Below are positions 1 to 64,000 of a stretch of DNA of 64,000 nt, piece after piece. This DNA is from Lachnospiraceae bacterium (GTDB lineage Bacteria > Bacillota > Clostridia > Lachnospirales > Lachnospiraceae), in NCBI GenBank assembly GCA_029054245.1, contig JAIDFQ010000043.1, forward strand, positions 310,001 to 374,000. Direction: 5' to 3'. The number at the start of each line of letters is the position of its first letter. Position 1 is the stretch's first letter. The notes under the pieces were generated by a model. That model saw only the letters and a list, made by a program, of their open reading frames with translations, made no database searches and was not told where the DNA came from. Position numbers and translations under genes: made by a program.

Positions 1-1
1 G

Positions 2-1651
2 GAATGCTTGAAGGAACAGGGAGTCGATACTGTTTTCGGTTATCCTGGGGGCACTATTTTAAATGTATATGATGCATTATATAAGCACAGCGAAGAAATC
101 AAACATATTTTAACGTCTCATGAACAAGGCGCAGCACATGCGGCGGACGGTTATGCCCGTGCCACCGGAAAAGTGGGCGTGTGCCTTGCCACCAGTGGTC
201 CTGGTGCAACGAACCTGGTTACAGGTATTGCCACCGCCTATATGGATTCCGTACCGGTGGTGGCGATTACCTGTAACGTGAACCTGCCGCTGCTTGGCAA
301 AGATTCCTTTCAGGAGGTTGACATTGCCGGCGTGACTATGCCGATTACCAAGCACAGCTACATCGTAAAGGATATTGCGAAGCTTGCGGATACCATCAGG
401 AAGGCTTTTACAATTGCAAAAGAGGGAAGACCAGGGCCGGTGCTTGTGGATATTACCAAGGATGTGACAGCGGCTGCGTTTGAATATGAAAAAAAGATAC
501 CAGAGGCGCTTAAGTCTTCATGTAAATACACACAAGAAGATATCCAGAAAGCAGTATCCTTGATGAAGGAGTCCAAAAGACCATTCCTTTATGTGGGAGG
601 CGGTGCAGTGATTTCCGGCGCGTATGAGGAAGTCAGAAAGCTTTCAGCGCTTATGGATGCGCCTGTGTGTGACACGTTGATGGCAAAAGGCGTGATGGAT
701 GGGCATCATGAGAGATATACTGGCATGATTGGTATGCATGGAACGAAGGCATCTAATTTAGGGGTCAGTGAATGTGATCTGCTCGTTGCCTTAGGCGCAA
801 GGTTTTCTGACCGCGTTGTGGGAAATGCAGCCATGTTTGCATCAAGAGCAAGGGTGCTCCATATTGATATTGATGCGGCTGAAATCAACAAAAATATCAA
901 GACAGAGGCGTTTGTTGTGGGAGATCTCAAAGAGGTTCTTATGCAAATCAATCAAAAACTGCCTCAAATGGAACATAAAGAGTGGAATGCGCATATAAAA
1001 GAATTAAAAGAAAAATATCCGCTGAATTATGATGAGAGTGCTTTGTCATGTCCCTATATTATGGAGGAAATCGACAGAGTCACCAAGGGAGAAGCCGTTA
1101 TCGTAACCGATGTAGGACAGCACCAGATGTGGGCGGCACAGTATTATAAATATACAGAACCGAGAACCTTTTTGTCCTCGGGGGGACTTGGTACCATGGG
1201 ATATGGGCTTGGCGCCTGTATAGGTGCAAAAATGGGAAATCCCGATAAAATCTGTATAAATATTGCTGGAGACGGGTGTTTCCGTATGAATTTGAATGAA
1301 CTGGCAACGGCTTCCAGATATCAGATTCCCATTATAGAGGTGGTTATCAACAATCATGTCCTTGGAATGGTAAGGCAGTGGCAGACATTGTTTTATGAGA
1401 AAAGATATTCCCAGACCGTGCTGGATGACGGTGTGGATTTCTGCATGGTGGCGAAGGGACTTGGCTGTGAAGCAATCCGTGTAACACGTAAGGAGGAGGT
1501 TGCAGAAGCACTTACAAAGGCAATTGGAATGAAAAAGCCTGTGCTGATCGAATGCGTGATTCCAAAGGATGATAAGGTATTTCCCATGGTTCCTGCGGGA
1601 GCTCCCATCAGTGAAGTGTTTGATGCAACGGATTTGGAAAAGAAGAAATGA
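2..1651 (+). CDS. ilvB: Acetolactate synthase large subunit, 5' end cut by window
   Basis: Thiamine-diphosphate enzyme that condenses pyruvate (or pyruvate and 2-oxobutyrate) in valine, leucine and isoleucine synthesis. The frame is open to the first base, so the true start lies before the window; about 15-20 residues are probably missing. Visible are the N-terminal PYR domain with catalytic glutamate in SHEQGAAHAADGYAR, the central FAD/regulatory fold, and the ThDP-binding GDG...N stretch (GDGCFRMNLNELA, then NNHVLGMVRQW). A second acetolactate synthase gene lies at 49348, inside a branched-chain amino acid block. This copy has no small subunit beside it and overlaps the next gene by the ATGA arrangement at 1648-1651. 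Which of the two is biosynthetic is not decided by sequence alone. Confidence 0.93.
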   Translation, partial: ECLKEQGVDTVFGYPGGTILNVYDALYKHSEEIKHILTSHEQGAAHAADGYARATGKVGVCLATSGPGATNLVTGIATAYMDSVPVVAITCNVNLPLLGKDSFQEVDIAGVTMPITKHSYIVKDIAKLADTIRKAFTIAKEGRPGPVLVDITKDVTAAAFEYEKKIPEALKSSCKYTQEDIQKAVSLMKESKRPFLYVGGGAVISGAYEEVRKLSALMDAPVCDTLMAKGVMDGHHERYTGMIGMHGTKASNLGVSECDLLVALGARFSDRVVGNAAMFASRARVLHIDIDAAEINKNIKTEAFVVGDLKEVLMQINQKLPQMEHKEWNAHIKELKEKYPLNYDESALSCPYIMEEIDRVTKGEAVIVTDVGQHQMWAAQYYKYTEPRTFLSSGGLGTMGYGLGACIGAKMGNPDKICINIAGDGCFRMNLNELATASRYQIPIIEVVINNHVLGMVRQWQTLFYEKRYSQTVLDDGVDFCMVAKGLGCEAIRVTRKEEVAEALTKAIGMKKPVLIECVIPKDDKVFPMVPAGAPISEVFDATDLEKKK

Positions 1652-3048
1652 GTAAAGCTGTTTTAAAAGGAAGTGTTATTGGCGGACTGATTATACTTTT
1701 ATCGTTGATTGCCATGTATCTTGGACTGGTTTTTTATTATGACAGCGGTTTCAGCTACGGTACATGGATCAATGGGGTTGATTGTACAGGCAAAAGTGTC
1801 AATGAAGTGAACGAAGAACTTTTAAAACAATGTAAGTATACCGGACTTACCATCCTTGACAGCGATGGTAAGTCTTATGCTGTTTTAGCGGATGAAGTAA
1901 ATCTTTCCGTGACTTTTGACGAACCGCTCCATTTATATCTGGAGGGGCAGAATCCTTATCTGTGGATAGATAATTTAATAGGTAATGCAGGAGGCAGAGA
2001 GATTTCGCCCGTAATTCGATATGACAGTAAGACCTATGAACAACTGATAGGCAGCTTTCCCTTTTTTCAGGGGAAAGCACCCAAGGATCGGACGGTCAGG
2101 ATCATAAAGACGGACGGCGGTTATGCACTGGAAGACGAGAGAACCCATGTGCTCAATGAGGAAAAGACAAAAGAGATGATTCAAAATGCTTTTGAGAATT
2201 TTGAACCGGTTCTTGATCTGGAGGCGGCAGGGTGCTATGAGGACCTTCCCCTTGATGCTGAAATGAAAAAGACAATAATGCTTTGGGAAAAGCTGGCGGA
2301 TTATCAGGACTGTGGAATCATTTATCAGTTTGGCGAGGAGACTGTTCCTATAGATGCAGGTGTTGTATGTGATTTCATTATGCTGGATGAAGCGGGAGCA
2401 TTTGTTTTAGACCGTGACGGCAATTTGTGCACAGATGAAGAAAAGGTATATGAATTTGTTGACCATCTTGCCGACGAATACGACACAGTAGGCGCAACCC
2501 GCAGCTTTAAAGCTACCCGAGGGGAATTGGTGACGGTAAAGGGAGGCACCTATGGCAATAAGATAGACCGGGAGGCGGAAAAAGAATATCTTTTAAATGC
2601 CTTTCTTGACAAACGGCGTGAAGTGCATGAACCGCTCTATCTTCAGACGGCGGTATGCCAGGGACGGAACGATATCGGAGATACGTATATAGAAGTGGAT
2701 ATGACAAATCAGATGATGTATTACTATGAAGATGGGGAGCTAAAGATAGAAACCCCGGTGGTAACAGGAAACACAAGCCTTAGGAGGGGGACACCCGCGG
2801 GAACAAATTTTGTGTACAGTAAGGAAAGGGACAGAATTCTTCGCGGAGAAGATTATGCTTCTCCGGTGAAATACTGGATTCCAGTGAAAGGGGCGATCGG
2901 TATTCATGATGCTTCATGGCGCAGCAGATACGGCGGTGAAATCTACAAAACAAATGGCTCTCATGGCTGCATCAACACACCGTTAGACAAGGTGGCAGAG
3001 CTTTATGAGATGGTGGAAATTGGGACGCCCTGTGTCATGTTTTATTAA
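1648..3048 (+). CDS. L,D-transpeptidase (YkuD family) with N-terminal membrane anchor
   Basis: Predicted peptidoglycan cross-linking enzyme acting outside the membrane. A single hydrophobic segment at about residues 8-30 anchors it. A middle region resembles the putative peptidoglycan-binding domain that precedes YkuD in many clostridial proteins. The C-terminal catalytic domain ends with SHGCINTP, with cysteine at about residue 442 and histidine at 440, the expected catalytic pair. Length is 466 aa, normal for this architecture. The start ATG overlaps the stop of the preceding gene by four bases, suggesting translational coupling, although the functions are unrelated. Family assignment is secure; the physiological substrate is inferred. 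Confidence 0.9.
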   Translation: MSKAVLKGSVIGGLIILLSLIAMYLGLVFYYDSGFSYGTWINGVDCTGKSVNEVNEELLKQCKYTGLTILDSDGKSYAVLADEVNLSVTFDEPLHLYLEGQNPYLWIDNLIGNAGGREISPVIRYDSKTYEQLIGSFPFFQGKAPKDRTVRIIKTDGGYALEDERTHVLNEEKTKEMIQNAFENFEPVLDLEAAGCYEDLPLDAEMKKTIMLWEKLADYQDCGIIYQFGEETVPIDAGVVCDFIMLDEAGAFVLDRDGNLCTDEEKVYEFVDHLADEYDTVGATRSFKATRGELVTVKGGTYGNKIDREAEKEYLLNAFLDKRREVHEPLYLQTAVCQGRNDIGDTYIEVDMTNQMMYYYEDGELKIETPVVTGNTSLRRGTPAGTNFVYSKERDRILRGEDYASPVKYWIPVKGAIGIHDASWRSRYGGEIYKTNGSHGCINTPLDKVAELYEMVEIGTPCVMFY

Positions 3049-3054
3049 AATTGG

Positions 3055-3083
3055 TTGACGAACACGTAAAATGAGTTTAAAAT
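3055..3083 (+). promoter_or_regulatory. Sigma-A type promoter of serC-serA
   Basis: TTGACG at 3055-3060 and TAAAAT at 3078-3083 are separated by 17 bp, and the serC start follows 60 bp later. Read by eye only. Confidence 0.55.
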
Positions 3084-3143
3084 GTGTTGCAGATGTTTTT
3101 TGCTATTAATTTATAGAAACCCCATAAACAGGAGGAGATAAGA

Positions 3144-4226
3144 GTGTCCAGAGTGTATAACTTTTCAGCAGGTCCGGCAGTTTTACCTGAGGAAGTATTA
3201 AAAGAAGCTGCAGATGAGATGTTAGACTATAAAGGATCAGGAATGTCGGTAATGGAGATGAGCCATCGTTCTAAGGTGTACGATACCATCATCAAAGAAG
3301 CGGAAGCTGATCTGCGTGAATTGATGAATATTCCTGATAATTATAAGGTTTTGTTCTTGCAGGGAGGAACCAGCCAGCAGTTTGCAATGATTCCCATGAA
3401 CTTAATGAAAAACCGCAAGGCTGCTTACATTGTGACCGGTCAGTGGGCAAAGAAGGCTTATCAGGAAGCTAAGATATACGGTGATGCAGTGGAAGTTGCC
3501 TCTTCAGCAGATAAAACTTTTTCTTATATTCCGGATTGTTCAGATCTTCCCATTCCTGAAGATGCTGATTATGTATACATATGTGAAAATAACACGATTT
3601 ATGGAACGAAATTCAAGACGCTCCCTAATACAAAGGGACATGTGCTTGTTTCAGACGTTTCATCTTGTTTCCTTTCAGAACCTGTGGACGTATCTAAATA
3701 TGGCGTTATCTATGGCGGTGTACAGAAGAATGTGGGACCTGCCGGTGTCGTGATCGTTATTATCCGGGAGGATTTGATTACGGAAGATACGCTGCCTGGA
3801 ACGCCTACGATGCTGAAATATAAAACCCACGCAGATGCAGATTCTCTGTACAATACGCCGCCTGCATATGGTATCTATATCTGCGGCAAGGTATTTAAGT
3901 GGCTTAAAAAAATGGGCGGTTTGTCTGCAATCAAAGAATATAATGAGAAAAAGGCAAAGGTTCTTTATGATTTTCTGGATCAGAGCAGCCTGTTTACAGG
4001 CACAGTGAGGAAAGAAGACAGATCCCTTATGAATGTTCCTTTCGTGACGGGAAGTGAAGAACTGGATGCTAAGTTCGTCAAGGAAGCAAAGGAAGCCGGC
4101 TTTGAAAACTTAAAAGGACACAGAACAGTGGGAGGTATGCGTGCAAGCATTTATAATGCAATGCCCATTGAAGGCGTTGAAAAGCTGGTTGACTTTATGA
4201 AGGAATTTGAAAAAAAGAATGGTTGA
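3144..4226 (+). CDS. serC: Phosphoserine aminotransferase
   Basis: PLP-dependent transaminase that converts 3-phosphohydroxypyruvate and glutamate to phosphoserine, the second step of serine synthesis. The N-terminus (VYNFSAGPAVLPEEVL) and the PLP lysine in GGVQKNVGPAG (K195) are typical of SerC. Length 360 aa matches the family. Translation starts at a GTG with a strong AGGAGG eleven bases upstream. It is directly followed by serA, 26 bp after its stop, so the two form a serine operon driven by the promoter at 3055. Nothing unusual is seen. Confidence 0.96.
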   Translation: MSRVYNFSAGPAVLPEEVLKEAADEMLDYKGSGMSVMEMSHRSKVYDTIIKEAEADLRELMNIPDNYKVLFLQGGTSQQFAMIPMNLMKNRKAAYIVTGQWAKKAYQEAKIYGDAVEVASSADKTFSYIPDCSDLPIPEDADYVYICENNTIYGTKFKTLPNTKGHVLVSDVSSCFLSEPVDVSKYGVIYGGVQKNVGPAGVVIVIIREDLITEDTLPGTPTMLKYKTHADADSLYNTPPAYGIYICGKVFKWLKKMGGLSAIKEYNEKKAKVLYDFLDQSSLFTGTVRKEDRSLMNVPFVTGSEELDAKFVKEAKEAGFENLKGHRTVGGMRASIYNAMPIEGVEKLVDFMKEFEKKNG

Positions 4227-4252
4227 GAGCCACTTATAAGGAGAAAAATAAA

Positions 4253-5416
4253 ATGTTTCAATACTATTGTTTAAATCCCATTGCAAAGGTGGGGCTTGAT
4301 AAATTTACAGATGAGTTTGAAAAGACAGAAGATGTGAATGCGGCACAGGGAATCCTGGTCAGAAGCGCTGCCATGCATGACATGGAATTGTCGGAGGAAC
4401 TTTTAGCAGTGGCAAGAGCCGGTGCCGGTGTCAATAACATTCCTCTGGATAAGTGCGCAGAAAAGGGAATTGTTGTATTCAATACGCCGGGAGCAAATGC
4501 AAACGGTGTCAAGGAACTGGTCATTGCAGGCATGCTCCTTGCATCTAGAGATATTGTAGGCGGTATCAACTGGGTAGAATCTGCAAAAGATGATGAAAAT
4601 ATTGCAAAAGCGACAGAAAAAGAAAAGAAACGCTTTGCAGGTACTGAGGTTCAGGATAAAAAGCTTGGCATCATAGGGCTTGGCGCAATCGGTGTCAAGG
4701 TTGCAAATGTTGCAAAGCATATGGGGATGGAAGTGTATGGATATGATCCTTATGTCTCCGTAGATGCTGCATGGAATTTGAGCAGGGACGTAAAGCATGT
4801 GCTTAATGTAGAAGATATTTATGAAAATTGTGATATTATCACGATTCATGTGCCGCTTTTGGATTCCACAAAAGGAATGATCAATAAAGAGTCTATTCAA
4901 AAGATGAAAGATGGTGTCATTCTTCTCAATTTTGCAAGAGATTTGCTTGTAAATGAAGAAGATGTGCTGGAAGGCATCAAAGCAGGAAAGGTGCGCAGAT
5001 ACGTATCTGATTTCCCTAACACTACAACGGTAGGACAGGAGGGCTGCATTGTAATCCCACATTTAGGCGCTTCTACAGAGGAATCGGAAGACAATTGTGC
5101 AAAGATGGCAGTCAAGGAAATGATGAATTATCTGAAAAACGGCAATATTGTTAACAGTGTAAACTATCCGAACTGCGACATGGGCATCTGTACACAGGCA
5201 GGACGTGTGGCGATTTTTCATAAGAACATAGCCAATATGATCACAAAGTTCACAGCATGTTTTGGTGATGAGGGCATCAATATTACGGATATGACGAACA
5301 AGTCAAAGGGTGAAGTGGCATATACAATGCTGGATATCGAAAAACCTGCTGATGATGAAATTATCAGTAAATTAAAGGCGATTAACGGTGTGTTCCGTGT
5401 AAGAGTCGTAAAATAA
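4253..5416 (+). CDS. serA: D-3-phosphoglycerate dehydrogenase
   Basis: NAD-dependent first enzyme of the phosphorylated serine pathway. The Rossmann motif is GLGAIGVKVA, and the catalytic histidine lies in HLGASTEESEDNCA. A C-terminal ACT domain (about residues 315-387) suggests allosteric control by serine. At 387 aa it is the short ACT-containing type. I chose ATG 4253, with AAGGAGAAAAAT just upstream, rather than an in-frame start 30 bp earlier that would overlap serC. It is last in the serC-serA unit and is followed by the strong hairpin at 5447. Confidence 0.95.
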   Translation: MFQYYCLNPIAKVGLDKFTDEFEKTEDVNAAQGILVRSAAMHDMELSEELLAVARAGAGVNNIPLDKCAEKGIVVFNTPGANANGVKELVIAGMLLASRDIVGGINWVESAKDDENIAKATEKEKKRFAGTEVQDKKLGIIGLGAIGVKVANVAKHMGMEVYGYDPYVSVDAAWNLSRDVKHVLNVEDIYENCDIITIHVPLLDSTKGMINKESIQKMKDGVILLNFARDLLVNEEDVLEGIKAGKVRRYVSDFPNTTTVGQEGCIVIPHLGASTEESEDNCAKMAVKEMMNYLKNGNIVNSVNYPNCDMGICTQAGRVAIFHKNIANMITKFTACFGDEGINITDMTNKSKGEVAYTMLDIEKPADDEIISKLKAINGVFRVRVVK

Positions 5417-5446
5417 TGGATTTGCGCTTAGCAAATTCTCCTTACT

Positions 5447-5478
5447 AAAAAAGTGTGCGTATAAACGCACACTTTTTA
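5447..5478. terminator. Bidirectional rho-independent terminator
   Basis: A perfect 13-bp stem (AAAAAGTGTGCGT and its complement) around a four-base loop ATAA, with A- and T-tracts on both sides. It separates serA from the convergent small gene on the minus strand and can serve both. Confidence 0.85.
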
Positions 5479-5784
5479 AAATTCTGTAAAATCTGTTAAT
5501 CCTGCATCATTCAGATCTTCTTTGAGCGCCGCATTTTGTCTGGCGGAAACCATACTGGCAAGATCCATATATCGGATAAAGATATCCTCCAGCGAAGCGC
5601 CTTTTTCATCAGCGATTTCCTGCATGATGGGTTTTAGCTTGTCCAGCTGAAAAGAGATACGGGTCTTCTGCGGATCAATATCTCCAAGAACCTGCTCTGC
5701 ATAAGCATCAATGCGGTTCAGCATGTCCTTATCTTCCTTCGCAAGGGAGTCATATCCTGCAGAGCGATTTGCTTTATCAAACAT
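5476..5784 (-). CDS. Small conserved-looking hypothetical protein
   Basis: A 102-aa soluble, mostly charged and probably helical protein starting MFDKANRSAGYDSLAKEDKD. An AAAGGATG ribosome site lies 6-13 bases before the ATG on the minus strand. It ends at the terminator shared with serA and is divergent from the branching enzyme gene. No catalytic motif or membrane segment is visible, and I do not recognise the family. The codon pattern and ribosome site make it a likely real gene. Confidence 0.65.
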   Translation of the reverse strand: MFDKANRSAGYDSLAKEDKDMLNRIDAYAEQVLGDIDPQKTRISFQLDKLKPIMQEIADEKGASLEDIFIRYMDLASMVSARQNAALKEDLNDAGLTDFTEF

Positions 5785-5838
5785 TTTTTCACATCCTTTA
5801 TCATAAATTAATCATGCTATGATTGTAACACTTGATGC

Positions 5839-5867
5839 TTGTCTTGTATAGATATCTTTGTTAAAAT
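5839..5867 (+). promoter_or_regulatory. Likely promoter of the branching enzyme gene
   Basis: TTGTCT at 5839-5844 and TAAAAT at 5862-5867 with a 17-bp spacer, about 50 bp before the start codon. Confidence 0.45.
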
Positions 5868-5918
5868 AAAAGATATATAGCGGAAGAAATCCGCGGTCTG
5901 AATAATGGAGGAGAGGGA

Positions 5919-8408
5919 ATGAACAATAAGCTATATAAATTGATGAATTGGCCGAGAATTGAAGGGATTATTTATTCAGAGGAGGATAGTCCACAGGAAA
6001 TTTTAGGACCCCACGTTACAGGAAAGAATGTCCTGTTCCAGACCTTCTGGCCGGGAGCTGTTAAGGTCAGCATCCTTGTCAAAGATGATGGCAAGACATA
6101 TGAGATGGAGCGGGTTGATGAATCTGGTTATTTTGCATATCTGCTTCCTGGTAAAATTCCGGATCAATATGAATATGAAGTGCAGTATGAGGAGGAAATC
6201 GTCATCCGCACGAAAGATCCCTACAGATATAAGACAGGTCTTACGAAGAGCGATATCGAAAAATTCAACGCAGGAATCCATTATTCCATCTATGAGAAAC
6301 TTGGCGCGCATTTCATGGAAATAGACGGTGTTAAGGGAACCTTTTTTGCACTATGGGCGCCCAATGCAATCCGTGTCAGCGTGGTGGGAGATTTCAACCA
6401 TTGGGACGGCAGAATCCACCAGATGCAGAAAAATCAGGAGGGTGGTGTATTTGAACTTTTCATACCGGATGTTATGCCGGGAGAATGTTATAAGTATGAA
6501 TTGAAGGTAAGAGGCGGTTTGACTTACTTAAAAGCAGATCCTTATGCTTTTGGACAGCAGCTCCGCCCTGAGACAGCTTCCGTTATCAGGGATATATCTT
6601 ATAATTGGAAAGACGCTAAATGGATGAAGGAAAGAGAAAAGTATCAGCAGGAAAACTCCCCCATCAGCGTGTATGAATTATATCTTGGCTCCTTTAAGAA
6701 GGACAGGGATACGGACGGCTACTTGAACTATAGAGATATAGCTCCTGAAATCATAAAATATATAAAGGAAATGGGATATACCCACGTGGAATTGATGCCG
6801 ATCATGGAGCATCCACTGGATGCATCTTGGGGGTATCAGGTAATCGGATATTATGCACCTACGGCGAGATACGGAACGGCAGAGGATTTTATGTACTTTG
6901 TAGATTCCCTCCATCAGGCAGGAATCGGTGTGATTTTAGACTGGGTTCCGGCGCATTTCCCCAGAGATACTTACGGATTGGCACAGTTTGACGGTACATG
7001 CCTGTACGAGCATGCAGACCCCAGGCAGGGAGCACACCCCCATTGGGGCACTTTGATTTACAATTACGGAAGACCTCAGGTTTCTAATTATCTGATCGCA
7101 AATGCACTTTACTGGGTGGAAAAATACCATGTTGACGGCATTCGTATGGATGCAGTGGCATCCATGCTTTATCTGGATTACGGGAAGAGGGACGGTGAAT
7201 GGATTGCCAATATTTATGGCGGTCATGAGAACCTTGAAGCGATCGAGATGCTCAGACATTTGAACTCCATCATGAAAAAACGCAATCCGGGAGTTCTCAT
7301 GATTGCAGAGGAATCCACTGCATGGCCGAAGATTACAGGTGCGGTGGAAGATGATGGACTTGGCTTTGATTTGAAATGGAATATGGGATTTATGAATGAT
7401 TTCTTATCTTATATCAGCAACGATCCTTATTTCAGGGCACATCATCATGATGAACTCACGTTCAGTATGATTTATGCTTATAGTGAAAACTTTATGTTGG
7501 TATATTCTCATGATGAAGTGGTTCACGGAAAAGCAACCATGATTGGAAAAATGCCAGGCGTTTTGGAAGACAAGTTTGCAAACCTGCGTATTGCCTATAC
7601 GTACATGATGACCCATCCCGGAAAGAAGCTTTTGTTTATGGGTCAGGACATTGCAGAATTCCGTGAATTTGATGAGACGAGAGAAACAGAGTGGGCGCTT
7701 TTGCAGTATGATTCCCATAAGGGAATCAACAGGTTGATGAAAGATTTAAATGCTTTGTATAAAGAAAAACCGGCACTGCATGCACTTGACACCAAACCGG
7801 AAGGGTTTGAATGGATCAACTGCATCTCTCCCGAAAAATGTATGGTTTCCTTTATGAGAAAGGCAAAGAAAGAAGAGGACGTTCTGATTGTAGTAGTAAA
7901 TTTTGCGAATGTAGAGCAGGAATTTACCATAGGCGTTCCGTTAGAGGGCAAATATAAAGAAATCTTAAATACAGACGCGAAGTGTTACGGCGGGCTTGGA
8001 AGAGTAAACGGAAGGGCAAAATACGTAGAGGAAGAAGAGGTTGACGGAAGGGCATTTTCCTTTAAAATGACCAGCGCGCCTTTATCTGCAAGTATTTTTG
8101 CGTATGTTCCTTACACTGAAAAGGAAAAACTTCAGATAGAAAAGAAAAAGGCAAAACTGGAAGCGCAGGCAAGAGCGGAAGAGGCACAAAAGGAAGCACA
8201 GGCGGCAAAAGAAGAAGCCGAACAGGCAATGGAGGAAGCAAGAGAAGCCGAAAGGCAGGCAAAGGAAGCCATGGAAAGAGCCAAAGAGGCTGAAAAGAGA
8301 GCTTTAGAAGAACTTAAGAAGGCGCAGGAGGAATTAAAAAGAGTGGAACAACTGCGCAAGGAAGAGGAGGAATTAAAGAAATCCGCTGAATCAAAAAAGA
8401 AAAAGTAA
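5919..8408 (+). CDS. glgB: 1,4-alpha-glucan branching enzyme with C-terminal coiled coil
   Basis: GH13 enzyme that makes alpha-1,6 branches in glycogen. N-terminal carbohydrate-binding modules (about residues 30-230) are followed by the (beta/alpha)8 barrel with nucleophile aspartate in GIRMDAVASMLYLDY, acid glutamate in IAEESTAWP, and SHDEVVHGK. A C-terminal beta domain ends near residue 730. The last about 95 residues are an unusual uninterrupted heptad-like run of A, E, K, R and Q (for example AEEAQKEAQAAKEEAEQAME), predicted to form a long coiled coil. Typical GlgB is 630-750 aa; this is 829. No other glycogen genes are adjacent. The enzyme call is firm; the tail's role is unknown. Confidence 0.95.
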   Translation: MNNKLYKLMNWPRIEGIIYSEEDSPQEILGPHVTGKNVLFQTFWPGAVKVSILVKDDGKTYEMERVDESGYFAYLLPGKIPDQYEYEVQYEEEIVIRTKDPYRYKTGLTKSDIEKFNAGIHYSIYEKLGAHFMEIDGVKGTFFALWAPNAIRVSVVGDFNHWDGRIHQMQKNQEGGVFELFIPDVMPGECYKYELKVRGGLTYLKADPYAFGQQLRPETASVIRDISYNWKDAKWMKEREKYQQENSPISVYELYLGSFKKDRDTDGYLNYRDIAPEIIKYIKEMGYTHVELMPIMEHPLDASWGYQVIGYYAPTARYGTAEDFMYFVDSLHQAGIGVILDWVPAHFPRDTYGLAQFDGTCLYEHADPRQGAHPHWGTLIYNYGRPQVSNYLIANALYWVEKYHVDGIRMDAVASMLYLDYGKRDGEWIANIYGGHENLEAIEMLRHLNSIMKKRNPGVLMIAEESTAWPKITGAVEDDGLGFDLKWNMGFMNDFLSYISNDPYFRAHHHDELTFSMIYAYSENFMLVYSHDEVVHGKATMIGKMPGVLEDKFANLRIAYTYMMTHPGKKLLFMGQDIAEFREFDETRETEWALLQYDSHKGINRLMKDLNALYKEKPALHALDTKPEGFEWINCISPEKCMVSFMRKAKKEEDVLIVVVNFANVEQEFTIGVPLEGKYKEILNTDAKCYGGLGRVNGRAKYVEEEEVDGRAFSFKMTSAPLSASIFAYVPYTEKEKLQIEKKKAKLEAQARAEEAQKEAQAAKEEAEQAMEEAREAERQAKEAMERAKEAEKRALEELKKAQEELKRVEQLRKEEEELKKSAESKKKK

Positions 8409-8420
8409 GGAGAATTCATC

Positions 8421-9293
8421 ATGGGAACACAGGGGCTTGAGAAAGAAGTAAACACGGGCGTAATTGAGAAGTTTTTACAACAACTCCCGGAACAGATTTT
8501 TCACCTTGGGCTCAGAGTCGTTCTGGCGGCATTGGCATTCCTTATCGGTGTACAGTTAATTGGACTTTTAAGGCGCATCCTGAAAAAAACATTGATAAAA
8601 AGTCGTGTAGATGAAGGAGCTGTGCGCTTTATAGATTCCTTTGTAAAGTTTGGACTGTACTTTGTCTTGATTCTTATGATCGCGTCCGGGATGGGCGTGG
8701 ATGCCGCCAGTATACTTGCAATCTTAGGTTCTGCGAGTGTGGCAGTGGGGCTTGCCATACAGGGAAGCTTAAGCAATTTTGCCGGAGGGGTACTGCTCTT
8801 AGTCTTAAAGCCTTTTGTGGCAGGCGATTACATCAAGGACGGGCTAGGAAACGAGGGTACGGTTGACGCTGTAGATATTTTCTATACACAAATCATCACG
8901 CCTGAAAACAAAGTGATCGTTTTGCCCAACGGCACACTGGCAAACGGAACCATAACCAACTACACCAAATGCAGCGAGCGCAGAATCGACATTCCAGTAG
9001 GAATCGCCTATGAGGAAGACATCCAAAAAGCCAGAGAAGTCATGGAGGCTGTAATCATAGAAATGCCTTCCGTCCTCAAGGAGAAGGAAATCAGAGTCTT
9101 TGTTGATTCCTTTGGGGAAAGCAGCGTAAACCTTAACGTAAGATGCTGGACCTCTCAGTCCGACTACTGGACTGCCAAATGGGAACTTACAGAGCAAATT
9201 AAATATGCAATGGATGAAGCAGGAATCAGAATCCCTTATCCACAGCTGGATATTCATATGGGCTCATCACGTAACCATTCGCGCGTCCTTTGA
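8421..9293 (+). CDS. mscS: MscS-family small-conductance mechanosensitive channel
   Basis: Membrane channel that opens under osmotic downshock. Three hydrophobic segments lie in the first about 125 residues. The third is the glycine/alanine-rich pore helix LGSASVAVGLAIQGSLSNFA typical of MscS, followed by the cytoplasmic beta domain (GTVDAVDIFYTQIITPENKV). Length 290 aa matches the family. It starts 12 bp after the branching enzyme stop with AAGGAG upstream, so it is probably cotranscribed. It contains one chance copy of the AGGGGTA motif at 8786. Confidence 0.92.
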   Translation: MGTQGLEKEVNTGVIEKFLQQLPEQIFHLGLRVVLAALAFLIGVQLIGLLRRILKKTLIKSRVDEGAVRFIDSFVKFGLYFVLILMIASGMGVDAASILAILGSASVAVGLAIQGSLSNFAGGVLLLVLKPFVAGDYIKDGLGNEGTVDAVDIFYTQIITPENKVIVLPNGTLANGTITNYTKCSERRIDIPVGIAYEEDIQKAREVMEAVIIEMPSVLKEKEIRVFVDSFGESSVNLNVRCWTSQSDYWTAKWELTEQIKYAMDEAGIRIPYPQLDIHMGSSRNHSRVL

Positions 9294-9315
9294 CCACAAG
9301 AATACAAAAAACCTC

Positions 9316-9344
9316 TTGCAAAATATGGACTGTGACGTTATAAT
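9316..9344 (+). promoter_or_regulatory. Promoter of tRNA-Thr
   Basis: TTGCAA at 9316-9321, a 17-bp spacer and a perfect TATAAT at 9339-9344, ending 12 bp before the mature tRNA. Confidence 0.75.
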
Positions 9345-9356
9345 ATCTTTTGTGAT

Positions 9357-9429
9357 GCTACTGTGGCTCAGTTGGTAGAGCAGCTGATTCGTAATCAGCA
9401 GGTCAGGGGTTCAAGTCCCCTCAGTAGCT
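9357..9429 (+). tRNA. tRNA-Thr (anticodon CGT)
   Basis: A full cloverleaf can be drawn. The 7-bp acceptor stem is GCTACTG with CAGTAGC, the D arm contains GGCTCAGTTGGTAGAGC, and the anticodon stem CTGAT/ATCAG holds loop T-CGT-A. The T arm is AGGGG-TTCAAGT-CCCCT. The CGT anticodon reads ACG threonine codons. The CCA end is not encoded. A strong promoter lies upstream and a hairpin terminator directly downstream, so it is a single-gene transcript. Confidence 0.97.
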
Positions 9430-9430
9430 T

Positions 9431-9458
9431 AAAGCCGGCTTTATAAGCCGGCTTTTTT
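9431..9458. terminator. Terminator after tRNA-Thr, shared with convergent ABC permease
   Basis: AAAGCCGGC and GCCGGCTTT form a GC-rich stem followed by a T run on the plus strand. It overlaps the stop of the minus-strand permease gene, so it can end transcription from both sides. Confidence 0.8.
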
Positions 9459-10292
9459 CTTGTAAAGATGTTCTATCCACTGAATACACTGGTATAATCC
9501 CATGGCAATCACGCATAGAATGATAATGGAAGTTATGACCATATTAAGCTGGAACACTTGGGAGCCATAAATAATTAGATAACCCAGTCCGCGTCTTGCA
9601 GCTAGGAATTCACCGATAATCACACCTACCAGTGCCAGACCGATATTCACCTTCATATTGCTTAAGATTATGGGAATGCAGGAAGGCAGGACGACTTTGT
9701 GAAAAGCATGAAAGCGATTTCCGCCCAGGGTGTAAATGAGTTTCAGCTTTTCATGGTCAACGTGTTTAAAGTCGGTATAGAGACTGATGATAGAACCGAA
9801 GATTGCAACGGAAATACCGGCTACGATGATCGTATTGATACCTGTGCCCAGCCAGACGATAAACAGCGGTGCAAGAGCAGATTTCGGAAGGCTGTTGAGC
9901 ACTACCAGGTAAGGCTCTAAAATCTCTGAAAGTGTTTTGGAGTACCATAATAAAGTGGCAATCATAATAGAAATGATTGTAATCAGTAAAAAACTCAGCA
10001 AGGTTTCTAATAGCGTAATTCCAGTGTGTGTAAAAAAAGAACCGTCCATGATCATTTTGACAAAGAAGGAAACAACCATGCTGGGACTGCTGAAAAAAAA
10101 GGTGTCAATTAATCCGTATCTTCCTGATGTTTCCCAGATAATCAGAAAAAGAAGCAGGACGAGCAGCCGGAGAAATGTGACAATGTGATGGTGTCTGTGA
10201 TGATTTTTGACATAAAGCTGCTGGGGAGAAAGTCTTTCTTTTTTTACTGCGGTATACTGGGAAGTTTTTTCAGTTTTCTTCGTGATATTCAT
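9441..10292 (-). CDS. ABC transporter permease, nitrate/sulfonate/taurine-type
   Basis: Inner-membrane subunit of an importer related to SsuC/TauC/ThiX. Several hydrophobic helices and the EAA-type loop GEFLAARRGLGYLI that contacts the ATPase are visible. I chose the ATG at 10292 (MNITKKTEKTS), preceded by GGAAGGAGATT, giving 283 aa; a longer in-frame start at 10355 lies deep inside the upstream gene. It overlaps the ATPase gene by 23 bp, so the two are coupled. No substrate-binding protein is present here, so the substrate (sulfonate, taurine or a thiamine precursor) cannot be assigned. Confidence 0.85.
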   Translation of the reverse strand: MNITKKTEKTSQYTAVKKERLSPQQLYVKNHHRHHHIVTFLRLLVLLLFLIIWETSGRYGLIDTFFFSSPSMVVSFFVKMIMDGSFFTHTGITLLETLLSFLLITIISIMIATLLWYSKTLSEILEPYLVVLNSLPKSALAPLFIVWLGTGINTIIVAGISVAIFGSIISLYTDFKHVDHEKLKLIYTLGGNRFHAFHKVVLPSCIPIILSNMKVNIGLALVGVIIGEFLAARRGLGYLIIYGSQVFQLNMVITSIIILCVIAMGLYQCIQWIEHLYKKKAGL

Positions 10293-11040
10293 CAGAAATC
10301 TCCTTCCATAATAAAGTAAATAATTCCTGAAATTCAGGAGCGCTTCTTGCAGCAAGGGGTGAACTCTCCTTCAGGGTAAGATGGACAGGAATTTCTTCTT
10401 TTATGGTGGCAGGGCGTCTCTTTAGGACAAGGATCCTGTCTGCAAGAGAAATCGCTTCCGATAAATCATGTGTGATCAATATGGCGGTGATGCCGGAAGC
10501 GCGGATGATATTTCCGATATCTGCGGATACCATGAGTCTGGTTTGATAGTCCAGTGCACTAAAAGGTTCATCTAAAAGAAGAAGTCCAGGTTCCATGACC
10601 ATTGTTCTTATAAGTGCGGCGCGCTGTTTCATACCGCCGGACAATTCGCCGGGCTTTTTATCTTTAAACTTCAACAGCCCATAATCAGACAGCAGTTTTA
10701 ATGCAAGCTCTTCTTTTTCCGGACTAAGTGTTTTGGTGATTTCCGGTCCTAAAAGAATGTTCTTCCAGATGGTCCGCCATTCCAGCAGATGATCCTGCTG
10801 GAGCATATATCCGATCCGCAAATGATCTGAATCATTTAAAACAACATTGCCGGACTCTGGTTTTAGGAGACCGGCAATGATGGAGAGCAGCGTGGATTTT
10901 CCACAGCCGCTAGGCCCTACGATTGCCAGAAATTCTCCTTTTTCAACCTGAAACGATATATGAGATAAAGCATTTGTCTCCCCATTTAAATTATGATAAG
11001 AGAAACAAATGTCTTCACATGCAAGAATAGGCTGATTCAT
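10270..11040 (-). CDS. ABC transporter ATP-binding protein, nitrate/sulfonate/taurine-type
   Basis: ATPase subunit paired with the following permease. Walker A is GPSGCGKST, the signature is LSGGMKQR and Walker B is LLLLDEPFSALD, followed by the switch histidine in LITHDLSEA. Its 256 aa length is normal for SsuB/TauB proteins. The gene starts with AGGGAGG upstream on the minus strand and is divergent from argH. It is expected to energise import of a small organic solute; the ligand is unknown because no binding protein gene is adjacent. Confidence 0.88.
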   Translation of the reverse strand: MNQPILACEDICFSYHNLNGETNALSHISFQVEKGEFLAIVGPSGCGKSTLLSIIAGLLKPESGNVVLNDSDHLRIGYMLQQDHLLEWRTIWKNILLGPEITKTLSPEKEELALKLLSDYGLLKFKDKKPGELSGGMKQRAALIRTMVMEPGLLLLDEPFSALDYQTRLMVSADIGNIIRASGITAILITHDLSEAISLADRILVLKRRPATIKEEIPVHLTLKESSPLAARSAPEFQELFTLLWKEISDEYHEEN

Positions 11041-11123
11041 AGTTCCTCCCTTTATTAATTACCTTCCTTATATTATATAAACTATGCGCTTTCGACATTT
11101 ATGGTTCCTTTTGCAAGTTAAGA

Positions 11124-11152
11124 TTGAAATGAGGGTTAAAATGTGATAGTAT
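11124..11152 (+). promoter_or_regulatory. Likely argH promoter
   Basis: TTGAAA at 11124-11129 and TAGTAT at 11147-11152 with a 17-bp spacer, 33 bp before the start codon. Confidence 0.45.
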
Positions 11153-11184
11153 CAAATTCAGATTTAATATTGGAGGACGATTGT

Positions 11185-12582
11185 ATGGCTCAGTTATGGG
11201 GAGGACGTTTTACCAAGGAGACGGATCGGATGGTTTATGAGTTCAATGCATCCATCACCTTTGACAAAAAACTCTTTGAACAGGATATAGAGGGAAGCAT
11301 AGCCCATGTTGTTATGATGGAAAAGCAGGGAATCATCACCTGTGAAGAAAAGGACGCCATTGTGAAGGGGCTTACCGGCATACGCAGTGACGTTGAAACC
11401 GGAAACCTTTCCATTACCGATGAATATGAAGATATCCACAGTTTTGTGGAGGCAAACTTAATCGACAGGATTGGCGATGCAGGTAAGAAAATGCATACCG
11501 GCAGGAGCAGGAATGATCAGGTGGCGCTTGATATGAAACTCTATGTAAGGGCAGAAGTATTGCATGTCACAGAACATCTTAAAGATCTGCTTGAGACCCT
11601 GATGAATATTATGGAACAAAATCTGACGACCTATATGCCTGGATTTACCCATCTCCAAAAGGCACAGCCGACGACGCTGTCGCATCATATGGGCGCCTAT
11701 TTTGAAATGTTCAAAAGAGATGTGCTGCGTCTTGGGGATATTTATAAGAGAATGAATTATTGTCCTTTAGGGGCAGGCGCTTTTGCGGGAACCACTTATT
11801 TGCTGGATCGGTCTTACACATCGGCGCTTATGGGATTTGAAGGTCCGACGCTCAACAGTATGGATTCTGTTGCCGACAGGGATTATGTGATTGAATTTTT
11901 ATCGGCGCTATCCACCATTATGATGCATCTTAGCAGATTTTCGGAAGAAATTATCATCTGGAACTCCAATGAATACCGCTTTGTGGATATTGATGACAGC
12001 TTTTCAACGGGAAGCAGCATCATGCCGCAAAAAAAGAATCCTGATATTGCGGAACTTGTGAGAGGAAAAACGGGACGGGTTTATGGAGCGCTGATATCCA
12101 TCCTTACCACTATGAAAGGGCTTCCGCTTGCATATAACAAGGATATGCAGGAGGACAAGGAAGTAACTTTTGACGCGATAGATACAGTCAAAAGCTGTCT
12201 TGTGCTTTTTAACGGGATGCTCTCTACAATGAAATTTAACGATAAGGTCATGGAAGAAAGCGCAATGAAAGGGTTTACCAATGCTACAGATGCAGCAGAT
12301 TATCTGGTAAACAAGGGAGTCCCATTTAGGGATGCCCATGGTATCATCGGCAGACTGGTGCTATACTGTATAGATAAAAACAGCAGCATTGATGCGCTCA
12401 GTCTTGAGGAATTAAAATCAATCAGTCCGGTTTTTGAGGCAGATATCTATGATGCGGTCAGTTTAAAGACTTGTGTAGAAAAGAGACTGACTGTAGGTGC
12501 GCCGGGGCAGAAGGCAATGGAAGAGGTCATAAAGATCAACAAGGCTTTCCTGGCAGATATCTGGATCAAGGAAAATAAATGA
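11185..12582 (+). CDS. argH: Argininosuccinate lyase
   Basis: Cleaves argininosuccinate to arginine and fumarate, the last step of arginine synthesis. The N-terminus MAQLWGGRFTKETD and the superfamily signature SSIMPQKKNPD are diagnostic, and HTGRSRNDQVALD is also present. I chose ATG 11185 with GGAGGACG upstream, giving 465 aa, the usual length; a longer in-frame start at 11143 lies within the promoter region. argG is not next to it. The downstream asd gene starts 28 bp after its stop and may be cotranscribed. Confidence 0.96.
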   Translation: MAQLWGGRFTKETDRMVYEFNASITFDKKLFEQDIEGSIAHVVMMEKQGIITCEEKDAIVKGLTGIRSDVETGNLSITDEYEDIHSFVEANLIDRIGDAGKKMHTGRSRNDQVALDMKLYVRAEVLHVTEHLKDLLETLMNIMEQNLTTYMPGFTHLQKAQPTTLSHHMGAYFEMFKRDVLRLGDIYKRMNYCPLGAGAFAGTTYLLDRSYTSALMGFEGPTLNSMDSVADRDYVIEFLSALSTIMMHLSRFSEEIIIWNSNEYRFVDIDDSFSTGSSIMPQKKNPDIAELVRGKTGRVYGALISILTTMKGLPLAYNKDMQEDKEVTFDAIDTVKSCLVLFNGMLSTMKFNDKVMEESAMKGFTNATDAADYLVNKGVPFRDAHGIIGRLVLYCIDKNSSIDALSLEELKSISPVFEADIYDAVSLKTCVEKRLTVGAPGQKAMEEVIKINKAFLADIWIKENK

Positions 12583-12610
12583 TAGGAAACATAAAGAGGA
12601 GATTGTAAAC

Positions 12611-13696
12611 ATGAGTGAAAAAATGAAAGTAGGTATTTTAGGCGGAACAGGTATGGTTGGGCAGAGATTTATAGCGCTGCTTGAGAATCATCCATGGTTT
12701 GAGGTGACTACCATTGCGGCAAGCGAACGGTCGGCAGGCAAAACATATGAAGAGGCTGTCGGCGGCAGATGGAAAATGACGACACCTATGCCGGAGGCGG
12801 TAAAGAATATCGTGGTCATGAATGTAAATGAAGTGGAAAAGGTAGCATCTGAAGTAGATTTTGTTTTCAGTGCAGTGGATATGACGAAGGAAGAAATCAA
12901 AAAAATCGAAGAGGCATATGCAAAGACAGAAACGCCTGTTGTATCCAACAACTCTGCTCATCGCTGGACGCCGGATGTTCCTATGGTCGTACCGGAAATC
13001 AATCCTGAGCATATGAAAGTGATTGACTTCCAGAGGAAAAGGCTGGGAACAACAAGAGGTTTTGTTGCTGTAAAGCCCAATTGCTCTATTCAAAGTTATG
13101 CCCCCGTTCTCACTGCATGGAAGGAATTTGAACCGTATGAAGTGGTTGCAACTACCTATCAGGCTATTTCAGGCGCGGGCAAGACATTTAAGGATTGGCC
13201 TGAAATGGTTGAAAACATTATTCCATATATTGGCGGCGAGGAAGAGAAGAGTGAAAAGGAACCGCTTCGGATCTGGGGCGAGATAAAGGATGGTGTTATT
13301 GTTCCGGCGGTTTCACCGGTGATTACCTGCCAGTGTATCAGAGTTCCCGTATTGAACGGACATACCGCTGCGGTATTTGTGAAATTCAAAAAGAAACCCA
13401 CGAAAGAGCAGCTGATTGAAAAACTGGTTTCCTTCAAAGGACTTCCTCAGGAACTAAAACTTCCCAGCGCACCGAAGCAGTTTATCCAGTATATGGAAGA
13501 AGATAACAGACCTCAGGTAAAGCTGGATGTTGATTTTGAAAACGGAATGGGAATCAGTGTGGGACGGATACGCGAGGATGGCGTATATGATTGGAAATTT
13601 GTAGGGCTTTCCCACAACACGGTACGCGGTGCAGCAGGCGGTGCAGTTCTTTGTGCAGAACTTTTAAAGGCACAGGGATATATTACCAAAAAGTAA
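12611..13696 (+). CDS. asd: Aspartate-semialdehyde dehydrogenase
   Basis: NADP-dependent enzyme that makes aspartate semialdehyde for lysine, threonine and methionine. It has the nucleotide-binding loop GGTGMVGQRF, the catalytic cysteine in KPNCSIQSYAP and a conserved histidine in NGHTAAVF. At 361 aa it resembles the archaeal/fungal-type Asd rather than the shorter enterobacterial form. AAGAGGAG precedes the ATG. It follows argH closely. Assignment is secure. Confidence 0.94.
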   Translation: MSEKMKVGILGGTGMVGQRFIALLENHPWFEVTTIAASERSAGKTYEEAVGGRWKMTTPMPEAVKNIVVMNVNEVEKVASEVDFVFSAVDMTKEEIKKIEEAYAKTETPVVSNNSAHRWTPDVPMVVPEINPEHMKVIDFQRKRLGTTRGFVAVKPNCSIQSYAPVLTAWKEFEPYEVVATTYQAISGAGKTFKDWPEMVENIIPYIGGEEEKSEKEPLRIWGEIKDGVIVPAVSPVITCQCIRVPVLNGHTAAVFVKFKKKPTKEQLIEKLVSFKGLPQELKLPSAPKQFIQYMEEDNRPQVKLDVDFENGMGISVGRIREDGVYDWKFVGLSHNTVRGAAGGAVLCAELLKAQGYITKK

Positions 13697-13712
13697 GTTG
13701 AATGGATTACCA

Positions 13713-13743
13713 TCGTGCACGGATCCAATGGATTCGTGCACGA
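13713..13743. promoter_or_regulatory. Near-perfect 31-bp palindrome before the EAL-domain gene
   Basis: Arms TCGTGCACGGATCC and GGATTCGTGCACGA flank the three bases AAT, with one wobble mismatch. There is no T run after it, so it is not a clear terminator. It could be an operator, an RNA hairpin in the leader of the 13769 gene, or a small repeat element. Confidence 0.5.
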
Positions 13744-13768
13744 AGTCAAAAGAAGGAGCAGGTGTTTT

Positions 13769-15496
13769 ATGGATGAACTGCGTTATCAGGTAGATCTGCT
13801 AAGTGCAATGAATCAAAGACTGAAAAATGATGAGAAAATGTATCGTTTAATCTGCGATACATCCAGCAATGCGTTTTTATATGTTAATTTTGTAGAAAAT
13901 GATGTAAGGACGCTCGCCAACTGGGAGTTCTTTTTCCCAGAAGTGGAAATAAAGGATATGAAAGACCTGGCAAAGCTGTATTCCCAGGTGGAAGACAAAT
14001 ACGTACTGCCGCTTCGAGATCTCTTATTTCTTGAAAAGACGGAATTGAATGCAGACAGCGGAATCATCAAGCTGAAAGATGGCAGGACGTGGGTGGAATG
14101 TGAATCCGCCATTTTATACAATGAAGAAGGATATGCAACGGATAAGGTTATCCGTTTTAAAGATATATCTAAGTTTAAGAACCAAAATGAAGAATTAACC
14201 TATATGGCATATTATGATGTGCTTACGGGGCTTTATAACAGAAATTATTTTGTAAGGCTTTTGACAGATTATGTCCGCAAAGCAGAGGAAGAAAATGTCA
14301 TCGTCGCGGTCATGTTCGTTGACATTGATGATTTCAGGAAAATTAATGACGGCTTGGGACTTATCGTGGGAGATGAGGTGGTACAGCAGTTCGGACAGTT
14401 TTTGTCATGCTTCCAGAGCGAAAATATTCTGGTGTCTCATTTCAATGCAGACATTTATTGTATTGCAATTTATAATCCCGGCGGCAACAGGAGTATAGAA
14501 CATATTTATAAAGCAATACATGAGCGCGTTAAAACGCCATTCACCTTAAGTACCGGTCAAGAACTACTGATTTCTGCCAGTGCAGGTGTTGCAGAATATC
14601 CAGAAGCAGCAAAGACGACGCTGGATTTGATTAATTGCGCGGAAATCGTCATGTTCAAGGCAAAAAAGCTTGGCAAGGATATGATTCAGTATTTTGATGC
14701 ACCTATTCTAAAAGAATTTCTGCAGAATGTCAGTATAGAAAATAAGCTGAAAGAAGCTGTCTTTAGTCAGAATTTTACGATGAATTTTCAACCGCAGTAT
14801 TATATCCATGAAAAGAAAATGCGGGGAATGGAAGCGCTGATCAGGTGGCGTGATAATGATGGAAAGATGATAAGTCCATCGGTATTTATTCCAATCGCAG
14901 AAAAGAATGGTACGATCGTTCCAATGGGAATGTGGGTAATTGAAGAGAGCATCAAGACTTTTTCGGCATGGAAAAAGAAATATGACTGTAAAGCGATACT
15001 TTCACTCAATATTTCGGCGATTCAGTACATGCAGAATGAATTTGTCGATAATATTCTTGCCATCATTAAAAAATATGATTTAAATCCTGAGGAACTGGAA
15101 CTTGAGATCACAGAAAGCGTTCTGATTGAGAATTTCAAGGAGATTACAGAAAAAATGACTATTCTGAGGGATTACGGCGTAAGAATTTCTCTGGATGATT
15201 TTGGGACAGGATATTCCTCACTTTCTTATTTAATGGGGCTTCCCATTGATACTTTGAAAATTGATAAAAGTTTTATAGATACCAGTATCACGGATGAAAA
15301 CACCAAAGTAATCATGGAGTCTATCATTGTCATGGCTAAGAAGCTGGGATTTGAGACGATTGCAGAAGGTGTTGAGACGAAGGAGCAATTTGATTATCTT
15401 GAAGAGATTGGCTGTGAATGTATACAGGGATATCTGCTTGGAAAGCCAATGCCGAAGGAAGAAATGGAGCAGCTTTTAGTAAGTCAGGAAGGATAG
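13769..15496 (+). CDS. EAL-domain cyclic-di-GMP phosphodiesterase with degenerate GGDEF
   Basis: Predicted soluble c-di-GMP turnover protein, 575 aa. Residues about 20-135 look like a PAS-type sensor. The GGDEF domain (about 150-310) keeps YYDVLTGLYNRNYF and FVDIDDFRKIND, but the catalytic GGDEF position reads SHFNADIYC, so diguanylate cyclase activity is unlikely. The EAL domain keeps GMEALIRW, ELEITESV, DDFGTGYSSLSYL, KIDKSFID and AEGVET, so phosphodiesterase activity is likely. ATG 13769 was chosen with AGAAGGAGCAGG upstream. The next gene starts 18 bp after its stop, so the cluster 13769-19556 may be one transcript. Confidence 0.9.
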   Translation: MDELRYQVDLLSAMNQRLKNDEKMYRLICDTSSNAFLYVNFVENDVRTLANWEFFFPEVEIKDMKDLAKLYSQVEDKYVLPLRDLLFLEKTELNADSGIIKLKDGRTWVECESAILYNEEGYATDKVIRFKDISKFKNQNEELTYMAYYDVLTGLYNRNYFVRLLTDYVRKAEEENVIVAVMFVDIDDFRKINDGLGLIVGDEVVQQFGQFLSCFQSENILVSHFNADIYCIAIYNPGGNRSIEHIYKAIHERVKTPFTLSTGQELLISASAGVAEYPEAAKTTLDLINCAEIVMFKAKKLGKDMIQYFDAPILKEFLQNVSIENKLKEAVFSQNFTMNFQPQYYIHEKKMRGMEALIRWRDNDGKMISPSVFIPIAEKNGTIVPMGMWVIEESIKTFSAWKKKYDCKAILSLNISAIQYMQNEFVDNILAIIKKYDLNPEELELEITESVLIENFKEITEKMTILRDYGVRISLDDFGTGYSSLSYLMGLPIDTLKIDKSFIDTSITDENTKVIMESIIVMAKKLGFETIAEGVETKEQFDYLEEIGCECIQGYLLGKPMPKEEMEQLLVSQEG

Positions 15497-15514
15497 ACAG
15501 GCAGGAGAATCATA

Positions 15515-16879
15515 ATGATTTTGGGGCGGACATCAGAACGAAACTATTTGAATACCTATTATGATCGTGACAAAAGTCAAATCATGGTGGTCTACGGAGA
15601 AAGGAATGTGGGCAAAACATTCCTGCTGCGTCAATTTGTCAAGGACAAGCCCTGTTTTTATTACAGAGCCAGATCTGCCTCCGAAAGGGAACAGCGGTAT
15701 CAGTGGAGCAGCGAGCTTTGGAAGGAAGGAATAAAGATTGCAAAGTATCCTTCTTTTACAGAAATATTCAGTGCGATCCGACAGGGGCAGAACGGCAAAA
15801 CGGTCATTATAATCGATGAATTTCAATATATTGTCAAGTCAGGCAGCACATTTATGAAAGAACTGGCAGACTTTGCATACAGCGCTCCGCAGGATACATC
15901 GGTCATGTTTCTTTTATGCAGTTCTTCTATTGGCTGGGTGGAAAATGATATGGTCACCAGAATCGGCGAGGCAGCGCATGGTCTGTCGGGCTTCCTGAAA
16001 GTGAAAGAACTTGATTTTGAATTGATGAGAGAATATTTTCCGGCTTTTTCCATGGAACAGAGTATTGAAGTGTTTGCTGTTCTAGGAGGAGTGCCAGGAT
16101 TTTGGAAATGCTTTGATGACAGAATGAGCGTTAAAGAAAATATTTGTAAATGTATTTTGAATCAAGATGCTTTTTTATATGGGGAAGGACAGCGGATTGG
16201 CAAAGAAGAGCTGCGTGAAACAAGTGTATATAATACGATCCTGGCTTCTATAGCTGCCGGACACCATAAACTGAACGACTTATTTCAGCATACGGGATTT
16301 TCCAGAGCAAAAATAAGTGTATATATTAAAAATTTAATGGAACTTGAGTTGGTTGAAAAAGTTTTTTCATATGATACAGACGGGATGGCAAACGCGCAGA
16401 AGGGAATATATAGGATCAGCAATCATTTCGTTCATTTTTATTTTACTTATCTATATCCTCATCTGAGCAGTTTGGAACAAATGACACCGGGAGAGTTTTA
16501 TAATAAATTTATCGAACCTTTTTTCAAAAGCTATGTGTCGGAATATTACAAGAAGGTCTGCCGGCAGTATATTGAAAAATGGAACAGGTGGGAGAGACTT
16601 CCCATAAAAGTGGACAGAATCGGCGAGTGGGTTGGCAAGCTGGGGACGATTGATATTCTTGCCCAGAGCGACGCAGGAGAAACGATCATCAGTATCTGTA
16701 ATTGGGAAAATCCCGTAATGCGTTATGATGATTATGAGTGGCTTTTATTCTGTGCGGAAAAAGCCAAGATCCGGGCAGACTATATCTATTTATTTTCTGC
16801 GCGCAGCTTTGATGAACAGTTGAAACGGGAAGCAAAGGAAAAGCATAACCTTAGATTGATCAGTATGGAAGAGATGTAA
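15515..16879 (+). CDS. ATP-binding protein, archaeal-type ATPase / DUF234
   Basis: A 454-aa P-loop ATPase. Walker A is GERNVGKTFLL near residue 29 and Walker B is VIIIDEFQY near residue 107. A helix-turn-helix-like segment (NDLFQHTGFSRAKISVYIKNLMELELV) sits in the middle and a DUF234-like domain at the C-terminus. Members of this family are common in anaerobes; the substrate is generally unknown. The stop overlaps the topB start by one base (TAATG). No membrane segment is seen. Confidence 0.82.
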   Translation: MILGRTSERNYLNTYYDRDKSQIMVVYGERNVGKTFLLRQFVKDKPCFYYRARSASEREQRYQWSSELWKEGIKIAKYPSFTEIFSAIRQGQNGKTVIIIDEFQYIVKSGSTFMKELADFAYSAPQDTSVMFLLCSSSIGWVENDMVTRIGEAAHGLSGFLKVKELDFELMREYFPAFSMEQSIEVFAVLGGVPGFWKCFDDRMSVKENICKCILNQDAFLYGEGQRIGKEELRETSVYNTILASIAAGHHKLNDLFQHTGFSRAKISVYIKNLMELELVEKVFSYDTDGMANAQKGIYRISNHFVHFYFTYLYPHLSSLEQMTPGEFYNKFIEPFFKSYVSEYYKKVCRQYIEKWNRWERLPIKVDRIGEWVGKLGTIDILAQSDAGETIISICNWENPVMRYDDYEWLLFCAEKAKIRADYIYLFSARSFDEQLKREAKEKHNLRLISMEEM

Positions 16880-18885
16880 TGGGAAAAAGTATTTATATAG
16901 CTGAAAAACCAAGCGTGGCAAGAGAGTTTGCCAAGGCATTGCAGATCAACGCGAGCAACAAAGACGGATATATGGAATCTTCTGACGCTGTTATCACGTG
17001 GTGCGTGGGACATCTGGTAACTATGAGTTATCCAGAAGTTTATGATGAAAAATACAAAAGATGGTCGCTGGAAACCATTCCGTTTATACCTTCTGAATTT
17101 AAGTACGAAGTGATTGACAGCGTAAAAAAACAATTTGGTATCGTCAGCGGGCTTCTAAACCGTGAGGATGTGGAAACGATTTATGTCTGTACAGACTCTG
17201 GGAGAGAAGGGGAATATATCTATCGTCTTGTTGAACAGCAGGCCCATGTGAAAGGAAAAAAACGAAAGAGAGTCTGGATCGATTCACAGACGGAAGAAGA
17301 GATCTTAAGAGGAATCAGGGAAGCCAGGGATCTGTCAGAGTATGATAATCTCAGTGCCGCAGCATATCTGCGAGCAAAAGAAGATTATCTTATGGGAATT
17401 AACTTTTCCAGAGTATTGACATTAAAATATGGGAACTGCGTCAAATCGTATCTGAAAGCGGACAGGGCAGTTATCAGTGTAGGTCGGGTCATGACCTGTG
17501 TCCTAGGTATGGTGGTAAACAGAGAGCGTGAAATCAGGGAGTTTGTTAAAACTCCTTTTTATCGTGTGCTTGCAAAAGTATTCGTAAACGACAAAGCCTG
17601 CGAATGCGAGTGGAAGGCAGTAGAGAGCAGCAGATATTTTAATTCTCCGCTGCTATATAAAGAAAATGGCTTTAAGGAAGAAAAAGATGCACAGGCGCTG
17701 ATTGAGTTCCTGATGGCACAGCCGCCTGTACAGGCGGTGGTGGAATCGATTGAGAAAAAGAAGGAAACGAAAAAACCGCCGCTACTATACAATCTGGCGG
17801 AATTGCAGAATGACTGTTCCAAATATTTTAAGATCAGTCCTGATGAAACTTTAAGAATCGTTCAGGAGTTATATGAAAAGAAAATGACCACCTATCCACG
17901 TACAGACGCAAGGGTGCTTTCTACTGCGGTATCCAAAGAAATCTACAAAAACATAAAGGGGCTTACCAATTTTGGAGTTGTCAGCCAAGCGGCAGTAAAG
18001 ATTCTTGAAAGCGGCAGCTACAAAGCGATTGCAAAGACCCGGTATGTGAATGATAAGCAGATTACAGATCACTATGCCATTATTCCAACGGGACAGGGGC
18101 TTTCAAATCTGAATGCCATGAATCCCACTGCGGCAAATGTTTATGAATTGATTGCACGCAGATTTTTAAGCATCTTTTTTCCGCCGGCTGTCTATAGGAA
18201 GGTGTCGTTGGATGTATTGATTGGCGGAGAACATTTTTTTGCCGGCTTTAAAGTGCTTGAGGATGAGGGGTACTTGAAAGTGGCAGACACCACTTTTGGC
18301 AAAAAGAAGGAAAAAAAGAGCGAAGAAGATGAGGAAGAAGGCGCGGATCAGAGTTTCATAGAAGGGATTGCCCAGCTGAAAAAAGGGATGGCGCTTAAAG
18401 TCCAGGAAATGCAGATTAAGGAAGGCGAAACCTCCCCGCCCAAACGCTATAATTCGGGAACTATGATTCTGACAATGGAAAATGCAGGGCAATTTATTGA
18501 AGACGAGGAACTGCGCGCCCAAATCAAGGGAAGCGGCATCGGAACGTCTGCAACCCGTGCTGAAATCTTAAAAAAGCTCATAAATATTAATTATCTGGCG
18601 CTCAACAAAAAGACCCAGATCATAACACCAACTTTGATGGGAGAGATGATTTACGAAGTGGTGAACAATTCAATCCGTCCCCTTCTAGATCCTGCCCTGA
18701 CGGCAAGCTGGGAAAAGGGACTTACCATGGTGGCGGAGGGAACCATTACGGAAGAGGAGTATATGAGAAAGCTGGATGACTTTGTATCCAGAAGAACCAA
18801 TATTGTAAAGGGAATGAACAATCAATGGGCTTTGAATCAACAATTTCGCAAGGCTGCCGGAAATTATAAAAATGGAGGAAAATAA
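16879..18885 (+). CDS. topB: DNA topoisomerase III
   Basis: Type IA topoisomerase that unlinks single-strand crossings during replication and recombination. The TOPRIM region shows IAEKPSVAREFAK and CTDSGREGEYIYRL, and the active tyrosine lies in MTTYPRTDARVLS. It has 668 aa and no extra C-terminal zinc fingers. It carries a lysine/glutamate-rich insert near residues 475-490 (KKKEKKSEEDEEEGAD). Start and stop each overlap the neighbouring genes by one base, indicating tight coupling. One chance AGGGGTA copy occurs at 18266. Confidence 0.94.
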   Translation: MGKSIYIAEKPSVAREFAKALQINASNKDGYMESSDAVITWCVGHLVTMSYPEVYDEKYKRWSLETIPFIPSEFKYEVIDSVKKQFGIVSGLLNREDVETIYVCTDSGREGEYIYRLVEQQAHVKGKKRKRVWIDSQTEEEILRGIREARDLSEYDNLSAAAYLRAKEDYLMGINFSRVLTLKYGNCVKSYLKADRAVISVGRVMTCVLGMVVNREREIREFVKTPFYRVLAKVFVNDKACECEWKAVESSRYFNSPLLYKENGFKEEKDAQALIEFLMAQPPVQAVVESIEKKKETKKPPLLYNLAELQNDCSKYFKISPDETLRIVQELYEKKMTTYPRTDARVLSTAVSKEIYKNIKGLTNFGVVSQAAVKILESGSYKAIAKTRYVNDKQITDHYAIIPTGQGLSNLNAMNPTAANVYELIARRFLSIFFPPAVYRKVSLDVLIGGEHFFAGFKVLEDEGYLKVADTTFGKKKEKKSEEDEEEGADQSFIEGIAQLKKGMALKVQEMQIKEGETSPPKRYNSGTMILTMENAGQFIEDEELRAQIKGSGIGTSATRAEILKKLININYLALNKKTQIITPTLMGEMIYEVVNNSIRPLLDPALTASWEKGLTMVAEGTITEEEYMRKLDDFVSRRTNIVKGMNNQWALNQQFRKAAGNYKNGGK

Positions 18886-19556
18886 TGGAACAATTTACAA
18901 TCAAAAACTTATATAACCTAGAGGAAACAATAGCAGCGCCTTATTTTGAGGGAGCAGTATATCCATGGGAACTGCTTCCCAAAATCAGTAGTTTTATCGT
19001 GGAGCTGGGTAAGGATCTATCCAAGGAACGTTTTACGCAGGTGAAAGAAAACGTATGGGTTGCCATATCCGCAAAGGTGGCGCCCACTGCATTCATAAAC
19101 GGTCCGGCGATCATTGATGAAGAGGCGGAGGTAAGGCACTGTGCTTTTATACGCGGAAATGCCATTGTGGGAAAGGGCGCTGTGGTAGGCAATTCTACAG
19201 AGCTTAAGAACGTCATATTGTTTAATAAGGTACAGGTTCCCCACTACAATTATGTAGGCGACAGCATCCTGGGATATAAAGCCCATATGGGGGCAGGCTC
19301 CATCACATCCAATGTTAAAAGCGACAAGACGCTGGTAGTTGTAAAAAACGGAGAAGAGCAGGTGGAGACCGGGCTTAAGAAATTTGGGGCGATGCTGGGT
19401 GATTACGTGGAAGTCGGATGCAACAGTGTCTTAAATCCGGGAACAATTATCGGCAGAAACTCCAACATTTACCCCACTAGTATGGTGCGTGGATGTATTC
19501 CGGCAAAAAGCATTTTCAAAAAGCAGGGGGAAATTGCTGGGAAGTATAACAGATAA
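18885..19556 (+). CDS. Left-handed beta-helix acyltransferase-like protein
   Basis: A 223-aa hexapeptide-repeat protein similar to the C-terminal half of GlmU-type sugar-1-phosphate enzymes. It lacks the N-terminal nucleotidyltransferase domain. The hexapeptide region runs from about residue 60 (AFINGPAIIDEEAEVRHCAF) to about 205. The stretch VPHYNYVGDSILG recalls the GlmU acetyltransferase active-site loop (H..YVGDS). It probably transfers an acetyl or similar group, or acts with a separate nucleotidyltransferase; substrate unknown. It is coupled to topB by the TAATG overlap. Confidence 0.78.
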   Translation: MEQFTIKNLYNLEETIAAPYFEGAVYPWELLPKISSFIVELGKDLSKERFTQVKENVWVAISAKVAPTAFINGPAIIDEEAEVRHCAFIRGNAIVGKGAVVGNSTELKNVILFNKVQVPHYNYVGDSILGYKAHMGAGSITSNVKSDKTLVVVKNGEEQVETGLKKFGAMLGDYVEVGCNSVLNPGTIIGRNSNIYPTSMVRGCIPAKSIFKKQGEIAGKYNR

Positions 19557-19669
19557 TGTAAAAAATCATCAAAAGTACTGGATTTTTTGCGTGATCTATG
19601 CGAAAATATAAGTTGTGATTATGACAAAATATTCACATACATTATCTACATATTGAAAGGAGTTTTCAC

Positions 19670-20362
19670 ATGATTTATTCAAAGGAAGTTGAAGAAATGT
19701 GTACAGTTGCACAGGGTGTTCATCATGGCTGTGCTCCTATCCCAGAAGAAGCAAAATGGGTTCAGGCTAAAAAAGTAGAAGACATTTCAGGATTGACACA
19801 TGGTGTCGGCTGGTGTGCACCTCAGCAGGGCGCATGTAAACTGACCCTCAATGTCAAGGAGGGTATTATTCAGGAGGCGCTGGTTGAAACTATCGGATGT
19901 TCAGGAATGACACATTCCGCAGCTATGGCATCTGAAATCCTTCCCGGATTAACAGTTATGGAAGCGTTGAACACAGACCTTGTGTGCGATGCCATCAATA
20001 CTGCTATGAGGGAATTATTCTTACAGATCGTTTACGGACGTTCCCAGAGCGCATTTTCAGAAGACGGACTTCCTATCGGTGCAGGTCTGGAAGACTTAGG
20101 CAAGGGGCTTAGAAGTCAGGTTGGTACAATGTATGGAACATTAAAGAAAGGACCCCGTTACCTTGAAATGGCTGAAGGATATGTTACAGGCATCGCACTT
20201 GATGCAGATAATGAAATCATTGGATATAAATTCGTTAACTTTGGTAAGATGACAGACTTCATGAAAAAAGGTGATGATCCGGCTACTGCATACGAAAAGG
20301 CATGCGGACAGTATGGTCGTGTAGATGATGCTGTTAAGATCATTGATCCAAGAAAAGAATAA
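19670..20362 (+). CDS. NifU/IscU-like iron-sulfur scaffold protein of the GGGtGRT pair
   Basis: A 230-aa protein whose middle resembles the NifU/IscU N-terminal scaffold fold. Conserved cysteines lie in GVGWCAPQQGACKLTL and TIGCSGMTHSAAMASEI. A strong AAAGGAG lies before the ATG. It is followed 19 bp later by the GGGtGRT gene; these two genes are a recurrent pair in Clostridia. Their joint function is not established, but an Fe-S related role is plausible. No promoter with convincing spacing was found in the 113-bp gap upstream. Confidence 0.82.
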   Translation: MIYSKEVEEMCTVAQGVHHGCAPIPEEAKWVQAKKVEDISGLTHGVGWCAPQQGACKLTLNVKEGIIQEALVETIGCSGMTHSAAMASEILPGLTVMEALNTDLVCDAINTAMRELFLQIVYGRSQSAFSEDGLPIGAGLEDLGKGLRSQVGTMYGTLKKGPRYLEMAEGYVTGIALDADNEIIGYKFVNFGKMTDFMKKGDDPATAYEKACGQYGRVDDAVKIIDPRKE

Positions 20363-20381
20363 TTATAGGAGGAATGTAAAA

Positions 20382-21392
20382 ATGGCATTATTTGAATCAT
20401 ATGAAAGAAGAATTGATACGATCAATTCCGTTTTAAATTCTTACGGCATTTCTTCTATTGAAGAAGCTGAAAAAATCACAAAAGATGCTGGACTTGACGT
20501 TTACGAGCAGGTAAAGAAGATCCAGCCCATCTGTTTTGAAAATGCCTGCTGGGCTTATACGGTAGGCGCTGCAATCGCCATCAAGAAAGGCTGCAGAAAG
20601 GCGGCAGATGCAGCAGCAGCAATCGGAGAAGGTCTTCAGGCTTTCTGTATTCCGGGTTCTGTAGCTGATACACGTAAGGTTGGTCTTGGACATGGTAACC
20701 TTGGCAAGATGCTCCTCGAAGAAGAGACAGAGTGCTTTGCATTTCTGGCAGGTCATGAGTCTTTCGCTGCTGCAGAAGGCGCAATCGGCATTGCTGAAAA
20801 GGCAAATAAGGTTCGTCAGAAACCGCTGCGCGTTATCTTAAACGGACTTGGCAAGGATGCCGCAAAGATCATTTCCAGAATCAATGGATTTACGTTTGTT
20901 GAGACAGAATATGATCCTTACACCAATACCGTAAAAGAACTTGAACGCAAGTCTTATTCCGAAGGACTCCGCGCAAAAGTTAACTGCTATGGTGCAAATT
21001 CCGTTCCTGAAGGCGTTGCAATCATGTGGAAAGAAAATGTAGACGTTTCTATCACAGGAAATTCTACCAACCCTACAAGATTCCAGCATCCTGTTGCAGG
21101 TACATATAAGAAAGAAAGAACAGAATCAGGCAAGAAGTATTTCTCAGTTGCATCAGGCGGCGGTACAGGACGTACCCTTCACCCTGACAATATGGCAGCT
21201 GGTCCTGCTTCCTATGGCTTTACAGATACCTTAGGACGTATGCACTCTGATGCACAGTTCGCAGGCTCTTCCTCCGTACCAGCTCACGTTGAAATGATGG
21301 GGCTGATCGGAATGGGTAACAACCCCATGGTTGGCGCTACTGTTGCAGTTGCAGTTTCCGTTGAGGAAGCCGCTAAGGAAGGCAAATTCTAA
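20382..21392 (+). CDS. GGGtGRT protein (insertion target of the mobile element)
   Basis: A 336-aa protein named for its motif, here SGGGTGRTLHPDN near residue 265. Its function is not known; it pairs with the scaffold protein upstream. ATG 20382 was chosen because AGGAGG precedes it by eight bases. The last six codons including the stop form the 18-bp core of attL. The element therefore sits at the very end of the gene without breaking the reading frame. A diverged copy of its last 15 codons lies at 43048-43095. Confidence 0.9.
   Translation: MALFESYERRIDTINSVLNSYGISSIEEAEKITKDAGLDVYEQVKKIQPICFENACWAYTVGAAIAIKKGCRKAADAAAAIGEGLQAFCIPGSVADTRKVGLGHGNLGKMLLEEETECFAFLAGHESFAAAEGAIGIAEKANKVRQKPLRVILNGLGKDAAKIISRINGFTFVETEYDPYTNTVKELERKSYSEGLRAKVNCYGANSVPEGVAIMWKENVDVSITGNSTNPTRFQHPVAGTYKKERTESGKKYFSVASGGGTGRTLHPDNMAAGPASYGFTDTLGRMHSDAQFAGSSSVPAHVEMMGLIGMGNNPMVGATVAVAVSVEEAAKEGKF
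21346..21392 (+). repeat. attL: 3' end of GGGtGRT gene with 18-bp core
   Basis: The core AAGGAAGGCAAATTCTAA (21375-21392) is identical to 43078-43095. The 29 bp to its left are chromosomal and similar but not identical to the sequence left of attR. The stop codon is inside the core, so integration keeps the protein intact. Confidence 0.85.
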
Positions 21393-21410
21393 GAAAAGCC
21401 CGTATTTTGG

Positions 21411-21454
21411 GGGTTAATCAAGCCATGATGTGGTTTGGTTAGCCCTCTTTTTTT
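21411..21454 (+). terminator. Element-borne terminator for the interrupted host operon
   Basis: A 14-bp stem, GGGTTAATCAAGCC (21411-21424) with GGTTTGGTTAGCCC (21432-21445), contains three G-U pairs and a seven-base loop, and is followed by TCTTTTTTTT. It begins 18 bp after the host gene stop. The element seems to replace the host's displaced terminator with its own. Confidence 0.82.
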
Positions 21455-21458
21455 GTGG

Positions 21459-21514
21459 GCAAGACTCCTACAAGACACACACAAGACACACGCTACAAGA
21501 CACACAAGACACAT
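21459..21514 (+). repeat. Left arm-type repeats, ACAAGACACA copies
   Basis: GCAAGACTCCTACAAGACA (21459-21477) is followed by three further ACAAGACAC(A) copies within 40 bp. A near-identical GCAAGACTCTTACAAGACAT lies at 43001-43020. Short direct repeats just inside both ends, near the integrase gene, are what arm-binding sites of lambda-type integrases look like. Confidence 0.65.
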
Positions 21515-21660
21515 TTCCGCTTCATGGTATGTCAGGCGCTTTAGATACGGCAGAGTTTGCCAGGAGACAGCCAAATTTGTTCCAGTGCGAGTGTACTGGC
21601 GATGCCAGCCATAAATAGTATAAGTTTTTATTTTAAAATATTTTTGTGGAGGTGCTGTTT

Positions 21661-22839
21661 ATGAGACGTGCAAATGGAACAGGTCATGTGTTTAAGATGA
21701 AAGGGAAAGCAAGGCGGAATCCTTGGCGTGTAAGAATTACTGTCGGGTGGGAGGTTGACGAGGTAACTGGAAAATCAAAGCAGATTGTTAAAACGCTTGG
21801 GTATTACCCATCAAGGCGTGAGGCGGAGTCTGCTCTGAATGAGTATCTTGACGACCCATATAATATCGGTAGTAAGGATATGACTTTTGAGGAGTTGTAT
21901 CATGCGTGGTCAGAAAAGTATTTTACCACATTGTCAGGGGTATCGTCTGTCCGCACAGTTACGTCAGCGTACCGCTATATGCATATAATATATAAGATGA
22001 AGGTTCGCGACATACGTGTAAGGCATTTGGAAGAATGCATTCAGGATGCCTATGTCATATCAGACAGGGGTAAGGATAAGGGCGAGAAGAGGTATGCTGG
22101 TGCGTGTACCAAAGGGCGTATGAAGTCGGTGTTCAACCTGATGTTTGATTATGCGGTAAGGTATGATATCGTAAAGACAAATTATGCGAGGAATTTTGAG
22201 ATAAGCAAAGAAATCAAAGACCAGAAGAGGAGGGAGAAAAAGGAAGTTACTATTTTTTCAAATGAAGAACTTGAACTTCTCTGGGAGAATGCAGATAAGT
22301 TTCCATTTGTGGATATGGTGCTGATAGGTATATATACAGGGTGGAGACCGCAGGAACTTTCCATCCTGAAGCTGAAAGATATCGATTTGGATAAGGATAC
22401 TTTTTTTGGCGGTCTTAAGACAGATGCAGGGAGAAACAGGTATGTTCCAATACATCCGCTAATCAAAGGCTTGGTTTCCAAGAGGTATGTAGAAGCAGAA
22501 GAACTGGGGAGCGAGTACCTTTTTAATGATATAAATGGTCAGAGGGGTACTGTCATGACCTATGATAAGTACCGTAGCCGCTTCAATAAGATAATGGCAC
22601 GTTTTGATATGAAGCACAGACCCCATGAGACCCGGCATACATTCTCTACGCTGGCAAAGGCATATGGTATGAAAGACAATATTAGGAAGATGATTATGGG
22701 GCATTCCCTTGATGATTTTACTGACCGAGTGTATACTCACCCGATGATGGAAGAACTGTGTCAGGAGATGGGTAAAATCGGGAAATGGTATCCATACGGG
22801 GAAACCCCTGAGTTTGAGATAGAAGATATAGATATATAA
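21661..22839 (+). CDS. int: Tyrosine recombinase, element integrase
   Basis: Phage-type site-specific recombinase, 392 aa, expected to integrate and excise the element. The N-terminal arm/DNA-binding part (NPWRVRITVGWEVDE), a core-binding region and the C-terminal catalytic domain are visible. Catalytic residues are the arginine in YTGWRPQELSIL, HETRHTFSTLAK (HxxR), the histidine in MGHSLDD and the nucleophile tyrosine in RVYTHP. I chose ATG 21661 with GGAGGT seven bases upstream, not the in-frame GTG at 21646. It contains three AGGGGTA motifs (21936, 22066, 22543). It is the first gene inside attL. Confidence 0.94.
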   Translation: MRRANGTGHVFKMKGKARRNPWRVRITVGWEVDEVTGKSKQIVKTLGYYPSRREAESALNEYLDDPYNIGSKDMTFEELYHAWSEKYFTTLSGVSSVRTVTSAYRYMHIIYKMKVRDIRVRHLEECIQDAYVISDRGKDKGEKRYAGACTKGRMKSVFNLMFDYAVRYDIVKTNYARNFEISKEIKDQKRREKKEVTIFSNEELELLWENADKFPFVDMVLIGIYTGWRPQELSILKLKDIDLDKDTFFGGLKTDAGRNRYVPIHPLIKGLVSKRYVEAEELGSEYLFNDINGQRGTVMTYDKYRSRFNKIMARFDMKHRPHETRHTFSTLAKAYGMKDNIRKMIMGHSLDDFTDRVYTHPMMEELCQEMGKIGKWYPYGETPEFEIEDIDI

Positions 22840-22875
22840 ACAAATAGCGCAACATGGCTCTTTCATGGCGGATAA

Positions 22876-22918
22876 CCTCTGCATACAGTATGATTTGTAC
22901 TATATGCAGAGGTTTTTT
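22876..22918 (+). terminator. Terminator after integrase
   Basis: CCTCTGCATA pairs with TATGCAGAGG and is followed by six T. It ends the integrase transcript. Confidence 0.85.
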
Positions 22919-22938
22919 GCCTAATTTTGTCATTTTAA

Positions 22939-22967
22939 TTGAGTGATACCCCTGTGTATGATACAAT
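22939..22967 (+). promoter_or_regulatory. Methyltransferase promoter with inverted motif copy in the spacer
   Basis: TTGAGT (22939-22944) and TACAAT (22962-22967) have a 17-bp spacer. The spacer holds TACCCCT at 22947-22953, one of only two minus-strand copies of the element's motif. This position would suit a repressor or other regulator that recognises the motif. Confidence 0.55.
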
Positions 22968-22997
22968 TTTTTCATCAAATATATGGAGGTATTGCTT

Positions 22998-25037
22998 ATG
23001 ACGCAAGATGAAGCACGTGAGTTACTGGATAGTATGCTGTATCCTTCTAAAGAGGCTGCTAGAAATATTCATGCTAATAAAAAGTTGGAATCTGCAGATA
23101 ATGAGAAGTTATTGCAGATAGTATCAGAGTTGGAAAAATTAAAAAACAGGTATGAAAATGGTGAAGATAATAAGGAAGAAATTGGAAAGTATTTGGATAG
23201 TGCATTGGCAGATATTGCGTGTATGATGATAAATTATGGTAAAGAGAGAGTGAATGTTGATAGTAAGAGTAAGACACCCCATAAGCAAGTTTTGCCTTTT
23301 TTGATTAAGCAGGTTTTATTTTATATTGCAGTTCTGTGTATTGATCTTTTTAATGTTAATCAAGAGAAAGTGTGGGAAGAGTTGAATAAAGAGTTAAAAG
23401 CTTTGAATTTTACTATATCCCGTAATTTTTTCAGCAGAATGCATACAACGCCGAGTCGGTATGTTGCTATGAAAAATTATAAACAGCCTGAGTTGCCGAC
23501 AAATTATAAAGGGCAGAAGCGTGACGAGTTGGCAGTTGCCATTAAGAATCTTGTGTATCAGGCTGGGAAGTATGACATTTTCTGCGACATCTTTGGGGGA
23601 AGCGGAGCAGCATCTCTTGCGGTGGACAGGCGTAAAGAAGCAAAATATGAATATAATGAGTTGGATAAAATGACTCAGAATTTGTTTGCAGTTATCGAAG
23701 ATGATAATAAGTATAAAGACTTGATACAAGGGCTAGAGAGGCTTCAGTTAGACTTAAGAGGCGGAGAAAAATGGATTAATTCTAATTTTAATTCGTATGT
23801 AAATAACCATGTCACATTAAAAGGGCAAAACAAAATAAGGGATAATGAACTTGAAATATTAGAACAGAGAAAGTGGACGTTTAGTATGTCAGGTGCTGAA
23901 AAGATAAAGGTCATGAAGCACTTTCATGATTCAATTAGTAATTTAGATGATGACTTTTCAGTTTCATGTGCTGGTAAATCGTATTCAAAGCATGAACTAT
24001 TAAATAAAATATTTGTTGATTGTCAAAAACACCAAGCAGATGCTTTAAAAAATTTCTCAGATTATTTTCATTTAATAGCAGAACTTAGCAGCCATGAAAC
24101 ATTGAGTTATGATTTTTTGCTTTCCAGATATAATTTGAAAGTTCATAACAGCAGTTATGGAGTTTCCAATATTGGATTAAGTTATGTTATAAGCCAATAT
24201 GAACAGTATAGGGCATATGAGTATTTTATTTATTTTGATTGTGTATTGAACGATTTAGATTTGTTGCCGCAATATGATATTACTTGTGCAATTGCTAAAG
24301 TATTCATGCAGTCATTTGCCTTTTATGGAGATGCTCAGTTAACTGAGATTTTGAGGATGTGTGCAGACAGTGACGAACAAAAGAATTCGTATGGCACTTT
24401 TCTTGAGTTTGTTAAAAAAGACTTTAGAAGTATTATTACAAAGATGCATGATACCATTAAAGGAACTATTTGTGATGACTCAGATTGCATCAAGGTTATT
24501 CAGAAATATGAGTATAAAAATGGGAATGGGAATGGAAACTATAAGAAGCCTATTTTTTATTCAGATTCTCCTTATATTGCTACGTCTGGTTATGATGTGA
24601 AGAATGCCAAGGGTGAGAAGTTTGGATTTACAGAAGGCAAGATGGAAGAATTAATTGAAGCTTTAAAAAATAGTGGAGACAGGTTTATTTTTTCATGCAG
24701 GGCAGTCAAAGGTTCTGAGAACGGAGCAAAAACAGATGAAGATTTGAAGAGGGGTAATTACGATATTTTTGGTGCTGTCTATATGAACTTTATCGATATT
24801 TTTCAGTATGAGGATGACGCCAATCGGCAAAATCTTTGGGTGCTGGCAATCATAAAGGATAGCGAAAAGAGAAAGTATTCCTTTGCCGACTTAATATCAG
24901 AGAACAGGATTGCTGAGATTATGATTACAAATTTTGAGATTCATGGTTTTTCAGATCCTGATTATCCTGATACAAGATTTGAAGTATATGAGTTTAGTCA
25001 GGTGCTGGGAGAGCTGATATCAAATGCTAATGTATAG
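22998..25037 (+). CDS. Divergent D12-class DNA N6-adenine methyltransferase
   Basis: Predicted Dam/D12-type enzyme, 679 aa, about twice the usual 270-350. The AdoMet-binding loop is CDIFGGSGAASLAV (D197 onward). The catalytic motif near residue 523 reads YSDSPYIATSGYD, DSPY in place of DPPY. A long insert of about 310 residues lies between them, and an extra about 150-residue N-terminus precedes. No restriction partner is adjacent. The gene is visibly AT-rich compared with the genes from 30.7 kb on, and holds only one variant AGGGGTA copy (24750), so it may have joined the element recently. Start ATG 22998 has GGAGG seven bases upstream. Family assignment is probable, activity is not proven. 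Confidence 0.75.
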   Translation: MTQDEARELLDSMLYPSKEAARNIHANKKLESADNEKLLQIVSELEKLKNRYENGEDNKEEIGKYLDSALADIACMMINYGKERVNVDSKSKTPHKQVLPFLIKQVLFYIAVLCIDLFNVNQEKVWEELNKELKALNFTISRNFFSRMHTTPSRYVAMKNYKQPELPTNYKGQKRDELAVAIKNLVYQAGKYDIFCDIFGGSGAASLAVDRRKEAKYEYNELDKMTQNLFAVIEDDNKYKDLIQGLERLQLDLRGGEKWINSNFNSYVNNHVTLKGQNKIRDNELEILEQRKWTFSMSGAEKIKVMKHFHDSISNLDDDFSVSCAGKSYSKHELLNKIFVDCQKHQADALKNFSDYFHLIAELSSHETLSYDFLLSRYNLKVHNSSYGVSNIGLSYVISQYEQYRAYEYFIYFDCVLNDLDLLPQYDITCAIAKVFMQSFAFYGDAQLTEILRMCADSDEQKNSYGTFLEFVKKDFRSIITKMHDTIKGTICDDSDCIKVIQKYEYKNGNGNGNYKKPIFYSDSPYIATSGYDVKNAKGEKFGFTEGKMEELIEALKNSGDRFIFSCRAVKGSENGAKTDEDLKRGNYDIFGAVYMNFIDIFQYEDDANRQNLWVLAIIKDSEKRKYSFADLISENRIAEIMITNFEIHGFSDPDYPDTRFEVYEFSQVLGELISNANV

Positions 25038-25122
25038 TGAATGAAAAAAGTTTTTGCTTTTGTCGTTCACTATAAATAAAATTCCATAGCAGAAAGTGAA
25101 AGAACAATAATAAGTTAAGCAG

Positions 25123-25161
25123 GGGTTACAGCTAGATTAAGTTGTAACCCTTTCTTTTTTT
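25123..25161 (+). terminator. Terminator after the methyltransferase gene
   Basis: GGGTTACA pairs with TGTAACCC and is followed by TTTCTTTTTTTC. A further inverted repeat, TATAGTGAA with TTCACTATA (about 25034-25075), lies directly after the stop codon. Confidence 0.8.
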
Positions 25162-25285
25162 CTCCCCATTCTCAGGGGTACTGCCTTTATCTATTCAGTC
25201 AGGTATACAGGAGTAAAGTTAAAATCCATAAGAGTATCCAGCCAATTCTTCCTACTACCATTAAGAAAAAACAGCAAAGGAGATA

Positions 25286-25750
25286 ATGATTATGGTAACT
25301 GTAACAAGTTGGAGGATTGTTATTGAGAAGGGCGGTCTGCCTGTCATATACCAGTGGAACGACAGGTATTTCCATGACCAGAAGATGAACCCAAAGTCAG
25401 AGGATATCATTGTCACAGAAGATGGTATTGAGTATGAACATACTACACGCAGAGGTGAAGTTACGCATTATAAGTACCCATACAGTAACCTGTCTTACAG
25501 TGAGGCTCCCTCTCCCTTGTCTTTCCGAGAAAGTGTCGGAGGCGTGAAGGTACAGAGAAATATCCTGTCTTTTGTGTATGAGTTGGCTTCAGGGGTACTG
25601 TTCTCTGATGACTGCTATTCTTTTGTTAAGGACAGGAAGCCGCTGGATATTGCCACTTTATTGGCAGAATATGAGGAGTTCAGCAGCCAGCTTGGCGGCG
25701 TGGACTGGGAGAAGGCAGCCAGCCATATCAAATTAAAGAAAAAGGCGTGA
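25286..25750 (+). CDS. Hypothetical protein of the element
   Basis: A 154-aa protein that I do not recognise. AAAGGAGATA precedes two near-adjacent ATGs (25286 and 25292). The composition is that of a soluble globular protein with many aromatic residues in the first half (WRIVIEKGGLPVIYQWNDRYF) and a lysine-rich end. It contains the motif as SGV codons at 25591. The following HTH gene begins 9 bp after its stop, so they are cotranscribed. Confidence 0.65.
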   Translation: MIMVTVTSWRIVIEKGGLPVIYQWNDRYFHDQKMNPKSEDIIVTEDGIEYEHTTRRGEVTHYKYPYSNLSYSEAPSPLSFRESVGGVKVQRNILSFVYELASGVLFSDDCYSFVKDRKPLDIATLLAEYEEFSSQLGGVDWEKAASHIKLKKKA

Positions 25751-25759
25751 GGTGAAGGA

Positions 25760-25960
25760 ATGGGTGTTGAAGTTCTGATGACAAGCAGGGAAGTATGCCG
25801 ATACTGCGGCTTCAGCAGGGCGGTACTTGACAGTCTGCAGAGGAAGAAGCTGTTAGTCCCGGCAAGATGCCTGCCGGGAAGTGGGAGGCGTCTATATCGT
25901 GAGAGCGAGGTAGTTTCATATATGGAAAGTTTAAAAACAGACCAAAGTCAGGAAGTTTAG
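25760..25960 (+). CDS. Small MerR/excisionase-like HTH protein
   Basis: A 66-aa protein with one winged helix-turn-helix of the MerR/HTH_17 kind: TSREVCRYCGFSRAVLDSLQ, then a wing region GSGRRLYRESEVVSYME. Such proteins act as excisionases or small regulators. AGGTGAAGG precedes the start. It could control excision or bind element DNA. A second, similar small protein is encoded at 28524. Confidence 0.75.
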   Translation: MGVEVLMTSREVCRYCGFSRAVLDSLQRKKLLVPARCLPGSGRRLYRESEVVSYMESLKTDQSQEV

Positions 25961-26296
25961 GCTTGTCAGGGGTATCATGCCATCCTTAAAGGCATGATTC
26001 CGGCAGGATGTCATGGCAGGAGGGGCGAAGCCGTCAATGATATAAGATTAAAATTTTAAGGCAGATTCGTCTGACTAAAGTTCGCTAGGTATCTGTCAAA
26101 CAGGAAAGGGATTTTGTGTGAGGGGTATCAAAGACAGCCTTTTGGCATAAGGCGTTAAAAACATAGCCGCACAGTCTGGGCATTTGAGGAAATGCTTTGA
26201 TGAAAGTGCCAGAAGCAGTGGTGAAGAGGTACTGATTTTGGCTCAAACAGACCAAGTCTAGTATCAGTCAAATAAAGGCGTTGTTTATATATTAAG

Positions 26297-26339
26297 AATA
26301 TCCAGCTTTTACCTTTAGAGGTATTGGCTGGATATTTTT
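26297..26339 (+). terminator. Terminator in gap before the 302-aa gene
   Basis: AATATCCAGC (26297-26306) pairs with GCTGGATATT (26327-26336), followed by TTTG. Confidence 0.7.
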
Positions 26340-26495
26340 GTGTTCAGGGGTACTCATGTTTTTAAAAGTATTATGAGGCTGGATATGTGTTTATGATTTA
26401 AATTTTCAACTGTCAATATGGGATTAATCTTACAAATTAAATATTGTTTGATGTTTTGGCAGTTAAAAAGTCGGTAGTTAGATTATTAATTTTGA

Positions 26496-26513
26496 GTCTG
26501 CGCTGGCGCAGAC
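26496..26513. promoter_or_regulatory. Perfect palindrome in leader of the 302-aa gene
   Basis: GTCTGCGC-TG-GCGCAGAC lies 28 bp before the start codon and about 15 bp before the AAGGAGG ribosome site. There is no T run. It may be an operator or an mRNA hairpin that affects translation. Confidence 0.5.
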
Positions 26514-26541
26514 AGATAGTAAATATAAGGAGGGCATTTTT

Positions 26542-27450
26542 ATGTCGAGTATGAGTTTTATGGATGTTTGTAAAGAGTTTGAGAAGCTGTTAGGGAAAGA
26601 CTGGCAGGTTGATGAGTTATCACAAGATTTGTATTCAGGACTGACAGCGGAGCAAATACAAAGGTTGCTAGAATATAAGAGTTTACTATCGTCGGAAGGA
26701 AGACTGAAGGAGGGTAAGCTGGAAAGGTTTAAAACTGATATGCTGACAGAAAAACAAGTTGATATGATGATAAATATTTTGAAAGATAAAGGTATTGAGC
26801 CTGTTATAAGAGAGACTAATAAAGGCAGACTGGCTTTTTGTGTTGATGATGAGGTGGTGTTTGGAGTGGGGATTCTGCCGAATGGAAGTATATCATACAC
26901 CATTTTTGACCGTAGTATTTATGATAAGTATTTTGCAGATGATGAAAATGCTACTTTTTGTTTTGTGTCAAGAACCAATAGTAATGATTATAAAGTCAGA
27001 TGTTTTGTTGAGGGGTACAGGGATGGTATTGAATTACATCAGTTGGTGCTAATAGAAAAAGGAGTTAATTTGATAGGAAGCAATGTTGACCATAAGTCGT
27101 GTAATGCACAGCTTAATATTTCAGATATGCTTAGGAAAGCTAACAACAGCCAGAATAAGAGAAACAGCAAGTTTCTCGGCTATGGGTTAAAGAATAAGTT
27201 AAAAAAGGATTTGAAAGAGGGAGATTATAACAGGCATAAAGGGGATTGTGCAAGACAGGTGGAAGAGGAACAGAGGGAAGGCGGCGAGTTTGCGTATGAT
27301 CCGCTGAACGACTTCTCTAATACTTGGTACGCCTTTGTTTTGCACAAAATGCTGAACAGGGGTACTGAGGAGGATTTGAAAGATTATAACAGGGATTTTA
27401 TTTTCAATCATGATAAGGTTACCCAGATTTACTACGAGTCAATTTTGTAA
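26542..27450 (+). CDS. Hypothetical protein, 302 aa
   Basis: Unrecognised. AAGGAGG lies upstream of the ATG. The N-terminal about 80 residues are helical and charged (FEKLLGKDWQVDELSQDLYS; LTAEQIQRLLEYKSLLSSEG). The middle contains a more beta-like stretch (AFCVDDEVVFGVGILPNGSI). The C-terminus is basic then acidic. No membrane segment or known catalytic motif is visible. It holds motifs at 27011 (EGY codons) and 27358 (RGT codons). The protein's length and good ribosome site argue it is real and central to the element. Confidence 0.7.
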   Translation: MSSMSFMDVCKEFEKLLGKDWQVDELSQDLYSGLTAEQIQRLLEYKSLLSSEGRLKEGKLERFKTDMLTEKQVDMMINILKDKGIEPVIRETNKGRLAFCVDDEVVFGVGILPNGSISYTIFDRSIYDKYFADDENATFCFVSRTNSNDYKVRCFVEGYRDGIELHQLVLIEKGVNLIGSNVDHKSCNAQLNISDMLRKANNSQNKRNSKFLGYGLKNKLKKDLKEGDYNRHKGDCARQVEEEQREGGEFAYDPLNDFSNTWYAFVLHKMLNRGTEEDLKDYNRDFIFNHDKVTQIYYESIL

Positions 27451-27553
27451 GATGAGCCATAGAGGAGGCTGAAGTCATGAGTTTATTGCGCAGTTACAGC
27501 TTTGCAGAGAAGTTGACATAAGGGCATATTTACCCTTTGCCTATTCTTGGAGT

Positions 27554-28087
27554 ATGGGGAACAGCATTGACTGTTCCCTTGAGGTGATCGAGGCGGCAAA
27601 GAGGGGAAAGATAGACCTTAATAAAGTAGAGGCGGTGGAGATGTCGGAGAAAAACAATACAGATGTAGCTTTTAATTTACAGGCGTATAACTGTGCAGTT
27701 CATAAGAACAGGGCGAAACTCTCGCATTCAGAGACAGGGAGGATGCTCCATATTTCAGAGGTTGACAGGGGTACTGTAGAACCCTATGGGGTGCCTGAGT
27801 CGGTGGTGACAGAATACGCAGGACAGGCTGACGAGTATGAGAAACTTGTGGACAGGTATGAATTCCAGTATGCGGTGTCAGTGATTAACGGCATTGAGAA
27901 TATGCTTTTGACAGAGCACAGCATGAATTTCTGGTGTTGCATGCGTCAGGCTCTCAGGGGTATCCCAGGTGCTGTTGCCGCCATGAAGAGGCTGGTGCAG
28001 GAAGAACCTGATATTGGAGAACTGGTATGGATTATCCTGTCAAGCGGCATGGATGTAGCTGAACATATACAGCCAGTGGCGGTCTGA
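27554..28087 (+). CDS. Hypothetical protein, probably 5'-frameshifted
   Basis: A 177-aa open frame without a good ribosome site before its ATG. A strong site (GAGGAGG, 27462-27468) sits before an ATG at 27477 in another frame, which stops after 14 codons. The frame of this gene continues open upstream to 27473 and reads sensibly (FIAQLQLCREVDIRAYLPF). One extra T in the TTT at 27482-27484 would join the two into a protein of about 203 aa. This suggests a one-base deletion, a sequencing error or slippage. The C-terminal half is helical. Function not recognised; motifs at 27767 (RGT) and 27956 (RGI). Confidence 0.6.
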   Translation: MGNSIDCSLEVIEAAKRGKIDLNKVEAVEMSEKNNTDVAFNLQAYNCAVHKNRAKLSHSETGRMLHISEVDRGTVEPYGVPESVVTEYAGQADEYEKLVDRYEFQYAVSVINGIENMLLTEHSMNFWCCMRQALRGIPGAVAAMKRLVQEEPDIGELVWIILSSGMDVAEHIQPVAV

Positions 28088-28099
28088 GGAGGAGGCAGT

Positions 28100-28393
28100 A
28101 TGAAAGCATTTGACATAATCGAAAGCATGTCAAGCCCAAGTATGAGGCAGCTTGTATTTTTCTATGAACTGTGCAAAGCAGGGGTAGTGCGTTTTGATAT
28201 GGGAAACCCTGCCCATGCGGAACTTTTAGACCAGATGCATGTGCTGATGCGGAAGGATATGGATAAGGCGGCATATTCAACGCTGGAGAAAACACAGAAG
28301 GAGGCAAGGCATAGGGCGTATGTGGCGATACTGTGCCAGATTGTGTCGCATATTATGCCGCTGAAGAGAAAAGGGATTATGGGTGCCAGTTGA
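28100..28393 (+). CDS. Small hypothetical protein, 97 aa
   Basis: Starts 12 bp after the previous gene with GAGGAGG upstream, so it is translated from the same message. The protein is mostly helical (SPSMRQLVFFYELCKAGVVRF; LLDQMHVLMRKDMDKAAY) and resembles no family I can name. The motif occurs at 28180 as AGV codons. Confidence 0.6.
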   Translation: MKAFDIIESMSSPSMRQLVFFYELCKAGVVRFDMGNPAHAELLDQMHVLMRKDMDKAAYSTLEKTQKEARHRAYVAILCQIVSHIMPLKRKGIMGAS

Positions 28394-28523
28394 CAAAGGG
28401 CGCATTTATGACCGCAGTCAGGGGTACTCCCCAAAATCTGCAGAAAACAGAGGACAAATATCAATATATTTTACGGTGGTTGTTTATAAAGCTGTTTGTT
28501 TTTTTGCTGGGAGGTGGTCTTGT

Positions 28524-28715
28524 GTGGCAGAAGAAAAGAAATACTTAAAGATTGGAGAGGCGGCGGCTATGATTGGCTGTTCCAAACAGACTCTGCGTAA
28601 TTATCAGTTGAGAGGTCTGTTAGTGCCTGAAGTTATTTTAGAGTCTGGGCAGAGGAGGTATTCTCCAGCCCAGATTGAGAAGTTTATCAGGGAGCAGATG
28701 GAGGTAAAGGCATGA
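28524..28715 (+). CDS. Small MerR-type HTH protein
   Basis: A 63-aa protein with a MerR/HTH_17 DNA-binding domain: LKIGEAAAMIGCSKQTLRNYQ, then RGLLVPEVILESGQRRYSPAQIEKF. I chose GTG 28524 with GGAGGTGG seven bases upstream; longer in-frame starts lie in sequence with no ribosome site. It probably binds element DNA as a regulator or recombination directionality factor. It is similar in layout to the 25760 protein. The motif at 28420 lies just upstream. Confidence 0.75.
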   Translation: MAEEKKYLKIGEAAAMIGCSKQTLRNYQLRGLLVPEVILESGQRRYSPAQIEKFIREQMEVKA

Positions 28716-28759
28716 GGCTTAAGAAGGGGTACATAAGAACGCTGGCTTTTACGCTTGCG

Positions 28760-29374
28760 GCTTACAGGCATTGATGCTGATGCTGAGTCGGTTTGGTGTT
28801 ATCTTTAATACGCTGAAATGACAAAGATTCATATTTTCCAGAGATGTTTTCTCATGGGTGGCGGTTGTTCCGCTTTTGCGGAACACTACAGATTTAAAGA
28901 ATTGATCTTCATGACTTAGGCGGCAGTTTCCTGTTGAGTTAACTGCCGCCCTTCCTCAATTACCGGTTTGGCGGTGCAGATTTTTGACTTGTGCAAAGGT
29001 GGCAAGTATGGTAAAATAATCTTCGGGATTTCAAGAGGATAAAGGTGTACCACCTGACACTGTTGGCGCAGCGTCAGGCAAGGTTGGTAATCACGCTACC
29101 ACACAATACAGACGAAGTCTGCGATACACGCAAAAATAATTATAACCCACAGAGGGTAAAATTACAATAATTTTTGTCAGTGTCTGTGCAGATGAAGCCT
29201 AAGCCTTAAGATATATTGAGGTGTAGAAGTGTGGACGCATACTGCTACACCTCTCTTGATTTCTCACTTGGGTGCATTAGTGGCGGAGAAATCCGCCGCT
29301 AAGGTACTCTGTGTGGGAAGTCGGAGTTTGAAAGAACTGCGATTAGCTGGTTGTGCCATCGTAGTTCTTTTTTT
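28760..29374 (+). ncRNA. Candidate large structured non-coding RNA
   Basis: About 600 nt without a gene but with many stable hairpins in a row. GTTCCGC-TTTT-GCGGAAC (28867-28884), GGCGGCAGTT/AACTGCCGCC (28919-28950) and CAGAC-GAA-GTCTG (about 29109-29121) come first. A long AT stem CAAAAATAATT/AATAATTTTTG encloses ACCC/GGGT (about 29130-29176). AGGTGTAG/CTACACCT (29219-29251) and a GNRA-type GGCGGA-GAAA-TCCGCC (29282-29297) follow. It ends in a strong terminator at 29332. Size, setting in a mobile element and 3' terminator recall large ornate RNAs such as ROOL or GOLLD, but I cannot match a consensus by eye. Both ends are approximate. Confidence 0.5.
29332..29374 (+). terminator. Strong terminator at 3' end of the structured gap
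   Basis: A 12-bp stem, AAGAACTGCGAT (29332-29343) with ATCGTAGTTCTT (29358-29369), is followed by T5. It stands 40 bp before the lipoprotein start, so either it ends an independent RNA or it works as an attenuator for the lipoprotein gene. Confidence 0.85.
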
Positions 29375-29413
29375 GTTACTCCCCAATAATAAAGATGAAA
29401 GGTTGGAGAACGT

Positions 29414-30397
29414 ATGAAGAAAAAAATGATTTGTGGTTTGGCATTTCTTTCCATGAGCGCATTGCTTACGGGATGCCATATGAAACATGAGTGGGTGGAG
29501 GCAACCTGTGTAGAGCCGAGAACCTGTAGCGTAGGCGGAGAAACGGAAGGGGAACCGCTTGGGCATACATGGGCAGAGGCGACCTGTACGGAGCCAAGAA
29601 CCTGTAGTGTGTGCAGAGAGACAGAAGGGGAGGCTTTAGACCATGAGTGGGTGGAAGCGACCTATGATGCCCCCAAGACCTGCTCTGTATGTAGTCTGAC
29701 GGAAGGGGAGTCGTTGCCAAAACCTTACTTTTTGGAAGAAGGGATTGTCTGTGAAGAATTGAGAGATTTTGAACTGCCGATAAATATGAGTTTTATAGAA
29801 AATAATGAATTGGTGGAGATAGACGACGGCGCATGGCTGGAATATGATAATGCACGTTATACGTTTGGAGAAATCACAAGTGAACCTGCTCAGCAGGAGG
29901 GGTATCTTACAGTTACTATTCCATATGAGATAAGTTTTTCTTATGACGTGTGCTGTTATAGCTATTATTATGATCTTCCGGAGGCGGTGAGAAGGCAACG
30001 GAATATACTTGATGTATGTGACTACTATACAGGAAGTTATATGCATATAAACAGTGATTCAGAGACTTATAGAGAGTTTGAATGGGAAGGAAATGCTTAT
30101 TCTATAAATGTTTTGCATAGCAGTTCAGAAAACGGAGAAGCACTTGAATGGATAACCGAGGGAAATATTGATCGTTTACCTTTTTGGGCGGTTGTAAGTG
30201 AGGTTTTGACCATTACTATCCCAGAGGGGTATGATGGGGCAGTTTTATATATAAGGAGAGATAAACCAGATATCATATTGGAGACAGAACAGGGTGGCGG
30301 AGATGCAGGTGATGGAGATTTAGTCGGCAAATGTGTATGTGATGAGGATAGTCCTGAAGCCTTCATGTTTTTCCGCTTGTCTGATATTATCCAGTAA
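29414..30397 (+). CDS. Lipoprotein with three 26-residue cysteine repeats
   Basis: A 327-aa secreted lipoprotein. A basic n-region and hydrophobic core lead to the lipobox LLTGC with the lipidated cysteine at residue 21. Residues 25-102 are three tandem 26-residue repeats with the pattern HxWxEATCxEPRTCSVCxETE; the third lacks one cysteine. Similar repeats occur in surface proteins of Lachnospiraceae. The remaining about 225 residues are acidic and unrecognised. GGAG precedes the ATG. It is the only clearly exported protein of the element. The repeat is also a 78-bp DNA repeat (29486-29719). Confidence 0.82.
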   Translation: MKKKMICGLAFLSMSALLTGCHMKHEWVEATCVEPRTCSVGGETEGEPLGHTWAEATCTEPRTCSVCRETEGEALDHEWVEATYDAPKTCSVCSLTEGESLPKPYFLEEGIVCEELRDFELPINMSFIENNELVEIDDGAWLEYDNARYTFGEITSEPAQQEGYLTVTIPYEISFSYDVCCYSYYYDLPEAVRRQRNILDVCDYYTGSYMHINSDSETYREFEWEGNAYSINVLHSSSENGEALEWITEGNIDRLPFWAVVSEVLTITIPEGYDGAVLYIRRDKPDIILETEQGGGDAGDGDLVGKCVCDEDSPEAFMFFRLSDIIQ

Positions 30398-30528
30398 TAG
30401 ATATAATACGCAGCTTATTTCAAGTTTGAGATTGGAGTAGGGATCAGCGTATGGCAGCTCCGTCGGTGGAAAGTAAGCTGTTAGCTGATGCGGTTAAAAT
30501 TTTTAATCCTATATTGCTATATACCCCC

Positions 30529-30563
30529 AAAGCCATTGGCACAAAAACGCCAGTGGCTTTTTT
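30529..30563 (+). terminator. Terminator after the lipoprotein gene
   Basis: AAAGCCATTGGC pairs over 12 bp with GCCAGTGGCTTT and is followed by TTT. The second minus-strand motif copy (30581-30587) lies just downstream. Confidence 0.8.
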
Positions 30564-30738
30564 ATCGCCAATGAACAAAATACCCCTCAATCTGCCCAGC
30601 ACTTTTTGTGCATACCCGATGAACTTAAAAAAATGACTTGCAAATTCCCCCAATCGGAGTGATGAATAGCATCAACCAAAAACCAAGCCGCCTGTCATCC
30701 TGTGAGCGGCGGCTTCTACAGAAAAGGAGGAAATTTTT

Positions 30739-31251
30739 ATGATGCAGGTATTAACGCCAAGAGGGGTACTGCGTGAAGTTCAGAAGGCTGTGCCCATTTG
30801 TGAAACAAGGATTGATTTCAATGGCAGGAACAAAAAGTTTCTTGAGGTGGCAAAGGATATGGAGGTCAGCCCGACAGCCATCGGTCTGGTGTTCAGGAAT
30901 TACCAAAATAATATCTGTTTTCCGCCGTATGAGAACGAGTTGTTCATTGGAAACCTTAAGACGGAGGAAGTGAAGAAAATCCAGCAGAAACTATTGTCAG
31001 AGGGGTACTATGATTTCAGCCGCCTGTCTTACCAGAAAGCGAAGATATTTGAAAAGACAGTCTTTGACAGCGGCAGGACATCCCCTTATACAAGCGATTT
31101 TACATCAGGCATCATGTCGCTTGAGGCTATTGGCATCCGCACAATAAGCCCGTCAGATATCTTCAGTGGCTCTTGTGTCGGCGTTATGGAGGCTGATTTT
31201 GGCAGCGTATGTAATGAGTATGACGGGGAGGGTGAAGATGAACAGGAGTAG
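30739..31251 (+). CDS. Hypothetical protein, 170 aa
   Basis: Unrecognised soluble protein with AAAAGGAGG eight bases before the ATG. It overlaps the start of the DUF262 gene (31238), so the two are translated together. The first part is basic (MQVLTPRGVLREVQKAVPIC) and the end acidic (NEYDGEGEDEQE). Motif copies at 30762 (RGV codons) and 31001 (EGY codons) lie within it in different frames. Confidence 0.68.
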   Translation: MMQVLTPRGVLREVQKAVPICETRIDFNGRNKKFLEVAKDMEVSPTAIGLVFRNYQNNICFPPYENELFIGNLKTEEVKKIQQKLLSEGYYDFSRLSYQKAKIFEKTVFDSGRTSPYTSDFTSGIMSLEAIGIRTISPSDIFSGSCVGVMEADFGSVCNEYDGEGEDEQE

Positions 31252-32647
31252 CCTTCAGGTAGGTATCAACAAGCTGAAAAAATGGTGGGACTCAGACGAG
31301 AAGGTGCTTGGGTGTACCCTGCCTTTCCAGAGGCATGCAGGGGTATGGAGTGCCTATACAAAGAGCAGCCTTATCTGGAGCATGCTGGCAGACAGCTACA
31401 TACCGCCCCTTGTCCTGCTTAAGGACAAGGTGGGCGGTGATACGAAGGGAAAGGAGGCTTTTTCCTATGAGATTCTGGACGGCCAGCAGAGGCTTACGAA
31501 TATCTTCAGCTTTATTGATGACGGGTGGGCTTTGCACAGCGCAACGCCCGTTGTCACAGTTGACGGCTTTGAGTATGAGATAGCCGGGAGGAAGTTTTCA
31601 GAACTGGAGGAGGAACTCCAGAATGCCGTCATCCAGTACAGGTTCTCTGTGCAGTGCCTTGAGAACTATACGATGGAGGAAGCCGAGTCGCTGTTCTTCA
31701 ATATCAACTCAGGGGTAAGCCTTTCACCGATACAGAAGTCAAAGTCAAGGCTGGGTACAGAACTGATCAGGTTCTTTACAGGGCTGTTAGGGGGCGCTTT
31801 CTTCAGCCAGGCGGTGAACATGACCGAGGCACAGGCGAAGCGTGAGGATGACCTGCTGATGCTCCTGCAGTCTGCCATGCTGTTGGACAACAGGCATGAG
31901 GGTACAGAATACAAGTTCATATCGGCGGCACACTGTCTTTCGTATGCCGAGTCCATCAGGGGTACTTACAATAAGGACAAGCAGGGGATGTTGTCGGAGG
32001 TGGTTGCCTACCTTGACAGGGCGTTTGCGTTCAAGAATAAGTTCCTCAGCAAGAATAACGTGCCGATTGTAGTTGTCATGGCAAAGGTTGCCCTTGAGAA
32101 TGGTGTGGAAGAAAAGACGTTCAGCGGCTTCATCAACCTGTTTGCGAACAGTATTTATCCCTCTTATAAGGAGGCGAGCGGAAGCGGCAATGTCAAGGCG
32201 AAAAGCGTACAGATGAGGCTCAGGGTGATGTTCCTTGCGTTATGCAGACATTTTTGCTTAGATGCCGATGAAATAAAGGCACCGTTTGCGGACAGCATCC
32301 CATTGTATGAAGGTCTGCTTGAGGAGGATGGTCTGTTGCCTGTCAGGGGTACTCCTGCGGACGACGGCAGCGGCGAGCCGGAGGAGGCATCCGCTGGTGA
32401 GACGGAAAGCGGCGAGCCGGAGGAGACATCTGCCGATGCGTCAGAAAGCGGCGGCGAGCCTATTGACGGCGGAGAAGGGCAGCCTGATAAAGAAGAAGTG
32501 CCAGAGGGGGAAGAAAACCCTGAGGTATCTGCGGAATCCCCAAGTTCTGCCGCTGAAGGCGCAGAGGGTGCTGAAAATGCCACTGAAGGCGAATCAGGCG
32601 GTGAAGGTTCTCCGTATGGGGAGGTGCCGGATGGCGGAGAAGGATAA
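31238..32647 (+). CDS. DUF262 (ParB-like DGQQR) protein with long acidic tail
   Basis: A 469-aa protein. The N-terminal half matches DUF262: LPFQRHAGVWSAYTKSSLIW followed by ILDGQQRLTNIFSF, with the ParB/Srx-type DGQQR motif at residues 81-85. DUF262 proteins are NTP-dependent nucleases or DNA binders, seen for example in GmrSD restriction. I see no HNH (DUF1524) part. The last about 95 residues are a low-complexity acidic tail of E, G, S, A and P. ATG 31238 has GGAGGGTG upstream; an earlier in-frame ATG lies inside the preceding gene. It overlaps the genes on both sides. Possible roles are defence or DNA maintenance. Four motif copies. Confidence 0.8.
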   Translation: MNRSSLQVGINKLKKWWDSDEKVLGCTLPFQRHAGVWSAYTKSSLIWSMLADSYIPPLVLLKDKVGGDTKGKEAFSYEILDGQQRLTNIFSFIDDGWALHSATPVVTVDGFEYEIAGRKFSELEEELQNAVIQYRFSVQCLENYTMEEAESLFFNINSGVSLSPIQKSKSRLGTELIRFFTGLLGGAFFSQAVNMTEAQAKREDDLLMLLQSAMLLDNRHEGTEYKFISAAHCLSYAESIRGTYNKDKQGMLSEVVAYLDRAFAFKNKFLSKNNVPIVVVMAKVALENGVEEKTFSGFINLFANSIYPSYKEASGSGNVKAKSVQMRLRVMFLALCRHFCLDADEIKAPFADSIPLYEGLLEEDGLLPVRGTPADDGSGEPEEASAGETESGEPEETSADASESGGEPIDGGEGQPDKEEVPEGEENPEVSAESPSSAAEGAEGAENATEGESGGEGSPYGEVPDGGEG

Positions 32648-33083
32648 GTTTATCGAGGCATATTTCCTGCGTGTCTGTGAGGAGAGCGGCATACCTTATC
32701 AGGGGTATGCCAGCCCTGCCGCCAATACCCTTGAGGCGGAGCAGAGGTATGTAAATTATGGGAGGGGAGGCGGTTTGATACAGGCAGTGCATCTGGGCAG
32801 TGAACTGGTGGTGATATGCAATGACGAGGGCAGACTGCTTGGATTCCCCCTGAACAGGGCATGGCTGGATGAGTCTGGCGAGGTTCTTGATATATTTGCC
32901 GGCAATATTATGGTGGTGCGCCATAAGGGGGACGAGTTTGCCAGTATCCATGCAGACGATATCCCTTATATTGAAAAACATCTGGTTCCAGTCTGTCCAG
33001 TGGGGGACGGTAAGGCAGTGCGTATCCCTGCCGATAAACTGCCTGAGTGGAAAGGGGGGACTGATGAGCGTTCCGATCGATAA
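32631..33083 (+). CDS. DUF3846-type protein
   Basis: A 150-aa protein whose core LVVICNDEGRLLGFPLNRAW ... DIFAGNIMVVRHKGDEFASI matches the DUF3846 pattern found on plasmids and integrative elements of Clostridia. Its function is unknown. ATG 32631 has GGGAGGTG upstream and overlaps the acidic tail of the DUF262 gene by 17 bp. The next gene overlaps its end by 20 bp. It belongs to the coupled block 30739-33294. Motif at 32701 as QGY codons. Confidence 0.72.
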   Translation: MAEKDKFIEAYFLRVCEESGIPYQGYASPAANTLEAEQRYVNYGRGGGLIQAVHLGSELVVICNDEGRLLGFPLNRAWLDESGEVLDIFAGNIMVVRHKGDEFASIHADDIPYIEKHLVPVCPVGDGKAVRIPADKLPEWKGGTDERSDR

Positions 33084-33294
33084 GAAAGCATATTTTTCCA
33101 TGAGGTATCCACATGGGACTGTGGTGGAACTGACAGAGCCTGTTGAGGATGAATATACCCCCAAGCCAGCCGGGGCAAGGTTCAAGGTTGATTTTATTGA
33201 TGACCAGCTCCAGATGCATGGCTCATGGATGCCGCCGGAGGGAGGCTCGATGGCACTGGTCATCGGGGTGGATAAATTTAAGGTAGTCATGTGA
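33064..33294 (+). CDS. DUF4314-type small protein
   Basis: A 76-aa beta-rich protein. The pattern RYPHGTVVELTEPVEDEYTP, then PAGARFKVDFIDDQLQMHGSW and GSMALVIGVDKFKVV fits DUF4314, a small domain common on mobile elements of Firmicutes. Function unknown. The ATG lies inside the end of the DUF3846 gene. A GC-rich hairpin follows its stop. Confidence 0.75.
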   Translation: MSVPIDKKAYFSMRYPHGTVVELTEPVEDEYTPKPAGARFKVDFIDDQLQMHGSWMPPEGGSMALVIGVDKFKVVM

Positions 33295-33310
33295 AGCTGT
33301 CTGTTGTACA

Positions 33311-33332
33311 GAGACCGCCAGATAGGGCTGGC
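33311..33332 (+). terminator. Possible terminator after DUF4314 gene
   Basis: ACCGCCAG-ATAGGG-CTGGCGGT is a perfect 8-bp stem, but only a short T tract (TTTCTGT) follows. Confidence 0.5.
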
Positions 33333-34140
33333 GGTTTCTGTCAGCCCTGAAAGGTCGATAAACGCCTGTTTTATGGCGTATCCCCGTTGCCGGTTCGGGA
33401 GGCTCCCATACCGCCCCATACAGCCCTTTTGGGGCGTTCATGGCTCTCACCTCAAGGGCTGTCCTAAAACCGGAAACAGGGGCAACACAGGGCGTGACAG
33501 GGGCAATCCTTTCAGGGGTACTGGCTCTGCCAAGCCGCCCTGCCCTGAATGCCTGTCTGTGGCGGCAGGATACGACGTCTGCCAGTTTTTATACGACACT
33601 GCCGTCTAAGCTATAAGAAAGTGCCATAAGGTTATGGATAATAAAAGCAGTATATTAGATTATTTTTTTAAAACAAGAATGAGATGGAGGAAGTTGTTTA
33701 GTAAGTTATCCTACTACGCATAATAGGTGATAATAAGATAATTAATAATAAAATAATTAATAATAAGATGATTAAGATGGTGATAAACAAGATGGTTAAG
33801 AGAAAGGCGTCAGATGAAGGTAACACTGCAATGTTTTCAGTTGATAATTTAATAAGCTGTCTGTACATTCAGACATAAAATACAAGACAGCCGTCAAATA
33901 CAAGACGCCATCAAAGCCATTTCGCCCAACGGGATATTCTGCCCTTTTGGCAGTCAGGCGTTAAGCTAGATGGCGGCAGGGCATCAGGAGGCGGTGATAT
34001 AGGAGAGATATTCAGGTGTTGATGGTGTGACGCACTGGTACAGACATCACAGGCAGTCCGCCATATAGTGGTGACGCACTGGTGCAGACATCGCAGCCAT
34101 ACAGGCATACCGCCGAATACCGGCGAGAAGGAGGAAGGAA
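33333..34140 (+). other. Long gap: GC-rich part, AT-rich part and direct repeats
   Basis: No gene supported. The first about 280 bp are GC-rich with one motif (33514). From about 33615 to 33870 the sequence becomes very AT-rich with repeated TAATAA/GATAATTAATAAT words, like a DNA-unwinding region. Two AAATACAAGAC copies lie near 33878-33910. A 29-bp direct repeat beginning GTGACGCACTGGT lies at 34027-34055 and 34071-34099 (26 of 29 identical, period 44). Together this could be an origin or control region, but no replication protein is seen. Confidence 0.45.
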
Positions 34141-34716
34141 ATGTTTGAGACAGGAAAGGTAAAGGAGTTTTTTGGTCTTTGTTGCCCCTATTATTACATT
34201 GGAGAGCAGGATGTGGCTAAGGATGAGGAGATTAAGAGGTATTACAGTCTGGCTCTTGAAGATATTGAGGGGTACTTAACCGCCCTGCTGGAGGAAGAGT
34301 TGGAGGGAGGCAGGTACACAGGCGCAGGGGTATCGCTGGTTTTACCGCTGGGGAATATGGATATCCATGTAGGCAGTGTGCCGATACGGGTAGTGGAGGG
34401 CGTTGAGCCAGATTATATCTATACCCCCATCGGGAGGCTGGACATGCATACATACAGGGCAGTCATGAAAGACGATGATAATCCAGTGAGGTTTTTTTAT
34501 ACAAAACTGGCAATAGCCTTATTGAATATGCGGGATACAGTGTTTGTGGATGGGCCGATTGAATTGTCTGGGAAACTGCTGGAATGTGGGGAAATCCTCA
34601 GTCAGGAGTGGTTAAGGAAGTATGAGGGGTATCATGTAAATGACCCTTTAGGTCTGTACAGGTATGACAGTGTCTGGCTACAGTTGGAGAAGTTCTTTGA
34701 AGAGGGAAGGGTTTAG
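34141..34716 (+). CDS. Hypothetical protein, 191 aa
   Basis: Unrecognised soluble protein with GAAGGAGGAAGG before the ATG. It is moderately acidic with a helical N-terminal half (DVAKDEEIKRYYSLALEDIE) and a beta-rich middle (GVSLVLPLGNMDIHVGSVPI). Three motif copies (34268 EGY, 34326 AGV, 34625 EGY codons) lie within it. The motif array begins 37 bp after its stop. No partner gene is coupled to it. Confidence 0.65.
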   Translation: MFETGKVKEFFGLCCPYYYIGEQDVAKDEEIKRYYSLALEDIEGYLTALLEEELEGGRYTGAGVSLVLPLGNMDIHVGSVPIRVVEGVEPDYIYTPIGRLDMHTYRAVMKDDDNPVRFFYTKLAIALLNMRDTVFVDGPIELSGKLLECGEILSQEWLRKYEGYHVNDPLGLYRYDSVWLQLEKFFEEGRV

Positions 34717-34740
34717 TCGGCATACAGCCGGAGAAGTCAG

Positions 34741-35075
34741 CCAAGCCAAAGTGAGGGGTACTAATCCCTCAACCAACACAGCCAAGCCAGCCCAAGGTAT
34801 GTGAGGGGTACTGATTTCTCCGAAGCAGTCAAAAGCAAGCTAAAGTGAGCGGTATCAAATCCCTCAGTGTAGTTAAATGGCAAGCCCAAAACAGAAAGGT
34901 TTTCAAAATATGTGAGGGGTACTAAGAATCTCCCAATCAATGTAGTTAAAGCCTGCAAGACAGTGGAAGTGGAATCCCAAGACAATTAAGCAATCTCAAA
35001 GCAGCCAAGGTAAGTCAGGGGTACTAAGAACCAGCCGGATATTGAGGCTGGCTCTTTTCCTGTCAGGGGTATCCG
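34741..35075 (+). repeat. Non-coding array of the AGGGGTA motif
   Basis: Five exact copies at 34754, 34804, 34915, 35017 and 35065, plus one degenerate copy (GTGAGCGGTATC) near 34846, lie in a gene-free stretch. Spacings are about 50 bp or simple multiples. The copies share flanks such as GTGAGGGGTACTAAT...CCCTC and the word CCAAGCC. A hairpin (CCAGCC/GGCTGG, 35031-35058, then CTCTTTT) lies between the last two. The rest of the gap to 35205 shows nothing further. Confidence 0.7.
35031..35058 (+). terminator. Weak terminator inside the motif array
   Basis: CCAGCC (35031-35036) pairs with GGCTGG (35046-35051), followed by CTCTTTT. Confidence 0.45.
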
Positions 35076-35205
35076 GCAGACCGCCAGTTCGTGGATAAGG
35101 GCTGGCTTTTTCTTTTAGATTCTGTATTTTTTGGTATAAGGTGACTTGACATTATTGAGATAAGAGTTACCATAACAGCACCAAAACAGGAAGGGGTCTA
35201 AAGGT

Positions 35206-35466
35206 ATGAAGCTGGCAAAAGTATTTAAAGAGCATGCAGGGCAGGTCGTGGTTCTCCAGCCCCTCATGAGGGACGCCGCCACAAACAGGCCGTTAGCCTA
35301 TAAGGTACTGAGGGCGTGTACCTGCATGACGGAGGCAGTCAAGGCGCAGTGGTACTGCCTAGCCGAGGGCTTCGAAGGGGTATTCATTTACCCATGCGCA
35401 GAGGACGCCGCCCTTGCGCCGGAGGATGCGGCAAGGATGTTCAGGGTTTTGTATGGAAGGGAGTGA
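35206..35466 (+). CDS. Small hypothetical protein, 86 aa
   Basis: Unrecognised. AGGAAGGGG lies before the ATG at a long spacing. The protein has alternating hydrophobic residues and cysteines (VLRACTCMTEAVKAQWYCLA). Its stop is directly followed by the GTG of the next gene, so the two are coupled. Motif at 35376 in EGV codons. Confidence 0.58.
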   Translation: MKLAKVFKEHAGQVVVLQPLMRDAATNRPLAYKVLRACTCMTEAVKAQWYCLAEGFEGVFIYPCAEDAALAPEDAARMFRVLYGRE

Positions 35467-35859
35467 GTGGCTGTGGCTATTAAAGAAATTACAGTTGACA
35501 AGGATGCAAAGAGGCTGTTCAAAGTAGTAGGGGAGTACAACCTCAGCATGGAGCAGAAAAAAGAGATTGAAGGGATCGTGAAGGACATCAAAAGCGATGC
35601 CGCAAGGAACGCAGCCGCAATCATGATGTGCGACCTTTACGATTTGGATGGGGAAAGCCTGAAAGGCGATATGGCGAAGGTAGTCCTGCTTGACAGCAAT
35701 AAGGATGTCAGGGCGGAACCGTCAGAAAGGATAAGGCTCCTGCAGATATTATGGTGGATTGTAACCACCTATTTTGAGGGCGATGACGGTATGGCGTTGA
35801 AGAAGTGCATGGAGTTGTGCAGCCATCCAAGGAGGCGTAGAGGGGTACTTACCCCCTAG
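35467..35859 (+). CDS. Small helical hypothetical protein, 130 aa
   Basis: Begins at GTG immediately after the preceding stop codon. It is rich in lysine, glutamate and hydrophobic residues in helical spacing (LSMEQKKEIEGIVKDIKSDA; RIRLLQILWWIVTTYFEG). It ends in RGVLTP. The motif at 35841 forms the last codons and, with TACCCCCT directly after, makes a near-palindrome. Function not recognised. Confidence 0.58.
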   Translation: MAVAIKEITVDKDAKRLFKVVGEYNLSMEQKKEIEGIVKDIKSDAARNAAAIMMCDLYDLDGESLKGDMAKVVLLDSNKDVRAEPSERIRLLQILWWIVTTYFEGDDGMALKKCMELCSHPRRRRGVLTP

Positions 35860-36008
35860 GGCTGGCAAAAATAAGAAAGGCAGTATAATAGTATGGCAGA
35901 TTTAGGTGCATTGGCGGAATTTTTTGGGAGACTATCCTGTTTACGTGGCATTATAAAGCGGCGGATAATCTCTGCGGTATCATAAGGGGGTCTGATGATA
36001 CAGAGGCG

Positions 36009-36254
36009 GTGCGTGATGAAGTGCTGACTGAATTGTGCCGTATAACATCCTGTGTTTACAGGGAGGCATATTCCAAAATATTATGCAGACTGTACGGGGA
36101 TGATTATGAGGGGTATCAGGGCTTGTTTTGGAAGGCAGGCTCTGATATTTTTTTGCATCTTATTCCTGCAAAGTTTAGTCCAATAGGCGTAATAGAGGTT
36201 ATCCTGCTTTTTCTCAAGCGCATTTCAAGGTATAGCGGAAGGCGGTGCATCTAA
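36009..36254 (+). CDS. Small ORF, likely 3' part of a frameshifted gene
   Basis: An 81-aa frame (MRDEVLTELCRITSCVYREA) without a ribosome site at its ATG. The frame is open upstream and reads sensibly (TILFTWHYKAADNLCGIIRG). An ATG at 35893 in another frame encodes MADLGALAEFFG up to a run of six T at 35920-35925. One extra T there would fuse the two into a protein of about 120 aa. This looks like a one-base deletion, an assembly error or slippage. The protein is not recognised. Motif at 36109 as EGY codons. Confidence 0.45.
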   Translation: MRDEVLTELCRITSCVYREAYSKILCRLYGDDYEGYQGLFWKAGSDIFLHLIPAKFSPIGVIEVILLFLKRISRYSGRRCI

Positions 36255-36317
36255 CGTGCCGAGACGGGTTTTCCATCAGATGCCGCCCGTTCCTGACATC
36301 CCTCTGAACCATACGAT

Positions 36318-36623
36318 GTGATGAGGCTTATGGCATCAGTCAGGGGTAAGAGTTTTTCCCTGAGAAATCTGCCGCATTTCCCATATCATAAAAGTGTTTC
36401 TGACGGGCATGGAAGAAAGCTGGTTAAGAAAGCAGTGAGATGGCAGAACCACCAAGGGAGCCTGTGGTTTTTTGTGCAGTTTAGCCACTTCCCATGCCCT
36501 GTTACCAGAGTTATAATCACAGACCACCGGAGACGGCGTAAGGTACTTGGAAAGCCAGCGGGGATATTTATAGTGCCGCTTCAGGACGGAGGGAAGTTTG
36601 AGGTAAGATGCCGCAGCGTATGA
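36318..36623 (+). CDS. Doubtful small ORF, 101 aa
   Basis: An open frame that is basic and rich in H, P and R (VRVIITDHRRRRK-type stretches), with a weak start context. An equally long frame exists on the other strand. It lies between two better-supported genes and contains the motif at 36342. I list it because the gap would otherwise be about 390 bp, but it may be non-coding. Confidence 0.25.
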   Translation: MMRLMASVRGKSFSLRNLPHFPYHKSVSDGHGRKLVKKAVRWQNHQGSLWFFVQFSHFPCPVTRVIITDHRRRRKVLGKPAGIFIVPLQDGGKFEVRCRSV

Positions 36624-36641
36624 AAGGAGGGGTATCCATTT

Positions 36642-37433
36642 ATGGAGAAAGAATTTGACCATTATGACGTGCTGAAGTGGGAGTTGTTTGAGAAGCTGTT
36701 CCCTAAAATGATTTATGACGGGGATGAAAAAAGCTGTACAGACTTCTTCAACAGCCTGCGTGAAGAGCCACAGGCTCTGACATATGCAATGTTTGAATCC
36801 ATGTGCAGTGATGATAAAGCGGAATGCCCTTATAAAGCTGAAGATTTTCAGGCAGAAGTCCTCAGCAGGGGCAATATCGGCATGGTGAAGATCCAGCCGC
36901 CGCAGGGGAGTCAGAATGTCAGCAGTATCTTAAGGGCATATGTGGTGTTTTCCGGCAAAGAAGGAGGCATCCCTGTGAGGCTGTATTTTTTTGTAAAGCG
37001 GTTCATAGAAGGTCAGGTCTTTATTATGTATGTCAACCGGCAGTATGAAATCCTCAAGGTGGAGGAAATTACAGACTACATGGACGATATTGAGCGCGAG
37101 CATTATGGTATTGTGAAAAGCTATGCATGCATTGTCTATGACATGATGGCGGAACAGGAGACGGCAGAAAGGCAGTGGAGCAGGGACTGGAGTACTTTTG
37201 ACTGGGATTCTGTCAGGAAAAGCCTTGGTGACAGGGGTACTGATATTGGTCTTACAAGGGACGAGTGTCTGGAGTTCCTTGACTGGTATGCATTAAACAA
37301 TCCAGGTGACTATGCAAGGAAGTCAGTATATATCATCTTAAGGGAAATGGGGCTAAACGAGAAGCATGCCGCATACCTGTCAGGGCATCTGGATATGCTG
37401 GAGGCTCTGCTGTTGCTGGCAGACGGGGACTGA
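36642..37433 (+). CDS. Hypothetical protein, 263 aa
   Basis: Unrecognised acidic protein. The ribosome site AAAGGAGG overlaps a motif copy (36628), so the motif could affect translation of this gene. The first part (KEFDHYDVLKWELFEKLFPK) is helical. The middle is beta-rich (RLYFFVKRFIEGQVFIMYVN). The C-terminus is helical with hydrophobic residues (HAAYLSGHLDMLEALLLLAD). A further motif at 37233 lies in RGT codons. No membrane segment. Confidence 0.68.
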   Translation: MEKEFDHYDVLKWELFEKLFPKMIYDGDEKSCTDFFNSLREEPQALTYAMFESMCSDDKAECPYKAEDFQAEVLSRGNIGMVKIQPPQGSQNVSSILRAYVVFSGKEGGIPVRLYFFVKRFIEGQVFIMYVNRQYEILKVEEITDYMDDIEREHYGIVKSYACIVYDMMAEQETAERQWSRDWSTFDWDSVRKSLGDRGTDIGLTRDECLEFLDWYALNNPGDYARKSVYIILREMGLNEKHAAYLSGHLDMLEALLLLADGD

Positions 37434-37534
37434 GACATTAAGAAGGCAGCGGAGAAGGCGGCACTGCAGGGCTGTCAGGGGTATCCTGAAGGCTTCCGCA
37501 CTGCCAGCCCGAAGCCGCATGACAAAGGAGAGGT

Positions 37535-37846
37535 ATGGTGGAGAAAGATTTTTTTGATGAGATACAGCCGAGTCTATTAGACAGGCTTGGGAGGGTTTAC
37601 AGCAGTGACAGTGGATACCTTGAGTCTGTGAGCATGGAGACAGAAGCCTTCCGCCATCTGGAGGAAAGTTTTACAGAAAGCCAGCTTGAGATGATAAAGG
37701 GCTACAGAGACGCCATATACAGGACTGGCGGCGTATGTGAGTTACTGGCGTACCGTCAGGGCATGAGGGATTTAGCCGCCATCCTTGGCATAGGGGATAA
37801 GGTGCAGGATAAACAGGAAGAGATGGCTGTCTGTGGAGAAACATAA
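37535..37846 (+). CDS. Small helical protein, DUF6809-like pattern
   Basis: A 103-aa helical protein with AAAGGAGAGG before the ATG. The arrangement LEESFTESQLEMIKGYRDAI followed by LLAYRQGMRDLAAIL resembles the small DUF6809 proteins common in clostridial phages and integrative elements (a helical hairpin ending in a YxxG-type helix). The family match is by memory of the pattern and is tentative. The protein ends with a charged tail. Confidence 0.6.
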   Translation: MVEKDFFDEIQPSLLDRLGRVYSSDSGYLESVSMETEAFRHLEESFTESQLEMIKGYRDAIYRTGGVCELLAYRQGMRDLAAILGIGDKVQDKQEEMAVCGET

Positions 37847-39112
37847 GAAAAAGTGTATTGAGATAACATAAAAACCGGCAGAAGGCAGTCAGGCATGGTT
37901 CAGGGGTATCTTAAGACTTCGCATAGTATCAGATGTGCGGAGCCTTTTTTATATGCAAATATGTTCTTTAAGCCGCCGTTTCATTGATAAAGGCATTTCC
38001 TGCCCTGCCTGATATATCCTGCGTTTTCAGTGTGTGCGGTGATTTCATGTGTTCTGGTTTGATGGAATCCATTCTGATTTTGTCAGCAGTTGTTCTGATT
38101 TGTTAAAAGTTCAAGCCATGAGATAGGAGGCTTTGATTTGATGTATTCTGGCTTGATAGCATCTTTTCTGATTTTGTCAGCAGTTATTCTGATTTGTTAA
38201 AAGTTTAAGCTGTGAGATAGGGGATTTTGCTTTCATGCATTCTGGTTTGATTATATTTTTTCTGATTTTGTCGGCAGTTATTCTGCTTTGTCAGCAGTTT
38301 AAGCCGCAAGATAGGAGGTTTTGATTTCATCTGTTCTGGCTTGATGGCAGTTATTCTGATTTTGTTTACAGATGTTCTGCTTTGATTCCATTTATTCTGA
38401 TTTTGTCTGCATCTGTTCTGACCTGTCTGAAGTTTTCGGCCGCAGATGGGCATTTTTATTATGATGTGTCCTGACTTGATTTCATCTTTTCTGATTTTAT
38501 TCTGAGGTACTCTGTCCTGCTGGCATTTGTACAGCGAGATACAGTTTTTTGCCCTGAGTCTTTATTATCTGTGCGAAGATTTTCAGGTATGCAGAAGTAT
38601 CATGGGAAGAGGACAGCCGGAGCGAGTTCCTGCTTTCGGCATTTATATAGAAATGATGCCTGTGGAGGCATAAGACTGCTGTGAGAAAAAGTATGGCAGG
38701 GAGGAGCATGGAGGGGTACTGGCTGATATTTGTCATGGCTTTCCTGATTAGCAGTGTAAGACGGCAAAGCATGGAGGGCTGAAAACCAAAGATATCCGGC
38801 GACATGCCTTTTAACCTGCCATCTGGGCAGAAGCCGCTGAGCCTGTCAGGAGGGCAGGAGTGTCTGCGGTTTCTGCCCGATGTGAGGGGGATTAGTCTGC
38901 GGCGCATGCAGCCAGAATGTAAAACGCTTTCAGGGCAGTTTCTGGACAGTTCATATGCTTATATATTTTTTGCTTTAAAGATTTTACATAGAAAATTTTG
39001 CGGATGAAAAATTCCTCCTGCTGGCGGCTTTTCCCAGCCCACGAAAAAATCTGTAAGCGGAGGGATGTAAAACCAAAAGGCGTTACCAGAAAAATGAAAA
39101 GGAGTGATATGC
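37847..39112 (+). other. 1.27-kb non-coding region with nested tandem repeat
   Basis: No gene supported on either strand. It holds a motif at 37902 followed by a hairpin-like CTTAAGAC...GCGGAGCC stretch, then the 94-bp tandem repeat (38052-38490), a motif at 38712 and about 400 bp of unremarkable sequence. The short ORFs here have no ribosome sites and, over the repeat, periods that are not multiples of three. Confidence 0.6.
38052..38490 (+). repeat. 94-bp tandem repeat built of 20/21-bp TTCTG units
   Basis: The word TTCTGG(T/C)TTGAT recurs at 38052, 38146, 38240 and 38334, each exactly 94 bp apart. Inside each unit are three 20-21-bp subunits starting TTCTG (for example TTCTGATTTTGTCAGCAG) and a 32-bp spacer containing AGATAGGAGG or a variant. 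From 38334 the 20/21-bp subunits continue five in a row, then decay by about 38490. Spacing close to two helical turns is like iterons or partition-site repeats. Confidence 0.85.
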
Positions 39113-40144
39113 ATGGCAGGACGCAGCTTTATTTCAGATTTAAAGTATATTGAGTCGGCAGTCCGCAGGGGCGAGGTGTCCGAGCGTGGCGGATATGTTT
39201 TCAGGAGGCTGACGGGGTTCATTGAGTCAGGCTCTTTTACCAAGTCGAAAAATATGAAGTTTTTATGCCGGTACTGGAGCAGCAGCTATGGCGAACTTGG
39301 CAGGATATGGGCAAGCCAGGGGTACAGGGAGAAAAGCCAGGAGACTTTTCGTGTCCAGATGTCTAATCTGGGCAAGATGCTCTGTTCCCTGTTCCCCACG
39401 TTCAGCAGGGAGTTGTTTGTCTCAGGGACAGTCTTGGAGAAAGATGAGGCTGATTTCGCCGCAATCGAGACTGCCATTGATGCACTGCAGGGCTGTATGG
39501 GGCTTCCAGAGGAAGTGTTCATTGCAGAGGCGGTAAGGTATGCCGGGGATGCCTGCTGTGACGGCGAGGTGTCTGTAGGTGAGTGCAGGGGTACGGTTGA
39601 AAAGCTGAAGCCGCTGATGCAGTCAGAAGTCCTTAAATATCTTGGAGGGCTTGACATATGCCAGCTTAAGTTTATCTTTTCTGTCCTGAGGAGACCACTG
39701 TTCGGCGTGAGGGCTACAGCCTGCGACACAGAGAAGCTGGAGTTGATGAAGATGTTTGGTGCAGTGGGTACTGCGGCGGCAGATGCGGAGACAGCGGCGG
39801 AAGCGGTGAAAAGGGATAAGCCGGCAGAGGTTCTGGCCGAGGCTGCAGAGAAAACGCCATATAACCTTTCTTTCAGCAAGTCTTTATCAGATATCCTGAC
39901 GCAAAGGGGGAATGACAGGCTGACGGATGAGGAGACCAGAGAGTGGCTGGCGATGCCGGAGGCGGAAAAGGATGAGTATAAGCGGAGGCTGGCTAACTTT
40001 TTATCAGTCTTTACAGAAGAAGGCTTCAGGCGGCAGATGGCGCATTATAATCCGCTGGCTCTTGGCGAGGTGCTTGACGGCGACTATCCGGTGAAAGAAG
40101 GGGAAGAGAGGTATCAGTTCAGAAAACAGGAGGGTGCCATATGA
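39113..40144 (+). CDS. Hypothetical protein, 343 aa
   Basis: Unrecognised. I chose ATG 39113 with AAAAGGAG upstream; an in-frame GTG nine bases earlier overlaps the ribosome site. It is mostly helical: a basic N-terminal part (SFISDLKYIESAVRRGEVSE; FRRLTGFIESGSFTKSKNMK), a middle with scattered cysteines, and an alanine/glutamate-rich link (ADAETAAEAVKRDKPAEVLA). The C-terminal about 80 residues are acidic and helical. Basic N-terminus and size would allow DNA binding, but no motif proves it. Motifs at 39318 (QGY) and 39587 (RGT). The next gene overlaps its stop by four bases. Confidence 0.7.
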   Translation: MAGRSFISDLKYIESAVRRGEVSERGGYVFRRLTGFIESGSFTKSKNMKFLCRYWSSSYGELGRIWASQGYREKSQETFRVQMSNLGKMLCSLFPTFSRELFVSGTVLEKDEADFAAIETAIDALQGCMGLPEEVFIAEAVRYAGDACCDGEVSVGECRGTVEKLKPLMQSEVLKYLGGLDICQLKFIFSVLRRPLFGVRATACDTEKLELMKMFGAVGTAAADAETAAEAVKRDKPAEVLAEAAEKTPYNLSFSKSLSDILTQRGNDRLTDEETREWLAMPEAEKDEYKRRLANFLSVFTEEGFRRQMAHYNPLALGEVLDGDYPVKEGEERYQFRKQEGAI

Positions 40145-40419
40145 TAAAGACAATTCCAGTTGAAGACAGGGAGGCTCAGCGAAAGACGCCTGATGAGGCT
40201 GGCACAGCAGTTTCTTCCTATTATAATATGATGCAGATTCAGAGGCGTTTCTGCAAAATCAGTGATGCCGCCTTTTCATGTCCAGCCGCCGTCATCCACA
40301 GGGGTACTGGACTGCCAAGCGCAAGGGTGCTTTTACATGGGAAGCCGCCCCATCTTTCAGGGGTATCCTGCGGCTGGCATGGCGTGTCTGCCTTTGCCTG
40401 TGGAAGGGGCGGCTCTTAA
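40141..40419 (+). CDS. Small hypothetical protein, 92 aa, possibly decayed
   Basis: Starts with ATGA overlap to the preceding stop, which supports translation. The first about 45 residues look normal (IPVEDREAQRKTPDEAGTAV). The rest is rich in G, H, P and C and is read through two motif copies (40300, 40359) and an inverted repeat AGCCGCCCC/GGGGCGGCT, so the original gene may have ended earlier or been altered. Confidence 0.4.
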   Translation: MIKTIPVEDREAQRKTPDEAGTAVSSYYNMMQIQRRFCKISDAAFSCPAAVIHRGTGLPSARVLLHGKPPHLSGVSCGWHGVSAFACGRGGS

Positions 40420-40793
40420 AGCATAAGTGACAAATGGTGCGCCGCTTTTTCGTGACAAAGTGACTATTTCCTTTTATTGTGGACAGAGTTAACATACACA
40501 CACTGAAACGTCGGGAAACCGCCGATTTAAGGCGGAACGTCCTACGAGGCTCATACAGGAGGTTTCAAGGCTTTATGGGGAAATGCTCAAGCCGCCGCCG
40601 GACTGTGGCACACAGGGGCTTTGGCGCGCCCATATGTTTCCGAACCCTTAAGTCGAATAATACCTATTTTACGACCTGTGGCTTAAAACGGGGATTCCCC
40701 ATGAGGGGTATCGGAACGGGGCTTCCAATACGAACATTTCCGGCGTTTTATACGACTTTTGGTGATTGGCTGTAAGGGGGAGGTGAGTTGGCT
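40420..40793 (+). other. Gap before the second recombinase
   Basis: No convincing gene; a 98-residue frame from GTG 40479 lacks a ribosome site and has odd composition. Two GTGACAAA words lie at about 40428 and 40454, and a motif at 40704. TTTTATACGAC near 40748 also occurs near 33589 in the other large gap. Confidence 0.45.
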
Positions 40794-41378
40794 ATGAATA
40801 AGAGATGCGTTGCGCTGACGCAGGAGCAGTATGAAAAGAGCATTGAACTTATGAGGGACGGCTTCATGCTGTCAGGGGTACTGGTAAAGCCCAACGGGCG
40901 CATAGCCGCCGTTGAGGTGCTTCAGGCTTCGCTGGGACTGCGTCTTGGCGATGTGCTTCAGCTTTGCATGTCGTCGTTCATTAAGGACGGCGGCAGGTGG
41001 CGGCTGGATATCGTGGAGCAGAAGACCGGCAAGGTGCGCCAGTTTACAGTGCCTGTCGAGGTATATTCCTTTGTTCAGGATTATGCCCTCGACAGGGGTA
41101 TCGGCAGGGGTGCAAGGCTGTTTGACATTTCTGAGCGTCAGGTTGAGCGGCACCTGAACAAAGTGTTTGAGAAGATGGGACTGCCACTGCGACAGTATGG
41201 GAGTCACAGCTTCAGGAAGTTCTTCGCCACAAAGGTGTACCTTGACAATGAGATGAACATTGAACTTGTACGGGTACTGCTCCAGCATTCGTCAGTTGCC
41301 ATATCGCAGAAGTATATTGGCATATCGCCAAAGATGGTAGAGGATGCGCTGGCTAAGACTGCCAGCCATGTAATATGA
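40794..41378 (+). CDS. Minimal tyrosine recombinase (catalytic domain only)
   Basis: A 194-aa protein that aligns with the catalytic domain of phage-type integrases. It shows the first arginine in SLGLRLGDVLQLC, HSFRKFFAT (HxxR), the histidine in LLQHSSVA and tyrosine in SQKYIGIS. The arm-binding and most of the core-binding domain are absent, so it is about half the usual size. GGAGG lies 10 bases before ATG 40794; TTG 40788 is an alternative. It might resolve multimers, act on another site, or be a remnant. Motifs at 40874 (SGV) and 41094 (RGI codons). Confidence 0.85.
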   Translation: MNKRCVALTQEQYEKSIELMRDGFMLSGVLVKPNGRIAAVEVLQASLGLRLGDVLQLCMSSFIKDGGRWRLDIVEQKTGKVRQFTVPVEVYSFVQDYALDRGIGRGARLFDISERQVERHLNKVFEKMGLPLRQYGSHSFRKFFATKVYLDNEMNIELVRVLLQHSSVAISQKYIGISPKMVEDALAKTASHVI

Positions 41379-41424
41379 GGCTTGGCGGTGATATTTTTAT
41401 AAAAAAGAAAGAGAGGGATATGGT

Positions 41425-42165
41425 ATGTTCAGGCTGAAAAAGTGGGGGTTAAGTCTGGAGCCGGAAGGGTTCATAGGATGTGGGGACTGCTACGGCAATC
41501 CAAAGTTCCTTGACGGGGAGTTTATCCTCACGTCTTATGTGGTAAGGGCAGAAGTTAGTGACAGCGAAAAGCGGCTGAAGCTGTTTACCGTTTCAGGAAG
41601 CTGTTATGTGATGGACTATGCGGATATCAATGAAAGCTGTCTGGAATCCACAAGGGCTGTGCTGTCCGGCAGGGGCATCCCTGTTGACCTGAGAATGTGC
41701 GTTGCCCTTAAGGAGCAGAAGGACAGGGCGGTGAAAGAGCGGCTGACAGGGGTGTTAAAGCCGAATGAACTTTATGTAGTCATGCAGGGGGGAATTGGTG
41801 TCAGCGAGGCGTATTTTAAGACAGAAAAAGGCTCTGTCGTGCCGGTTCGTGTCAAGGTGCATACGGGCATGTTTCAGGACAGCATCATAGTGGCGGACTG
41901 GCAGACAGGGCTGTGTGACTGGAGGATATTCCCGTCAGTTTTCTCGGTGGAGCCATACCACTGGTCAGATGGGCTTGAAGCGGTGCATATGAAGAATATC
42001 GGGGAGGATTTTGTGTTTAAAGGTTCAAAGGGGGAAATCCTGTGCAGGTCGGGGGACACCACAGTTGTCAGGAAGGGAGATTTTGTGGGAGAAGGTCTGC
42101 TTTCCCCCGACACAGTCAATGGCAAGAGCCTGTTTTCAGCGGATAACGGTGATTTGTTCCAGTGA
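41425..42165 (+). CDS. Hypothetical protein, 246 aa
   Basis: Unrecognised, predicted mostly beta-stranded and soluble (KLFTVSGSCYVMDYADINES; PVRVKVHTGMFQDSIIVADW; GDTTVVRKGDFVGEGLLSPD). AGAGAGGG precedes the ATG. It lies 46 bp after the minimal recombinase and may be cotranscribed with it. Unusually for this element it contains no AGGGGTA copy. A hairpin terminator follows 25 bp after its stop. Confidence 0.68.
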   Translation: MFRLKKWGLSLEPEGFIGCGDCYGNPKFLDGEFILTSYVVRAEVSDSEKRLKLFTVSGSCYVMDYADINESCLESTRAVLSGRGIPVDLRMCVALKEQKDRAVKERLTGVLKPNELYVVMQGGIGVSEAYFKTEKGSVVPVRVKVHTGMFQDSIIVADWQTGLCDWRIFPSVFSVEPYHWSDGLEAVHMKNIGEDFVFKGSKGEILCRSGDTTVVRKGDFVGEGLLSPDTVNGKSLFSADNGDLFQ

Positions 42166-42621
42166 CAGCATCATATGAGTAGTTTTTGATAAGAAAGCGT
42201 TGCTGTAAGGTAAGGCTTTCTTTTGTGTCAGGGGTACTGTTTTTCAGGCAGGTACAGTTGCAGCCTTAGTTTATCAGGGGTACTGCTGTGGCGTGTAAAA
42301 AACGTGAGGCAGTTCTGCCTTGGTGATGTTTTTTTGGTCTTTGATAAGTTAAAAGCATATTTTTTTGGTAATGTGACAGGGCATCGAAGCTGGATATCTT
42401 TATATGGATATTTTGGCTTAGGTGCCTTTTTGTTGTGCCAGATGCCCTCAGAATGAGTGGATATCCCAGTTGCTGTATTTATACTGTCAGCTTTTCGGGA
42501 GGAGTCTGCCTGTGTATAGGGATTTGGGGTTGGCGAGTTGATAAACAGCTTCTTTCAATATGGCTATGCATGGCGCAGATGGTGAAGGAAAGCAAAATAA
42601 TAAAAAAGGAGGAGTCAGAAA
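42166..42621 (+). other. Gap with terminator and two motif copies
   Basis: The terminator (42191-42224) is followed at once by motifs at 42230 and 42276, the last two of the element. Short frames exist but lack ribosome sites. The region before 42622 is purine-rich and ends with AAAAAAGGAGG. Confidence 0.5.
42191..42224 (+). terminator. Terminator after the 246-aa gene
   Basis: AAGAAAGC (42191-42198) pairs with GCTTTCTT (42215-42222), followed by TT. Confidence 0.65.
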
Positions 42622-42837
42622 ATGGGCACAGAGATCAGGTTTACAGGTGAGGGCATACCAGTTACCGAGGCAGCCAGAATTATGAAGAAAGACCAGCAGT
42701 TTATAAGACAGGCTATGATTAAAGGTATTCTGCCAATTGGGGTTGCGTTTATAAAAGAAGGCAGTAAACAGTATGATTATTACATCAGTCCTAAACTATT
42801 TTATGAGTATACTGGATATGTTTATAATGAGGCGTAA
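42622..42837 (+). CDS. Excisionase-like small HTH protein
   Basis: A 71-aa protein. GIPVTEAARIMKKDQQFIRQAM followed by GILPIGVAFIKEGSKQYDYYISPKLFYEYTG is a pattern seen in small phage-type DNA-binding proteins of Firmicutes that act as excisionases or regulators. AAAAAAGGAGGAGTC precedes the ATG. It is the last gene before attR, a suitable place for a recombination directionality factor, although this element's integrase is at the other end. Confidence 0.75.
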   Translation: MGTEIRFTGEGIPVTEAARIMKKDQQFIRQAMIKGILPIGVAFIKEGSKQYDYYISPKLFYEYTGYVYNEA

Positions 42838-42852
42838 AGATTCAGTTAGTAT

Positions 42853-42893
42853 AAAGAAAAAGCAAGTCAGTGTAAGGCTTGCTTTTTCTTTGA
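42853..42893 (+). terminator. Terminator after excisionase-like gene
   Basis: AAAGAAAAAGCAAG pairs with CTTGCTTTTTCTTT, a 14-bp stem with an 11-base loop. Confidence 0.85.
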
Positions 42894-43000
42894 TTTAGAG
42901 TTAAGATGCATGCATGAAAAAAGGCAGTTATCATATTATGGTTGGTATGTTTTGACTTGATTTTCTCTCAAAGGTTTTGGTTTGCTTTAGGATTTTATGA

Positions 43001-43020
43001 GCAAGACTCTTACAAGACAT
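43001..43020 (+). repeat. Right arm-type repeat
   Basis: GCAAGACTCTTACAAGACAT differs from the left-end sequence at 21459 at two positions. It lies 57 bp before the attR core. Confidence 0.65.
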
Positions 43021-43047
43021 ATATTCTCTGAAAATGGCTTAAAATCG

Positions 43048-43095
43048 GCACTTGCTGTTTCGATCGAGGAAGCAGCGAAGGAAGGCAAATTCTAA
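43048..43095 (+). repeat. attR: diverged copy of the last 15 codons of the GGGtGRT gene
   Basis: The sequence can be read as ALAVSIEEAAKEGKF plus stop, against AVAVSVEEAAKEGKF in the host gene. The last 18 bp are identical, and codons left of it differ mostly at third positions. The host-derived hairpin at 43112 follows. Confidence 0.85.
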
Positions 43096-43111
43096 ATCCT
43101 TTACAATGAAA

Positions 43112-43144
43112 AAATGCCTCAGACTTTAATGGTCTGGGGCATTT
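43112..43144 (+). terminator. Original hairpin of the GGGtGRT operon, displaced by the insert
   Basis: AAATGCCTCAGAC pairs over 13 bp with GTCTGGGGCATTT around a 7-base loop. It lies 17 bp after the stop codon in attR, as expected of the host operon terminator before insertion. No T run follows, so strength is uncertain; it could also serve the convergent CAAX protease gene. Confidence 0.65.
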
Positions 43145-43188
43145 CCATTTACCATAAGGATGTCTCGCCAAGTATAACTTTTGCTTGT

Positions 43189-44046
43189 TTAGGCTTCTTC
43201 GACGAGAGTTTTCCGCTTTCCTAAGAATTTAAAGCAAATTACCATTAATAAGAGAGAAATAATGGTGTGTGCGATTGTCACAAGTATATTATATTTTTCA
43301 GGATACAGGGAGAAATAGGCATCAGTGAGCAAGGAGGAACCGTTGATGGATGCATGCAGCAGCATGCAAAGCCAGATACGGTGATATTTCCCATATATGT
43401 ATCCTAACGCAAGTCCCATAAAGAACGCATAGGTCCCCTGGATTAGATTCGCATGTATTGCGCCGAAGGCAAATGCCTGAACAATATTGGCGATCCAGAA
43501 CCTGCTGCTTACTTTGCCTGCCAGCCTGAATATGATTCCTCTGCACAAGAGCTCTTCGCCAATTGGTGCAAGAATTATTACAGAAATAATTGAGATGAGG
43601 TTAACATCTGCAATACCTGCTGCTTCCATCATATCTATATAATTTTGAAGCAGGCTGGGATTGAATATCTGAACAAGACCTAATGCGCAGGATGTAAATA
43701 TTTGAATGCATATACCAAGCCAGATGATGATTGCTGCTTTGGCAATTGTTGGTTTCTCAGCATCAGAGGGGCGATTTTTCCTGCCATATGCAAAGTAGTA
43801 CCATAGACCAAAAACAAATATGCCTATCACATGATACAAAAATACAGAGTATATTGCGTTTTCAATGTAGCCGTTTAAGGCAAGATTGATGAGTGCATCG
43901 GTGGAAAGCGTTTCCTGCCGGTGAGACAGCTCAAGTACAAGGTAAATGACTAATACCAAAAGGCCGGCCCCGACTTGTAACAGGAAGGAAAGCACTGCTG
44001 GCAGCATGGCGACGATAAACCAGCCGACTTTTTTTAAAGATTTCAT
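43189..44046 (-). CDS. CPBP family intramembrane (CAAX-like) metalloprotease
   Basis: A 285-aa membrane protein with about seven to eight helices. The three family motifs are present: GEELLCRGIIF (EExxxR), FAFGAIHAN (FxxxH) and HASINGSS (HxxxN). I chose ATG 44046 with AAGGAGAATT upstream; an in-frame start 42 bp earlier lacks a ribosome site. Such proteins act in prenyl-protein-type cleavage, bacteriocin immunity or stress; the role here is unknown. It is convergent with the end of the insert. Confidence 0.88.
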   Translation of the reverse strand: MKSLKKVGWFIVAMLPAVLSFLLQVGAGLLVLVIYLVLELSHRQETLSTDALINLALNGYIENAIYSVFLYHVIGIFVFGLWYYFAYGRKNRPSDAEKPTIAKAAIIIWLGICIQIFTSCALGLVQIFNPSLLQNYIDMMEAAGIADVNLISIISVIILAPIGEELLCRGIIFRLAGKVSSRFWIANIVQAFAFGAIHANLIQGTYAFFMGLALGYIYGKYHRIWLCMLLHASINGSSLLTDAYFSLYPEKYNILVTIAHTIISLLLMVICFKFLGKRKTLVEEA

Positions 44047-44210
44047 TGTTCTAATTCTCCTTATCATTTTTTTTATTAATGGTATCACTTCCCTAAATGA
44101 TTTTCAATTGTTTAGTGGTCTGTAAGTCCTCCTTTAAAATATTTATATGGACATTTTGGGATTCTTATTTTAAAATAGAAATATATATTTTGCGGAAGAG
44201 GGAGAATGAG

Positions 44211-44816
44211 ATGATTTATTGTACACAATGTGGAAATGAAAATGATGAGAATTCCAAGTTCTGCAGGAACTGCGGTGCAAAGCTGCAGCCATCTGCTGAA
44301 CAGGAACAAAATAATCAGGCAGGCACATCGGCTTTAAATGAGGCGCCTGTCTACGAGAAGATAACAGATGCGGAGGAGCAGAAGCCTGCACCGATCTTAT
44401 CTTCGGATGAAATTAAGATTAATCCGTACAACGGATCTGAATCACAAAGCTTCAGCAATGCCGACAAGGCAGGGACGAACCCCTATTATGATGTACAGTC
44501 ACCCCAGTACTATAACTCAGGTGAGAATGAGACAAAACAGGGAGGCGGAAATATTGGGTTTTCTATTGCATCTTTGGTATGCGGTATCTTATCTCTTATA
44601 TGCTGTTGCCTTCCTTTGTTCAGTGCGGTGCTGGCGATTGCGGCAGTTGTAATTGGTATCATCACATTATGCTTTAAGTATGATGGAAAGGGAATGGCGA
44701 TTGCCGGCATCATCACAGGCGGCATTGGATTTTTGATTGTAATTGCCATGTTTGTCATCGGCGGAACCAGCGCTTATAATGAGCTTGTTAATGAAATGTA
44801 TAATGATTTCTACTAA
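44211..44816 (+). CDS. Zinc-ribbon membrane protein with DUF4190-like helices
   Basis: A 201-aa protein. The N-terminal zinc ribbon MIYCTQCGNENDENSKFC with CRNCG binds one zinc. A glutamine/serine/proline-rich linker follows, then two hydrophobic segments (about 125-195) typical of DUF4190. ATG 44211 was chosen with GAGGGAG upstream. The next gene overlaps its end. These proteins are common in Lachnospiraceae; function unknown. Confidence 0.78.
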   Translation: MIYCTQCGNENDENSKFCRNCGAKLQPSAEQEQNNQAGTSALNEAPVYEKITDAEEQKPAPILSSDEIKINPYNGSESQSFSNADKAGTNPYYDVQSPQYYNSGENETKQGGGNIGFSIASLVCGILSLICCCLPLFSAVLAIAAVVIGIITLCFKYDGKGMAIAGIITGGIGFLIVIAMFVIGGTSAYNELVNEMYNDFY

Positions 44817-45234
44817 GATCAATACAAATAAAAAATACAGGGCGGACGAAATCTTTTACCAGATAGGCAAAGGATTTTGGCTGCCTTTTTGTCTTGCCGG
44901 AATCTGGTTTGCCCATGGAGGGTATGAGCGGTACGGTGAACTGACAGCCTGCCAGGTCCGCCAGATAGCAGGGTTCCCCTGTCCGGGGTGCGGCGGAACA
45001 AGAGCATTTTATTATCTGTTTTGCGGAGATGTGGTAAGGAGCTTTTTTCTTAACCCGACAGTCATTTATGGTGTTTTGGCATACTTGCATTTTATGTTTC
45101 TATATTTTTACCGGAAGCATATAAGCGGTACGATTGATGATAAAGAAATACATATACAATATTATATGTATACAGCAATTGTTGTCATATTGCTTCAATG
45201 GGCAGTGAAAATAATAAATATTTTACTTATTTAA
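44803..45234 (+). CDS. DUF2752 membrane protein
   Basis: A 143-aa membrane protein with the DUF2752 signature GFPCPGCGGTRAFYYLFCGD followed by SFFLNP. Three hydrophobic segments are visible. The start is uncertain: ATG 44803 and ATG 44791 both overlap the previous gene and neither has a clear ribosome site, so translational coupling is likely. Function unknown; often found next to zinc-ribbon/DUF4190 proteins, as here. Confidence 0.75.
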   Translation: MISTKINTNKKYRADEIFYQIGKGFWLPFCLAGIWFAHGGYERYGELTACQVRQIAGFPCPGCGGTRAFYYLFCGDVVRSFFLNPTVIYGVLAYLHFMFLYFYRKHISGTIDDKEIHIQYYMYTAIVVILLQWAVKIINILLI

Positions 45235-45252
45235 TAATTTTTTAATATTCGC

Positions 45253-45281
45253 TTGCAATATTTAATACATTCATGTATAGT
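45253..45281 (+). promoter_or_regulatory. Promoter of the tandem small membrane proteins
   Basis: TTGCAA (45253-45258) and TATAGT (45276-45281) with a 17-bp spacer, 43 bp before the start codon. Confidence 0.55.
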
Positions 45282-45323
45282 TATGAAGTGACTTAATTTT
45301 TACCTTAAGGAGGATTATTATTA

Positions 45324-45590
45324 ATGGACACGAAAACAACGAGTATTGTAGCATATCTGACATGGATCGGACTTGTGATCGCGCTTCTTGCAGGAGATAA
45401 GGAAGGCGCTAAGTTTCATCTTAATCAGGCATTGGTGATTATGCTGTTTTCACTGCTCAGTATCATTCCCTGCATCGGGTGGATTTGGGCGATTTTCATG
45501 CTTGTTTGCTGGATTATGGGGCTTGTTGCTGCCATCAATCAGGAAGAGAAGGAAGTTCCGCTCATCGGTAAAATCAGACTCCTGAAATAG
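45324..45590 (+). CDS. Small membrane protein, DUF4870-like, copy 1
   Basis: An 88-aa protein with two or three helices: TSIVAYLTWIGLVIALLAGD, then EGAKFHLNQALVIMLFSLLS and a third segment. The KFHxNQAL pattern is typical of DUF4870/Tic20-like small proteins. AAGGAGG precedes the ATG. It is about 75 percent identical by eye to the next gene, so the pair arose by tandem duplication. Confidence 0.75.
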   Translation: MDTKTTSIVAYLTWIGLVIALLAGDKEGAKFHLNQALVIMLFSLLSIIPCIGWIWAIFMLVCWIMGLVAAINQEEKEVPLIGKIRLLK

Positions 45591-45643
45591 TAAACATCGG
45601 GTGGGTAAAAAGCACATGTTCATAATGAAGGAGGAAAATTAAA

Positions 45644-45928
45644 ATGGACACAAAGGTAACAAGTATTGTAGCGTATATTTCATGGATTGGTCTTATCATT
45701 GCACTCGTTGCAGGAGACAAGGAAGGCGCTAAGTTCCACATTAATCAAGCATTGGTAATCATGCTGTTTTCACTGGTTTCTCTTTTGTCATTCATTCCCG
45801 TTGTTGGAATACTGACTGGAATCTGGTCAATCTTCATGATGATTTGCTGGATTCTTGGACTTGTAGCAGCTATTAAACAGGAAGAAAAAGAAGTTCCGCT
45901 TATTGGCAAGATTAGAATCTTAAAATAA
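45644..45928 (+). CDS. Small membrane protein, DUF4870-like, copy 2
   Basis: A 94-aa paralogue of the previous protein, differing mainly in the second helix, where it has a six-residue insertion (SLLSFIPVVGILTGIWSIFM). AAGGAGG lies upstream. The C-terminal QEEKEVPLIGKIRILK is nearly identical in both. Function unknown. Confidence 0.75.
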   Translation: MDTKVTSIVAYISWIGLIIALVAGDKEGAKFHINQALVIMLFSLVSLLSFIPVVGILTGIWSIFMMICWILGLVAAIKQEEKEVPLIGKIRILK

Positions 45929-45999
45929 GAAGTTATTTATTTAGTTACATAATTGATAATAACGGGCAGCACGCTTCGCGAACTCCCCTTATATCAATC

Positions 46000-46028
46000 A
46001 AACGCCTGAGAATGAATCTCAGGCGTTT
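46000..46028. terminator. Bidirectional hairpin terminator
   Basis: AAACGCCTGAGA pairs perfectly with TCTCAGGCGTTT around ATGAA. It lies between convergent genes. Just before it, CACGCTTCGCGAAC (about 45970) resembles the repeats at 53215. Confidence 0.8.
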
Positions 46029-46053
46029 AATCGTTAGTGTTAAGATATAACTT

Positions 46054-46581
46054 TTATTCTTCAACGGGGTCTGTACCTTCAGGTGTTTCCTCTGTCCCCT
46101 CATCATAAGTATAAAGTTCTTCCGGGACATCTCCGCGAAAAATTGAAACGATATATTGAAGCATTACATTCGCACGCTCATATTTCTGACGGGCAAGATC
46201 TTCAAGGGAAGCATCATATTCACCTTCATAAGCCTGATGATAATAAGAAACAGCTTCTGACATACAAGAGCTTGCTTCATCTGCAAGTTCTTCAACGCCA
46301 GGAAAGCCATCCGGTACTTCAAGAGATGCCATCTGTGCAAAGGAAGTATCCATGGAGTCCAGCAAAGCAAGGAGATCTGATACAGCGGTTTCAGAATTTG
46401 GATCAATTGCGTTTATGGAAGAATCAAATATTTTGACATTCTCAAAAAATTGAATCATGTTAGCTTTGTAATTTTCAAGTTCCGTGTTCTTTTTGCATCC
46501 GGTCATTGTAAACAGGAGTAGAAGAATAACAATGATTCTTAGGGGGATGAATGCTTTCTTTTTGGGAAATAGGTTATTCAA
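46054..46581 (-). CDS. Small lipoprotein of unknown function
   Basis: A 175-aa protein with a long hydrophobic signal and lipobox MTGC, the lipidated cysteine at about residue 29. The mature part is helical and acidic (SNETAVSDLLALLDSMDTSF-like helices) and ends in an acidic low-complexity tail (EGTEETPEGTDPVEE). No domain recognised. It is transcribed toward the terminator at 46000. Confidence 0.75.
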   Translation of the reverse strand: MNNLFPKKKAFIPLRIIVILLLLFTMTGCKKNTELENYKANMIQFFENVKIFDSSINAIDPNSETAVSDLLALLDSMDTSFAQMASLEVPDGFPGVEELADEASSCMSEAVSYYHQAYEGEYDASLEDLARQKYERANVMLQYIVSIFRGDVPEELYTYDEGTEETPEGTDPVEE

Positions 46582-46754
46582 AATATGTTCTCCAATCTGG
46601 GGCGTTGATAAAATAGCTTATTTAAAGGTATCATAGTTGAGAAGTGAAGTCAACAAGCCGCCCTTCTAAATAACATTACCATACCCATATCCGCAACATA
46701 TTAAAATTTTTACCTAAAAAGAATATATTTGTAAATTGTAGTTTTGGTGAAATT

Positions 46755-49319
46755 ATGCTAACATTGAAAATGCAGTATAAAATAGAGGATTTTCAAGCTT
46801 ACGTATTTAAGTCTGCCTTATATTGGAAGACTTATGCGGGAAAGGCATGGTATGGAAATGTGAAGAGGGAAGCGTTTCAGAAATTTGTAGAAAATAGATT
46901 GGTCTATTTAGACGGCGCCACAGGGTCGAATCTAATGAAAAGAGGAATGCCTGGCGGTGTCTGCCCTGAAAAGTGGATATTGGAGCATCCTGATGTATTT
47001 ATAGGGCTTCAGCGGGAGTTTGTGGAAGCGGGGAGTAATATCATCTATGCACCTACTTTTACGGCGAACCGGATCAAATTGAAAGAATATGGGCTGGAAG
47101 AACAGATAGAAGAGATAAATCATCAGCTGGTTAAATTATCGAAGGAGGCTGCAGATGGAAAGGCGCTTGTGGCTGGAGATCTCACCATGACAGGGCGTCA
47201 GCTGGCACCGATTGGCGATATGGATTTTGAGGAGCTGATTGATGTATATAAGGAACAAATCAGACTGGTCTGTGACGCGGGTGTGGATCTTTTAATTGTT
47301 GAGACCATGATGAGCCTGCAGGAGACAAGAGCAGCGCTTATTGCAGCAAAAGAGGTCTGTGATCTGCCGGTGATGGCTACACTTACATTTGAATCAGATG
47401 GAAGGACTCTTTATGGCACAGACGGTGTGTCGGCGGCGGTAACGCTTGAAAAGCTGGGTGCAAGCGCCATAGGTGCAAATTGTTCTACAGGTCCTGATAA
47501 AATGGTTGAACTGATTCAGAATATTTCAGAAGTGGTTTCTGTTCCGATCATTGCCAAACCCAATGCAGGCATGCCGTGTTTGAATAGCGAAGGTGAGACC
47601 GTTTATGATATGGATGCAGATACCTTTGGCAGGGAAATGAAAAAGCTGGTGGAGGCAGGCGCTTGTATTTTAGGAGGATGCTGCGGAACCTCACCGGAAT
47701 ATATTGAGAAATTGGTTGCACATACAAAGGATATGCAGGCAGAAAGAAGAACCATCTCTGGCATGCGTTATCTATCCAGTGAGCGGAAAACGGTGTCTTT
47801 TGGTCTTAATTCACCCTTTATGATTGTAGGAGAGCGCATCAACCCTACAGGCAAAAAGAAGCTGCAGCAAGAGCTTCGGGATGGAAAGCTGGATATGGTG
47901 ATTTCCTTCGCAGAAGAGCAGGAAGCGTGCGGAGCAGCACTTTTAGATGTCAATGTAGGTATGAGTGGCATAGATGAAAAAGAGACGATGCTTAAGGTAT
48001 TAGATGAGGTGACGATGATATCTAACCTGCCCTTATCCATCGATTCTAGTTATGTTGACGTCATGGAGGCGGCTCTGCGCAGATATCCGGGTAGGGCGCT
48101 GATTAATTCTATATCGGGAGAGACAGAAAAGCTGCACAAACTGCTTCCGCTGGCAAAAAAATATGGCGCTATGTTCATTTTGCTTCCGCTTTCGGACAAA
48201 GGGCTTCCGGGTTCCCTTAGTGAGAAGATTGCAATCATAGATCAAATCAGTCAGATGGCACTAGAAGCGGGCATGACCAAAGAGGATATCGTGGTGGACG
48301 GGCTTGTGACAACGGTGGGAGCCAATCCGGGGGCGGCAAGGGAAGTACTTGAGACCATCCGCTATTGCAAAGAGAACGGATTTGCAACGATTTGTGGATT
48401 GTCAAATATTTCCTTTGGTCTGCCGGAGCGAAGCTTTGTCAATACAGCCTTTCTTACGATGGCAATACAGGAAGGACTTACCATGGCGATTGCCAATCCC
48501 TCTCAAGATTTGTTGGTCAATATGGCGTTTGCTTCCGACCTTCTGATGAAAAAGGAAGAGGCAGATACACGGTATATTGAGAGAATCGGCGTTTACAAGG
48601 AGAAGGTATCTCTTTTGCCAAATCAGCCGGTTTGTACAGGAATTGCCGCACCAAAGGAAATGGCGGCAAAGGAAGTTTCCCAATCAGCCATGATGGATAA
48701 TCAGGTTTATCAGGATGTGATGAAGGGCAACCGGAAGCAAATCAGAGAGCACACAAAGCTTATGATAGAGAGCGGGCATGAGGCTTCTTCCATCTTGAAT
48801 GAAATGCTGCTGCCGGCAATCAATGAAGTGGGAGAGCTGTTCGACAAAGGAAAGTATTTCCTGCCCCAGCTAATAGCAAGTGCGGAGGCTATGAAGCTAT
48901 CGATTGAATATTTAGAACCTTTTCTAGCCACAGCAGCAGAAGGGGAAGAAATGCCTGTGGTGGTAATTGCCACTGTTGCAGGGGATATCCATGATATCGG
49001 TAAGAATCTGGTTGCGCTGATGCTGAAAAATTATGGATTCCGAGTCATCGATCTTGGAAAAGATGTGCCCAGGGAAGTGATTATTGATGAGGCTGTGAAA
49101 CACAATGCAAAGATCATTGCTATGTCGGCGCTTATGACAACGACGATGCAGGAGATGAAGCATGTGATAGAATATGCAAAGGAAAAAGGCGTAGATGCTA
49201 AGATCATGATAGGAGGCGCTGTCATCACCCCGGATTATGCACAGGAAATCGGTGCAGACGGATATTCTAAAGATGCGGCGGATGCCGTGCGCGTGGCAAA
49301 ACAGCTTCTCAATATATAA
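46755..49319 (+). CDS. metH: Cobalamin-dependent methionine synthase lacking reactivation domain
   Basis: Transfers a methyl group from methyltetrahydrofolate via cobalamin to homocysteine. The homocysteine domain has the zinc ligands in GANCSTGPD and GGCCGTSPEY. It is followed by the pterin-binding domain (IVGERINPTGKKKL), the B12 cap helix bundle and the B12-binding domain with DIHDIGKN. The protein ends there; the C-terminal AdoMet-binding reactivation domain of the E. coli enzyme is absent, as usual in Clostridia. The start is uncertain: the first about 35 residues before KREAFQKFVENRLVYLDG are unlike the family, and a GTG at 46860 is an alternative. It heads the branched-chain amino acid block, 28 bp before ilvB. 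No cobalamin riboswitch is seen. Confidence 0.92.
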   Translation: MLTLKMQYKIEDFQAYVFKSALYWKTYAGKAWYGNVKREAFQKFVENRLVYLDGATGSNLMKRGMPGGVCPEKWILEHPDVFIGLQREFVEAGSNIIYAPTFTANRIKLKEYGLEEQIEEINHQLVKLSKEAADGKALVAGDLTMTGRQLAPIGDMDFEELIDVYKEQIRLVCDAGVDLLIVETMMSLQETRAALIAAKEVCDLPVMATLTFESDGRTLYGTDGVSAAVTLEKLGASAIGANCSTGPDKMVELIQNISEVVSVPIIAKPNAGMPCLNSEGETVYDMDADTFGREMKKLVEAGACILGGCCGTSPEYIEKLVAHTKDMQAERRTISGMRYLSSERKTVSFGLNSPFMIVGERINPTGKKKLQQELRDGKLDMVISFAEEQEACGAALLDVNVGMSGIDEKETMLKVLDEVTMISNLPLSIDSSYVDVMEAALRRYPGRALINSISGETEKLHKLLPLAKKYGAMFILLPLSDKGLPGSLSEKIAIIDQISQMALEAGMTKEDIVVDGLVTTVGANPGAAREVLETIRYCKENGFATICGLSNISFGLPERSFVNTAFLTMAIQEGLTMAIANPSQDLLVNMAFASDLLMKKEEADTRYIERIGVYKEKVSLLPNQPVCTGIAAPKEMAAKEVSQSAMMDNQVYQDVMKGNRKQIREHTKLMIESGHEASSILNEMLLPAINEVGELFDKGKYFLPQLIASAEAMKLSIEYLEPFLATAAEGEEMPVVVIATVAGDIHDIGKNLVALMLKNYGFRVIDLGKDVPREVIIDEAVKHNAKIIAMSALMTTTMQEMKHVIEYAKEKGVDAKIMIGGAVITPDYAQEIGADGYSKDAADAVRVAKQLLNI

Positions 49320-49347
49320 GGATAAACGAGAATAAAGGAGAGATGAA

Positions 49348-50964
49348 ATGATAGGAGCAGATGCAATTGTAAAATGTCTGGAGGAAGAGGGCGTTGAATA
49401 TGTTTTTGGTTATCCTGGAGTAGCCATTTGTCCATTTTATAACAGTATCTTGGATTCAGATATAAGAACCATTTTAATAAGGACTGAGCAGAATGCTGCA
49501 CATGCTGCAAGCGGTCTTGCCAGGGTTTCCGGAAAGGTTGGCGTCTGTGCCGTCACCTCGGGTCCTGGAGCCACCAATGTAATCACCGGAATTGCGACGG
49601 CATTTGCGGACAGCATTCCCCTTGTATGTATTACCGGACAGGTCAATTCAGAGCTTCTTGGAAGCGATGTGTTTCAGGAAGCGGATATCACGGGAGCGGT
49701 GGAGTCCTTTGTCAAGTATAGTTATCTGGTGAAAGATGCCGCTGAAATTCCGCGCATTTTTAAAGAAGCGTTTCACATCGCCAATACTGGAAGGAAGGGA
49801 CCAGTCCTGATTGATGTGCCTATTGATATCCAGAACGCAGAATTAAGAAAATTTGTTTATCCTGAAACGATTTCCATGCGGACCTATAAACCCACCGTTA
49901 AAGGTAACATGGTACAGATCAAAAAAGTAGCGGCAGAGCTTGAAAAGGCAAAACGACCGATCATCTGTGCTGGAGGAGGCGTCTTACTTTCAGATGGAGA
50001 AAAAGAACTGCTTGCTTTTGCACAAAAGCATGAGATACCAGTAGTTTCAACGATGATGGGAATCGGAGTCGTACCGACCAGGCATCCTCTTTATTTTGGT
50101 ATGGTTGGCAATAACGGAAAACCATATGCCAATCGGGCAATGAATGAATCAGATCTTTTGATTATGGTAGGGGCAAGAGTAGCAGACCGTGCCGTCAGCC
50201 AGCCGGATCTTATCACGAATAATAAAGTGTTGATCCACATAGACGTTGACCCGGCTGAGATTGGAAAAAATGTGGGACCGACTATTCCCCTTGTAGGAGA
50301 TGCAAAACATATCTTTGAAGATCTGCTTGCGTTGGATTTTGAATGTGAACACAAAAAATGGCTGGAAACCTTAAATACATACAGAGAATCTATGATTCCA
50401 AAAAGAAATCCCAATCCCGCTTATGTGGATCCGGCTGGATTTATCACATTGCTTTCCGAAAAAATGCAGGACGATGGCATTTATGTTGCGGATGTGGGAC
50501 AGAACCAGATCTGGTCTTGCGGATATCATATTGTAAAGAAAGGAAAATTTCTTACCTCCGGCGGAATGGGAACCATGGGATACTCCATTCCGGCAGCTAT
50601 GGGAGCAAAACTTGCCGATAAGGATAAACAGGTCATTGCGGTCTGTGGTGACGGTTCTTTCCAGATGTCTATGATGGAGCTTGCAACCATGCGCCAGCAC
50701 GGCATAGCAGTCAAGATTATCGTACTTAAGAATAATTATCTGGGAATGGTAAGAGAGTATCAGCATTATACCTATAAAGACCATTATTCGGTGGTGGATT
50801 TATCGGGAAGCCCGGATCTTTTAAAGCTTTCGGCTGCCTATGATATGAAATTTCTCCGGCTTGAGAATATGGATAAGGTAGAGAACATTCTGGATGAATT
50901 TTTGAAAGAAGATGAATCCGTGCTTTTGGAATGTATGATCGATCCTATGGATCTGGTAAAGTAA
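49348..50964 (+). CDS. ilvB: Acetolactate synthase large subunit (second copy)
   Basis: ThDP enzyme of branched-chain amino acid synthesis, 538 aa. The catalytic glutamate lies in RTEQNAAHAASGLAR, and the ThDP motif is GDGSFQMSMMELA with NNYLGMVREYQ. AAAGGAGAGA precedes the ATG. It is followed by two ACT-domain regulatory subunits, ilvC, leuC and leuD, so this is the biosynthetic copy. The partial copy at the left window edge is clearly different in sequence. Confidence 0.95.
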   Translation: MIGADAIVKCLEEEGVEYVFGYPGVAICPFYNSILDSDIRTILIRTEQNAAHAASGLARVSGKVGVCAVTSGPGATNVITGIATAFADSIPLVCITGQVNSELLGSDVFQEADITGAVESFVKYSYLVKDAAEIPRIFKEAFHIANTGRKGPVLIDVPIDIQNAELRKFVYPETISMRTYKPTVKGNMVQIKKVAAELEKAKRPIICAGGGVLLSDGEKELLAFAQKHEIPVVSTMMGIGVVPTRHPLYFGMVGNNGKPYANRAMNESDLLIMVGARVADRAVSQPDLITNNKVLIHIDVDPAEIGKNVGPTIPLVGDAKHIFEDLLALDFECEHKKWLETLNTYRESMIPKRNPNPAYVDPAGFITLLSEKMQDDGIYVADVGQNQIWSCGYHIVKKGKFLTSGGMGTMGYSIPAAMGAKLADKDKQVIAVCGDGSFQMSMMELATMRQHGIAVKIIVLKNNYLGMVREYQHYTYKDHYSVVDLSGSPDLLKLSAAYDMKFLRLENMDKVENILDEFLKEDESVLLECMIDPMDLVK

Positions 50965-50977
50965 GGGGGAAATGGAT

Positions 50978-51463
50978 ATGAAAAAAATTTATTCCGTATT
51001 GGTAGAAAACCGCTCCGGTGTACTTTGCAAGGTGGCGGGATTGTTTTCAAGACGCTGCTTTAACATTGATTCCCTTGCCGTGGGAGAAACGGATGATTCC
51101 CAGGTTTCCTGTATGACCATCGTCAGCAGTGGGGATAAGCGCACGATAGAACAGATTGAAAAGCAGCTGAATAAGAAGCTGGATGTCATCAAGGTGAAAA
51201 CCTTTGATGAAACCAGCAGCATCAGCAGGGAACTCCTTCTTATGAAGGTAAAATACAACAAGAGCAACCGCAGGGATATCATGGAAGTCTGCGAGATTAT
51301 GAATGCCCAGATTGTGGATATGTCCAAGAACCTGATGCTGATTCAGATGTGCGATACACCGGAGAGGGTACAGCTCCTAATCAGCATGTTTAAAACGGTC
51401 AGCATTGTGGAAGTGGCACGCACTGGCACCCTGGCTCTTCAGAAATGTAACGAGACAGATTAA
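50978..51463 (+). CDS. ilvN: Acetolactate synthase small (regulatory) subunit, first ACT protein
   Basis: A 161-aa regulatory subunit with an N-terminal ACT domain (YSVLVENRSGVLCKVAGLFS) and the C-terminal domain of the family. It should confer valine feedback control on the large subunit. ATG 50978 was preferred to ATG 50972 because of spacing to GGGGA. It is one of two adjacent, diverged small subunits. Confidence 0.88.
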   Translation: MKKIYSVLVENRSGVLCKVAGLFSRRCFNIDSLAVGETDDSQVSCMTIVSSGDKRTIEQIEKQLNKKLDVIKVKTFDETSSISRELLLMKVKYNKSNRRDIMEVCEIMNAQIVDMSKNLMLIQMCDTPERVQLLISMFKTVSIVEVARTGTLALQKCNETD

Positions 51464-51552
51464 AATAAATCAATATATCAATTAATTATGTAAGTTGACT
51501 TTTCACTGGTATATTGATAAAATGATTTTTAAATGTTAAGGAGGATGAAACT

Positions 51553-52050
51553 TTGCGTAAGAAAGTATTTCAGCTTTTAGTGGACAATACCTCTGGTGTC
51601 TTAAGCCGGATTTCAGGTCTTTTTTCAAGAAGAGGCTATAATATTGAAAGCATTACTGCCGGCGTCACTGCGGATTCCCGTTTTACAAGAATTACCATCG
51701 TTGCTTCAGGGGACGATGAAATTTTAGATCAGATTGAAAAGCAGGTGGCAAAGCTGGTGGATGTAAGAGATATCAAGGAGCTTGCGCCTGAAAACAGCGT
51801 TTACCGTGAACTGGCTCTTATCAAGGTAAGGACGAATCAAAATGAGAGACAGGGCGTGATTGCCATAGCAGATATTTTCCGCGCCAAGATTATTGATGTG
51901 GCATCTGACAGTCTGATCGTGGAGCTGACAGGCAATCAGGATAAAATCGATGCATTCATCAACCTTTTAGAAGGTTACGAAATTTTAGAGCTTGCAAGAA
52001 CTGGAATTGCAGGTTTGGGAAGAGGAACAGAAAACGTTACTTATCTGTAA
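51553..52050 (+). CDS. ilvN: Acetolactate synthase small subunit, second ACT protein
   Basis: A 165-aa regulatory subunit starting at TTG 51553 with AAGGAGGATG upstream. FQLLVDNTSGVLSRISGLFS and RRGYNIESITAGVT are typical of IlvN/IlvH. It is closer to the standard IlvH pattern than the preceding protein. The two may serve different large subunits, for example this one and the copy at the window start. Confidence 0.9.
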   Translation: MRKKVFQLLVDNTSGVLSRISGLFSRRGYNIESITAGVTADSRFTRITIVASGDDEILDQIEKQVAKLVDVRDIKELAPENSVYRELALIKVRTNQNERQGVIAIADIFRAKIIDVASDSLIVELTGNQDKIDAFINLLEGYEILELARTGIAGLGRGTENVTYL

Positions 52051-52103
52051 AAGCAGTGGGTATATATTTTATTATCAATAGGGGAAACCTCCTTAAGACA
52101 TAG

Positions 52104-53177
<1,074 letters not shown>

Positions 53178-53214
53178 CAACGGATGCAGGGCTCCGCCAG
53201 CCATCCTTATGTTA

Positions 53215-53321
53215 AACAAACGCTGCACGCTCCGCGAGCGGCTTATTGTAACAAACGCTGCACGCTCTGCGAGCGGCTTATTGTAACAAACGCTGTCGCG
53301 CTTCGCGAGCCAGCTTATTGT
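53215..53321 (+). repeat. Three tandem 35-bp repeats with internal hairpin
   Basis: Units at 53215, 53250 and 53285 share AACAAACGCTGCACGCTC and end in GCGGCTTATTGT; the third is diverged and 37 bp. Each holds a small inverted repeat (CGCTC-CGC-GAGCG). Similar CGCTTCGCGA words occur at about 45970. They lie between ilvC and leuC. Confidence 0.8.
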
Positions 53322-53328
53322 AATGCTA

Positions 53329-53361
53329 GAAAGACCGTTGGTTTTCTTCCAATGGTCTTTC
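53329..53361 (+). terminator. Hairpin between ilvC and leuC
   Basis: GAAAGACCGTTGG pairs over 13 bp (one wobble) with CCAATGGTCTTTC around TTTTCTT. No T run follows, so it may be an attenuator or processing hairpin. Confidence 0.55.
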
Positions 53362-53402
53362 CTTGAATTAATAGAAAAATCATGTTAAAGGAGGGTATTA
53401 CC

Positions 53403-54665
53403 ATGGGAATGACAATGACTCAGAAGATATTAGCAGCACATGCCGGACTTTTAAAGGTGGAAGCAGGGCAGTTGATCGAGGCTAAACTTGATTTGGTTCT
53501 TGGAAATGATATCACAAGTCCGGTCGCTATTAAAGAAATGGATAAAATGAAGGTAAATGGCGTGTTTGATAAAGATAAGATCGCGCTTGTACCAGATCAC
53601 TTTGTCCCCAATAAAGACATTAAGTCAGCAGAGCACTGCAAGTGCGTGAGAGAGTTTGCACGCCGCAATGAAATCACGAATTATTTTGAGGTGGGAGAGA
53701 TGGGAATCGAACATGCCCTTCTTCCCGAAAAAGGATTGACGGTGGCTGGGGATGTAATCATAGGAGCAGATTCCCATACCTGTACTTACGGAGCATTGGG
53801 GGCATTCTCAACAGGCGTTGGAAGCACAGATATGGCAGCCGGCATGGCAACCGGAAAGGCATGGTTCAAAGTGCCTGCCGCTATTAAATTCAATCTTATA
53901 GGTAAGCCCCAAAAGTGGGTAAGCGGCAAGGATGTGATTTTACATATCATTGGCATGATTGGCGTTGACGGCGCGCTGTATAAATCTATGGAATTTACAG
54001 GCGAGGGTGTTAGGAATCTGACCATGGATGACAGGTTCACCATTGCAAACATGGCAATTGAGGCGGGGGGGAAGAACGGTATTTTCGAAGTAGATGATCT
54101 TGCCATTGCCTATATGAAAGAGCATTCAGATAAACCTTATACGATCTATGAAGCCGACGATGACGCTGTTTATGATGAAGAGTACACCATAGATTTAAGT
54201 ACGCTGCGTCCAACCATTGCATTTCCCCATCTGCCGGAGAATACAAAAACCATTGATGAGATTACAGAAGAAATCAAAATTGATCAGGTTGTGATCGGCT
54301 CCTGCACGAATGGACGTATTGACGACATGCGTATTGCCGCAGAGGTATTAAAAGATAGGCATGTTGCAAAAGGAATGCGGTGTATTGTCATTCCTGCCAC
54401 CCAGGCAATTTATATGCAGGCGATGGAAGAAGGGCTCTTAAAAATCTTTATTGAAGCTGGCGCCATCGTGAGCACTCCTACCTGCGGACCCTGCCTTGGC
54501 GGATATATGGGTATATTGGCAGAGGGTGAGAGATGTGTGTCTACCACGAACCGTAACTTTGTAGGGCGTATGGGGCATGTGAATTCTGAAATTTATCTTG
54601 CAAGTCCCGCTGTAGCGGCTGCAAGTGCCGTCACGGGAAGGATTTCCTGTCCTTGTCAGTTATAA
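53403..54665 (+). CDS. leuC: 3-isopropylmalate dehydratase large subunit
   Basis: Aconitase-family enzyme of leucine synthesis. The [4Fe-4S] ligands lie in [10 protein letters not shown] and [13 protein letters not shown]. At 420 aa it is the shorter prokaryotic LeuC type. ATG 53403 has AAAGGAGGG upstream; an earlier in-frame start 21 bp before overlaps that site. It pairs with leuD, which starts 29 bp after its stop. Confidence 0.95.
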
Positions 54666-54694
54666 GATTCATTCCAAAAGAAAGGAAAAAGAAT

Positions 54695-55186
54695 ATGAAA
54701 GCAGCAAAAGGAATTGTTTTTAAATATGGAGATAATGTGGATACGGATGTGATTATTCCGGCAAGATACTTAAACTCATCGGATCCAGAAGAACTGGCAG
54801 CACACTGTATGGAAGACATCGATAAGGACTTCATAAAGAATGTGAAGCAAGGAGATATCATTGTAGCCGATAAGAATTTCGGCTGCGGTTCTTCCAGGGA
54901 GCATGCCCCGATTGCCATTAAGGCGGCCGGCGTAAGCTGTGTGATTGCCGAAACCTTTGCAAGGATTTTTTACAGAAATGCCATCAATATAGGGCTGCCT
55001 ATCATTGAGTGCCCTGAAGCAGCCAAGGGGATTGAACAGGGGGATGAAGTTGAGGTTTGTTTTGAAACCGGTATCATAAAGAATCTGACGAAGGGAACTG
55101 CGTTCAAGGGACAGGCATTCCCGGAGTTCATGCAGAAAATCATTGCGGCAGAAGGGCTGATCAATTATATTAATCATTCTTCTTAA
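54695..55186 (+). CDS. leuD: 3-isopropylmalate dehydratase small subunit
   Basis: Swivel-domain subunit that completes the isopropylmalate dehydratase. It has [20 protein letters not shown] and [15 protein letters not shown]. Length 163 aa matches the short LeuD type. ATG 54695 has AAAGGAAAAAG upstream. It ends the branched-chain amino acid block; leuA and leuB are not in the window. Confidence 0.95.
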
Positions 55187-55327
55187 TTATCTGCAACTTT
55201 GACTTTATTGATAAAATGTAGTAAAATGGCAGAGGTATTCACAGGATGAACACATTTCCCTGCTAGGATAGGAAGGGGAGTGGAATAAAAAGAAGATAAA
55301 TGATTAAAATGAGGAGGAACTTTACAA

Positions 55328-56569
55328 ATGGCTAAGAATAATACGCCTGAAGTAAAAACACAGCAGAAGGTCCAGACGAAATATGACCGCAAAATGGAGG
55401 CAAGAAGACAACAGAAGCTGAAGGATGAACGGCAGGCGAAGCTGACGAAGACGATTGCGGCAATTGTAGGGATTGTAATTGTGGTAGCTATCGTGTTTTC
55501 TATCGTGTCGCCGATTGTTAAAAAAAATCAGGCTTTGAATGGAACCTATGTTAAGGTAGGGGAACATGAACTGACGAAGCTCGAATATGATTATTATTAT
55601 GAGACGACGGTCAATAATTATTTAAATAGTATGTCTTCCATCCTGCCGTATCTGGGACTGGATACTTCTGGGGATTTCTCAAAGCAGCAGTATACGGATG
55701 ATATGACCTGGAAAGATATGTTTGACGAGATGACGGCAGAGCAGATCAAGCAGACGAAAGCCTTAGTAGACGATGCTGCAAAGTCTGGATTTACTTATGA
55801 TACAGCAACAGAATACGAAAACTTTCTGACCGAATTTAAGGCGGCGGCTGATTCTGCTTCAACAAATGTAAATGAGTTCTATAAGATGAATTTCGGGACC
55901 TATGCAACTGAAAAGAACGTAGAATCTTTCGTAAGAGAAGGCATGGTTGCAAATGCATATTATGATGAACTGATTGAGACGAATACGCCTTCTGCAGAAG
56001 AGATTAAGGCATATTATGAAGAGCACAAAAGGGACTATGATAAAGTCGACTACAGGAGCTTTGCTTTCACATCAGAGCTTTCAACAGAGGCAACAGAGGA
56101 TGAAATAAATGCAGCAATGAACGAGCTCGATGCAAAGGCGCAGGCAATGCTGGAAGCACGTCAAAGCGGCGGAGACTTTGAAGAATTATGCATGGAAAAT
56201 GCTTCTGAGGATATGAAAGCATCTTATGAAGACGCTGAGACAGAATACAGCCTTAGTGAAGGAAGATATTCAGCGGGTATTCCTACTGTTGTTGCAGACT
56301 GGCTTTATGAAGATGGACGTAAGGAAGGCGATATCACTGTATTAAAGGATGAAGATAATCATCAGTACTATGTGGTAGAATTTGTGAACAGATATTATGA
56401 TGAAGCTGATGATGCCAACATTTCAAGCACCATGGCAAGTCAGAAGGTATCCGAATATATATCAGCTCTTGTTGAATCCTATCAGGTGACAGATGAAAAA
56501 GGCAATCTTAGATACCTGACAATCGACCAAGAAGAGCCTTCCGCAGAAGAAACAGATACAAATAATTAA
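55328..56569 (+). CDS. Membrane-anchored SurA/PrsA-like foldase
   Basis: A 413-aa protein with a basic N-terminus (about 40 residues, many K and R), one membrane helix (IAAIVGIVIVVAIVFSIVSP) and an extracellular part. The middle is helical like SurA_N/trigger-factor-like chaperone segments. A region near 225-355 resembles a degenerate parvulin-type PPIase domain. No lipobox is present, unlike PrsA of Bacillus. AGGAGG precedes the ATG. It probably helps folding of secreted proteins. Confidence 0.75.
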   Translation: MAKNNTPEVKTQQKVQTKYDRKMEARRQQKLKDERQAKLTKTIAAIVGIVIVVAIVFSIVSPIVKKNQALNGTYVKVGEHELTKLEYDYYYETTVNNYLNSMSSILPYLGLDTSGDFSKQQYTDDMTWKDMFDEMTAEQIKQTKALVDDAAKSGFTYDTATEYENFLTEFKAAADSASTNVNEFYKMNFGTYATEKNVESFVREGMVANAYYDELIETNTPSAEEIKAYYEEHKRDYDKVDYRSFAFTSELSTEATEDEINAAMNELDAKAQAMLEARQSGGDFEELCMENASEDMKASYEDAETEYSLSEGRYSAGIPTVVADWLYEDGRKEGDITVLKDEDNHQYYVVEFVNRYYDEADDANISSTMASQKVSEYISALVESYQVTDEKGNLRYLTIDQEEPSAEETDTNN

Positions 56570-56595
56570 GGAATCCTCAAAAGGATTCCTTTTTT
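56568..56595 (+). terminator. Terminator after the foldase gene
   Basis: AAGGAATCC-TCAAAA-GGATTCCTT followed by TTTT. Confidence 0.88.
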
Positions 56596-56632
56596 GCTTG
56601 AAACATATGTTCGCTTATGGTAAGATGAATTT

Positions 56633-57007
56633 ATGAAAAACTTGAAAAAAGATGTTATCCTTTTAGGGGGAATCCTGTTTGCGGCATTTGTGATATGGCT
56701 GATTCCCGTGTTGCTACATAGAGATGCGCCTGCGGTGGTCCGGATTATTCAGGACGGGCAGGAAATCGGAACCTATAGCGTGCTGGAAGAGCAGACGATT
56801 GCGATTCCTTATGAAGAAGAAAGCTACAATCTTCTTCTGATCAGCGGCGGACAGGTTTCTGTTTCTGATGCCGATTGTCCTGACGGTCTGTGCATCAGGC
56901 ACAGAGCGATTGAAAGGAGCGGTGAGAGCATCATCTGTCTTCCGCATAAACTGGTGATACAAATTGAATCAAAGGAGGAAAGTGACTTAGATGCAGTCAC
57001 TTACTAA
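56633..57007 (+). CDS. NusG domain II-containing membrane-anchored protein
   Basis: A 124-aa protein with one N-terminal membrane helix (VILLGGILFAAFVIWLIPVL) and an extracellular NusG_II beta domain ending in SDADCPDGLCIRHRAI and GESIICLPHKLVI, with conserved cysteines. It is unrelated in role to NusG itself. It is nearly always next to a Gx-transporter gene, as here, two bases downstream. Function of the pair is not established. Confidence 0.85.
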   Translation: MKNLKKDVILLGGILFAAFVIWLIPVLLHRDAPAVVRIIQDGQEIGTYSVLEEQTIAIPYEEESYNLLLISGGQVSVSDADCPDGLCIRHRAIERSGESIICLPHKLVIQIESKEESDLDAVTY

Positions 57008-57009
57008 AG

Positions 57010-57513
57010 ATGAAGAACAAGACGGCTTATTTAGGGCTTTTATTGGCCTTTGCGCTGATTCTTTCTTATATTGAGACAATGATACCTTTTCAGATCGGAA
57101 TTCCAGGGGTAAAATTAGGACTGGCAAATCTTGCAGTGGTGCTTTGTCTGTATCTGTTCGGATGGAAAGATGCTATGCTTTTAACCATTGTGAAAGCAAT
57201 TCTTGGTGGTTTTATGTTCGGCAGTCTGTCTATGATCCTTTATTCTGTTGCAGGGGCGCTTGTAAGTGTGCTTGTGATGATCGTACTATGCAAAACCCAT
57301 TGGTTTCATATACCTGTAGTAAGCGCTTCGGGCGGTGTGGCGCATAATTTGGGACAAGTTGCGGTGGCGTTTTTGGTGGTGGAAAGTTATGGCATCGTCT
57401 ATTATATACCGGTGCTGATGATTTCCGGCCTTGCGACAGGTATTCTGATTGGAGTTGTGGCAACGCTGGTGCTGCCTTATATTCAAACGATATTATCGAA
57501 AGGAACGCTATAA
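57010..57513 (+). CDS. Gx transporter family protein
   Basis: A 167-aa membrane protein with about five helices and many glycines (GIPGVKLGLANLAVVLCLYL). It is often annotated as heptaprenyl diphosphate synthase component I or Gx transporter. It resembles S-components of ECF importers in size and layout. It is coupled to the NusG_II protein, and its stop directly abuts the ruvA start. Confidence 0.83.
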   Translation: MKNKTAYLGLLLAFALILSYIETMIPFQIGIPGVKLGLANLAVVLCLYLFGWKDAMLLTIVKAILGGFMFGSLSMILYSVAGALVSVLVMIVLCKTHWFHIPVVSASGGVAHNLGQVAVAFLVVESYGIVYYIPVLMISGLATGILIGVVATLVLPYIQTILSKGTL

Positions 57514-58122
57514 ATGATAGCATTTGTAAAAGGAACAATAGAAGATATCACAGAAGATAACGTGGTAGTGGATACAGGTAATATTGGATATAATATTAAG
57601 ATTTCTGCTACAACGGCATCCCTGCTTCCCGGTATTGGTGAAAAGATAAAATTATATACCTATACCTGCGTCAGAGAGGATCAGTTCAGTTTATATGGTT
57701 TCCTTACGCGGGATGATTTGGAGATTTTCAAAAGGCTGATTACGGTAAATGGAATCGGTCCTAAAGGAGGATTGGCGATTCTTTCTGTCATGAGTGCGGA
57801 TGCACTGCGCTTTGCCATTCTTTCAGGTGACAGCGCTGCAATCGCCAAAGCCCCTGGAATTGGCAAAAAAACGGCGGAGAGGGTCATACTTGATCTGAAG
57901 GATAAGATTTCTATTGAAGATACATTCGTCCATAAAGAAATACAAAGCTTTGACGTTGGCTCATCCGGCGCAGACGGTCATGCCAGAAACGAAGCTGTGG
58001 AGGCTCTTACAGCACTTGGCTATTCTGCATCAGACGCTCTACAAGCCGTGAAGGCAGTTAAGGCAACGGATGACATGGATGTAGAAACAATCTTAAAGCT
58101 TGCGCTTAAAAATATGTTTTAA
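57514..58122 (+). CDS. ruvA: Holliday junction branch migration protein RuvA
   Basis: Junction-binding subunit of RuvAB, 202 aa. It has the N-terminal OB fold ([20 protein letters not shown]), the helix-hairpin-helix motifs ([31 protein letters not shown]) and the C-terminal RuvB-binding helices ([20 protein letters not shown]). It is followed 23 bp later by ruvB. Complete and typical. Confidence 0.97.
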
Positions 58123-58145
58123 AATCACAGTATGGAGCAGGAAGT

Positions 58146-59144
58146 ATGGCAAAAAGAATGATAGAGACAAATCTGCAGGAGGAGGATGTACGGATTGAGG
58201 GTTCTCTTCGTCCCCAGAGTTTGGATGACTATATTGGTCAAACCAAAATCAAGGACAGCCTGAAAATATATATAGAAGCTGCAAAGCAAAGAAAGGATTC
58301 TCTTGATCATGTGCTCTTTTACGGGCCACCTGGTCTTGGCAAGACCACCCTTGCCGGAATCATAGCAAATGAAATGGGCGTCAATATGAAGGTTACCAGC
58401 GGTCCGGCAATTGAAAAACCGGGCGAAATGGCGGCAATCTTAAACAATCTTCAGGAAGGTGATCTACTTTTTGTGGATGAAATACACAGACTCAACCGAC
58501 AAGTGGAGGAAGTGCTTTATCCGGCAATGGAGGATTATGCCATTGATATTATGATTGGAAAGGGGCCCACTGCAAGATCGATACGGTTGGATCTGCCACA
58601 TTTTACCTTGGTCGGCGCCACTACGCGCGCAGGGCTTTTGACGGCGCCTTTAAGGGATCGGTTCGGAATCATACATCGGTTGGAATTTTATTCTGTGGAA
58701 GAACTTAAGACGATTATCATACATTCTGCTAAGATCCTAGATGCCCCTGTTGAACCATCCGGCGCCATTGAGATGGCAAGAAGAAGCCGGGGCACACCAA
58801 GACTTGCCAACAGAATACTAAAGAGAGTCAGGGATTATGCCCAGGTAAAACATGACGGTACCATTACAAAAGATGTGGCAATGACGGCGCTGGATCTGAT
58901 GGATGTGGACCGAATGGGACTGGATCATATAGACAGAAATATTCTTTTGTCCATGATACAGAAATTTGGCGGAGGACCTGTGGGACTTGATACGCTGGCG
59001 GCGGCAATTGGGGAAGACTCCGGCACCATAGAAGATGTGTATGAACCTTATCTTCTCAAAAACGGTTTTATTAACCGCACCCCCCGGGGCAGAGTCGTAA
59101 CAGATCTTGCATATCATCATTTAGGACTTGAAATTCCAGAATAA
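58146..59144 (+). CDS. ruvB: Holliday junction branch migration helicase RuvB
   Basis: AAA+ motor of RuvAB, 332 aa. Walker A is [11 protein letters not shown], Walker [10 protein letters not shown], sensor 1 [18 protein letters not shown], and the C-terminal winged helix ends [26 protein letters not shown] precedes the ATG. Complete and typical. Confidence 0.97.
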
Positions 59145-59216
59145 TCTGCTTATAATAGATGTTGTATAAATTACTATGGATAAGCTATATATTTTGTGTA
59201 TAGAGGGGTGAGCCTG

Positions 59217-59618
59217 ATGTCAGCGAAAACAGATACAGAAGTAATTATTGGCGGTAAAGTATTCACTTTGAGCGGATATGAAAGCGAAGAATATTTACAG
59301 AAGGTGGCATCCTATATCAACAACAAAATGGCTGAGTACAGTAAGGTAGAATCTTTCAAAAGGCAGCCGTTAGATACACAGAGTGTCTTACTTCAACTGA
59401 ATATTGCAGATGATTATTTTAAGGCAAAGAAGCAGATTGGCCTTCTTGAGGAGGAAATCCAGAGTAAAGAAAAGGAATTATATAATCTGAAGCATGAGCT
59501 GATTGCCTCTCAGATCAAACTGGAAAATACTGAAAAAAGCGTTAAGTCTCTTCAAAATGAAGTAAATGAAAGCGCTAAGAAAATCATAAAACTTGAAACA
59601 GAATTAAAAAATTCTTAA
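59217..59618 (+). CDS. zapA: Cell division protein ZapA
   Basis: FtsZ-ring stabiliser, 133 aa. It has the N-terminal ZapA domain (TEVIIGGKVFTLSGYESEEY LQKVASYINNKM region) followed by a long C-terminal coiled coil of about 70 residues. ATG 59217 has GAGGGGTGAG upstream. It is placed between ruvB and the U32 peptidase, as is common in Lachnospiraceae. Confidence 0.88.
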   Translation: MSAKTDTEVIIGGKVFTLSGYESEEYLQKVASYINNKMAEYSKVESFKRQPLDTQSVLLQLNIADDYFKAKKQIGLLEEEIQSKEKELYNLKHELIASQIKLENTEKSVKSLQNEVNESAKKIIKLETELKNS

Positions 59619-59645
59619 AAGCTGTCTTCTCCAGGCAGCTTTTTG
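59617..59645 (+). terminator. Terminator after zapA
   Basis: AAAAGCTG pairs with CAGCTTTT, followed by TG. Moderate strength. Confidence 0.65.
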
Positions 59646-59668
59646 TGCGGATTGTGAAAAGGAAAACT

Positions 59669-61852
59669 ATGGGAAGAGTGGAATTGCTGGCTCCAGCAGG
59701 AAATTTCCATGCATTAAAGGGAGCGATTATGGCAGGGGCGGATGCCGTTTATTTGGGAGGCGCACTTTACGGTGCCCGTGCCTATGCAGATAATTTTACA
59801 CAGGAGGAAATTTGTGCAGGGATCCATCTATCTCACGTATTTGGAAAAAAGATTTACCTTACGGTAAACACCTTGGTGAAGGAAAAGGAGCTGGATGGTC
59901 TGTATCATTTTTTGCTGCCTTTTTATGATGAGGGACTGGACGGTGTCATTGTGCAGGATTTAGGTGCGATGCGCTATATAAGGGATCATTTCCCAAACCT
60001 TGCGCTGCATGCAAGCACCCAGATGACGCTTACTGGACGTTTTGGTGTATCCATGGTAAAAGAAGAGGGAATAAGCAGGATTGTTCCCGCCCGAGAGCTA
60101 TCATTAGAAGAAATGAAAAAGATCAAATCAGAGACGGGGGTCGAGATTGAAGCTTTCATTCACGGCGCTATGTGTTATTGTTATTCAGGACAATGTCTCT
60201 TAAGCAGTATGCTGGGAGGAAGAAGTGGGAATCGCGGAAGATGCGCACAACCATGCCGTCTTCCATATGAAACATCCACAGACGGACAGTGTTATCCCTT
60301 AAGCATGAGAGATATGTGTACAATCGATTTGCTCCCAGAGTTGATTGAAGCGGGAATCGATTCCTTCAAAATAGAAGGAAGGATGAAGAAACCTGCCTAT
60401 GCGGCGGGTGTGACGGCAATCTACCGGAAGTACATCGATTTATATTACCAAGACAAAGAACACTACCATGTTTCCAAAAAGGATCGGGAACTTTTACACG
60501 CATTGTACATCAGAAGTGAAACCGGAAATGGCTATTATCACCGCCACAACGGAAAGGAAATGATTACACTTTATTCGCCGTCTTATTCGGAAACAAATGC
60601 GGCGCTTCTTGCCGATATCGAAAAAACTTATATTGACAAAGAGCTTTGTCGTCATGCATCTGCAAAGGTTTTTTTATCGCCTGGTCAGGAGGCTCGTTTT
60701 CTTTTGCAGACAGAAGGAATACAGGTGCTCTGTCAGGGTGAAATCGTGCAGGAGGCTGTAAAACAGCCACTCACAATAGAAAAAATCAAAGAGCAAATGA
60801 AAAAAAGCGGCAACAGCCTTATTAAGATAACAGATATAAGTGTAAATGTGGAGGATTCTGTGTTTCTTCCCGTGCGCTCTTTAAATGAGCTGCGCAGAAA
60901 GACCGTAGCTGCAATGGAAACGGCGTTGATCTGTCAGAACGGACTTGCTTACCCGGACAGAAAGGCTGTAACGCCAGAAAAAGAAAATTATGCCGGATAT
61001 GCTTTTGCAAGAGGACGAAACCAGGGAAGGAAGGCGCTGCACGCGCTGGTAAGCACTGATGGGCAGCTTAGGGCAGCGTGCAATGCACGTTTACCACGAA
61101 TTTATCTGGATTACAGTCTTCTTAAAGAAGAAAATCTTGAAATTCTGAAAACATGCAAAGAAAGCAGCACGGAAATGAAACAGGAATTTTTTCTTGCGAC
61201 ACCTTACATTGTAAGGGCAAAAGACGAAAAATATCTGGAAAAAATGAAAGAAGCGCTTCTTGCGGGAATATTTGACGGCGTTCTCATAAGAAATCTGGAA
61301 AGTTTTTCGTTTTTCTACAGTGAAAAGCTTTCCGTGGAAATAATTATAGATGCCAACCTTTATATCTGGAACAGGGAAACCATGAAATTCTGGGATGGAC
61401 GGGCAACGGAAGCCTACCTTCCGCTTGAATGTAATTTACATGAATGGAGAGAATTGCTGGAGGCATATCCAGAAAGAAAAATGCAGATTTCGGCGGTTGT
61501 GTATGGGAGACTTCCCATGATGGTTACCGCAAACTGTATCAGAAAAACTTTGGGTTCTTGCCGTCATACGCCTGAAACCGTCATGCTAAGAGACAGGTAC
61601 GGGAAGCAATTTCCTGTTTATACGGACTGCTTATGTTGTTATAATGTTCTCTATAATAGTGTACCGTTATCCCTGCACAAGGTCTTTTTGGAAAAAAACT
61701 TTCCAGCAGAGCATGTCAGACTTGACTTTACGACAGAAGAAAGTGAGGAAACTTTGCAGATTATCCATTATTTTAGTGACATTTTTAAAGCATACAGGGA
61801 ACCCTCTTATAAAGAGTATACGACAGGACACTATAAGCGAGGAGTAGAGTAG
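59669..61852 (+). CDS. U32 family peptidase
   Basis: A 727-aa member of the U32 (collagenase-like/RlhA-TrhP) family. It has VELLAPAGNFHALKGAIMAG and the family signature EAFIHGAMCYCYSGQCLLSS followed by GRSGNRGRCAQPCRLPY, whose cysteines bind an Fe-S cluster in related RNA-hydroxylating enzymes. The C-terminal part matches the long DUF3656-containing type. Some relatives hydroxylate tRNA or rRNA rather than cleave protein. ATG 59669 has AAAAGGAAAA upstream. It directly precedes the ftsW/rodA gene. Confidence 0.88.
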   Translation: MGRVELLAPAGNFHALKGAIMAGADAVYLGGALYGARAYADNFTQEEICAGIHLSHVFGKKIYLTVNTLVKEKELDGLYHFLLPFYDEGLDGVIVQDLGAMRYIRDHFPNLALHASTQMTLTGRFGVSMVKEEGISRIVPARELSLEEMKKIKSETGVEIEAFIHGAMCYCYSGQCLLSSMLGGRSGNRGRCAQPCRLPYETSTDGQCYPLSMRDMCTIDLLPELIEAGIDSFKIEGRMKKPAYAAGVTAIYRKYIDLYYQDKEHYHVSKKDRELLHALYIRSETGNGYYHRHNGKEMITLYSPSYSETNAALLADIEKTYIDKELCRHASAKVFLSPGQEARFLLQTEGIQVLCQGEIVQEAVKQPLTIEKIKEQMKKSGNSLIKITDISVNVEDSVFLPVRSLNELRRKTVAAMETALICQNGLAYPDRKAVTPEKENYAGYAFARGRNQGRKALHALVSTDGQLRAACNARLPRIYLDYSLLKEENLEILKTCKESSTEMKQEFFLATPYIVRAKDEKYLEKMKEALLAGIFDGVLIRNLESFSFFYSEKLSVEIIIDANLYIWNRETMKFWDGRATEAYLPLECNLHEWRELLEAYPERKMQISAVVYGRLPMMVTANCIRKTLGSCRHTPETVMLRDRYGKQFPVYTDCLCCYNVLYNSVPLSLHKVFLEKNFPAEHVRLDFTTEESEETLQIIHYFSDIFKAYREPSYKEYTTGHYKRGVE

Positions 61853-63307
61853 ATGGTCATTTACATCGGTGAGTTTTCAAAATACATCATTGCACTGTTG
61901 ATTGCATTCTATACGTGGGAGTGCTTTGCTGTATTTTGCTATGACAATGAAGAAGAGCGAAACGGCATCTATATAAGACAGAATCTGCTCATGTTTGCTT
62001 TTCATTTTTGCTGTTTTCTGGTAATCTGCTTTGAAACTGGGGATATGACCTATCTGTTCTTTTATGCCTTTCAGCAGATTGTGTTGTATGCCGCAGTTGT
62101 GCTGTACCGGATGCTTTATCCGAAAGCGAACAGACTGATTATAAACAATATGTGCATGTTGCTCAGCATCAGTTTTGTGATACTTACACGGCTGGATATG
62201 AGCAAGGCGGTAAAACAGTTTGTGATTGTCACAGGCTCTTTGGCGGTGGCGCTTATTATTCCTTTTTTTGTCCATAAATTTAAGTTTCTAAAAAATTTGA
62301 AATGGATTTATGCGTTGGTGGGGATTTCGGCTTTATCGATCGTCATGATTTTAGGGCAGACGACATATGGAAGCAAGCTTTCCTACTCTATTGCAGGCAT
62401 CACGTTTCAGCCCTCAGAGTTTGTGAAAATCTTATTTGTGTTTTTTGTGGCAAGTGCGCTGTACCAGTCTTTTGGCTTTTTTGAAGTTTTCACCACAGCG
62501 GTGATAGCGGCGGCGCATGTGATCGTACTGGTTATTTCAAAGGATTTAGGAAGCGCGCTTATCTTTTTCATGGTCTATGTACTTATGGTGTTTGTGGCGA
62601 CGAAAAATGTGCTTTATCTGCTTGCCGGCGCCGTTGGCGGATCCGCCGCAGCATATATTGCCTATAGTGTATTTTCTCATGTGCAGGTGAGGGTTCAGGC
62701 GTGGAGAGATCCATGGAGTGTCATTGATTCGGCAGGGTATCAGATTACCCAGTCGCTGTTTGCCATATCCAGCGGAGACTGGTTCGGACTTGGGATTTAT
62801 AAAGGAACACCGGAGGCAATTCCGTTTGTAGAAGCCGATTTTATTTTTTCGGCGATAGCAGAGGAATTTGGGATTATTTTTTCCGTCTGCCTCATTTTAA
62901 TTTGCGTAAGCTGTTTTATCATGTTTATGAATACATCGGCAGTGCTAAAGGATAGATTTTATCAACTTACGGCATTTGGGCTTGGAATTACCTATATTTT
63001 TCAGGTTTTCCTTACTATTGGCGGCGGTACAAAATTTATTCCTTTGACCGGAGTTACGCTTCCCCTTATCAGTTACGGAGGAAGTTCGGTTCTTACCACG
63101 TTAGTCATGTTTGCGATTATTGAAGGGCTGTATATGGTAAGACAGGATGAAAGCGAGCAGCAGAAAAAGGCGCTCCGTCAAAGAAAAAAGAAAAAGCAGG
63201 CGGTAAGAAGACGCCTAAATGATGATGCGGAAGAGTTTTATCAGTCAAACGAAAGTATTGAGCATAGACGGCATTTTGCGGGAGATGAGATTGAAGACGA
63301 AGAATAA
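61853..63307 (+). CDS. FtsW/RodA/SpoVE family peptidoglycan polymerase
   Basis: Multi-pass membrane protein of the SEDS family, 484 aa. Conserved stretches include YSIAGITFQPSEFVKILFVF, KDLGSALIFFMVYVLMVF, IAEEFGIIF and LTGVTLPLISYGGSSVLTTL. About ten helices and a basic then acidic cytoplasmic tail of about 60 residues are visible. The class A/B penicillin-binding protein gene overlaps its end, which points to a SEDS-PBP pair. The RodA-versus-FtsW choice cannot be made firmly. Confidence 0.92.
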   Translation: MVIYIGEFSKYIIALLIAFYTWECFAVFCYDNEEERNGIYIRQNLLMFAFHFCCFLVICFETGDMTYLFFYAFQQIVLYAAVVLYRMLYPKANRLIINNMCMLLSISFVILTRLDMSKAVKQFVIVTGSLAVALIIPFFVHKFKFLKNLKWIYALVGISALSIVMILGQTTYGSKLSYSIAGITFQPSEFVKILFVFFVASALYQSFGFFEVFTTAVIAAAHVIVLVISKDLGSALIFFMVYVLMVFVATKNVLYLLAGAVGGSAAAYIAYSVFSHVQVRVQAWRDPWSVIDSAGYQITQSLFAISSGDWFGLGIYKGTPEAIPFVEADFIFSAIAEEFGIIFSVCLILICVSCFIMFMNTSAVLKDRFYQLTAFGLGITYIFQVFLTIGGGTKFIPLTGVTLPLISYGGSSVLTTLVMFAIIEGLYMVRQDESEQQKKALRQRKKKKQAVRRRLNDDAEEFYQSNESIEHRRHFAGDEIEDEE

Positions 63308-64000
63308 AAGAAAGAGAGCTAACCAAAAAAATAGAGAAATCATGCTTATCACTTGGGCATTTACGATTCTCTTTTTGTGTCTGGCAGGTTATATCACCCA
63401 TTATGCCATAACACATAGGCAGGAACTGATCAATAATAGCTATAATGGCAGACAGCAGATGTTGATCGCCCAGAACAGGAGAGGCAGAATATACGCCGCA
63501 GACGGGAATCTTCTAGCACAGACGGTGGAAGATGAGGACGGCGTTGAAAAAAGAGAATATCCTTATCAGAATTTGTTTTCTCATGTGGTAGGATATGCAA
63601 CCAACGGGCGTATGGGCATAGAAGCACAGGCAAACTATTATCTGATCAATTCAAACGCACCACTTTCACAGAAGGCAGCGCTTGATGTGGGCGGTGAAAA
63701 ATACCCGGGAGATGATGTGTATACCACATTAAATGTAGAATTACAGCAGGTAGCATCAAGTGCGCTTGGCATATACCAAGGTGCGATTATCGTGACGGAG
63801 CCGGATACAGGCAAGATTCTTGCCATGATCTCAAAGCCCGATTTTAATCCAGAGCTGATTGCCGACATGTGGGACGAACTGGTGCAGGATGAGGAGAGCA
63901 GTGTTTTGCTAAACAGGGCAACGCAGGGACTTTATCCGCCGGGCTCTACCTTTAAGATTATCACAGCGCTGGAATACATGATAGAACATCCTGATTCTTA
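63285..64000 (+). CDS. Penicillin-binding protein, 3' end cut by window
   Basis: Class B transpeptidase partner of the SEDS protein, cut by the window edge after about 238 residues. One N-terminal membrane helix (EIMLITWAFTILFLCLAGYI) follows a basic cytoplasmic tail. Then comes RGRIYAADGNLLAQT, typical of the pedestal domain, and the start of the transpeptidase domain with the active serine in PPGSTFKIITALEYM. The start ATG 63285 overlaps the previous gene by 23 bp with a GGAG just before it. Confidence 0.9.
   Translation, partial: MRLKTKNKRKRANQKNREIMLITWAFTILFLCLAGYITHYAITHRQELINNSYNGRQQMLIAQNRRGRIYAADGNLLAQTVEDEDGVEKREYPYQNLFSHVVGYATNGRMGIEAQANYYLINSNAPLSQKAALDVGGEKYPGDDVYTTLNVELQQVASSALGIYQGAIIVTEPDTGKILAMISKPDFNPELIADMWDELVQDEESSVLLNRATQGLYPPGSTFKIITALEYMIEHPDS

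Follow-up and report, generated by a model that had tools for sequence, protein, structure and literature searches.

An exact, one-stranded word in a family of integrated elements of gut bacteria

In Lachnospiraceae and other, related bacteria of the gut, the integrated elements of one family bear a short word with the core GGGGTA, dispersed on one strand along the element. In the element of the window, a 64,000-nucleotide stretch of a Lachnospiraceae contig (JAIDFQ010000043.1, positions 310,001 to 374,000), the word AGGGGTA is present 52 times on the plus strand and twice on the minus strand. Our best guess, a tentative one, is that the motif is a private, strand-specific self-tag that would be read by the operon of a DUF262 protein encoded by the element itself.

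The element is bounded by a 48-bp repeat, the final 18 bp of which are exact, and all of the genes called in the window run rightward (Table 1). A recount gave the same 52 to 2 strand polarity as the original prediction, and recovered its three flanking plus-strand copies at 8786, 18266, and 57105 as well as its two extended forms, AGGGGTACT (24 copies in 20001-43000) and AGGGGTATC (15 copies). In total, the window holds 55 plus-strand and two minus-strand copies, 52 of the former within 21936-42282. Under a second-order Markov model, 2.2 plus-strand copies were expected in the element, 0.9 in the left flank (two observed), and 0.7 in the right flank (one observed), and AGGGGTA ranked first by z-score among all 7-mers present. 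The plus-strand count also exceeded a null model of codon shuffling in genes and dinucleotide shuffling between them, in which 1,000 shuffles gave a mean of 5.84 and a maximum of 12 copies on the plus strand, and a mean of 0.67 and a maximum of 4 on the minus strand. Thirty of the 52 sites were located in predicted genes (frames 11/8/11) and 22 outside; protein constraint was rejected as the cause, since all frames are used and the codon-shuffle null is far exceeded. Words with one mismatch were at expectation in the window element (46 versus 43.5), as compared to 52 versus 2.2 for the exact word, and the word is therefore read exactly; decaying repeats or inserts were discarded as its source because the one-mismatch words show no excess.

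Table 1. Coordinates, in the window, of the integrated element and of features in and next to it.
Feature	Position	Strand	Basis or remark
Integrated element	21393..43095	+	21,703 bp; reference span for all window motif statistics
attL, 3′ end of host gene	21345..21392	+	
attR, 48-bp repeat of the same host gene end	43048..43095	+	41/48 identical
Tyrosine recombinase (integrase), 397 aa	21646..22839	+	PF00589
c7, relative of D12 (Dam) class adenine methyltransferases, 684 aa, motif IV DSPY	22983..25037	+	
c8, small MerR/HTH_17 protein	25760..25960	+	
c9, HNH-like protein, 302 aa	26542..27450	+	Relatives match PHROG 99; alignment; no match for window copy alone
c11, protein present in four motif elements	27554..28087	+	
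c8, second MerR-type HTH protein	28383..28715	+	
c3, protein directly upstream of DUF262 gene	30739..31251	+	
c0, DUF262/GmrSD_N protein with DGQQR; candidate reader	31214..32647	+	PF03235; PADLOC NsnA model, E 9.6e-18; tree; motif
DUF3846 protein	32631..33083	+	
c10, 346 aa, upstream of second recombinase	39104..40144	+	
Second, short tyrosine recombinase, 196 aa	40788..41378	+	PF00589
Span of the 52 plus-strand AGGGGTA sites	21936..42282	+	From start of first site to end of last site
AGGGGTA, minus copy 1 of 2	22947..22953	-	
AGGGGTA, minus copy 2 of 2	30581..30587	-	

The GGGGTA core was present in nine further elements, with plus/minus counts of 43/3, 129/4, 61/0, 28/2, 9/0, 25/1, 23/3, 51/1, and 17/0 (the last in G511:C40), and in a 3.8-kb fragment (5/0). 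Relatives thus keep both the motif count and its orientation, and complete loss was not seen in homologous elements with otherwise conserved genes. Two weak elements, which have close DUF262 relatives, showed 6/0 (G384; 2.0 expected) and 10/1 (G511:C70; 3.5 expected). The polar enrichment of the ten elements and of the fragment falls off at their edges, and the core remains one-stranded along the whole element with no switch, including in a 69-kb slice of G410a. Mean density ranges from one site per 0.24 kb to one per 1.3 kb across elements, and the outer letters vary by element around a GGGTA that is common to all variants.

Gaps of <60 bp between sites were rare (22 observed versus 48.9 expected in seven elements), and the sites were spaced more evenly than a random arrangement would give for G410a (P<0.001) and for G508 (P 0.026), and not so in the other five. 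The sites change position from element to element, but their strand and density are retained; together with the rarity of close pairs, this is a coverage code, not a set of fixed places. Aligned AGGGGTA sites were identical in 10 of 23 cases in G507, 3 of 6 in G508, and 5 of 9 in G509, against a background identity of 25%, 13%, and 11%, respectively, for other 7-mers, a conservation that is less striking because 7-mers of the same composition score 31% (46/150), 19% (8/43), and 17% (7/41). The GGGGTA word looks to be kept by selection. Most sites were inside predicted genes in five of the six elements counted, with a mild intergenic excess. Downstream of the sites, CCC is mildly enriched (68/378 versus 45.7 expected), and this remains after GC matching. 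A link to the integrase was rejected, as 18 loci with integrase relatives had GGGGTA 13 times on the strand of the integrase, where 22.3 were expected, and 40 times on the opposite one (of 20 loci collected, the two short ones, L045, which has one AGGGGTA, and L062, were excluded). We also set aside a polar word in G410b, AGCACCTAC, which is a repeat within a single protein-coding stretch.

The host genome holds 327 copies of AGGGGTA, 273 of them outside the element, and the resulting density of ~71 per Mb is within the span of ~52-108 per Mb (rounded genome sizes) shown by 36 further genomes from the genus. Hence there was no excess in the flanks or the host genome of the kind that would have pointed away from the element. 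The word is short, G-rich, and polar, as a Chi, KOPS, or other chromosome-wide signal of the host would be, a possibility raised in the original prediction that we consider extremely improbable because neither the host nor the genus is enriched and because one host, G511, carries a motif-dense element alongside a weak one. The KOPS/SRS of FtsK/SpoIIIE are short, G-rich, polar words that occur across the host chromosome, whereas the element word, akin to them in polarity, is confined to the element and never switches strand. Chi is G-rich, exact, polar, and over-represented, as is the element word, but is enriched in its host.

The word would be read by a protein of the element, most likely the DUF262 protein with its operon partners, though both this reader and the use of the word are conjectural. 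DUF262 is the single family shared by the fragment and the ten elements. In a 17-row tree of the DUF262 proteins, a supported branch (100/99) separated the 11 motif rows and the two weak rows from the four motif-free rows. This association is partly circular because most elements were located via the DUF262 protein, which the operon partners track too; five of 397 genomes were found by c7 alone, and all five had both DUF262 and the motif. Published accounts assign DUF262 a ParB/Srx fold (PMC4619093) and report that DNA bearing CpsCA, a short and asymmetric mark, raises the GTPase activity of the DUF262 protein SspE approximately threefold (PMC13251355). The window protein resembles SspE and GmrSD in its DUF262 domain with DGQQR, and SspE responds to a short asymmetric mark; the window protein differs in that profile matches placed no DUF1524 nuclease domain on it, and in that its element carries an excess of the word itself. 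Counting against a reader role, the DUF262 proteins described in these papers recognize a modification of the DNA rather than a plain sequence. From sequence comparison, the close DUF262 relatives of both weak elements and the altered DGQQR of four motif elements (DAKQR in G511:C40, DGLQR in G052, DGAQR in G412, and DGKQR in G510) would count against it as well. The candidacy of c10 was weakened, as the search for it gave no copy in G222, G393, G052, and G510, all of which have the motif.

In our favored, still tentative, reading, the ParB-like DUF262 protein and its operon partners would read the GGGGTA sites, and the repeated one-way sites would let element DNA, cargo included, be told from host DNA and be handled directionally as a unit, forming a strand barcode that each element encodes for itself in its own dialect. 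Possible uses would be loading, partition, replication, transfer, or the distinction of self from foreign, and the Dam-type methyltransferase and HNH protein may act as accessories on the same DNA in most members. The original proposal of an element-private signal, which one of several element proteins may read as DNA or as RNA, stands as the best reading.

A different role for the methyltransferase relative, c7, would be to methylate one strand of the word at an adenine; the polar sites would leave the element with a single methylated strand, such that sisters differ after replication until remethylated, and we regard this as unlikely. The exact, enzyme-like specificity of the word fits, GGGTA has an A on each strand, and c7, carried by seven of the ten motif elements, is a D12/Dam relative by its FGGSG motif I, subsequent DPPY-type motif IV, and similarity to D12 models. 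The D12 model matches the G222 copy, with weaker methyltransferase-model matches in the G410a copy and no Pfam match for the window c7 alone (predicted structure, pLDDT 63). However, motif IV is DSPY in all copies except that of G222, and the G222 enzyme is nearer to that of the window (35%) than that of G393 (24%), yet its word is more divergent. Moreover, c7 is absent from the predicted proteins of the G511:C40 element, which looks complete and has 17 sites, so a cognate c7 does not accompany every motif element and the case for it as sole reader is weakened; G412 too is not among the five c7-matching genomes (the sample presumed to be the 397). No close c7 relatives were found in the viral contigs or phages searched, nor in plasmids, apart from two weak Pantoea Dam matches, and in the order sample the c7 search returned, besides G000, short ordinary Dam-like matches alone.

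The unswitched polarity would also suit a transfer or replication strand signal, in which the sites guide, on one strand, a translocase, the HNH protein as a nickase, or the handling of single-stranded DNA. An HNH-like gene is in five sets and a DUF927/Cch-like helicase in G511:C40. Judged by the GC skew of the flanks, sites lie on the probable leading strand in the window and for most other elements, with a flat skew for G507 (-0.011) and a mixed one for G510, although this agreement may only mirror co-oriented genes. Neither a conjugation gene nor an FtsK-like one was noted among the window proteins searched, and we judge such a signal quite unlikely. Strand and transcription are inseparable in the window because all called genes run rightward, which would equally accommodate an RNA signal for antitermination, stability, or protection in a long rightward transcript. 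That reading is very unlikely: nine real-looking minus-strand genes had four plus and one minus GGGGTA versus ~11 minus expected under a sense-RNA rule, a comparison that is not clean because the plus count is also below 11, and all 26 minus-strand ORFs of ≥85 aa in seven elements had 23 plus and two minus. Pairing at the sites differed from that of sites transplanted at random (P 1e-4), but the difference disappeared against GC-matched transplants (P 0.25), so that the initial RNA or hairpin signal was lost, and no Rfam match was found in 20000-46000. Stoperator-like silencing, with a small DNA-binding protein of the element (e.g., the MerR/HTH_17 protein c8) as a one-way transcription roadblock, appears rather improbable. 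Stoperators of Cluster A mycobacteriophages, as reported (PMC6550527, PMC9283540), are asymmetric, dispersed across a mobile genome mostly in one orientation, and related but different between phages, much like the element word, and c8 occurred in six motif elements and was missing from all five sets that were weak or motif-free. Stoperators are 13-14 bp words with 20-30 copies per genome, placement in promoters and short intergenic spaces, and a known repressor that stops elongation, whereas the element word has an exact 6-7 bp core, unusually exact for binding sites of this type, and up to 129 copies, mostly intragenic; the credible minus-strand genes also hold few sites in their own direction (one versus ~11 expected, in the comparison that is not clean).

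None of the known families tested fits. Sites for EcoP15I on T7, a mobile genome, are in one orientation, and orientation matters there; the element word is, in addition, over-represented by ~24-fold. Literature searches, at record level, returned no report of this word or of such an element, and to our knowledge, polar genome-wide words either serve a host chromosome or act as operators of phages. The integrated elements of this family retain an exact, one-stranded word of their own, spaced as if for coverage, which the host lacks. The word and its dialects lend themselves to direct tests, as does the short list of candidate readers, and if an element protein reads the word, this would add a new means by which mobile DNA labels itself and sets a direction.

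The original prediction's strand bias was recovered inside the element, where AGGGGTA occurs 52 times on the plus (motif) strand and twice on the minus strand, as were the three flanking copies, all on the plus strand. A second-order Markov model expected 2.2 copies, and 1,000 shuffles preserving proteins, codon use, and intergenic dinucleotides gave a mean of 5.84 and a maximum of 12; the word ranked first among the element's 7-mers. Because genic sites use all three frames (11/8/11) and 22 sites lie outside genes, a protein repeat was ruled out as the source. Of the 327 copies in the host genome, 273 lie outside the element; their density there, about 71 per Mb, is within the range of about 52-108 per Mb in the other 36 genomes of the genus.

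The orientation and abundance extended to related elements, in which the core word GGGGTA is strand-polar (table), and whole-contig profiles showed the same motif contrast as the hand-cut slices. The motif code is real, spans the whole element, and is common to the element family.

GGGGTA counts and coordinates of features. Slice limits were set by eye at motif or gene edges, which biases densities somewhat upward; partial slices are those where contigs end. G021 and G507 (one genome) and loci L014 and L071 (identical) were each entered once.
Element or feature	Remark	Coordinates	GGGGTA +/-	Expected +
Window element	21,703 bp	21393-43095
Window slice			52/6	6.0
G507	partial		43/3	5.6
G508			129/4	14.6
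G509	partial		61/0	8.9
G510	partial		28/2	4.6
G052	partial		9/0	1.7
G393	partial		25/1	3.5
G222	partial		23/3	6.3
G410a			51/1	9.7
G511:C40			17/0	3.0
G412	fragment		5/0	0.3
G384	weak		6/0	2.0
G511:C70	weak		10/1	3.5
G254	motif-free		4/1	2.8
G083	motif-free		7/1	4.0
G410b	motif-free		4/2	2.6
Tandem array, TTCTGATTTTGTC units	upstream of c10 and second recombinase; candidate iteron or recombination site	window 38040-38498
Array	other locus	L065 12949-13165
Array	other locus	L130 2316-2520
78-bp tandem repeat	in gene 29414-30397; encodes CxxC-like repeats	window 29486-29663
35-bp tandem repeat	beyond element	window 53191-53323
Decayed integrase remnant, G001	same attachment site; one AGGGGTA	L160 (reversed) 2981-3478

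Copies of a 48-bp sequence from the 3' end of a host gene bound the window element (41/48 identical, the final 18 exact); this gene's product carries a GGGTGRT stretch, and the genus match to the attachment region (33 of 37 genomes) stops at its stop codon in most members. Encoded proteins comprise a tyrosine integrase, a D12-type methyltransferase relative (c7), an HNH-like protein (c9), a DUF262/GmrSD_N protein (c0), a DUF3846 protein, small HTH proteins, a second, short recombinase, and many of no assigned family. Two DUF262 elements, one dense in the motif and one weak, share the genome G511 (L188 and L189; L068); each encodes a DUF927/Cch-type helicase, as does G384. The large G410a element (L105/L106) has apparent genes for type I restriction and for KAP-like NTPases, judged by eye from translations. 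By flank GC skew, the motif strand is likely the leading strand in most cases, window and relatives included (G507 is flat, G510 mixed).

In the window element, one-mismatch words matched expectation (46 vs 43.5); elsewhere their totals ranged from 23 (22.7 expected, G510) to 125 (97.5 expected, G508), the surplus falling mainly at outer letters. Dialects were (C/G)A-GGGGTA-(C/T) in the window, where A directly precedes every GGGGTA; GGGGTA(C/T) in G508 and G509; GGGGTAT, mostly followed by C, in G510 and G052; (T/C)GGGGTA, never with a preceding A or G, in G410a; and GGGTA, then T or A, in G222. Aligned sites were identical at 10/23 in G507 (other 7-mers 25%, same-composition 7-mers 31%), 3/6 in G508 (13%, 19%), and 5/9 in G509 (11%, 17%); conservation is thus modest and turnover large. 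Gaps below 60 bp were scarce (22 vs 48.9 expected, seven elements), with evenness significant in two of the seven. Sites were mildly commoner outside genes in G508 (P 0.004), G509 (P 0.007), and G410a (P 0.010), an excess not significant in G507, G393, or the window.

An RNA signal is improbable. Nine minus-strand genes judged real by eye carried 4 plus and 1 minus sites against about 11 expected. That set leaves out a G510 gene of 420 aa that may lie beyond the element (0/0 sites against 3.8 expected) and a G509 ORF of 87 aa (0/0). Across the 26 minus ORFs that reach 85 aa, the counts were 23 plus and 2 minus. These counts oppose a sense-RNA rule, though not cleanly. RNA pairing around sites showed no effect after GC matching. 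A roadblock is unlikely, and a transfer or replication strand signal equally so. None of the known families tested showed all of its own defining features. Methylation is doubtful, if somewhat less so. The methyltransferase relative c7 occurs in seven motif elements (window, G021/G507, G508, G052, G393, G222, G410a). Of 397 family genomes, five carry it, all five with the motif; neither the partial contigs of G509 and G510 nor the predicted proteins of G511:C40 showed it.

Among other candidate readers, the MerR/HTH_17 proteins (c8) turned up in six motif sets, and c9 and the 346-aa c10 in five each. Of 13 genomes queried, five yielded c10, two of the five being the same genome; motif genomes G222, G393, G052, and G510 did not. 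DUF262 is in every motif element, partly through ascertainment since most were located via it. On its tree, a 100/99 branch splits 11 motif and two weak rows from four motif-free rows, with 2 motif-label changes vs 5.6 in shuffles. Our best, still tentative, reading is that the motif may be a self-tag, specific to one strand, with the DUF262 operon as its reader.
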